Positions 1 to 38,988 of a stretch of DNA of 38,988 bases are shown here, in pieces. This stretch comes from Candidatus Margulisiibacteriota bacterium (GTDB taxonomy: Bacteria; Margulisbacteria; Riflemargulisbacteria; GWF2-35-9). How positions within the stretch are numbered: position 1 is the first letter of the stretch; each line of letters starts with the position of its first letter. Made by a program: the position numbers and the translations under genes. The stretch is from the NCBI GenBank assembly GCA_028715625.1, contig JAQURL010000022.1:1-38988 (forward strand), given 5' to 3'. Below the pieces are notes generated by a model. The model was not told the DNA's origin and ran no database searches. It worked only from the letters and a program-made list of their open reading frames with translations.

Positions 1-3000
1 GTCCTGATATGAGATGTACTTACAACAGCAGCAGTATTCCTACTAAGAATTGGAGTAATACAGATAATGTGACAGTGAGCTGGATCACGCAGAATAATGA
101 TATTGGAAGCGGGCTGGGTGGATATGCCAGCAAATGGAGCGCTGTAACGAATGATACAGTAACGGTACTGGAGATAAATATACCGAGCACAAATAGTTCT
201 ACAACCAATATGGTAGGAGCAACAGGGAACTGGTGGTTACATTTGAGAGCAGTGGATATGGTGGGTAACTGGGGAGTAACCGTAGATCATATAGGACCAT
301 TTTTAATTGACAGGATTAGTCCGGATTCTGTAGCCAATCTTGGGGGTAATTATCCCACGGCAAACTGGGTGTCAATAAACATTATTACAGCGAGCTGGAC
401 AATAGCCGGACAGGACAGCGGAGGCAGTGGGATAGCAAGTTACAGTGTATTGTGGGACAACAATTCCAATACTGAAGTAGATAATATAGCTGAACTGGGT
501 GGCGCAGTCATAAGCACCAGAAGTTTTGCCTTAAGCAACACAAATAACTGGTATTTTCATATCAGGGCCATGGATTTGGCCGGGAACTGGAGTGCAACAG
601 TAAATCATATCGGACCGTTCTGGATTGATAATGAAAATCCGGATACCATACCGGGTTATTCAACGAGCAATATTACAACCGGGAACTGGACTTCTGTAAA
701 TCAGCTGGTTGTTACATTTAGTGCCGCTTCAGATCAGGTGAGCATGATAGGAGGATACAGTATTGTTTGGGACAGTAATGCCGGTACATTACCTGATACT
801 GTTACGGAAAATAGTGTTGCCCAATTAAGTTCTTCAACAATAAATATCGGTTCTACCTATAATTATTGGGTGCATATCCGACCAGTTGATAAAGCTGGGA
901 ATGGCGCATCATCAGCCTTAAACGTAGGTCCTTTCAAAACAGATATAATTCCACCCTTAGCACCTGCATATATGAATTCCAGTATCTTAACCGGCAACTG
1001 GAGAAGCACTAACAATATTACAGTAACCTGGAATGCAGCTTCAGATGCTGACGGAAGCGGGATACAGGGTTACAGTTTTCTCTGGACAACAGCAAACAGC
1101 AGTACACCGGATCAGATTCAAGAAAACACAGCAGGGCAATTGTCAGCTGCTACTCTGAATTTAACTGACGATAACTGGTATCTGCATATACGGGCTGTAG
1201 ATATAATGGGCAACTGGGCGAACAGTAGCAATGTTTTGCATGTCGGACCATTCAAGCTGGATGTAACGACCCCTGGTACTGTTAATAATTTAATAAGTAC
1301 ATTAGCCCAGCCGACGCAATGGACAAGCAGAAACAGAGTTACAATAAACTGGACTAATTGCACAGATTTAAGCGGTGTAGTAAGTTATTGTGTTTTATGG
1401 GACACAACCAGTCAAACTTTGCCTGCAAATATTAATTTGGGAACAGTTCTGACAACCGCCGGTATTTTGGCAGACGGAAAGAATCATTATTTTCACATCC
1501 GAGCGGTGGATGCGGCAGGGAATATGAGTGTGACAGCCGCGCAAATTGGCCCGTTCTATATAGATACAGTATCTCCCAATCAACCCGCAGACCAGGGTAT
1601 ACATACATGGACAACACAGAATACAGTCGGGAATCTTACATTTATTGTGGTGGATAATACAGGCGCAGCCGATAGTTCAACAAGCGGTGTCAAATACTAT
1701 TATATGCACTGGAGTACACAGGATACGGTTGGCATCGTTACTTCATTTAATAATACAGGACAATATACGCCCAGTATAAGTTATCAGCAAAATGGTGAAT
1801 ATAAGCTCTGGGTTAAGGTTGAGGATAATGCAGGAAATATGACTGACTGGAAAAAGATATACAGCTATCAATACAGCTTGTCCGCTCCGGATGTGCCAAA
1901 AAATTTAAAAGTTTACACCCAAGCATCAGGCACAGAAATTTTATCCCGGAACTGGCAGCAGGATAATATGCCATATTTAACCTGGGAAGCACCAGGAAGC
2001 AGCTTTGCTCCGATAACCACTTATAACATATATTATGAATATGGCGGACAAGTTATATTAACTGCCAGCCTTGTTTCAAGCGACCTGTTCTATCAATTTG
2101 TTAATCCGTTACCTAATGATTTAATAACACTATCAGTGGAAGCGGTAGACCAAACAGGTCAGCGGGGAAATAAGGCAAACTATCCGTTTTGGGTGGACTT
2201 AACCGTACCTTTAGCACCAGTTGTAAATGCAGCAACGGCTAATGGCGGTCCCAGTATTATGCAAAACGACTGGCAGCAGGACAGGACTCCATATTTTAGC
2301 TGGAGTACACCGAATAATACTGTTGCCGGTATAAGGTGTATCAAGGTATCTATTGATGTTTCAGTTCCAGGCGTAACAAACAATACAAGTGCATTAGATG
2401 TTACAACAGCTTTAAGTAACGGTACTCATAATTTTTATGTTCAGGCTTATAGCGCCTCAGGCGTAACAGGTAATGTGGCAACATTTACTATCCTTATGGA
2501 TGATATACATCCTACATATCCGACTGTCAGCGCCTGGAATAACAGTGGCAAAGACAAGATTGTAACATATGCTGTCTGGCAGAACGACGACACATTATAT
2601 TTTGAATGGAAAGTTCCCACAAACACTTTTGCGCCAATAGTTTCATATAGTTATTTTATTTCAGGTAATGCTTCGGGGATCACTGATACTCCGGTTTTTG
2701 AGATGAGCAGCCCACTGGAAAATGGCAGGCATACTCTGGATGTGAGTGCCAAGAGTGATTCAGATGTATGGGGCGTTACGTACAGCTTTAAAATACTTAT
2801 AGATGATTCGATGCCTGTTTATAAAGGTAACACTATATATGGAAACTATAGTAATGAAACAACGCCGACAATAGATTTTAATGATTTTATAGAAATAAGC
2901 CCTAATTTTGAAAGCGGAATAGATTATTATGAAGTTTGTCTGAGGTATCAGAATGATGCTACGGAAGTAACATTTGAAGCCAAGGTAACTACTAGTCAGT

Positions 3001-6000
3001 ATAAGGTACCGCCAGGGAAAATAGTATTTTCAAATGAAGGTGAGTACAGGCTTTGGGTAAAAGCTTTTGACATTGCCGGGAACCATACAGAATGGAATAC
3101 TGATTTCAGGCCGTATGGAGGTTCATTGGATAATGGAAAAACGTATGTATACAGATACGAAAAGACACCACCCGGGGCCCCGGAGATATTACAATTAAAA
3201 ACAATATCTATAAACGGAACAACTATCAATCAAAGTGAATGGCAGCCGGATGACGACCCCTGGATTCAGTGGAAATTAAATTTTAGGCCTCCATCAGGTG
3301 TACGTAAATATGAGGTTTGGCTGGACACCACAAAACATGCTTTTGACGATGCAGGTTTGTATGAAATCGAATATGCTTTTACGGCAGACAGTATAAACAA
3401 CGGGCGGCACACAATAAATATAATAGCTATAAGCGAAGCAGGGGCGAGAAGCGACACTACAAATTATTCGTTATTCGTGGATGACTCAGCTCCTACTATC
3501 TCATATCAACCGAACCTGAATGTAGCCTGGACCACAAATAATAGCATTGCAACTATAAATTTTGCAGGCGGGCGGGAGTTGGATACACCAAACGAAAGTT
3601 TAATAACATATAACGTTATATATTGGGGTACAGATATTAATGGTGTAACAACCAAGTCGGTGACTACTTTAAATGAATTTAAACCCGACGTATCTGATAT
3701 AACAGTTTCAGGGACCTATTATTTGCGGGTAAAAGTTGTAGATAATGCCGGCAACGGGGCTTGGCAGACAGTTATGCAATACCAGTGGGATGATACCACA
3801 CCTGATTATCCTATAAGTTTCAAAGCATATAAAGACAGCAGTAAAATATATGCAATAACAGATAATTACTGGACCTCGGACAGAACTCCTTATTTTGAAT
3901 GGAGCACACCTAATAATACAATGGCTCCGATAGTAAGTTTTAATCTTTATGATGATTCCGGAAATTCAATAACTGTTAACTCGGCCTTCTATCAATATGG
4001 CAGTGCACTGGTTGCTGTTACTTATAATTTTTTTGTTAGAGCTAAAAGCGCATCCGGGCTATGGGGGCCAACCGTAAGTTATCGTGTTTTTATAGACGAC
4101 AGAGTCCCGAGTGCGCCGATTAGCCTGGTTGTTTCCGACAATAATAATAATATAATTCTTTCGCATAACTGGCAGCGTATGGACCTCCCGAAATTATCCT
4201 GGATCGTTCCGACAAATACAATAGCTCCCATCGATAAAGTAGCTGTCTGGTATGACGCTCAAGCCAAGACCTGGCAAAATATAACAGATCAGTATAATTT
4301 CGGTTCGGTAATTCCAAATGGCAGGCATACAATAAATGTGCAGCTTAGAAGCAGTTCTGATGTGCTCGGAATAACAGGGAGTTATAGTGTATGGATAGAT
4401 AATGTTGCTCCGACAACGCCGAATCCTACCAGTAATATAGGATGGACTTCTAGGGATACGGTGGGGTTAATCACATTTGGAAAGTCATGGGAATCAGCGG
4501 TAACCGGAAGCGGATTCGCCGGCTATGAATTTTACTGGGGTACAGATGATATGGGGCAAACAGTTGTATCGGTTCATATCAGCAGTGTTGATAACTACTA
4601 TTTACCGGACATACTTGATACAGCCGGTACCTATAATTTACGGGTACGGGTTTCAGATTACGCAGGTAATTCAACAAACTGGTCAACACTTTTTCAATAC
4701 AAGTTTGATAACATTACTCCAAATCAGCCGTCTGAACTTTATGCCTGGACATCGATTAATAAACAAACAACTATTAACAATGAATCTTACCAGGAATGCA
4801 AACGACCTTATTTTGAATGGCATACACCTGTAAATGCATATTCCGGCATAAAACGTTTTGAATACAAAATGGACAACGGAAACTGGATTTCTACAAAGAA
4901 TTCCAGTTTTCTGGTAACCAGTGATCTGTCTCTGGATAAACATATTTTTTGGGTCAGGGCTATAAGTTCAACAGATATTGTAGGGGATATAGCAACATAT
5001 GGTGTATGGATTGATTATACAGTTCCAGATTCTCCCAGGGATTTGAAAGTATATTCAATAAAATCAGGTGTAAATCAGGAACAATATATAGTATCTCAAG
5101 ACGAATGGTGGTATCAAAAACAACCATATTTAGAATGGACAACACCTGACAATGTTCCCAGTGATGTCAGCATTGTTACATATTGCATTAAGCTTAACGG
5201 GGTAACCAGGAGTGAAACCACACAAACCACTTATAACTTTGCAAGCGCGTTGGCTGCAAGCAACATCCCGTATTTAATTGAAGTCCAGGCCAAATATACT
5301 ATAAAATGGGGCAGTTCTGTCTCCTTATCATATTATATAGATGATACTAAACCAAATTTACCGCCGGTTATATTTTTTACAACAAAAAACGGAGAACAGA
5401 TAGTAGAAAATGGCTGGTATTCTGTAAATAAATTGTATTTTGAGATAACTTCGCCAAATAATGGATACTCACCAATAATTGATTTCAAAATATCAAAGAA
5501 TACGGTCGGTACCAATGAGCATTATTATCAGCAGAGTATTACCCAAAGCGGTTTCACTTATATCCTTACCCCTAATGGTCAACAGGTAATAAATATCTGG
5601 GCAAAGAGTGCTTCGTTAAGAAATAAAGATTATTATATGGGAACAGCATATGTTCCAAATACTATTAATATTTATGAATATTCAGTAACTAAAACATTTA
5701 TTGTAAATGTTGATATAGTAACACCAAATCCGATAGCAAATTTAACAGTCAGGACATCAGTAGACGGAAGCCTGATCCCGCAAAATACCTGGCAGACAGA
5801 TAATACGCCTTATCTGTCATGGGACCTCCCGATCAATACGGTTGCGACAATTGATACTGTCAGGATTCTTATAGATAACAGCATAACAATAAATTTGGCA
5901 AATACACTTTCTTATCAATTTTCCTGGGGACTGGATAATGCCAGACATACTCTTAATATACAAGTCAGGAGTGAGTCAGGATTATGGAGTTCACCGGTGT

Positions 6001-9000
6001 ATTATAGTTTATATGTAGATAAAACAACTCCGGATTATGTAGAGATAAGTAAATTAAAAACGGATGAATACGGTACCGATATTCTGGAAAAACAATGGAC
6101 TAATGATAATGACCCCTATTTCAAATGGAAAGCACCTGACAATACTGTCGCACCGATAGTAACTTATCATGTTTGGGTCAGCAGTCCTAATACAGTCAAT
6201 CCCTATGCGGTTTGGAAAGGCTGGGATATAAACACCAGCAATTTATGGTTACAAGCTACCCAGAACTTGTTATACGACGGACAGAATACCCTGAACATCG
6301 AAGCAATCAGTGCCAGCGGAGTGACAGGAAACAGATTGGAAATATATATTTGGGCGGACAAGAGTATACCAAGGAGTATAAGCAGATTGACCGCCTACAG
6401 TGATCTTGGTATTACCCTTAATCTGGACAGAAAATGGCAGATAGAAGATGAGCCTTTATTTGTCTGGGTGGCGCCGACTAATAGCGCCTCAGGCATAACA
6501 GGTTATCGTTTTGCGATAAGCAGCTGGGATTGGTTTGAAATTGTTACCGGTAACCAGGCGCCCGGTTACAAGTTCGGTAAAGGGAGTCTGGAGAATGGTA
6601 AGCAATACGCCCTGGAAATATGGCCAAAGAGTGCAGCCGGGATATATGGTGATCCTGTAACGATAGATTACTGGGTGGACATAGTAACGCCCGATATAAC
6701 CTATACAGCTGTGAGAAATTCTGTAACTACAATAAACACATTGCCCTACATCGCCATTTCGGGAAATGACACATTAAGGTTTGATATTAGTGTATTGCCT
6801 TATCATGGGACAGTAAATTTTATAGCAACTCCTGATGCAGCAATAAATTCAAAAATCCCGGCTAGCGTCATTAAGCAGGATGAATATACATTCAGGTATC
6901 TGTTTAATTCTCCCTGGCAATCTATGCTGCCCGGTTCAGCAACTTTGGATCTAAGAATAACAAACGATGCCATGGTCGCTGAAACATATGCTGACAGGAG
7001 AATAATATTTGATTATGCCGAACCTACAATCAATAAGTTGGAGTTATTGGATAGAACAACACAGACCGGGAATTATACAGACGAGAGAGAATTAATTGTT
7101 AATATTGATTGGGATGATAATAACAAGTCGGCTGGCTTCAAGGGATGGTATATAACAGAAAACAGTATAGGTTCTGTTAAGTATGATGATGTGACCTGGC
7201 AGTCAACATTAACAGAATATACGTTAACAAATAATATAAATGGAATAAAAAATATTTGGGTGTGGTTATGCGACATCGCAGGCTGGACGGTAAGCAGACA
7301 CACACAGATTATATTGGATACAAAAACACCCACTATTAATATAGACATCGATAATACGGTGACCGGCAGCGGAAGAATATCGGTAAATGTCACGGCTGTC
7401 AGCGGGATATCTTTAACACCGGATGTCTGGTATATAGCGAATGGACAGAGCCAGAAAGTAAATATAATTATTAACAGCAGAAATGGGGCAGAATATTACG
7501 GGACATTTAATGTAACCAGTTTCAGCGGAGACGGAACAGCCCAGCTGTATTCCAGAGCTACCAGCAACGTGGGAAATGTCGGGACAGCAATTCTGGGTGA
7601 AGAAACATTCATGATCAGCACGGATTTGAAGGTGCCGAGCCTAAGTATCTATGATGTGGAAACCGGGAGTACGAATATAACGAACCTGAGGGTAATAGGA
7701 GTAAGGATAAGCGAAGATGAACAGGCAAGGTATTGGTTAATAAAAGAGAACTCAACCGCACCCGGAACTTCTGACAGTCTATGGAGCAACAGCAAACCGG
7801 TACGTTACACATTTCAAAGTGAAGATAATGGAGTGAAGAGTGTCTATGTGTGGCTGAAGAATGCTAATGGCGCGATAAGCGGGGCAGGGACAGCGACAAT
7901 AAATTATGATAAAGGGTCACCATATATTCAGAGCATAGAAGTAAGAGGTGGAAGTTATCAGAGGACTACAACCAATATAACTATTAATGTAAGTGAAGCT
8001 TTATTGGTAACACCGCAAATATGGATAACCATAAACGCAACCAAATATGATCTGGTTTTAGGCAAAATAGATAATTGGACATATATCAGCACAATAAATA
8101 TTAATAATGGGACAGAGCAGGGTACAGCATATTTTGGAGCAAGGTTAACGGATAATGTGGGAAATACCGGAACATATATACAAGAGAATAATGGCATTTT
8201 GATAGACACTACGACTGTGAATATAAGTGTATTGAAGATTAGAGACAGGAGTACTGGAAGTGAGTTGTACACGAACAAGCTGGTTGTGGATCTGGTAATA
8301 GAAGGCAGTGATAGTGTAAGCGGGATAAGAGGCTGGGTGGTAAGCGAGAACGAGGGAGCGGATATGAGTAATATAAGCTGGAACGAAAAGCCGGCGAGTT
8401 ATGTACTGAGCAGAGATATTGTAGAGACCAAGAATATCTATGTATGGGCGAGAGATATGGCCGGCAATGTAAGCAGCAGGAGCGCCTGGATAATATATGA
8501 TAATGCTGTGCCTGGAGTAATCATAAGTATAAATCCCGTAGTAGTAACCGGGGCAGGCGGAGTAACAGTATCGGTAGAAGATATAAGCGGAGTGAACACA
8601 CCGGATGTTTGGTATATAGCTAATGGACACAACGAAATAGTAAATATAAGAGTTAACAGCAGAAACGGGATAGAATATTACGGGACATTTAATGTAACCA
8701 GTTTCACCGGGGATGGTACGGCTAATTGCGGGATAAGGGTGACTGATAATGCAGGAAATATATTGGATGTCAGTAATTATAAGGCATTCATGATTAGTAC
8801 TGATTTAAAGGTACCGAGCGTAAGTATCTATGATGTGGAAACCGGGAGTACGAATATAACGAACCTGAGAGTAATTGGAGTAAGGATAAGCGAAGATGAA
8901 CAGGCCAGGTATTGGTTAATAAAAGAAAACAACAATGCGCCCGCTGTCTCTGATAGCCTATGGAGTAGCAGTAAACCGGTACGTTACACATTTCAAAGTG

Positions 9001-12000
9001 AAGATAATGGAGTGAAGAGTGTCTATGTTTGGCTGAGGAACGCTAATGGCGCGATAAGCGGGGCAGGGACAGTGACAATAAATTATGATGATGTAAAGCC
9101 ATATGTAAGCTTGGTAGATATTTTCAACAGTCCCTATGTGAACAGCGGGAACAAGGTAATAACGATAAATCTGAGTGAAGCGCAAACAGTGACGCCAGAA
9201 TTCTGGGTAAGCATAAACGCGATTAAACAATATCTGGTATTAAAACGCGCAGATAACCAGACCTTTACAACAAACATACTGGTAACATCGGGAATTGAAG
9301 GCAGGATAGAGTTCGGGGTGAAGATGACAGACAACGCTAATAATATAGGAGACATGGTGGCACAGGGAAGATATGTAACGGTAGACGTGACTGTGCCGGC
9401 AATCAGCTTGTTAAAACTGCAAGACAAGGATAGCAGCAGCCAAACATGGAGTAATGAAAGAGGAGTGGATATAGAGATAAGCGGAAGCGATGCGAGCGGG
9501 ATAGTAGGCTGGATAACGACAGAGAACGCAGCGTTGATACCGACATGGGGAAGCATATATTGGGGGGACAAGCCGATAAGTTACATGCTGAACAGCGGTC
9601 AGGGGACGCATAATGTGTATGTATGGGCAAAAGACAGAGCGTTGAATACGGTCAGTGCCGGCGCATGGATAATCTATGACGGGCTGGAACCAAGTGTGAA
9701 TGTAGAAATGGATAAGGACCCTGCCGGGGTTGGAACAGGAGAAGTAAAAATAACGTTAAATGTAAGTGATGTGGAAAGCGGGATAGCAAGTACGCCCGAT
9801 TTATGGGTGAAGCCAAATGGCAGGACGCATATCAGGATAGAGTTAACCGGCAGGTATGGGAATAGTTTTAGCGGCAGTTGGAATATTACTACATATACCG
9901 GAGATGGGACAGCGGAGTATGAGGTGTATATATCAGATAATGCACGGAATATAAGCAACAGAGTGAAGTCGATAACTTATACTGGGAATTTGTATGCCAA
10001 TAGTTTCATGATCAGTACGAATGTAAAAAAAGCGACGATGAATATTTATGATCTGGATACGTTGGATGGAACATGGACAAATGACCAGGTAATAGGTGTA
10101 AGGATAGGAAATGATGAACAGGCGACAGGATGGCTGCTTAGCGAAGATGACAGTATTCGTCCGGTTAGCAGTGACAGTTCATGGGTGGGCAGCAGACCAG
10201 TGCGGTATACCTTTAAGAATCAGGTTAATGAGCTGAAAACTTTATATTTATGGACAAAGAATATTATCGGAAATGTAAGCGAACAACCGGTAATAGCGAC
10301 AATAAATTATGATGATGTGAAACCATATGTAAGCTTGGTAGATATTTTCAACAGTCCCTATGTGAACAGCGGGAACAAGGTAATAACGATAAATCTGAGT
10401 GAAGCGCAAACAGTGACGCCGGAATTCTGGGTAAGCATAAACGCGATTAAACAATATCTGGTATTAAAACGCGCAGATAACCAGACCTTTACAACAAACA
10501 TACTGGTAACATCGGGAATTGAAGGCAGGATAGAGTTCGGGGTGAAGATGACAGACAACGCTAATAATATAGGAGACATGGTGGCACAGGGAAGATATAT
10601 AACGGTAGATGCTACAAAACCTGCAATTAGCCTGTTCAGATTAACAGACACTACAACCGAAAGCCAGTTGTATACAAACAGAACAACAATAAGGGCCGAT
10701 ATCCAGGCGACAGATACAACAGGAGTGAATTTCTGGATCATAACAGAGAACATGGGCTTTAATGCTGTCTGGAACGATGCTGCATGGCAGAATGATAAAT
10801 ATACAAGTTATCAGATGAATAATTCGCAGGGCACACATAATCTTACATTGTGGGTTATGGATAAAGCGCTGAATATTGTAACCGGTTCTTCAAGCATTAT
10901 ACTTGATAATCTGGAGCCCAGTATCAGTGTCGCAATAAATTATAATCCGGTATTAACCATTAATAATATGGGGCAGGTAATATTAATAACCATGAATATT
11001 ACCCAGATTGCCAGCGGTATAAATATTACTCCCAATCTTTACTTAAATGTATACCAGAAACAACCGCTGAGGTTAACTATAAATAATCGTGTTAATGATT
11101 CCTTCACAGCAATATTAACCATAAATGAGTATACAGGGAATGGTCCTGCTTATTTCAGCGCTGACGCAACAGATAATGCTACCAATATATCACATATTGT
11201 ACGCAATTTATTTTATCAGGGAGCGACGTTAACAAATAATTTGATTTTCCAGGTCAATTTGCGCCGGCCGACTTTTAACTTATTCGATTTGGATACTTAT
11301 AGTACCGAGTACACAAATGATTCAGTTTTGGGGATAAGCTATAATTATGATGTCCGGGCCATTAGCTGGCTGATAAATGAAACCACAACCGTAAAACCTG
11401 AGACAGATGATCCGCTCTGGCAGAGTTATTTACCTTCGTATTTTATACTAAAAAATAATGAAAACAGGCTGCATACAGTTTATTTATGGACTAAAGATAT
11501 TGAAGGGAATATAAATAATACACCGGCAATAGCTACGATAAATTACGACAATATTTACCCTTACGCTGAAGACATTCAGTTGGAAAGAGGGAATTATATT
11601 AAAGCCTGTGTTTCCCGAATTACTGTAAATATTTCCGAAGAAGTTAATGTTACACCGGATTTATCCCTGATTTTTGGCGGAAGTTCCAGAACAGTTACTA
11701 TTGATTATTTTAATAAATCGGTATTATCCGGTCTTTTTAAAGTATCTGATGGCGAGAACGGCAAAGCAACAATTAATTTAATAATCACCGACAATGTTCT
11801 GAATGTAACCAGGATAATCCCTGCAGGTCTTACCAGAACTATTACTTTTGATACCGTAAATCCGCCTCTCCCGACTATGAACGTATGGTCAACAGGTATC
11901 AACAGGCCTGAAAATATCACCGGCTTTTCTAATGTGCTGACTTTGAATGTTGCTGTCAGGAAGAATATTGACTACTTCAAGTATTTTATTCAGGAAAATG

Positions 12001-15000
12001 TAAACACCCCTGATGAATTTGCATTGGGGTGGATTGATGAACCAAACAGTTATGTGTTGATGGATGAAACACAGGGCACCAGAAGTATCTATCTCTGGAT
12101 AAAAGACAGGGCCGGAAACATTTCCAATTATGTTTCAGTAAATATTGTGTACGATACATTCGTTCCTACAGGTGAAATTGCCATTGTATCGGATAAACCA
12201 TCAAGAAACATGACAAATACATTAAGGAATAATTTGTCTATAACCAGAAATTCTGCGACCTATTTTATTGTTACTGAAAATAGTGTCTTCAGACCCCCTG
12301 TTTTAGCTGATAACTGGAGTTCGGTTAAACCAACGGAATATACTTTTGGTCAGGGCGAGGGTGAAAAAACTTTATATTTATGGTTAATGGACAATGCCGG
12401 TAACATAAATACTCAAAATATTTTTGATTCAATAACATATGATAAGACAACTCCTAATGTGTCAATCAGTACATCAAGAACAGGTTGGGTTTCAACGGGT
12501 AACATTTATATAACAATAAATATTTCAGAAGGAGTAATTACAACGCCCCAGCTTTCCTATACAGCAGCAGGTGTGCCACATAATATTGGCATACTGGGTT
12601 CAGTAAGCAGCAGGGATCAGTATTATGCTGTTCTGCTTATAACGGATAATTTCCAAAATGGAATTTTAACATTTAATATAATAGTTACAGATGATGCGGG
12701 TAATGTAAGAAATATTTTCAATTCCGGTCCCGCGACAATAAATATTGATACAATAATGCCGGATATTACAACTCTGTATGCTTATGATAATCAACATCCT
12801 TCAAGACATGATTTAACAAATGACTGGCCATTTAATATCAGCTGGAATATTTCTGAGCTGACTATAGGCGGATATTTTATAACCGATAATAGTGAACTGG
12901 CCGGTAAGGACATAAGCAACTGGACAGGATCAAAACCGACAACATATACACCTACCAGACAATATCAGGGCGAGTATACTTTTTATGGATGGGTTAAAGA
13001 TTATGCCAACAATATCTCGGCGAGGAAGATTGTTGCCATATCATATGATTCGCTTGCGCCGACAGCAACAATTATAATGATCCCACCGGATAATGGTTCG
13101 GTTTATCTAATCGGTGAGTATATCGGTTTCACAATAAACATTAATGAAAATATAGCGAGTTATCATGTATATGTTAATAATTTCTATGAAGGAACAACAT
13201 ATGAAGTACCGCATGCAACGACCAAAAACCCCAGACTTTTAGTGGGGACATTTAATACTTTTGACCTTGGCACGAATGGAACTTATTATTTTCAATTATA
13301 TGTAGAGGATGAGATAGGGAATAATGGCATCATTGGCAATGTTTACGGCAATGACCCCAATCTGTCGGGAGATAATGGATTTGACGTCGGTTCTACAATT
13401 GATACATTCAGATTCAAGATAATTGATAAAGACGGAGATCATAACGCCAACCCTGAAAGATATACAAATGCAACGGATGTCTGGATAGAAATATGGGGAG
13501 CCAGCACGGCTACAAGTTATAATGTTACGGATAATTTGACATTTAAACCGGATATCAGCGAAATTAAACAAGCTCTGGGCGAATATCACGGTGTTCAAAG
13601 AAGATATGATTATGAGCTGAAACCGATCCCCGGCGGGCAGGAACAGGAAGTAGCATTAAATACCTGGATAACTGACGGCAATGAAGTTAATGGGGTAACA
13701 AAAAGTTATTCAATAATACTCGACAGAAAAACACCACAGCTGACTCTGGATATTAATAATCAGATTCCCAGAATATCCGCCGGCAGTCACAACCTGACAT
13801 TAAATATTAATGAATATATCAGCGAAGCCCCTGATTTATCTATAAAATTTAGTGACGGAAGCACCAGTGTTATCACAATGAATCCTGCCGGTTTTTCTGA
13901 TGCAAACGGTTATTACGATGCCTGGGGGGGAGTATTAGATGTTAACAGTAATACCCCAAGAGGGACTGCGACATTTAGCGTTACAGTATACGATAAAGCA
14001 GGGAATATAACGCATATCATAAATTCATCATCTCGCTCGACTTATAACATATCTGTTATACCCAATCCTTCATTTAATTTATCAGACAGGGACGGTTTAG
14101 CCATGCCCGGATACACAAATGAAAATAACATTTCAATTAATATTACCCTGGCAGCTTTCGCTGAAAAGTGTATTATCACCGAGAATTTACTTTACTATCC
14201 AACATATACCGATAGTTTCTGGAAGAGTATGACTCCAATGCCTACAACATGCAATTTAGATGGCCCGGATGGCTATAAAACAGTTATTTTCTGGGTGAAA
14301 GATAATGAGGAAAATATCAACACAGGATTCGTTACATCCGGTATAACTCTTGATACAACACCTCCGACACTGAATATTTCTCTGGCTGATAGCAGTTGCG
14401 GTATAGGAATACACAATATCAGCCTGAGCATGAATGAGCAGGTCCAGGCAACACCATGTGTGAGTTATAGGGTTATAAGCGATAGTGTCGCTGTTACCAG
14501 ATTTGTCACTTTTTATGAGTCACTTAATAATGAAAAGAAGATCTGGAAAGGTAATTTTTATATTGGTAACGTTGATTTTAACGAAGTGATAACTTTCAAT
14601 GGAGCAGTTACCGATAATGCCGGGAATATAGGCAATGTAATATATGGGTTCCCAACATTCAGCATAAACACAAAGATACAGAATCCCACAATTTTTTATA
14701 TTTATGATACCGATACCTCCAGCAATATGTTCGTTAATGACTTCGTTGTTGGTGTACATATTGAGGGAGATGGGAACGCAGCGTACTGGATGATTAGTGA
14801 TATCCAGAGTACAAAACCAACTTATAATGCTTTGGAATGGTCAGCGGTAAAACCTTCCAGATATACAATGAAGAATGTTGTTAATGAAAACAAAAAACTT
14901 TATCTATGGGTAAGGGATGCATATAGAAATGTGAATGATGGGGTTGTCAGCACCAGCATTTTTTATGATGATACATTACCTTTACCGGTAATAGAGTTTA

Positions 15001-18000
15001 ATCACCGGGATTATCTCAAGGAAGGTGAATATGCTTTTACTGTAAACATTCATGAGGAAACAATACCGCTGCTTACTACTCCGCAGGTATTTGTTAATCA
15101 TGGTGTTTCCATAGATAAAGTAACAGTAAGTTCGTGTGATGTTAATAATTTTGTTTGGGTTGGGACATTAAACATAAATGCGGACATGGCAGAAGGTTTA
15201 ATAACTTTGAGTGTTGGTATCAGTGATAATGCACAAAATTACAGGAGCGTTTTTAGAACAAATATTGTTGATAAGACAAAACCCCAACAGCCAGACTTTG
15301 AATTAAGCGATCCGGACACCTTTAGCCATGATTTTACTAACGAGTCCAGAATTAGAGTAAGTATAAATTTTGATGCAGATATATATGGCTGGTATATTAG
15401 CGATCAGATATCCAGCACTCCGGGGTTTATGGATGATGGCTGGCAGTTAACCAAACCAACGAATTTTGATATAAGTAGTAATGTTATTGGAACAAAGAAT
15501 ATCAGATTATGGGTTCAGGATAAAGCGGGCAATATCTCCGGTACTTCCACAAAAAGTATTTATTTTGATAATCTGGCGCCAACGGCAACAATTGAAGTGT
15601 CCAATTATCCTCTGGTAAAAGCAGGTGTAGTCCAGATTACTTTAAATATCAGCGAGCAGATAAATGCTGTAACTTTATCCTATACTTTATATGGTTTCGG
15701 TCAAACCCCTAAAGTTATAACTTTGAATCAAAAAGCAGAAGAACAATACACAGGGTCCTTTAATATTTCCAGTAATGACCCAAATGGTGAAGCGTTGTTT
15801 AAAGTTGATTTGGTTGACAGGGCAAATAACTATTCGAACCGGCTTGAAGGTAACATAATTTTTAGAGTGGATACAGTAACTCCTCAGGTAATTGTGAAAA
15901 CTTCACCCGAGTATTATTTAAATGAAACCATTCTACAACTGACAATTGATGTGTCGGAAATTATAAATACTACTCCATCAGTTTTATTGAAAGGTGATAG
16001 TGCAGTCGCGCTGAATCTGACAAAAAATAATTTATTACAGTGGACAGGCCAACAATTGATATCAGGTGTTTTTGGATATAACCGAGATGCATCAATGAGT
16101 ATTCTTGTAATTGATGACGCTGGCAACGCAACAACAAATATCAGAAATTTTGTTATAGATAAAACCTCTCCCGCAGTTACGATAAGTTCTATAGAGGATT
16201 ACCCTGATATAGGTATCGGCCAGCATAAAGTAACCGTAGATATTTCCGAGTGGACAGTTGATACTCCGGATTTACAAATGCAGGTAAAAGACGGTTCTTT
16301 TAAAACTGTAAACTTACTCAGATCAGCAGGAAATGCCTGGGTAGGTGACATTGTCATTCTTGGAGCATATCCTGAGGGCATTGCGACACTGCAATTGACC
16401 GTTAGGGATTTTGCTCAAAACGAAACCACTGTTCACTCAGGTATATTGACTTTTAATATTTTAATTTCAATGCCTGATCCTACTTTGGATATTTCAGATA
16501 AAACCAGCAATGATCATATATATACAAATGAAGCGATGATTTCTGTAAGTATTGGTAATGATACCAGAGCCATTAAATGGATGGTAAGTGAAGAACAAAG
16601 TTCCATGCCTTTATGGAATGCGACAGGATGGCAGGATTTGAGACCGGACAGTTATACATTAATTCCCGGTTCTGATGGTTTGAGGAAGGTATTTGTCTGG
16701 GTACAGGATGGCGCAAAAAATGTTAACAAACTGGCTGTTTCTAAAAATATTATTTTAGATACAGTATCACCAAATATTGTTATAGAACTTTCAAAAAAGG
16801 AATATGTAAACCAGGGTGATTTAAGACTGACATTATCTGTTTCAGAAGAAATTATCGGAACTCCGGAGCTGAAAATGGTTTACGCTGACGGGACGACTCT
16901 TAATGTAATATTGGCAAAAGGCAGCGGATGGACCTATACATCAGCGGTTATGATAGGTTCGGACGATCCGCAGGGCCTCACAAGAATTTTTGTAAGAGCG
17001 ACAGATAATGCATTGAATGTAGGCGCGGCATTGGTCGGAGATTCTTCATTTGTTCTTGATACAACGATAAATGTTCCGGTTAATTTCCAGTTATTTGACC
17101 AGGATAATCCGGCAAATTCAGACGAAACAAATGATTTAAGGGTAGGGGTCCGCTATGACAAGGATACAGATTATTTAGCCTGGATTATTGGGGAAGGCGA
17201 CAATATTATGAGCGACAGACCAACAATAACCGATAACAGATGGCAATATACAAAACCTCTTGAATATAACTTCAAGAATGTAAATGTTGAGGAGAAAAAA
17301 GTATATTTGTGGGTCAGAGATTTGGCCGGCAATATCAGCAGCGAAGCAGCTTCAGTTAATATTAACTATAATCCCCAATATCAGGATATTGTGGCATATG
17401 TAAGAATTGACCTTAACTCCATATATGTAAGCTATGGAGAATTGTTTATTACAACAAATATTAATGAAGCGAATATCGCCACGCCATCCACCTGGATAAT
17501 GATAAGCGGCAATAAGAGGATAACAATTAATTATGAAGCAAGAATTACAACCAACTATGAAACTATTTATTTAGCAAAGGCATCCATACCGGCAGATCAT
17601 TCCTGGGATGGAGAAGCAAATTTTGAATTGGTTGTTACAAAAGGAAATGGTACAGTATTGAATTTTACTAACAGCAATTATGTGAATATCGCGGGCGACA
17701 AGGATTTTGTAGTAGATACTGTTATAGCTTTGCCTACAGGTTTCCAGGTGCTGGACAAAGATTCCAGGTCTCCGGATAGAACCAATGATTTAATTGTCGA
17801 TGTTGCAATAGATGCAAATAATGACTATACAAACTGGATAATCGGAGAAGAATTCAGCCAGAAACCGGAAATTAATAATATAAGATGGAAAGATAAAAAG
17901 CCCGATGAGTATATGTTGAAAAATCTGCAGGCCGGAGTTAGAACGATTTATTTATGGGTCAAGGACAGAGCGGGCAATATCAGCAGTGAAAGTGTAAGAA

Positions 18001-20705
18001 CTCAAATAGAGTTTTCTCCTCAGGAGATTGATATGATCCAATACGCAAATGTTAAAACCAGCAAGGGGGTATTTATAATCCCCGGTCTTCTGGATATCAC
18101 AATAAACATAAAAGAGTTTAATACAAATGTACCGAAACTAGCATTGGTTTTAGCTAATGATAATGTGGTAAATATCACATTGAATTTTATTCAGACTGCC
18201 AATATTTATGGAACATTTTTTCATGCCACCATGAACATTCCTGATGATGAGAACTATGCCGGAGAAGCATATTTCCAGATGCAGGTCACCAGAAATGACA
18301 ATTCGTTATTCAAATCACAAACAAAAGAAGACGCGAAATCGATTCTCGCCGGTGACTCAGTTGTTAAAATTTATATTCCTGTAATTGGACTGGTTTCTTA
18401 CAATATTCTGGCAAATACAGTATTTATCGGAGAAGAAGATGTTCCTGTAATGGAAATTACCTTGAACAATACTACTGAGTTTTCAAGTATAGAGAGCGTA
18501 CAGATATTTTTAAGCGGCAATATATTTGATACGGACATAACCGCATTATATCTGGCCAGGGAAACATCCATAAATGGCAAAGAGAGTATAGTGCCTCTAA
18601 CCAGTAAAGCAGGAGTGAAAAACAAGATAGCCACCTTAAAATTTAACACATCTGAAATACCCGCTATAAATGGTTCCAGATATTTGCTATTGGTGAATGT
18701 TAACAAATATGCGGTTGTTGATAATCAATATCAAATAGTGATTGAGAAGGATGATTTGACTTTAGATGACTTAAGCAAAGTTAATCAAACAAATTTCCCG
18801 ATAATTTCAGATAAAATTGATATTATTAAACAGCACAACAGAGTTTTATATAAACATTTTTTTATACCTACTTCAAATGTGAGGCAGGGAGCAAATAATT
18901 GTATTTTATCCGACTTCAGCTTAAGGGTTATTGAAGGGAATTCATATTTATCAAATTTTACAATTAATAAAAGTCAAAATGCGCCTGACACTTTATTTTC
19001 CAATATTAAATTATTCAAAAAAAATAATGGGGTTAATAACTATGATTTAAAGTACGATGATATTGTCGCGGAAAATTTGAGCTTTACCAGTAATGTCTTA
19101 AATATATCATTTGCTCCGGTTAAGCTTCTGAATGAAGAGGAACAACATTTTTATCTGGTATCGGATTTAAATTATATTGCCGGGAATATCCCGACATTTG
19201 ATTTGATGATAGTAAGTACCGATTCGTTTTTACTCGACAATAACAGTATGATGCTGGATATAAATATTAATAATTCTAATGACACATTTAACTTACTGAC
19301 TTACATTCCCAGGATATCGACTTCCAGAAATATTGTTCTTGACGATGCTTTATTTGAAAATACCAGCAAAAATATAATTTTTCGGTTGGGATTATCCGCG
19401 GACCATAATCAGTTCCTGCTGACAGGATTAGTTATTACTACAGATTATCAGGGTTCATATATGAGCTCGGTATATATAGGGACCATCTGCTATAAGGACG
19501 GCACAACCTTAGATGTCTGCGAACAGCAAATTGTAAACGGAAGGAATACTTTGAATTTTATTCAAAATGTTACGGTTGATCCTGTGTCTTCTATAAACAT
19601 GGATGTATATCTAAGCCTGCATAATATTAATGATTCCAGCATCGAGTTAAAGGTTCAGGCCAGTTCTTTGATCGGCTCGGAAAGAATAATTGAGGGATTT
19701 ACATCCTTAAGTTTAAATAGAATAAACATAAGAAACGTGGATTATCCTCACAAAGCCAGAGTAATATTGGATAACCAATTTGTAAACAATATTAACAGTT
19801 TCAATGCATTAGTCACTTATATTTACGATGATAATATAAAAAACATCCTCTGCAGGATAACAGACATTGAAGAAAACAGGATCGCATTAAACTGGGTCAC
19901 AATGGATTATAAAGAAGGAAAAATTCAAAAAGATAATTATGGGCGCAACATAGAATTTGCGACAATGAATATAACCAGTATGCCTTTTAGACATGCCCAG
20001 AAGTACAAAATGGAAATTAAAGCGATAAATAATATAGGGAAAGAGAGTGAGATATATTCATGGGAAGCGCAGGCTGACCTCACACAGCCTGTATTTGTAA
20101 ATAAAGAATTATTGGTTAAACAGGAGCAAACTAATAATATAAAGAAGCATGTAATATTCTTCGGGCCGGTTGTAGAGGATGTTTCAGGCGTGGAAGCAGT
20201 TGAATTATGGTTCAGAACAGGTAAAAACCCTGAATGGAAATACGCGAAAATGGTTTCCGGAAATAACGACAGGGTGGAGATGAGCGACCTGTTAAATAAT
20301 ACTTCTTATTATTATCGTGTAAGGGCATTAAACGGAGCAAAACTGTATTCAGATTATTTTATCGCCAATAAACCTATAACAACAAGTTTACCGGGAGATC
20401 CATTAACGGAATTAACTAATTATCCGAATCCTTTTGACAGCAGAAAAATAAAGACTACTATAACTTATTTTCTGAATGCGGACATAAACATAAATATAAA
20501 AATATATAATTACTATGGGAAACTATTATATAGCGCAAACTATACTGCAGGACAGAACGGCGGCTGCCAGGGTTCAAATGAAGTTCAATGGGATGGTACG
20601 GACCAGGCTGGGAATAAAATGCCTATGGGCGGTTATCCTATGGTTATCTATGATTCCGAAACAAAAACAATTCTGGGCAAAAGAATAATCGGCGTTGTCC
20701 ATTAA
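1..20705 (+). CDS. Giant multi-repeat Ig-like surface protein, 5' end outside window
   Basis: The frame is open from the first base (the codons before the first ATG at 9 are sense), so the true start lies upstream and at least 6,900 residues are encoded. Four repeat zones are visible. Residues 1-620 hold five units of about 105 residues with the signature W-Y-x-H-I-R-A-V-D-x-x-G-N-W ... G-P-F-x-I-D. About 625-2235 holds around a dozen units with W-Q-x-D-x-x-P-Y-F-x-W-x-x-P-x-N. About 2335-6120 alternates a module with x-I-x-E-N ... K-P-x-x-Y ... Y-V-W-x-K-D-x-A-G-N-x-S and one with I-T-I-N-x-S-E ... T-P ... V-T-D-N-A-G-N. About 6125-6690 is not obviously repetitive. An FN3-like domain (about 6690-6795) and a FlgD-type Ig domain (about 6800-6898, NYPNPF and V-x-W-D-G-T-D) follow. 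Composition is rich in N, T, S and W and very poor in Cys. Such proteins are usually exported adhesin or surface-layer components; the exact role is unknown. No signal peptide can be judged because the N-terminus is missing. Confidence 0.9.
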   Translation, partial: PDMRCTYNSSSIPTKNWSNTDNVTVSWITQNNDIGSGLGGYASKWSAVTNDTVTVLEINIPSTNSSTTNMVGATGNWWLHLRAVDMVGNWGVTVDHIGPFLIDRISPDSVANLGGNYPTANWVSINIITASWTIAGQDSGGSGIASYSVLWDNNSNTEVDNIAELGGAVISTRSFALSNTNNWYFHIRAMDLAGNWSATVNHIGPFWIDNENPDTIPGYSTSNITTGNWTSVNQLVVTFSAASDQVSMIGGYSIVWDSNAGTLPDTVTENSVAQLSSSTINIGSTYNYWVHIRPVDKAGNGASSALNVGPFKTDIIPPLAPAYMNSSILTGNWRSTNNITVTWNAASDADGSGIQGYSFLWTTANSSTPDQIQENTAGQLSAATLNLTDDNWYLHIRAVDIMGNWANSSNVLHVGPFKLDVTTPGTVNNLISTLAQPTQWTSRNRVTINWTNCTDLSGVVSYCVLWDTTSQTLPANINLGTVLTTAGILADGKNHYFHIRAVDAAGNMSVTAAQIGPFYIDTVSPNQPADQGIHTWTTQNTVGNLTFIVVDNTGAADSSTSGVKYYYMHWSTQDTVGIVTSFNNTGQYTPSISYQQNGEYKLWVKVEDNAGNMTDWKKIYSYQYSLSAPDVPKNLKVYTQASGTEILSRNWQQDNMPYLTWEAPGSSFAPITTYNIYYEYGGQVILTASLVSSDLFYQFVNPLPNDLITLSVEAVDQTGQRGNKANYPFWVDLTVPLAPVVNAATANGGPSIMQNDWQQDRTPYFSWSTPNNTVAGIRCIKVSIDVSVPGVTNNTSALDVTTALSNGTHNFYVQAYSASGVTGNVATFTILMDDIHPTYPTVSAWNNSGKDKIVTYAVWQNDDTLYFEWKVPTNTFAPIVSYSYFISGNASGITDTPVFEMSSPLENGRHTLDVSAKSDSDVWGVTYSFKILIDDSMPVYKGNTIYGNYSNETTPTIDFNDFIEISPNFESGIDYYEVCLRYQNDATEVTFEAKVTTSQYKVPPGKIVFSNEGEYRLWVKAFDIAGNHTEWNTDFRPYGGSLDNGKTYVYRYEKTPPGAPEILQLKTISINGTTINQSEWQPDDDPWIQWKLNFRPPSGVRKYEVWLDTTKHAFDDAGLYEIEYAFTADSINNGRHTINIIAISEAGARSDTTNYSLFVDDSAPTISYQPNLNVAWTTNNSIATINFAGGRELDTPNESLITYNVIYWGTDINGVTTKSVTTLNEFKPDVSDITVSGTYYLRVKVVDNAGNGAWQTVMQYQWDDTTPDYPISFKAYKDSSKIYAITDNYWTSDRTPYFEWSTPNNTMAPIVSFNLYDDSGNSITVNSAFYQYGSALVAVTYNFFVRAKSASGLWGPTVSYRVFIDDRVPSAPISLVVSDNNNNIILSHNWQRMDLPKLSWIVPTNTIAPIDKVAVWYDAQAKTWQNITDQYNFGSVIPNGRHTINVQLRSSSDVLGITGSYSVWIDNVAPTTPNPTSNIGWTSRDTVGLITFGKSWESAVTGSGFAGYEFYWGTDDMGQTVVSVHISSVDNYYLPDILDTAGTYNLRVRVSDYAGNSTNWSTLFQYKFDNITPNQPSELYAWTSINKQTTINNESYQECKRPYFEWHTPVNAYSGIKRFEYKMDNGNWISTKNSSFLVTSDLSLDKHIFWVRAISSTDIVGDIATYGVWIDYTVPDSPRDLKVYSIKSGVNQEQYIVSQDEWWYQKQPYLEWTTPDNVPSDVSIVTYCIKLNGVTRSETTQTTYNFASALAASNIPYLIEVQAKYTIKWGSSVSLSYYIDDTKPNLPPVIFFTTKNGEQIVENGWYSVNKLYFEITSPNNGYSPIIDFKISKNTVGTNEHYYQQSITQSGFTYILTPNGQQVINIWAKSASLRNKDYYMGTAYVPNTINIYEYSVTKTFIVNVDIVTPNPIANLTVRTSVDGSLIPQNTWQTDNTPYLSWDLPINTVATIDTVRILIDNSITINLANTLSYQFSWGLDNARHTLNIQVRSESGLWSSPVYYSLYVDKTTPDYVEISKLKTDEYGTDILEKQWTNDNDPYFKWKAPDNTVAPIVTYHVWVSSPNTVNPYAVWKGWDINTSNLWLQATQNLLYDGQNTLNIEAISASGVTGNRLEIYIWADKSIPRSISRLTAYSDLGITLNLDRKWQIEDEPLFVWVAPTNSASGITGYRFAISSWDWFEIVTGNQAPGYKFGKGSLENGKQYALEIWPKSAAGIYGDPVTIDYWVDIVTPDITYTAVRNSVTTINTLPYIAISGNDTLRFDISVLPYHGTVNFIATPDAAINSKIPASVIKQDEYTFRYLFNSPWQSMLPGSATLDLRITNDAMVAETYADRRIIFDYAEPTINKLELLDRTTQTGNYTDERELIVNIDWDDNNKSAGFKGWYITENSIGSVKYDDVTWQSTLTEYTLTNNINGIKNIWVWLCDIAGWTVSRHTQIILDTKTPTINIDIDNTVTGSGRISVNVTAVSGISLTPDVWYIANGQSQKVNIIINSRNGAEYYGTFNVTSFSGDGTAQLYSRATSNVGNVGTAILGEETFMISTDLKVPSLSIYDVETGSTNITNLRVIGVRISEDEQARYWLIKENSTAPGTSDSLWSNSKPVRYTFQSEDNGVKSVYVWLKNANGAISGAGTATINYDKGSPYIQSIEVRGGSYQRTTTNITINVSEALLVTPQIWITINATKYDLVLGKIDNWTYISTININNGTEQGTAYFGARLTDNVGNTGTYIQENNGILIDTTTVNISVLKIRDRSTGSELYTNKLVVDLVIEGSDSVSGIRGWVVSENEGADMSNISWNEKPASYVLSRDIVETKNIYVWARDMAGNVSSRSAWIIYDNAVPGVIISINPVVVTGAGGVTVSVEDISGVNTPDVWYIANGHNEIVNIRVNSRNGIEYYGTFNVTSFTGDGTANCGIRVTDNAGNILDVSNYKAFMISTDLKVPSVSIYDVETGSTNITNLRVIGVRISEDEQARYWLIKENNNAPAVSDSLWSSSKPVRYTFQSEDNGVKSVYVWLRNANGAISGAGTVTINYDDVKPYVSLVDIFNSPYVNSGNKVITINLSEAQTVTPEFWVSINAIKQYLVLKRADNQTFTTNILVTSGIEGRIEFGVKMTDNANNIGDMVAQGRYVTVDVTVPAISLLKLQDKDSSSQTWSNERGVDIEISGSDASGIVGWITTENAALIPTWGSIYWGDKPISYMLNSGQGTHNVYVWAKDRALNTVSAGAWIIYDGLEPSVNVEMDKDPAGVGTGEVKITLNVSDVESGIASTPDLWVKPNGRTHIRIELTGRYGNSFSGSWNITTYTGDGTAEYEVYISDNARNISNRVKSITYTGNLYANSFMISTNVKKATMNIYDLDTLDGTWTNDQVIGVRIGNDEQATGWLLSEDDSIRPVSSDSSWVGSRPVRYTFKNQVNELKTLYLWTKNIIGNVSEQPVIATINYDDVKPYVSLVDIFNSPYVNSGNKVITINLSEAQTVTPEFWVSINAIKQYLVLKRADNQTFTTNILVTSGIEGRIEFGVKMTDNANNIGDMVAQGRYITVDATKPAISLFRLTDTTTESQLYTNRTTIRADIQATDTTGVNFWIITENMGFNAVWNDAAWQNDKYTSYQMNNSQGTHNLTLWVMDKALNIVTGSSSIILDNLEPSISVAINYNPVLTINNMGQVILITMNITQIASGINITPNLYLNVYQKQPLRLTINNRVNDSFTAILTINEYTGNGPAYFSADATDNATNISHIVRNLFYQGATLTNNLIFQVNLRRPTFNLFDLDTYSTEYTNDSVLGISYNYDVRAISWLINETTTVKPETDDPLWQSYLPSYFILKNNENRLHTVYLWTKDIEGNINNTPAIATINYDNIYPYAEDIQLERGNYIKACVSRITVNISEEVNVTPDLSLIFGGSSRTVTIDYFNKSVLSGLFKVSDGENGKATINLIITDNVLNVTRIIPAGLTRTITFDTVNPPLPTMNVWSTGINRPENITGFSNVLTLNVAVRKNIDYFKYFIQENVNTPDEFALGWIDEPNSYVLMDETQGTRSIYLWIKDRAGNISNYVSVNIVYDTFVPTGEIAIVSDKPSRNMTNTLRNNLSITRNSATYFIVTENSVFRPPVLADNWSSVKPTEYTFGQGEGEKTLYLWLMDNAGNINTQNIFDSITYDKTTPNVSISTSRTGWVSTGNIYITINISEGVITTPQLSYTAAGVPHNIGILGSVSSRDQYYAVLLITDNFQNGILTFNIIVTDDAGNVRNIFNSGPATINIDTIMPDITTLYAYDNQHPSRHDLTNDWPFNISWNISELTIGGYFITDNSELAGKDISNWTGSKPTTYTPTRQYQGEYTFYGWVKDYANNISARKIVAISYDSLAPTATIIMIPPDNGSVYLIGEYIGFTININENIASYHVYVNNFYEGTTYEVPHATTKNPRLLVGTFNTFDLGTNGTYYFQLYVEDEIGNNGIIGNVYGNDPNLSGDNGFDVGSTIDTFRFKIIDKDGDHNANPERYTNATDVWIEIWGASTATSYNVTDNLTFKPDISEIKQALGEYHGVQRRYDYELKPIPGGQEQEVALNTWITDGNEVNGVTKSYSIILDRKTPQLTLDINNQIPRISAGSHNLTLNINEYISEAPDLSIKFSDGSTSVITMNPAGFSDANGYYDAWGGVLDVNSNTPRGTATFSVTVYDKAGNITHIINSSSRSTYNISVIPNPSFNLSDRDGLAMPGYTNENNISINITLAAFAEKCIITENLLYYPTYTDSFWKSMTPMPTTCNLDGPDGYKTVIFWVKDNEENINTGFVTSGITLDTTPPTLNISLADSSCGIGIHNISLSMNEQVQATPCVSYRVISDSVAVTRFVTFYESLNNEKKIWKGNFYIGNVDFNEVITFNGAVTDNAGNIGNVIYGFPTFSINTKIQNPTIFYIYDTDTSSNMFVNDFVVGVHIEGDGNAAYWMISDIQSTKPTYNALEWSAVKPSRYTMKNVVNENKKLYLWVRDAYRNVNDGVVSTSIFYDDTLPLPVIEFNHRDYLKEGEYAFTVNIHEETIPLLTTPQVFVNHGVSIDKVTVSSCDVNNFVWVGTLNINADMAEGLITLSVGISDNAQNYRSVFRTNIVDKTKPQQPDFELSDPDTFSHDFTNESRIRVSINFDADIYGWYISDQISSTPGFMDDGWQLTKPTNFDISSNVIGTKNIRLWVQDKAGNISGTSTKSIYFDNLAPTATIEVSNYPLVKAGVVQITLNISEQINAVTLSYTLYGFGQTPKVITLNQKAEEQYTGSFNISSNDPNGEALFKVDLVDRANNYSNRLEGNIIFRVDTVTPQVIVKTSPEYYLNETILQLTIDVSEIINTTPSVLLKGDSAVALNLTKNNLLQWTGQQLISGVFGYNRDASMSILVIDDAGNATTNIRNFVIDKTSPAVTISSIEDYPDIGIGQHKVTVDISEWTVDTPDLQMQVKDGSFKTVNLLRSAGNAWVGDIVILGAYPEGIATLQLTVRDFAQNETTVHSGILTFNILISMPDPTLDISDKTSNDHIYTNEAMISVSIGNDTRAIKWMVSEEQSSMPLWNATGWQDLRPDSYTLIPGSDGLRKVFVWVQDGAKNVNKLAVSKNIILDTVSPNIVIELSKKEYVNQGDLRLTLSVSEEIIGTPELKMVYADGTTLNVILAKGSGWTYTSAVMIGSDDPQGLTRIFVRATDNALNVGAALVGDSSFVLDTTINVPVNFQLFDQDNPANSDETNDLRVGVRYDKDTDYLAWIIGEGDNIMSDRPTITDNRWQYTKPLEYNFKNVNVEEKKVYLWVRDLAGNISSEAASVNINYNPQYQDIVAYVRIDLNSIYVSYGELFITTNINEANIATPSTWIMISGNKRITINYEARITTNYETIYLAKASIPADHSWDGEANFELVVTKGNGTVLNFTNSNYVNIAGDKDFVVDTVIALPTGFQVLDKDSRSPDRTNDLIVDVAIDANNDYTNWIIGEEFSQKPEINNIRWKDKKPDEYMLKNLQAGVRTIYLWVKDRAGNISSESVRTQIEFSPQEIDMIQYANVKTSKGVFIIPGLLDITINIKEFNTNVPKLALVLANDNVVNITLNFIQTANIYGTFFHATMNIPDDENYAGEAYFQMQVTRNDNSLFKSQTKEDAKSILAGDSVVKIYIPVIGLVSYNILANTVFIGEEDVPVMEITLNNTTEFSSIESVQIFLSGNIFDTDITALYLARETSINGKESIVPLTSKAGVKNKIATLKFNTSEIPAINGSRYLLLVNVNKYAVVDNQYQIVIEKDDLTLDDLSKVNQTNFPIISDKIDIIKQHNRVLYKHFFIPTSNVRQGANNCILSDFSLRVIEGNSYLSNFTINKSQNAPDTLFSNIKLFKKNNGVNNYDLKYDDIVAENLSFTSNVLNISFAPVKLLNEEEQHFYLVSDLNYIAGNIPTFDLMIVSTDSFLLDNNSMMLDININNSNDTFNLLTYIPRISTSRNIVLDDALFENTSKNIIFRLGLSADHNQFLLTGLVITTDYQGSYMSSVYIGTICYKDGTTLDVCEQQIVNGRNTLNFIQNVTVDPVSSINMDVYLSLHNINDSSIELKVQASSLIGSERIIEGFTSLSLNRINIRNVDYPHKARVILDNQFVNNINSFNALVTYIYDDNIKNILCRITDIEENRIALNWVTMDYKEGKIQKDNYGRNIEFATMNITSMPFRHAQKYKMEIKAINNIGKESEIYSWEAQADLTQPVFVNKELLVKQEQTNNIKKHVIFFGPVVEDVSGVEAVELWFRTGKNPEWKYAKMVSGNNDRVEMSDLLNNTSYYYRVRALNGAKLYSDYFIANKPITTSLPGDPLTELTNYPNPFDSRKIKTTITYFLNADININIKIYNYYGKLLYSANYTAGQNGGCQGSNEVQWDGTDQAGNKMPMGGYPMVIYDSETKTILGKRIIGVVH
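7606..7910 (+). repeat. Intragenic repeat A, copy 1
   Basis: This 305-bp stretch matches 8785-9089 at an offset of exactly 1179 bp (393 codons), at roughly 90 percent identity by eye. It encodes the module with Y-D-V-E-T-G-S-T-N-I-T-N-L-R-V and D-E-Q-A-R-Y-W-L-I-K-E-N. Similarity extends weakly upstream to about 7420 (against about 8602), with a 3-bp difference in offset. Confidence 0.9.
8785..9089 (+). repeat. Intragenic repeat A, copy 2
   Basis: Second copy of the segment at 7606-7910, in frame and in the same orientation. Differences cluster in the codons after K-E-N, where the two copies read differently (S-T-A-P-G-T-S against N-N-A-P-A-V-S). It runs directly into repeat B copy 1, so A and B are adjacent modules of one larger duplicated unit. 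Confidence 0.9.
9074..9385 (+). repeat. Intragenic repeat B, copy 1 (near identical)
   Basis: This 312-bp stretch matches 10298-10609 at an offset of 1224 bp (408 codons). I count only four mismatches, of which three leave the protein unchanged and one changes V to I. It encodes the module with S-L-V-D-I-F-N-S-P-Y-V-N-S-G-N-K. Identity this high inside an otherwise diverged array indicates recent duplication or gene conversion. Confidence 0.95.
10298..10609 (+). repeat. Intragenic repeat B, copy 2 (near identical)
   Basis: Second copy of 9074-9385. Beyond its right boundary the sequence returns to ordinary divergence from other modules and to the lower-GC composition of the rest of the gene. 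Confidence 0.95.
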
Positions 20706-20791
20706 TTCAAAACATAATCTGCAATTGAAAAAGATAATAATCGATATATTAATGATTATAACTCTATCATGAAGGAAGATGGCCGCAAATT

Positions 20792-22027
20792 ATGGCAAGC
20801 CCTGTCAACAAACAACTCAACGGTGTGATGACCGGAAGAGACAATTGCGAAAAACTCCAGAAACTCAATCCCAAGGCTTTAAAAGAGTTTGTTGATCTGG
20901 TTTGCGGTTTCGAGGGAATGAATGATTATATCAATCAGCAGAAGTATCTGCTAAATGGAAAGGAATATCAACTGCCTGCAAAGGACAGAATAGATGTGCA
21001 TAGTGTGCGTTTTGTCGGCGAGGGTAAGGATCGGAATGTTGAATACAAGATAAAATGCCTTCCGGAAGAATTGATGGGATTCCTGGAGATTGGATATCTA
21101 TTAAGAGGGGTTCTTTTAGAAAAGGGATATCAGCAGGAGGCTATAAGCATAAAAGAAACAGAAGTAAACAATGAATATCTTGTTAAAATTCAGCTGGGAA
21201 AGAAGCCGACCCCAAAACCGGATTTATTTGTTCAATATGTCAATGGTCATAAGTACAAAATATACAATGTAGAATATGCTGGGAACAACGTCTTTATTGG
21301 TGATAACCATGCAAATATTGAACAGCAAAATTTTAAACGAGACTTGATCAGCGAAGCTGTAAACAAGAAACTGGTTGTATTTATCGAATTAACTAGAGAT
21401 GAAGATATGGAAAAGTATATGGCTAAAAAACTTGTCGGTAAAACTGATAGCGGATATTTGTATGGAATGGATGATTATTATGCCAGGACTTTCAGTATGT
21501 ACGCTCTCGGATATAATACATTATCAGACAGTCAAAATCCTAACCAGGAAAGATTCAAGGAAAAAATGATTATTGATTGCGTCAGAGATCACAGCCTGGC
21601 AGGTATTTGGGAGATGATTACGGGCAAGATGGGGAAAATAGTGCCTCTGGCTGCAAGTATTCCAGAGGCGATTAAATCGGCGAAAACTCTCAAAGATGTG
21701 CTTGATACAATAAAAAATAACCCAAATTATCAGGATAATCTGCAGTGGTTAAAGATATGCCGGTTTATCCTGGAAGCGATGAAAGGAAAAGTTATATCCA
21801 TGGGCGCAAACAGAAAATTGATCGACGATTTTTTGGACAATCCTCAAAAAATGTTCTCAACATTTTATGAACAGATAAATATAAATTTTAGAAATGAATA
21901 TATGGCCCAAAATATTAAGGCTGTAATGAGCAAATTTCCTGCTGATAAAAAATATACAGTGATTGTGGGCCTGGACCATTTACAGAACTTATTCCAGCTA
22001 TTATGCCGACTTTCACAACCACTTTAA
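20792..22027 (+). CDS. Putative TraB/TIKI/ChaN-type superfamily protein
   Basis: 411 residues, starting 86 bp after the giant gene and probably read with it. The ATG at 20792 has a GAAGGAAG stretch 13 bp upstream, which is long spacing for a ribosome site. No signal peptide or membrane segment is apparent. Residues 166-200 read N-V-F-I-G-D-N-H ... K-L-V-V-F-I-E-L. The C-terminal end has R-N-E-Y-M-A-Q-N-I (367-375) and V-I-V-G-L-D-H-L (390-397). A G-x-x-H motif near a strand, an E after the next strand, a later R followed by M-A, and a final G-x-x-H are the pattern of the TraB/PrgY, TIKI, ChaN and erythromycin-esterase-like superfamily. Members include metal-dependent proteases, haem-binding proteins and esterases, so no reaction can be assigned. 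The first 160 residues are unrecognised. The family call is by eye only and is moderate at best; the gene itself is secure. Confidence 0.6.
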   Translation: MASPVNKQLNGVMTGRDNCEKLQKLNPKALKEFVDLVCGFEGMNDYINQQKYLLNGKEYQLPAKDRIDVHSVRFVGEGKDRNVEYKIKCLPEELMGFLEIGYLLRGVLLEKGYQQEAISIKETEVNNEYLVKIQLGKKPTPKPDLFVQYVNGHKYKIYNVEYAGNNVFIGDNHANIEQQNFKRDLISEAVNKKLVVFIELTRDEDMEKYMAKKLVGKTDSGYLYGMDDYYARTFSMYALGYNTLSDSQNPNQERFKEKMIIDCVRDHSLAGIWEMITGKMGKIVPLAASIPEAIKSAKTLKDVLDTIKNNPNYQDNLQWLKICRFILEAMKGKVISMGANRKLIDDFLDNPQKMFSTFYEQININFRNEYMAQNIKAVMSKFPADKKYTVIVGLDHLQNLFQLLCRLSQPL

Positions 22028-22127
22028 GTGGGAAAAGATCAAAAGAAGCAGTCTTAAACACCTGATATTAAATATAAATAACGGTTAAGATAGAATAAAT
22101 TTATTAAAAAAGTTGTATACTATATAA

Positions 22128-24043
<1,916 letters not shown>

Positions 24044-24051
<8 letters not shown>

Positions 24052-24382
24052 AAAAATAGAAAAAAAAAGTGTTGATGAACGAACCGCTTTCAGTAAGGAA
24101 GTCGGATCCAAGGCAGACCGTAAACTCAGGGCAATTCGAGACTCCTCGCATAGTGTATGGTTTGGATTGGGAATGATGGGCCTTGTAGGATGGTCGGTGG
24201 TAATTCCGACACTACTTGGCACATTTCTGGGAATATGGCTAGATAAACATCACCAGGGGAACCATTCCTGGACTCTGATGCTGCTGATTATAGGTTTGAT
24301 AATAGGTTGTTTTAACGCCTGGCATTGGATTGACAAGGAAGACAAAGAAATGAGGGAAGACCGGGGCAATCATGACAAATGA
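24044..24382 (+). CDS. atpQ: N-ATPase AtpQ, AtpI-like membrane protein
   Basis: 112 residues. A charged N-terminal segment (M-T-E-K-I-E-K-K-S) is followed by two membrane helices: one around S-V-W-F-G-L-G-M-M-G-L-V-G-W-S-V-V and one around W-T-L-M-L-L-I-I-G-L-I-I-G-C. Between them is a loop with G-I-W-L-D-K-H. The two-helix layout and the position between epsilon and AtpR match the AtpQ gene of N-ATPase operons, a relative of AtpI, which helps c-ring assembly in ordinary F-ATPases. The assembly role is known for the family and not visible here. It overlaps atpC by 8 bp and atpR by 11 bp. Confidence 0.85.
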
Positions 24383-24653
24383 TATAATTATGCTGGTCAT
24401 ATCGATAATTTTCGGACTTTTGTTGGGGATATTTTTCTATGGGGGTCTTTGGTGGACAGTTCGCAAGATGCTTAACTCCAAACAATCGGCTCTTTGGTTT
24501 CTTGGGGGACGGTTGCTGCGAACAGGCATAGTTTTGACGGGGTTTTATTATGTCTCTCAGGGTCATTGGCAAAGGTTCCTGGCATGTATGCTCGGTTTTA
24601 TTCTGGCTCGTCTTCTAGTGACACGATTGACAGGAGGATATGATGCATCTTAG
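24372..24653 (+). CDS. atpR: N-ATPase AtpR membrane subunit
   Basis: 93 residues with three predicted membrane helices: about residues 5-27, about 38-60 and a third near 66-84. Polar charged residues lie at helix edges, including R-K-M-L-N-S-K, G-G-R-L-L-R-T-G and A-R-L-L-V-T-R-L. AtpR is found only in N-ATPase operons. Its buried arginines have been proposed to interact with the extra carboxylate of the c subunit, which fits the second Glu seen in the c subunit here. Its position between atpQ and atpB is canonical. It overlaps atpQ by 11 bp and atpB by 11 bp. The sequence is short, so much of the confidence comes from context. Confidence 0.88.
   Translation: MTNDIIMLVISIIFGLLLGIFFYGGLWWTVRKMLNSKQSALWFLGGRLLRTGIVLTGFYYVSQGHWQRFLACMLGFILARLLVTRLTGGYDAS
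24632..24637 (+). promoter_or_regulatory. Ribosome binding site for atpB
   Basis: AGGAGG lies 5 bp before the ATG at 24643 but only 2 bp before the adjacent in-frame ATG at 24640. The second ATG is therefore the better start. Confidence 0.7.
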
Positions 24654-25332
24654 TCCTGATGAAATTATCTTCTGGCAGACAGGATTTATAAAACTCAACG
24701 CTACCATAGTATATACATGGGGACTTATGTTTTTTCTCTCGGTCTTCTCAATTATTATTACCCGCAAACTTGAACACGGGCTTAAACGTTCCCGCTGGCA
24801 AAACCTTTTGGAGATAGTTGTTATAAATATTGTAAAGCAAATTGATGATGTAGGCTTAAAACAGCCACGAAAATATATGGGCTTTCTTGGAACACTCTTT
24901 TTACTGGTCGCTTCGGCTAGTCTCTGTACGATTATTCCTGGATACGAGCCCCCAACAGGATCACTTTCAACCACTGCGGCTCTTGCCTTGTGTGTGTTTG
25001 TAGCTGTTCCTTTTTTTGGAATTAAGGAGCAAGGGGTAGTTAATTACCTTAAGTCCTATTTAAAGCCAACGGTTATTATGCTGCCTTTTAACATAATCAG
25101 TGAACTTTCACGGACATTGGCGTTGGCTGTACGTTTATTCGGGAACATGATGAGCGGTGCAATGATTATTAGTATTCTGCTTACAATTACGCCATTCATT
25201 TTCCCGGTTATCATGACGGCATTGGGTCTGCTTACCGGTATGGTTCAAGCTTATATCTTCAGTATTTTAGCAGGTGTCTACATTGCGGCAGCTACCAAAG
25301 TCCGTCAGCCCAAGGATAGAAACGATGAATAA
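24643..25332 (+). CDS. atpB: N-ATPase (F-type) subunit a
   Basis: Membrane stator that forms the ion half-channels against the c ring. The 229 residues have five or six hydrophobic helices. The essential arginine is in the motif S-R-T-L-A-L-A-V-R-L-F-G-N-M (R164), and the following helix carries the usual G-A-M-I and a late A-Y-I-F-S-I-L-A-G-V-Y-I motif. An ATG directly upstream (24640) would add one Met; the AGGAGG spacing favours 24643. The gene starts inside atpR and is followed by 33 bp, including an AAAGGAG site for atpE. Confidence 0.95.
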   Translation: MHLSPDEIIFWQTGFIKLNATIVYTWGLMFFLSVFSIIITRKLEHGLKRSRWQNLLEIVVINIVKQIDDVGLKQPRKYMGFLGTLFLLVASASLCTIIPGYEPPTGSLSTTAALALCVFVAVPFFGIKEQGVVNYLKSYLKPTVIMLPFNIISELSRTLALAVRLFGNMMSGAMIISILLTITPFIFPVIMTALGLLTGMVQAYIFSILAGVYIAAATKVRQPKDRNDE

Positions 25333-25365
25333 GTGTGAAAAAATAAACTTAGGAAAGGAGTAATT

Positions 25366-25644
25366 ATGGATAATATTACAACAATTGCAGTAGCCTCAGT
25401 CATTATTTCTGGGATCACAACAAGTTTCGGAGTTTTAGGAACTGCGCTCGGAGAAGGACGGGCAGTATCATCTGCGCTTACCTCATTGGCCCAGCAACCC
25501 GATGCTTCGCCTACCATTACCAGAACACTGTTCGTAGGTCTTGCTATGATCGAGTCAACAGCCATATACTGTTTCGTGATCTCGATGATCCTGATTTTTG
25601 CCAATCCATTCTGGAACTATATTATTATGCACGGAGGTAAATAA
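25366..25644 (+). CDS. atpE: N-ATPase (F-type) subunit c, rotor ring
   Basis: The 92-residue hairpin has two membrane helices around the loop A-Q-Q-P-D-A. The ion-binding carboxylate of helix 2 is E63 in I-E-S-T-A-I-Y. S64, T65 and Y68 match the sodium-ligand pattern of Na+-translocating c subunits such as that of Ilyobacter tartaricus. In helix 1 the position of that protein's Gln ligand is Glu (E30, in L-G-E-G-R-A-V), giving two carboxylates per subunit, as reported for some Na+ and N-type rotors. An AAAGGAG site lies just upstream of the ATG at 25366. Stoichiometry and ion choice cannot be read from sequence alone; the ligand set points to Na+ but some N-ATPases may use H+. Confidence 0.95.
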   Translation: MDNITTIAVASVIISGITTSFGVLGTALGEGRAVSSALTSLAQQPDASPTITRTLFVGLAMIESTAIYCFVISMILIFANPFWNYIIMHGGK

Positions 25645-25647
25645 ACC

Positions 25648-26478
25648 ATGCTCATTGACTGGTTTACATTCAGTGCTCAGGTAGTAAACTTCCTTATCCT
25701 AATATGGTTGATGAAACATTTTTTGTACAAACCTGTGCTGAATGCCATAGACGCCCGCGAAAAACTTATTGCAAAAGAACTTGCAGATGCTGCCAAGAAA
25801 CAAACCGAGGCAAAAAAGGAGCGAGACCTGTATGAACAGAAGAACGAAAAATTTGATCTGCACTACAATAAGCTTCTGGGTAAAGTCAAGGCAGAAGCAG
25901 ATGCAGAACGTAAACGTCTTCTTAATCAGGTACAAAATGATACAGAAGTCTTGCGTTCAAAACAAGATAATGCCTTAAAAAGTGATCTTGTGAATCTGCA
26001 AAAAGAAATTTCCCGGCAAACACAGGATGAAGTTTTTGCCATAACCAGAAAGGTCATGACAGATCTTGCCGGGACAACCCTGGAAGAACAAATCAGTAAA
26101 GTATTCACCAATATTGTCAGGAACCTCGATTCAGAAAAAAAACAAGATCTGGCTAAGGCGCTGAAAGCTTCATCAGAACCTGCTGTTGTGCGCAGCGCTT
26201 TTGTTTTGCCGCAAAAACAGCAAGACACTATAAAAAAGGCGCTTGAGGAAATTTTTTCAGAAAAATTAAATATCCGGTTTGAAACTTCCCCCAAAGTGAT
26301 AAGCGGTATTGAACTCAGCACTAACGGACAAAAAATTGCCTGGAGCATTGCCGATTATCTGGTAAACCTGGAAAACAGAATTAACAAACTACTGGGCGAG
26401 CAAACAAAAATTATTGCCAAACATAAGACAAAACCAACCTTAAAGTCTAAGGCTAAGGTAAAAAAGAAAGTTAAATGA
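25648..26478 (+). CDS. atpF: N-ATPase subunit b with delta-like C-terminal domain
   Basis: Peripheral stalk. The 276 residues are far longer than the usual 155-170 of subunit b. One N-terminal membrane helix (about 9-31, [12 protein letters not shown] at its end) leads into a long charged coiled coil (about 33-150). Residues about 160-255 read like the delta subunit: a helical stretch, then [17 protein letters not shown] and I-A-W-S-I-A-D-Y-L, equivalent to the delta motif around I-G-G-I and the final helix. A lysine-rich tail follows. There is no separate atpH in the operon, so this part probably fills the delta role. It starts 3 bp after the atpE stop, with GGAGG at 25633-25637, and its stop overlaps the atpA start (ATGA). 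Confidence 0.92.
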
Positions 26479-28058
26479 ATATCTCATCAAACCCTTTGAA
26501 ACCAACCTTTGACCGTACGTTTGATTACCTGAAAAAAGGGAGAAGTACCTTTGATCCCCAACTGGTTGCACAAGAGGTTGGAACAATTGTCAGCATCTCG
26601 ACAGGAATCGCGAAAATTTCAGGACTACCCGGGATTGGATTTGACGAGCTTGTAGAATTTCCAGGGGAAATTTTTGGTATTGCGTTTAACGTAGATGAAA
26701 CCGAAATCGGAATTATTCTGCTTGGCGATTATACCCAATTAAGCGCAGGAGACGAGGTTAAGCGGACCGGCAGGGTTATGGACATTGTGGTGGGTGAGGA
26801 ACTGTTAGGCCGCGTTATTGACCCTTTAGGGGACCCACTTGATGACCATGGATTTTTATCTACAACACAAAGAAAACCTATAGAACGACCCGCTCCCAGT
26901 ATTATGGATCGCTCACCGGTTACTGTACCGCTCCAAACCGGACTTAAGGTTATCGACGCACTCATTCCTATCGGACGTGGTCAGCGTGAGTTGATTCTTG
27001 GTGACCGACAAACCGGCAAAACAGCGATTGCCCTTGATACTATCCTCAATCAACGAGATCAAAATGTTATATGTGTGTATTGTGCCATAGGACAACGAGC
27101 CTCGGCTGTTGCCAAGTCTGTTGCGACTCTTAGGGAAAAAGGCGCTATGGACTATACCGTAGTCATGGTAACCGAAGGTAACGATCCACCGGGCCTTGCT
27201 TATATAGCTCCTTACGCAGCTACCAGTATCGCTGAGTATTTTATGGAAAAAGGTAAAGATGTACTTATTGTATACGATGACCTCACCCATCATGCTCGCG
27301 CATATCGTGAACTTTCACTCTTGCTGCGTCGTCCACCGGGTCGCGAAGCATTCCCGGGCGATATTTTTTATATCCATTCCCGCTTACTGGAACGCGCAAC
27401 ACATTTACACAAAGAACTAGGGGGAGGGTCCCTCACAGCTCTGCCAATTATAGAAACCGAGGCTCAGGATATTTCAGCGTATATCCCAACCAACTTAATT
27501 TCAATAACCGACGGACAAATATATCTCTCTCCGTCACTGTTTGAACTGGGTGTATTACCCGCAGTTGATGTTGGTAAGTCGGTTTCGCGTGTTGGGGGGA
27601 AAGCGCAACTTTCAGCCTTCCGTGATCTGGCCGGTGATTTGAAACTCGCTTATGCGCAGTTTGAAGAACTGGAAACTTTTTCCCGATTTGGGGCACGTCT
27701 GGATGAAGCTACACGTCAAATTATTGAGCATGGGTGGCGTATTCGTGCCTGTCTTAAACAACAGGAATTCTCACCGGTGGCCGTGGCAGCTCAAATTATT
27801 ATTCTGCTGGCTCTGACCACCAAACTTTTTGACAATATTTTGCTCGACAAAATAAATGACGCGCAAAGCGCCGTGCTTGAAGCAGCAGTAAACATACCGG
27901 AAAACATAAAGAAAAGATTATATACTGTTGATAAACTAAGTGACGATGATCGTAAAGCCCTGATAGAAATAGCACGTCAGGCACTTGCCGGATTTCAACC
28001 CAAACCGGAAGCCAAGGCCGACCCTGACGTAGACCCTGAACCTAAAGAAAAGTCATGA
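26475..28058 (+). CDS. atpA: N-ATPase (F-type) subunit alpha
   Basis: Non-catalytic nucleotide-binding subunit of the F1 head; 527 residues against about 500-515 in the family. The P-loop is G-D-R-Q-T-G-K-T (176-183). The C-terminal region has the alpha signature around [10 protein letters not shown] with the arginine finger, then [17 protein letters not shown] short Pro/Asp/Glu/Lys tail at the end is extra. In N-ATPases alpha comes late, just before gamma, as here. The gene overlaps atpF and atpG by 4 bp each (ATGA), so translation is likely coupled. Confidence 0.97.
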
Positions 28059-28936
28059 GCAATACTACCGTAAATTTACGCAGAAAAATAACTATCGCCG
28101 GAGACCTCCAATCGGTAGTGCGCACTATGAAAGCACTGGCAGCATCTAATATAGGACAATATGAAGAGTCTGTCCGTGCCCTGGCAAACTATCACCATGT
28201 TGTGGAACTGGGTCTGGGTACCTGTTTTCGAAAAACCAAACCTGAGCGCTCAACCCCTAAAAGACAAAAACAAGCGGATATAACCGGCGCTGTTGTTTTT
28301 GGTTCGGACCAGGGACTGGTAGGCCAGTTTAATGATGTAATTGTAGAGTATGCAGTAAAAACTTTATCCGCTCTGTCGAGCCATCCCAAAGTCTGGGCAG
28401 TCGGTGAACGTGTTCATACACGTCTTACAGACTCCGGATTAGAGGTAACAGGTTTCTTTGCTGTTCCCGGTTCCGTAAATTCAATCACCCCGATGATAGG
28501 TCAGATTCTTGTTGAAAGCGAGACATATCTGCAACAAAATAGGTCAACCGAACTTTACCTTTTTTATAACCGTCCTACCTCAAAAGCGGGCTATACACCT
28601 ATTGGCCAACGATTACTTCCCCTGGACGAAACTTGGCGAAGAAATTTATCCCTGATTCCCTGGCCAACCAAAAACATACCGGAAGTTATGGGTAAAGGTT
28701 CAAAAACCCTGAGGGCATTTATTCGAGAATATTTGTTTGTCTCACTATTTCGCGCATGTTCCGAATCTCTCGCGAGTGAGAATGCCAGCCGCCTGGCAGC
28801 GATGCAGCGTGCTGATAAAAATATCGATGAGCTGCTGGAATACCTCAACGAGACATTCCATCGGTTACGTCAAAGTGGTATCGATGAGGAACTTTTTGAT
28901 GTTATTTCCGGATTTGAGGCGCTGTCAGGCAGATAG
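28055..28936 (+). CDS. atpG: N-ATPase (F-type) subunit gamma
   Basis: Central rotor shaft. The 293 residues have the expected two long helices at the ends: the N-terminal [21 protein letters not shown] and the C-terminal [17 protein letters not shown]. The latter is the family's E-x-x-x-R-M-x-A-M-x-x-A-x-x-N signature in altered form. The middle Rossmann-like part contains [11 protein letters not shown]. It is the last gene of the operon, and 86 bp separate it from the channel gene. Divergence from standard gamma is typical of the N-ATPase group. Confidence 0.95.
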
Positions 28937-29022
28937 GTTCCGTTATATAAAGGTAAAAAGTCAGTTAAATATAGAAAATACAGATTACCTTCTTATTTCA
29001 GACGTTGTATTCTTGGTAAATA

Positions 29023-30090
29023 ATGAATGATTATTTATCGTCATTTTTGATTTTAATTTTTGCATTTTTTATAGGGGTAAGCCTGTATTTTGTTATTAGA
29101 ATTCTTTTAAAACGAACCTTAAATATATCATTGCTGCAAAATTTATCCATAAAACTTGATCTGCTTGAACGCCCTTTTCTGCTGCTCCTTCCAATGTTAT
29201 CGATTATGATTATTTTCCCTTTGTTAAGCTTCCCAGCCAATATAAAAGTATTTATTAGTCGCCTGGTTGATATTGCGCTGATTATCTCGCTATGCTGGAT
29301 GCTGTTGAAAATTATACAAATTATTCGTAATGTGGTATTGAGTAGACACAATATTGAAATTAAAGACAATATTCATGTCCGAACTCTTCACACACAGATT
29401 CAGTTGTTAACTAATATAATTTCAATAATTATCATAATTTTAACTATAGCTTTAATACTTTTATCATTCCCCGAGGCAAAACAAGTGGGGATAACAATTC
29501 TGGCCTCAGCCGGTATTATCGGAGTTATATTAGGACTCACGGCACAAAAAACTTTAGGAAATCTGATTGCCGGGATTCAAATTGCCATTTCTCAACCAAT
29601 ACGAATTGATGATGTGGTAGTTGTGGAAAATGAATGGGGCAGGATAGAAGAAATAACCTTAACCTATGTAGTGGTCAGGATATGGGACTTGCGGCGATTA
29701 ATTGTTCCTATAGCCTATTTTGTTGAAAAGCCATTTCAAAACTGGACTCACAGATCCGACCAGTTAATGGGCACAGTTTTTTTTTATGTTGATTATTCTT
29801 TGCCAGTAAATGAACTCCGGAATGAACTAACTGCTATCCTTAACAAAAGTAAGTTTTGGGATAAACGGGTTAATGACTTGTCTGTGACCAACCTTACCGA
29901 GAAGACAGTTGAACTGCGGGCAGTGGTTAGTGCCGCTGATTCATCTACATTATGGAATTTGCGCTGTGAGGTGCGAGAAAAACTCTGGCTATTTCTACAG
30001 AAAAATTTTATCGACAATTTTCCGCGGGTTCGTATTGAGATGAAGCCCGACAATGTGAATACCCAAGGCTCAAAGTTAACATCGGTTTGA
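29023..30090 (+). CDS. MscS-family mechanosensitive ion channel
   Basis: 355 residues. Four hydrophobic segments lie near residues 5-27, 46-66, 82-100 and 130-150, then the pore helix near 157-192 (I-T-I-L-A-S-A-G-I-I-G-V-I-L-G-L, with the small-residue packing of MscS TM3, then Q-K-T-L-G-N-L-I-A-G). After it comes the beta domain typical of the family: Q-P-I-R-I-D-D-V-V-V-V-E-N-E-W-G-R-I-E-E-I and the later R-R-L-I-V-P-I-A-Y-F. MscS channels open on membrane tension and release solutes. There are four TM segments before the pore, more than in E. coli MscS. The ribosome site is weak. PPK2 follows after 26 bp, so the two are probably co-transcribed. Whether they share the ATPase transcript is open. 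Confidence 0.9.
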   Translation: MNDYLSSFLILIFAFFIGVSLYFVIRILLKRTLNISLLQNLSIKLDLLERPFLLLLPMLSIMIIFPLLSFPANIKVFISRLVDIALIISLCWMLLKIIQIIRNVVLSRHNIEIKDNIHVRTLHTQIQLLTNIISIIIIILTIALILLSFPEAKQVGITILASAGIIGVILGLTAQKTLGNLIAGIQIAISQPIRIDDVVVVENEWGRIEEITLTYVVVRIWDLRRLIVPIAYFVEKPFQNWTHRSDQLMGTVFFYVDYSLPVNELRNELTAILNKSKFWDKRVNDLSVTNLTEKTVELRAVVSAADSSTLWNLRCEVREKLWLFLQKNFIDNFPRVRIEMKPDNVNTQGSKLTSV

Positions 30091-30116
30091 AATGCTGACC
30101 AAAGGAGAGGTTAATT

Positions 30117-30983
30117 ATGAAAAAAATTCATTCATCTGAGTTTCGCGTAACAGGCGGAGAACCGGTTAATCTTAGAAAAAGGCCGACAGCTATAAAACCC
30201 TTTTATGAATCAAAAAAACAGTATAAAGAATTTCTGCATGCACACGTTAAAGAGTTGAGCGAACAGCAAAGCCTGCTTTATGCTTCCAGTCGTTATTCAT
30301 TGCTACTGATCATTCAAGGCATGGATGCAGCGGGCAAGGATGGTATTATCAAGCATGTGATGTCCGGAGTGAATCCGCAAGGTTGTGAAGTTTTTAGTTT
30401 CAAGCAGCCGAGTGTTGAAGAACTCAAACATGATTTTTTATGGCGAACAACCTGTAAATTACCGGAACGTGGACGATTCGGTATTTTCAATCGTTCTTAC
30501 TATGAAGAAGTACTTATTGTTCGCGTTCATCCTGAAATTCTGATGGCCCAAGGGTTACCGGATAAACTTATTAATGAAAAAAATATCTGGACTGAAAGAT
30601 TTCGCTCTATCGTGGATATGGAATCGCATCTTTATCATAATGGCACCAGGATTATTAAAGTTTTTCTTCATCTTTCAAAGGACGAACAGCGCAAGAGGTT
30701 CCTTGAGCGTATAGACAGTCCTGAACATAACTGGAAATTCAGCCTGACAGATGTTACAGAACGAAAATTATGGGACCAATATATGAAAGTTTATGAAGAT
30801 TGCTTAAGCAATACCAGCCTGACGGTTGCCCCCTGGTATATTGTCCCGGCAGATGATAAAAAAAATGCCCGACTTATTGTTTCGCAAATTATTCTTGATA
30901 CATTGCAACCACTGGAGCTAAGTTATCCGAAGCTGGATAAGGTTCAGGAAAAAGAACTGGAATTAAGTCGAAAACAACTTTAA
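30117..30983 (+). CDS. Polyphosphate kinase 2 family (PPK2) phosphotransferase
   Basis: 288 residues, the usual size for a single-domain PPK2. The enzymes move phosphate between polyphosphate and a nucleoside mono- or diphosphate. The Walker A motif is G-M-D-A-A-G-K-D (68-75). The lid/Walker B region is W-R-T-T and [15 protein letters not shown] (117-130). The conserved H-N-W-K and D-x-W-D-Q-Y region near the end is present in the form [10 protein letters not shown] strong AAAGGAGAGG stretch precedes the ATG by 6 bp. Nucleotide preference (AMP or ADP/GDP) cannot be decided by eye. It lies 26 bp downstream of the MscS gene and 197 bp upstream of a membrane protein with a CYTH-like half, which may be meaningful. 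Confidence 0.93.
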
Positions 30984-31003
30984 ATTTCAAGAGAAAGGTT
31001 TGG

Positions 31004-31104
31004 ACTGAGAAGCACCAGCTTCCCCTTAGGGATCGGTCACTGCTTCATTTCGCAGTTCTGTTCGGCGCTCTCAACACATCGTCCTTAAAGAAAAATTTTT
31101 AAGG
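31004..31104. other. Structured, GC-richer intergenic segment after PPK2
   Basis: The 197-bp gap between PPK2 and the next gene holds several short inverted repeats: GAAGC-ACCA-GCTTC near 31008-31021, ACTGC-N8-GCAGT near 31036-31053, and CCTTAAA ... TTTAAGG at 31083-31104. None is followed by a clean T run on either strand, so I do not call a terminator. The base composition differs from the flanking genes. Confidence 0.4.
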
Positions 31105-31180
31105 TAAAAAAACTGGGATTTTCCTAAATTTTTTCCGAAACATTAATGGAAAACCAAAAAGAAAAGGAATTTTTTGGAAA

Positions 31181-32428
31181 ATGATTAATACTAAATTAGT
31201 GGCTATTGTACAAGGACAAATACACAACAATATAAAGTGTATAGCGCCGGAATTACTTTTTTCAGAACCTGAGCATCCGTCTTTAAAAACTTTTATCGAA
31301 GTACCCGATAGTTTGTTCAAGCAGGCCTACCGGCATTTCGGCGAGGATATGGGTTCGGCTTTTTTTATAAATGTAGGTAGTACAGCGTTAATCGAATTAT
31401 TATTAAGCAAGTTTTTTCCCGTTGGCATTGAAACTCAAAGATTAATACTTACTTTCGCCGGCTCTATGACAGAGAATATTGGTTTTTATATCCCAAATTT
31501 GTTAAGAGCCTGGAATACATACAGAACAACACCGATCGAGAACAGATTGCCTATAAGATCATATTTAAAGGATGTTTTAATAAAAGGATCAATAACCTTG
31601 ATGTGGGACACCGCTATCCATGATCCATTGTATTGGATATCAATGTATCTGGGTCAAATATTCCTGCCTGCAACACCTGCCTGGTTGATCGCCATCGCTT
31701 CATTTATATTGGCGTTGATTATAATAACCAATGCTCAAGTGGCTCTGAAGGAAATTAAATATGCTATGTTAGCTCGTAGTTTACGTAAAGCGGGTTTTGA
31801 AGAGGAGCCTTATTATGAGGCAAGGTTTTATCTGCCTAAGACATCTAATACGCCGGTACAGGAGATATTAGATACAATGGCTTCAAAATTTAATCTCTAT
31901 GAAAAGTTTAGCGGGCAGTATCATGATAAATATTTTCGCCCAAGTAACGAGGAGATAGCCGGAAGGAATGTTCTGGTAAGGACACGGGAAAGAGAAACCG
32001 CTGAAGCTGTTCCAAGAAAATCCGCACAAGTTATATTCGTTAAAAGCGAGCAAATGGAGCAAAAATGCAAATCGATGCATAACTATTTTGTTATTAAAAA
32101 AACAAAGTTCAGGTACATTTTGCAGCAGAACCTGAGTTTGCTGGAAAGCCTTTTTACCAGTGGCCTGAATAAGGCAGGAAGATTAATTCTTAAGAGGACC
32201 AGAGGCAATGAATCGATGAATATCACTTTTAACAGAATGATGGTAAGAGATCCGGAAAAACTTTACTTTGCCATAGATGATTTGAATGAACATTTTCCAT
32301 ATTATATTGTGGAATTAAAAGCCTGGTCTGATTTGAATATGCTTAAAGAAGCCATGCGTTTTCTGATGATTAAATATCCGGTGCATATAACTACACACCC
32401 CAAATCAAGTCTGATGGATTATATATAA
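31181..32428 (+). CDS. Membrane protein with putative CYTH-like C-terminal domain
   Basis: 415 residues, not recognised as a whole. The first 55 residues are soluble. Hydrophobic stretches at about 58-80, 86-106 and 165-186 suggest a membrane part. Residues about 211-410 show a pattern reminiscent of CYTH/triphosphate-tunnel proteins: Y-Y-E-A-R-F (211-216), D-K-Y-F (249-252), V-L-V-R-T-R-E-R-E (264-272), V-I-F-V-K (284-288), K-K-T-K-F-R-Y (306-312), L-I-L-K-R (335-339) and Y-I-V-E-L-K (375-380), then a helix. These mimic the alternating E/K/R strands that line the tunnel binding triphosphate or polyphosphate. PPK2 just upstream fits such a substrate. A 12-codon reading (31146-31184) ends in ATGA overlapping this start and may couple translation. 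The domain call is tentative. Confidence 0.5.
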   Translation: MINTKLVAIVQGQIHNNIKCIAPELLFSEPEHPSLKTFIEVPDSLFKQAYRHFGEDMGSAFFINVGSTALIELLLSKFFPVGIETQRLILTFAGSMTENIGFYIPNLLRAWNTYRTTPIENRLPIRSYLKDVLIKGSITLMWDTAIHDPLYWISMYLGQIFLPATPAWLIAIASFILALIIITNAQVALKEIKYAMLARSLRKAGFEEEPYYEARFYLPKTSNTPVQEILDTMASKFNLYEKFSGQYHDKYFRPSNEEIAGRNVLVRTRERETAEAVPRKSAQVIFVKSEQMEQKCKSMHNYFVIKKTKFRYILQQNLSLLESLFTSGLNKAGRLILKRTRGNESMNITFNRMMVRDPEKLYFAIDDLNEHFPYYIVELKAWSDLNMLKEAMRFLMIKYPVHITTHPKSSLMDYI

Positions 32429-32439
32429 AAACAAACTGA

Positions 32440-32454
32440 CTGCCCCGCAAGGAC
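32440..32454 (+). repeat. 15-bp copy of the tRNA-Gln 3' end (att-like direct repeat)
   Basis: CTGCCCCGCAAGGAC here is identical to 32641-32655, the 3' end (acceptor and part of the T arm) of tRNA-Gln on the minus strand. The two copies are in the same orientation, 201 bp apart. After the copy the sequences diverge. Duplication of a tRNA 3' end is the footprint left by site-specific integration. Confidence 0.75.
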
Positions 32455-32617
32455 AATCTCCACTTCGTTACGATGCAATCCCTAAACTCAGTTGCGCTGA
32501 CGCTGACTTCGTTAAGGGCCTTAGCCGAACCTCTTCTCGGTTCTCGTCCTCGCGGGCGTATTTTGAAGTTATAATTTTGGGGAGTTGTTAATAAACCACT
32601 GATTAGCTGTACAATAG
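32455..32617. other. Gene-free segment between the two tRNA-end copies
   Basis: No credible gene is present. The left two-thirds are GC-richer (many CG steps, a GAACC/GGTTC inverted repeat near 32528-32545) and the right third is AT-rich. With the flanking 15-bp repeats it looks like a very small inserted or decayed element. I see no integrase fragment. Confidence 0.4.
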
Positions 32618-32640
32618 CCAAGTTCGTATTACGAACTTGG
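32618..32640. repeat. Perfect 23-bp palindrome abutting tRNA-Gln
   Basis: The arms CCAAGTTCGTA and TACGAACTTGG pair perfectly around a single central base. On the minus strand it begins with the CCA of the tRNA. It could form a hairpin in the 3' trailer, but no T run follows, so it is not a standard terminator. Confidence 0.85.
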
Positions 32641-32712
32641 CTGCCCCGCAAGGACTCGAACCTCGGATAACGGGACCAAAACCCGCTGTGTTGCCAATTA
32701 CACCACGGGGCA
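32638..32712 (-). tRNA. tRNA-Gln (anticodon TTG)
   Basis: Read on the minus strand, the acceptor TGCCCCG pairs with CGGGGCA, followed by discriminator G and an encoded CCA. The anticodon stem GCGGG/CCCGT closes the loop TTTTGGT with anticodon TTG, reading CAA (and CAG by wobble). The T arm CGAGG-TTCGAGT-CCTTG is intact. It is 72 nt without CCA and 75 with it. A good promoter lies 11 bp upstream. The 3' end is duplicated at 32440-32454. Confidence 0.97.
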
Positions 32713-32723
32713 ACGCGATATTA

Positions 32724-32753
32724 ATTATAGGCTATTTCGAATAATTTTGACAA
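32724..32753 (-). promoter_or_regulatory. Promoter of tRNA-Gln
   Basis: On the minus strand TTGTCA (32748-32753) and TATAAT (32724-32729) are separated by 18 bp, and the tRNA begins 11 bp after the -10 box. This is a near-consensus housekeeping promoter. Confidence 0.8.
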
Positions 32754-32770
32754 TGCAAAAATTTTTTTCC

Positions 32771-32799
32771 TTCACAATTTATTGCAAGTTCTTTATTAT
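32771..32799 (+). promoter_or_regulatory. Promoter of the REC-HPt gene
   Basis: TTCACA (32771-32776) and TATTAT (32794-32799) are spaced by 17 bp, each one base off consensus. Transcription would start near 32806, about 26 bp before the ATG at 32832. It lies back to back with the tRNA-Gln promoter. Confidence 0.65.
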
Positions 32800-32831
32800 G
32801 TATAGTAAACCTACTGTAAGCGCAGATTTAT

Positions 32832-33614
32832 ATGAAAAAAATTTTAGTTATTGATGATTCTCCAATAATCAGAAAAATAATGCACCAATATATACAAATC
32901 CTTGGCTATGAATGTGACCAGGCAGAAAGCGGAATGCAAGCCATGGAACAAGTAAAAAACAATGATTATGTTCTGATTTTTACGGATATTCATATGCCGC
33001 AGATGGATGGTTTTGTTACTTCTAAAAACATCAGAGAAATCGAAGATTCTCTGCATAAACAGCATGCGCCGATTATCGCAATAACCGGAACTCTCTTGGA
33101 AGAATATACTGACAAATATAAGATTTATGGTATTAACGACTGTATTCGCAAGCCGGTTGAAAAATCAAACATACTGGAAATATTAGCTAAATTTGTTGAA
33201 AGTAAGGAACTCAGGCTTTCTCCGACAGAGCCAGCTGAAACGCAAAGTGCGAATGACAATCTGATACCTATAAATCTTAAACAGGTTGTCAGCGAGTTCA
33301 GCGGTGACAGAAAAATGGTCGTAGATATTTTAAAAGAATTTTTAGAAATCAGTGGTGAACAGATACAACAAATCAAACAGGCCGTGGTAAAAGGCGATTA
33401 TCAGATAGTAAAAAATCTGTCGCATTCTATTAAAGGTGGCTCGGCAAATCTATGTGCTCCGCTGTTATCAGCTGCTGCCAAAGACCTTGAAATGATGGTA
33501 ATTTCGGGGCATAATGAAGATGCTAAACATTTAGTAAATAAACTGGTCAGAGAACATATTTGTTTGCAAGACTATTATCGGAAGGTGATTTGTAATGAAA
33601 ATAATGATTGTTGA
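32832..33614 (+). CDS. Response regulator with HPt domain (REC-HPt)
   Basis: 260 residues. Residues 1-122 form a receiver domain with the acidic pair D8/D9, phospho-acceptor D52 in F-T-D-I-H-M-P-Q-M-D-G, T85 and K107 in R-K-P-V. A linker of about 30 residues leads to an HPt four-helix bundle (about 150-255) with the phospho-histidine H198 in S-H-S-I-K-G-G-S-A-N-L. No output DNA-binding domain or kinase core is present, so the protein would pass phosphate within a multi-step relay. This arrangement is common in relays with hybrid kinases. No clear ribosome site precedes the ATG. The stop lies 20 bp inside the next regulator gene, so the pair is translated from one message. Confidence 0.92.
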   Translation: MKKILVIDDSPIIRKIMHQYIQILGYECDQAESGMQAMEQVKNNDYVLIFTDIHMPQMDGFVTSKNIREIEDSLHKQHAPIIAITGTLLEEYTDKYKIYGINDCIRKPVEKSNILEILAKFVESKELRLSPTEPAETQSANDNLIPINLKQVVSEFSGDRKMVVDILKEFLEISGEQIQQIKQAVVKGDYQIVKNLSHSIKGGSANLCAPLLSAAAKDLEMMVISGHNEDAKHLVNKLVREHICLQDYYRKVICNENNDC

Positions 33615-33990
33615 TGATGAACTGGTAAGCAGAAGTAAATTGACTATGATCCTCAGACAATTCGGTATCTGCCATGAATATGATCGTGGCGACAGGGCCG
33701 TTATCGCTTTTGAAAGAGCTCTTATAGAAAAACAACCCTATAATTTGATGACGCTGGATATTTCCATGCCTGATATGGGAGGCATGCTGGTCCTGAGCAA
33801 GATAAGGGCAATCGAAGACAGAATGAGGGTAGCGCCTGAAAATAAAGTAGTTATCATTATGGTTACTTCCAATGATGAAAAAGAAAGTTTTTTTACAGCC
33901 ATTTCTCAGCATTGTAATGATTATATAATTAAGCCAGTAGAAAAAGAGGTTATGCTACAGCGCTTAAAAAAACTTGATCTGATAAAATAG
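33595..33990 (+). CDS. CheY-like single-domain response regulator
   Basis: 131 residues, receiver domain only. D7/D8 form the acidic pocket, D55 in L-D-I-S-M-P-D-M-G-G is the phospho-acceptor, T91 is the switch residue and K113 lies in I-I-K-P-V. The start overlaps the REC-HPt gene by 20 bp and has GGAAGG about 9 bp before it, inside that gene. It is a natural phosphate partner of the HPt histidine next door. Output is unknown: it may act on a flagellar motor or on another protein. The stop is one base from the stop of the opposing rhodanese gene. Confidence 0.93.
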   Translation: MKIMIVDDELVSRSKLTMILRQFGICHEYDRGDRAVIAFERALIEKQPYNLMTLDISMPDMGGMLVLSKIRAIEDRMRVAPENKVVIIMVTSNDEKESFFTAISQHCNDYIIKPVEKEVMLQRLKKLDLIK

Positions 33991-33991
33991 G

Positions 33992-34429
33992 TTATTTTTC
34001 AGTCGGCAGGTCCTGCATATCCCATTCCAGCATGCCACCGTTCATGATGTATACTTCTTTGAATTTGTGTTTTTTCATGATATAAAAAGCTCTCTGACTG
34101 CGACTGTCGCGCTGTCCGTAAATTATATATTTTTGTTGCTTGTTTAATTTTTTCAGAAATTTTATGTAGTTCAGGTCCATGACACTCATGTTTATGGCAT
34201 TTTTTATATGTTTGCGACTGAATTCTTTAGGAGAACGGACGTCAATCAGCTGATATTCTCTGCTGTTTTTATTTATTAATTCATATACTGTTTTTGGGTC
34301 AATTGCCATGAGCATCTGCTTGTTTTGATAAGCAACAGAGTGTTTCCTTCTTAGAATATCCAGAATAATTGCTACCATTACCAAAAATAAAAGGAATAAT
34401 ATCAGTATATTCAAAATTATAAGTTGCAT
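33992..34429 (-). CDS. Membrane-anchored rhodanese-like protein lacking catalytic Cys
   Basis: 145 residues from the ATG at 34427-34429, which follows a GAGG about 9 bp upstream. A longer reading upstream to 34525 would put 32 polar residues ahead of the membrane helix and cross the htpG promoter, so I reject it. Residues 3-25 are one membrane helix; the rest is a rhodanese fold: L-I-D-V-R-S-P-K-E-F-S-R-K-H-I-K-N-A-I-N (61-80), then Y-I-I-Y-G-Q-R-D-S-R-S-Q-R-A (101-114), N-G-G-M-L-E-W (130-136). In active members the loop after Y-I-I-Y starts with Cys. Here it is Gly105, so sulfurtransfer is not expected; a binding or scaffold role is more likely. It is convergent with the CheY-like gene and divergent from htpG. 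Confidence 0.85.
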   Translation of the reverse strand: MQLIILNILILFLLFLVMVAIILDILRRKHSVAYQNKQMLMAIDPKTVYELINKNSREYQLIDVRSPKEFSRKHIKNAINMSVMDLNYIKFLKKLNKQQKYIIYGQRDSRSQRAFYIMKKHKFKEVYIMNGGMLEWDMQDLPTEK

Positions 34430-34462
34430 TTTATAAACCTCAGTCTTGGCTTGATATTCAGA

Positions 34463-34491
34463 TTTACAATCAAAACTAGTTTTATTATAAT
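34463..34491 (+). promoter_or_regulatory. Promoter of htpG
   Basis: TTTACA (34463-34468), 17 bp, then a perfect TATAAT (34486-34491). Transcription would start near 34498, leaving a leader of about 30 nt with the GAGGTGG ribosome site. I see no CIRCE-type inverted repeat here, so heat control by HrcA is not supported. Confidence 0.75.
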
Positions 34492-34511
34492 CATTTATGC
34501 AAATTGTTAAA
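34484..34511 (-). promoter_or_regulatory. Possible promoter of the rhodanese-like gene, sharing the htpG -10
   Basis: The octamer ATTATAAT (34484-34491) is its own reverse complement, so it also gives TATAAT on the minus strand (34484-34489). The -35 at 16 bp spacing is TTTAAC (34506-34511), a weak match. Confidence 0.4.
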
Positions 34512-34527
34512 GAGAGGTGGTACATAA

Positions 34528-36447
34528 ATGCCTAAATCACAAATGGAAAAATTTGAGTTCAAAACAGAAGTAAAACAATTATTAGAACTGGTTATTCATT
34601 CTTTGTATTCTCATAAAGATATTTTTCTGCGGGAGCTGATTTCCAACGCAGCTGATGCCATAGATCGTTTGCGATTCGAATCATTAACAGATACGGAATT
34701 AAAAAAGGATAATAAGGATAATATTGAATGGAAAATAAAACTGGTAAGGGATGAAAAACAAAGGACACTGACTATTTCCGATAACGGCATTGGAATGACC
34801 CATGATGAATTGGTTGATCATTTAGGAACTATCGCTAAATCAGGAACCAAAACCTTTCTGGAACAGTTAAAAAAGATAGATACCAAACAGGACCTTTCTT
34901 TAATCGGTCAATTCGGTGTGGGATTTTATTCATCATTTATGGTAGCCGACAAGGTAACCGTTGTTTCGCGTCATGCCAAAAGTGATACTGCCAATAAATG
35001 GGTTAGTGACGGAGAAGGCGGTTTCCAGGTGGAACCCGCAAACAAATCTGAAGCCGGTACAGATGTTATCTTGCATTTAAAAGATGACGCTCAGGATTAT
35101 CTTCAGGAACATCAATTACGTGATATTGTAAAAAAATATTCGGACTTTGTAGAACATCCTATTGTGATTGATGTGGAAAAAGAAGAAAAACTGGTGGACC
35201 AGGATAATAAAACCATTAAGAAAAAAGTTGAGGAAACGCTTAATTCCCGCAAGGCATTGTGGGCCAAAGCTAAAAATGAAATTAAAGATGAAGAATACAT
35301 TGAGTTCTATAAACATTTAGCGCATGATTTGAACCCTCCCTTGAAAACAATTCACTATTCCGCTGAAGGAACAATAGAATTCAAAGCTTTAATCTATATA
35401 CCGCAGAAAGCGCCTTTTGATCTGTTTTTTCCTGATTCCATCAAAGGCATACATTTATACGTTAAACGGATTTTTATCATGGATGATTGTAAAAAACTTA
35501 TCCCAGAATATTTGCGATTTGTAAAAGGTGTGGTAGATGCCAATGATTTGCCTTTAAACGTGTCCAGAGAAATATTGCAGCAGGACGCGGCTCTGGAAAA
35601 AATCAAGAAAAATGTAGTAAACAAAATATTGCAAACACTGCAAACAATGCTGGATAAAGAATATGACGAATATGTGAAATTCTACAGGGAATTTGGCAAG
35701 GTTCTGAAAGAGGGTATTCATTATGATTATGAAAACAAGGATAAAATCCTGGAACTATGCTTGTATGAAACCTCCAAAACAGGCAACGGTGAGTTTAAAT
35801 CTCTGAAACAATATGTGGAAAACATGCCAAAAGACCAAAAAGACATCTATTACATAATTGCTGAAAATAAAGCAGCTGCCATGATGTCACCGCATCTGGA
35901 AATATTTAAGAAAAAGGACCTGGAAGTTCTGGTCATGACCGACACTATAGACGAGTGGGTGTTGGGCTCTGTTTTTGAATACAAAGGTAAAAAGCTGAAA
36001 GCCGTTGATAAAGGAGATTTGTCTATGGCTGACAAGGATGCAGAAAAGGAAATCAAAGAAAAAAAAGAGCAGTACACGGATTTATTAAGCTTTATGCAGA
36101 AAGAGCTGGAGCAGGAGGTAAAAGAAGTTACTTTTTCTGCACGTCTTACAGACAGCCCGAGTTGTCTGGTGCTGGACGAAAGTGGAATGAGCAAACAAAT
36201 GGAACAAATGTTTAAGGCCATGGGGCAGGATGTGCCGGCGCAAAAAAAGATCCTGGAAATAAATGCCTCTCATCCCATAGTAGAAGTAATGCAAAAAATA
36301 TTTTCTGAAAGCAAAGAAAATCCGGTATTAAAAGATTATGTACAATTACTCTATGATCAGGCAGTGCTTGCCGAAGGCGGGAAAATCAAAGACCCATTGC
36401 AGTTCGTCAAGAAAATAAGCGAATTGATGATCAGGGCAGCCAAATAA
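34528..36447 (+). CDS. htpG: Molecular chaperone HtpG (Hsp90)
   Basis: 639 residues, full length. The N-terminal ATPase domain shows E-L-I-S-N-A-A-D-A-I-D-R-L-R (36-49) with the catalytic Glu and the Asn that binds Mg-ATP, D-N-G-I-G-M (85-90) and G-Q-F-G-V-G-F-Y-S-S-F (127-137). The middle domain has the R-x-x-x-Q-Q-D region as V-S-R-E-I-L-Q-Q-D, and the C-terminal dimer domain ends with I-L-E-I-N-A-S-H-P. It folds and remodels client proteins in the cytoplasm using ATP. A GAGGTGG site stands 7 bp before the ATG, and a good promoter lies further upstream. No co-chaperone gene is near. Confidence 0.98.
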   Translation: MPKSQMEKFEFKTEVKQLLELVIHSLYSHKDIFLRELISNAADAIDRLRFESLTDTELKKDNKDNIEWKIKLVRDEKQRTLTISDNGIGMTHDELVDHLGTIAKSGTKTFLEQLKKIDTKQDLSLIGQFGVGFYSSFMVADKVTVVSRHAKSDTANKWVSDGEGGFQVEPANKSEAGTDVILHLKDDAQDYLQEHQLRDIVKKYSDFVEHPIVIDVEKEEKLVDQDNKTIKKKVEETLNSRKALWAKAKNEIKDEEYIEFYKHLAHDLNPPLKTIHYSAEGTIEFKALIYIPQKAPFDLFFPDSIKGIHLYVKRIFIMDDCKKLIPEYLRFVKGVVDANDLPLNVSREILQQDAALEKIKKNVVNKILQTLQTMLDKEYDEYVKFYREFGKVLKEGIHYDYENKDKILELCLYETSKTGNGEFKSLKQYVENMPKDQKDIYYIIAENKAAAMMSPHLEIFKKKDLEVLVMTDTIDEWVLGSVFEYKGKKLKAVDKGDLSMADKDAEKEIKEKKEQYTDLLSFMQKELEQEVKEVTFSARLTDSPSCLVLDESGMSKQMEQMFKAMGQDVPAQKKILEINASHPIVEVMQKIFSESKENPVLKDYVQLLYDQAVLAEGGKIKDPLQFVKKISELMIRAAK

Positions 36448-36484
36448 AATTTTATGAAAGGCTGTTTTTTTCAGGCCTCTCAAG

Positions 36485-36490
36485 TATAAT
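36485..36490 (+). promoter_or_regulatory. -10 element upstream of the chemoreceptor gene
   Basis: A perfect TATAAT lies here, but without a convincing -35. Transcription would start near 36497. The GGGGGA stretch (36511-36516) that follows could serve as ribosome site for an ATT at 36523. Confidence 0.45.
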
Positions 36491-36540
36491 TATTTATAAG
36501 ACATTTATATGGGGGATTTTTTATTTTTAGCAGATTAACC

Positions 36541-37959
36541 TTGCGATCTAAAATTATTATTGCTGGCGTCATAACAGCTTTTTGTTTTTCCACACTTATA
36601 GGTTGGATGTTTTTACGCTTCAAAGATGTAATATATGAAGGCAAATATCAGAAAACAAAAGAGCTGGTGGAAACCGTTTGGAGTTTTGCCCAGGATAATT
36701 ATCAGAGATACAAAAACGGTGAATTTTCAGAAGACGAAGCAAAACGCAGAACCATAACGAGAGTAAAAAGTATGCGTTACGCTCAAAATGATTATTTTTG
36801 GATCAACGACATGTCCCCCAAAATGATCATGCATCCTATTAAGCCCGAAATGGACGGCACTGATGTGTCAAATTATTCCGATCCAAAAGGGAAAAAACTG
36901 TTTATGGAATTTGTGGAAGTCTGTAAGAATAACGGTGGAGGTTTTGTAAGTTATTACTGGCCCAAGCCAGGTTACAATAAGCCTGTACCTAAAATTTCTT
37001 ATGTTAAATTAATAGAACAATGGAACTGGATAATAGGGACAGGTATATACGTTGATGATGTAGAAAAAGAGGTAAATAATATATTCTACATTTTACTTAC
37101 TTTTATAATAATACTAACAATCGGTACTCTGTTTTGTTTTGTGTTTCTGGCTGAATCTACAACCAAGCCGATGATAAAAACCCTGGACAGACTAAATGAT
37201 GTTTTAGGAGAACTATCAACGGCAACTGTTGATTTGGAGGCAGCCAGCGATATGATGCAAAAAGGAAGTACCGAGCAGTCTGATTCCCTTCGTTCGGTGT
37301 CACAAACTATTGAACAACTGGCTGATCAAATATCTACGACGGTTACTCATTCTGTGGATGCACTTAATTCCGTAAAACATGTGAACCATGTGTCGCATGA
37401 AGGAAATGATGAAATGCAGGAAATGAGCAAGTCTATGCAGGACTTAAAGAAATCCAGCGAAGAAATATCCAATATCATAAAACTTATCGACGATATAGCT
37501 TTTCAAACCAACCTGCTTTCCTTAAATGCTGCGGTGGAAGCAGCGAGAGCGGGTGAGGCGGGAAAAGGTTTTGCTGTTGTGGCAGATGAAGTGCGCAATC
37601 TGGCGCAGCGCACATCGCAGTCTGCAAAAAATACCACGAGTATTATTGAAAGAAACATTGCATTGTCCGAACAGGGTACTCATTTCACAGACAGTCTGGC
37701 CAAATCTTTACAGGACATTTATACGCATGCCGATAAAGTTACTGACCTGATGAAGGAAATTTCCAATACAACTCAAAACCAGGCTGAAAAAATTATGGAC
37801 CTGGTTACTTCCATGGCCACAATCCGTGAAGTAATGGAACAATACGCCGTGAACTCCGAGCAAACCACCAAATCAATTCAGGGTTATAATTCTCAAATTA
37901 TAACAATCCAAAAAATAATTCACGAAACAAACGATTTTTTGCGCGGGAACCAGGCTTAA
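36541..37959 (+). CDS. Methyl-accepting chemotaxis protein with Cache sensor
   Basis: 472 residues counted from the TTG at 36541. TM1 covers about residues 4-26. A periplasmic single Cache domain (about 35-170) is recognisable from the long helix with E-L-V-E-T-V-W-S-F and from [26 protein letters not shown]2 is at about 178-204. A full HAMP domain is not obvious. The cytoplasmic signalling tip is canonical: [22 protein letters not shown]-style hairpin (around 320-360). There is no CheR-docking pentapeptide at the end. The ligand is unknown; Cache domains of this type often sense small organic acids. The start is doubtful: there is no in-frame ATG and no ribosome site before TTG, whereas the frame is open back to 36490 and an ATT at 36523 follows GGGGGA by 6 bp. 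Confidence 0.93.
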
Positions 37960-38104
37960 ATAATTCAACTTTGGCGCGACAGTCTCTCACCTTGGCGAAG
38001 TCTGGGTCGCTAAACTATAAAATATTTTGTTTAAGCGGAGTTATCAGGGTTTATCTATGGAACAACAAGATATCAGCACACAAGTCAGCTGGGGGAAGCA
38101 GCGA

Positions 38105-38153
38105 TCCGCCTCTAGGGCGGAGAGCGTTGAGGGGGGCAGCTTCGCTGGCCCTC
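38105..38153. other. Two adjacent GC-rich hairpins between chemoreceptor and tRNA-Leu
   Basis: TCCGCC-TCTAG-GGCGGA (38105-38121) is followed by a longer imperfect hairpin with loop TTC (38129-38153, arms around GGGCAGC and GCTGGCCC). They lie between converging genes and might end transcription from either side, but no T run follows. The rest of 37960-38167 shows no credible gene. Confidence 0.45.
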
Positions 38154-38167
38154 TTAAATACGTTCAA

Positions 38168-38183
38168 TTGATTTCCAAATCAA
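38168..38183. repeat. 16-bp palindrome next to tRNA-Leu 3' end
   Basis: TTGATTT-CC-AAATCAA, perfect arms of 7 bp, one base away from the CCA of tRNA-Leu. It mirrors the placement of the palindrome after tRNA-Gln. Confidence 0.75.
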
Positions 38184-38184
38184 G

Positions 38185-38275
38185 TGGTGCCGGGGGCCGG
38201 ACTTGAACCGGCACGGCAATGTGAATTACCATGGGATTTTAAGTCCCACGTGTCTACCAATTCCACCACCTCGGC
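38185..38275 (-). tRNA. tRNA-Leu (anticodon TAA)
   Basis: On the minus strand the gene begins GCCGAGG and ends CCCCGGC-A-CCA, with CCA encoded. The anticodon stem TGGGA/TCCCA closes the loop CTTAAAA, anticodon TAA, reading TTA. The long variable arm (GGTAAT-TCAC-ATTGCC) is typical of leucine tRNAs. The T arm GCCGG-TTCAAGT-CCGGC is intact. The acceptor stem has one mismatch, A5-C68. A promoter lies 17 bp upstream. Confidence 0.96.
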
Positions 38276-38292
38276 ACTAAAAACTAAGTGCT

Positions 38293-38321
38293 ATTATAAT
38301 CAATAAAAGTAGTATTAACAA
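38293..38321 (-). promoter_or_regulatory. Promoter of tRNA-Leu
   Basis: On the minus strand TTGTTA (38316-38321) and a perfect TATAAT (38293-38298) are spaced by 17 bp, and the tRNA starts 17 bp after the -10 box. It lies between the methyltransferase stop and the tRNA, so the tRNA has its own promoter. Confidence 0.75.
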
Positions 38322-38362
38322 TATTAATATCTTCAGAAACAGCTTGCTGAGCGTTATAAAAG

Positions 38363-38968
38363 CTATTTATACAAATAAACCGTGAAATTATCCGGGGAAT
38401 AATCATGACGTAAAACAGCCTTGGGGGTCAATGACAGGCAGAAGTTCAGTGTTTCTCCGGCATCAAAGTAGTTGAGGTTGGACTCATCCTTGCTTTCGCT
38501 GACACTGGATAGAAAATTTACCGCCACGCCTTTTTCTGCAAGGTCGAACATTTTATGCAGTGCGCGGTTGCGGTAATCGGATATGTTTTCCATTTTGCCC
38601 AGATTAAAAAGACCGTCAGCCAGAATATATTCGGCTGTATCGTTAAAATCTTTATCTAAAATGTTGATGTTCCGGAAATCCGCATCCGGTTCGTTTTCCG
38701 CAGCTACTCTGTAAGCCCTTGGAGAAATATCAATGCCGGTATATTTGAAGGAACTCAGAAATTCAGTGAGATACTTATAAAACAAACCTACGTTGCTGCC
38801 AACTTCCAGTATAGAACTGTAGTCGAGGTCGCTGATCTCGGTCAAAATGCGATACTTGAGCAGCATATTTTCCTGTGTGCCATTATCCCCGCTGCGAAAG
38901 TCTATATTAAAACGATCAACAAGGGAATCGTAAAAAGCAGCTACTTTTTGAAAATAATCCTTGTACAT
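38363..38968 (-). CDS. Class I SAM-dependent methyltransferase
   Basis: 201 residues from the ATG at 38966-38968. Motif I is S-I-L-E-V-G-S-N-V-G-L-F (52-63), with N in place of the usual second G region. The acidic end of strand 2 is Y-T-G-I-D-I-S (76-82), and A-D-F-R-N-I-N-I-L (96-104) follows as the next strand. These bind S-adenosylmethionine; the substrate is unknown. The second half has F-L-S-S-V-S-E-S and ends with H-D-Y-S-P-D-N-F-T-V-Y-L-Y-K, a C-terminal strand pair common in such folds. No ribosome site is visible before the ATG and the frame stays open to the window edge, so the true start could be further upstream. Neighbours on the minus strand: tRNA-Leu follows with its own promoter. 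Confidence 0.8.
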   Translation of the reverse strand: MYKDYFQKVAAFYDSLVDRFNIDFRSGDNGTQENMLLKYRILTEISDLDYSSILEVGSNVGLFYKYLTEFLSSFKYTGIDISPRAYRVAAENEPDADFRNINILDKDFNDTAEYILADGLFNLGKMENISDYRNRALHKMFDLAEKGVAVNFLSSVSESKDESNLNYFDAGETLNFCLSLTPKAVLRHDYSPDNFTVYLYK

Positions 38969-38988
38969 AGTAACAATATGATAGCAGA

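Follow-up and report, generated by a model that had tools for sequence, protein, structure and literature searches.

In Flavobacterium johnsoniae, the repeat-rich surface protein SprB (~6,500 aa) moves along the cell surface, and the system comprises a dedicated outer-membrane barrel and an ion-driven 5:2-type motor (PMC13104615, PMC12635249, PMC8986121). SprB is held on the moving track by the barrel, SprF, and GldLM provides the force (PMC12635249, PMC8986121). In Myxococcus, AglRQS uses a MotA/ExbB-type stator for flagellum-free gliding (PMC13104615), and belongs to a generic ion-transporter clade (PMC12505986). A survey of flagellar loss noted rotor genes without filaments and asked about their role (PMC12199754). 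Furthermore, Margulisbacteria appear among the phyla enriched in proteins >5,000 aa in the available portion of PMC11573180, where no motor linkage is described for such proteins and COG assignment was impossible. The giant of the locus described here is, like other FlgD_ig-ended or huge proteins of Margulisbacteria and Omnitrophota, a huge secreted repeat protein. Its relatives lie at loci which carry MotAB and a FliF-FliG rotor, not GldLM with GldJKN, and in which a PorV-family protein with a TPR-like tail forms the barrel; movement is predicted here by analogy with SprB. The likeness to GldLM/SprB is one of layout only, and the homology of the motor is to the flagellum. We tentatively propose that a dedicated rotary machine, other than the flagellum, may have the giant as its load and would move it on the cell surface.

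The window, the whole stretch of 38,988 nt that was analyzed, is a complete contig (C22) of a Candidatus Margulisiibacteriota genome (G000) of 2.63 Mb in 127 contigs. The giant gene is a single frame from nucleotide 3 to a stop codon at 20705, with 6,900 codons and no internal stop, where ~449 stops are expected by chance at 38.7% GC (log10 P of none, approximately -202); the initial annotation, which had reported at least 6,900 residues without a stop, is borne out. The 5' truncation is an assembly edge, as the contig starts there, and therefore the protein is longer than 6,900 aa. Two more giants of the same genome are cut by contig starts, on C5 (12,153 aa) and C27 (3,975 aa). The FlgD-type Ig end, also proposed by the annotation, scores 33.1-33.6 bits against a Pfam cut-off of 27. 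The window starts downstream of the giant's own N-terminus; ordinary Sec-type signal sequences are seen on the homologous N-termini of C25, C5 and G007:C58, and both ends of the giant would be of secretion type. G007:C58 carries a complete homologue of 5,692 aa, from another family of the class, which reads from start to stop inside a 95.6-kb contig.

The contig begins within the gene and recent duplicates could mislead the assembly, so we considered whether several shorter genes had been fused by misassembly, the outcome that the annotation had named as its refutation. However, the same layout recurs in independently assembled genomes, including the complete 5,692-aa homologue; the domain order is identical in the paralogue on C27 and in independent assemblies; complete frames of 5,692 and 16,984 aa lie within long contigs; and the giant is under purifying selection. 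An artefact is thus extremely improbable and already refuted in substance, although the copy number in the growth zone described below could still change. The giant is a real, selected surface protein of an uncultured Margulisbacterium of the family of GWF2_35_9.

Because BLASTP of the whole protein against itself, as a single query, returned the self match only, repeats were segmented with iterated HMMs (Table 1). The protein shows 59 domains in the order BBABBABBBBBABBABBBBBB, followed by alternating C and D domains and by one B-like domain before FlgD_ig. According to residue positions, 21 A/B domains occupy 11-2226 and 37 C/D domains 2348-6098, and these are followed by a unique module (6099-6724), an FN3-like domain and FlgD_ig. 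The A and B domains are interspersed in the first third of the giant, and this half of the protein gives Big_13, Big_3_2 and OmpL47-type matches. The C/D alternation, in which 33 of 36 neighbour steps differ, was matched by none of 100,000 shuffles. Families A, B and C are mutually homologous (hhalign probability 98.4-99.6) and D alone is distinct. The segmentation rules out the four distinct repeat families in successive blocks that had been described initially, since A and B are mixed, C and D alternate, and A, B and C are related. The plan of G007:C58 matches that of the window, with a signal sequence, a B block, a C/D block, a C-terminal module and a FlgD_ig-type end, and the C-terminal module together with the protein end shares 40-41% identity with its counterparts in four relatives or paralogues.

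Table 1. Features of the giant gene in the window (nucleotide positions).
Feature	Position	Strand	Evidence
Gene of the giant surface protein (6,900 aa or more), truncated 5' by the contig edge	3..20705	+	frame analysis
A/B block of 21 Ig-like domains of ~100 aa, with 4 A interspersed among 17 B	33..6680	+	HMM segmentation
Lone unassigned domain that separates the A/B from the C/D region (residues 2227-2347)	6681..7043	+	gap in segmentation
Growth zone, domains 22-37, eight C-D pairs, period of four domains	7044..11810	+	self best matches, DNA repeats
First 300-nt copy of a recent duplication; the second (8785-9084) is 90% identical	7606..7905	+	DNA repeats
First 300-nt copy of a very recent duplication; the second (10295-10594) is 99% identical	9071..9370	+	DNA repeats
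Frozen array, domains 38-54	11919..17024	+	reciprocal best hits
Last C/D domains (55-58)	17091..18296	+	HMM segmentation
Non-repeated C-terminal module (residues 6099-6724)	18297..20174	+	HMM segmentation
FN3-like domain ahead of the tail	20175..20357	+	segmentation; weak purple-acid-phosphatase N (FN3-type) match
FlgD_ig C-terminal domain (PF13860), YPNPF motif just before	20454..20651	+	Pfam match

The C/D half of the protein is divided in two zones of different history. Domains 38-54 pair one-to-one and in order with domains 1-17 of the C27 giant and domains 21-37 of G007:C58, as reciprocal best hits, and the ordered match includes the irregular CC and DDD steps. Since this correspondence holds across a paralogue and across families of the class, the array predates both the paralogue split and the families; it is ancient, and each domain has kept its own identity. 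Domains 22-37, by contrast, match each other best four domains apart, with self best hits of 196 bits (24C/28C) and 171 bits (29D/33D), and their DNA copies are 90-99% identical and spaced 1,179-1,224 nt. In the copies at 7606-7905 and 8785-9084, third codon positions hold 20 of the 30 differences. The region before the frozen array grows by recent duplications of four domains, or two pairs. The stepwise growth that the annotation had read from the layout thus applies to domains 22-37, but not to the old, fixed order of domains 38-54. Its further claim, that keeping 20.7 kb open implies selection, is supported by a dN/dS of ~0.083 between the congeneric orthologues of G003 and G004 (1,248 codons of the C-terminal part; a rough figure, as dS is near saturation) and of 0.09-0.11 between recent internal duplicates. 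With its fixed array of individually conserved domains beside a zone grown by duplication, the gene shows clearly how such proteins evolve.

The gene order motA-motB-porV-giant was found at four loci of three genomes (G000:C25, G000:C5, G003:C70 and G004:C34). Both G000 contigs end within the N-terminus of the giant, and those of G003 and G004 likewise break inside it after porV. On G000:C25 a gene encoding a FliF-FliG fusion (fliFG) is located upstream of motA, and on G000:C5 the fusion and a TPR partner are found nearby, in divergent orientation. The order giant C-terminus-TPR-fliFG is present at two loci (G003:C68 and G001:C128), whose giant ends are 40-41% identical to that of the window over 700 aa, and elimination suggests that in G003 the giant lies between the stator and the rotor genes. 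The complete 5,692-aa giant of G007:C58 is downstream of porV-fliFG on the same contig. According to the family model NF033709 (cut-off 90), the proteins encoded immediately upstream of the giant's N-terminus on C25 and on C5 belong to the PorV/PorQ family (94.7 and 96.3 bits); in type IX secretion (T9SS), PorV is a cargo carrier. The giant of the window probably continues the C25 cassette across a contig gap (C25 to C22), because the C25 N-terminus runs into B domains, like those of the window, while that of C5 runs into C domains, like those of C27. Among the contig ends compared there were no shared 20-mers, and no second copy of the first 240 nt of the window was found. The genes downstream of the giant in the window are those of an ATP synthase and of a 411-aa protein that belongs to no known family, with no rotor genes among them, and several fliFG-motAB cassettes lack an adjacent giant.

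Besides the middle and C-terminal domains of FliG, the fusion protein has a periplasmic domain, a membrane helix and a Gly-rich linker, and it opens with a signal or N-terminal segment. It matches the FliG_C, FliG_M and FliF_C models; PF01706 (FliG C-terminal domain) is over its cut-off in all fusions scanned, and the FliF ring-building domain PF08345 reaches 24.8 bits (cut-off 23.8) in the G020 homologue. Foldseek with the AlphaFold model of one fusion (G001; mean pLDDT 49, fair at residues 56-100, 126-171 and 345-430 only) recovered FliG (3hjl, E 1e-4) and the FliF S-ring/RBM3 (8z4g, E 8e-4; 6sd1), with an a-b-b-a-b order in the model. The cassette shares with the flagellar motor the FliF ring-building fold, the middle and C-terminal FliG domains, a PomA-like MotA and a MotB with plug and OmpA domain. 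It differs from it in that FliF and FliG are fused, the FliG N-terminal domain is undetected in the fusions, and the FliG torque charges K264, R281, D289 and R297, which are kept in the three true flagellar FliGs of the class, are absent in the fusions. Flagellar-style torque is not assured because of this loss: either MotAB and FliFG use a different, dedicated interface, or torque passes otherwise than in the flagellum.

MotA best matches PomA (E 2.5e-39), and all ten PDB matches listed are MotA or PomA; MotB shows the MotB_plug, an OmpA domain and the channel Asp in FGDLMS. By sequence, the stator is of PomA/MotP type, closer to flagellar MotA/PomA than to TolQ/ExbB. Unlike AglRQS, it has flagellar PomA as its nearest match and is accompanied by a rotor protein. 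The giant-linked fusions, in the family and the order, end in a FliM-N-like peptide, Q-D/E-D/E-I-D-x-L-F, while the fusions of other cassettes lack it; one such tail reads NQDEIDALF, compared to SQEEINALL at the start of the FliM of G000. Because of the known role of FliM-N, CheY may bind this tail.

The organism is flagellated: G000 contains three flagellin copies and a separate FliF-FliG-FliH-FliI cluster on C45, and a flagellum-less organism was rejected on these grounds. Since the true flagellar cluster sits on C45, the giant-linked fliFG-motAB sets are additional to it. The genome holds at least four further rotor-stator sets, including a FliG-MotA-MotB set on C61, and two types are linked to FlgD_ig surface proteins. 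One type accompanies a FlgD_ig surface protein of 2.5-2.6 kaa (C2, G002:C24, G003:C104 and G005:C17) and shows, in four genomes, a FliF-FliG fusion, a second FliG-like protein, MotA and MotB (G000:C2:36000-55999, L107; L092, L095 and L098); the other accompanies a FlgD_ig protein of 0.65-0.72 kaa and a PorV-family protein (C33 and G003:C3). FliFG was found in 29 of the 74 genomes of the phylum, and one strict pattern scan of GTDB with the FliFG alignment gave five matches, all in Margulisbacteria. Flagellin is restricted to eight of 55 relatives and to none of the 47 outside the class, and many flagellin-less Margulisbacteria retain a TPR-fliFG-motA-motB operon beside a conserved neighbour gene.

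In the machine that we propose, the giant would be a secreted Ig-repeat surface filament of a flagellated Margulisbacterium, and an inner-membrane ring built of the FliF-FliG fusion would be driven by its own PomA/MotP-type MotA-MotB stator. Coupling to the giant would pass through the periplasmic TPR protein and the PorV-family outer-membrane barrel with its own TPR-like tail. The machine could turn or drag the adhesin along the surface, in gliding-like motility or active attachment, and would work like GldLM-SprB of Bacteroidota but from parts of flagellar descent. The physical coupling of FliFG-MotAB, PorV and giant, and the motion itself, are inferred. A broader claim, that Margulisbacteria evolved a filament-less FliF-FliG and MotAB rotary machine which was coupled several times to giant adhesins, as a gliding apparatus that descends from the flagellum and that CheY might switch through the FliM-like rotor tail, is more doubtful. 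A real coupling would mean that surface adhesins can be driven by flagellar rotors, and that gliding with a 5:2-type motor arose by a route other than GldLM or AglRQS. The TPR-fliFG-motA-motB operon, with an expanded form tied to giant surface proteins, is a concrete and widely kept candidate.

The same gene adjacency would also fit a FliFG-MotAB motor which powers export or assembly of the giant over the outer membrane, as GldLM does for T9SS, and leaves it as a static adhesin. A PorV-family protein lies directly before the giant, and a single motor serves both secretion and motion in Flavobacterium (PMC8986121). However, none of 55 relatives shows a SprA translocon over the cut-off; the best match has 51 of the 200 bits required, over ~115 of 2,319 positions, although a very divergent SprA is possible. 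The T9SS tail Por_Secre_tail (TIGR04183) scores 16.4 bits on the giant's C-terminus, below its cut-off of 23. A plain T9SS cargo was rejected as both models stay below their cut-offs, and of the initial suggestion that the FlgD-like end resembles sorting domains, the FlgD_ig domain stands, while T9SS sorting is unsupported. We regard export as an unlikely role for the motor. It is likewise unlikely that the giant is an ordinary static adhesin or matrix protein, placed near motor genes because functions for life on surfaces are regulated together. Proteins of huge size are frequent in Margulisbacteria (PMC11573180), the giants of at least 12,153 and of 16,984 aa in the same genomes are not adjacent to fliFG-motAB, and the fusions have lost the torque residues; but in three types of cassette rotor-stator sets are repeatedly and independently linked to PorV and to FlgD_ig surface proteins, and the FliM-like tail is specific to the cassette.

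The extra FliFG-MotAB sets might instead belong to an organelle resembling a flagellum, either reduced or a second one, which has an export gate of its own and for which the giants would be an external or periplasmic load. FlhA is present in 52 of 55 relatives, compared to flagellin in eight, and the class genomes contain a second FlhA (C59) like that of filament-less relatives. However, FlhA and FliFG co-occur loosely, as many genomes have FlhA without any FliG_C match, the fliFG-giant loci show no rod, hook, filament or export genes, and the giants have ordinary Sec-type signal sequences. As an account of the whole system this is improbable; for part of it, a reduced export organelle is a live alternative because FlhA is so widespread without matching flagellin. 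The load of a dedicated rotary machine is the reading that we prefer for the giant.

Several further observations were made on the giants, their genomes and the window. In the window there are 145 N-glycosylation sequons against 115 in shuffles, a slight excess which is inconsistent among homologues. AlphaFold modeled the giant's C-terminus with a mean pLDDT of 42, and a GTDB scan with this C-terminus alone gave no match. The 16,984-aa giant (G005:C3:61346-112300, - strand; L059-L061) is a complete single frame with a signal-like N-terminus and a FlgD_ig-type end, and its neighbours are cysE-like, HDOD-like and FliM-like genes; the truncated 12,153-aa giant of C5 and a 16,438-aa giant of G003:C52 are found in a similar setting. 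Near the 2.5-kaa surface protein, a protein of 1,714 aa (L055:692-5836, G000:C2) gives the only weak SprA match of G000 (18 bits); throughout the phylum there are similar frames of 1,300-1,800 aa that match SprA weakly, possibly a highly divergent translocon. An export apparatus without flagellin is widespread in Margulisbacteria (L138, G011:C1:280001-299000; L141, G017; L139, G000:C59), and in several filament-less genomes FlhA is accompanied by FlhB/FliR-like and rod-like genes. In the window, directly after the giant and the 411-aa protein, an ATP synthase operon (22134-28936) shows an order (beta, epsilon, small membrane protein, a, ..., b, alpha, gamma) similar to that of N-type ATPases. 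Furthermore, genes at 36541-37959 and 32832-33990 encode a Cache-domain chemoreceptor, a response regulator with Hpt and a second response regulator.
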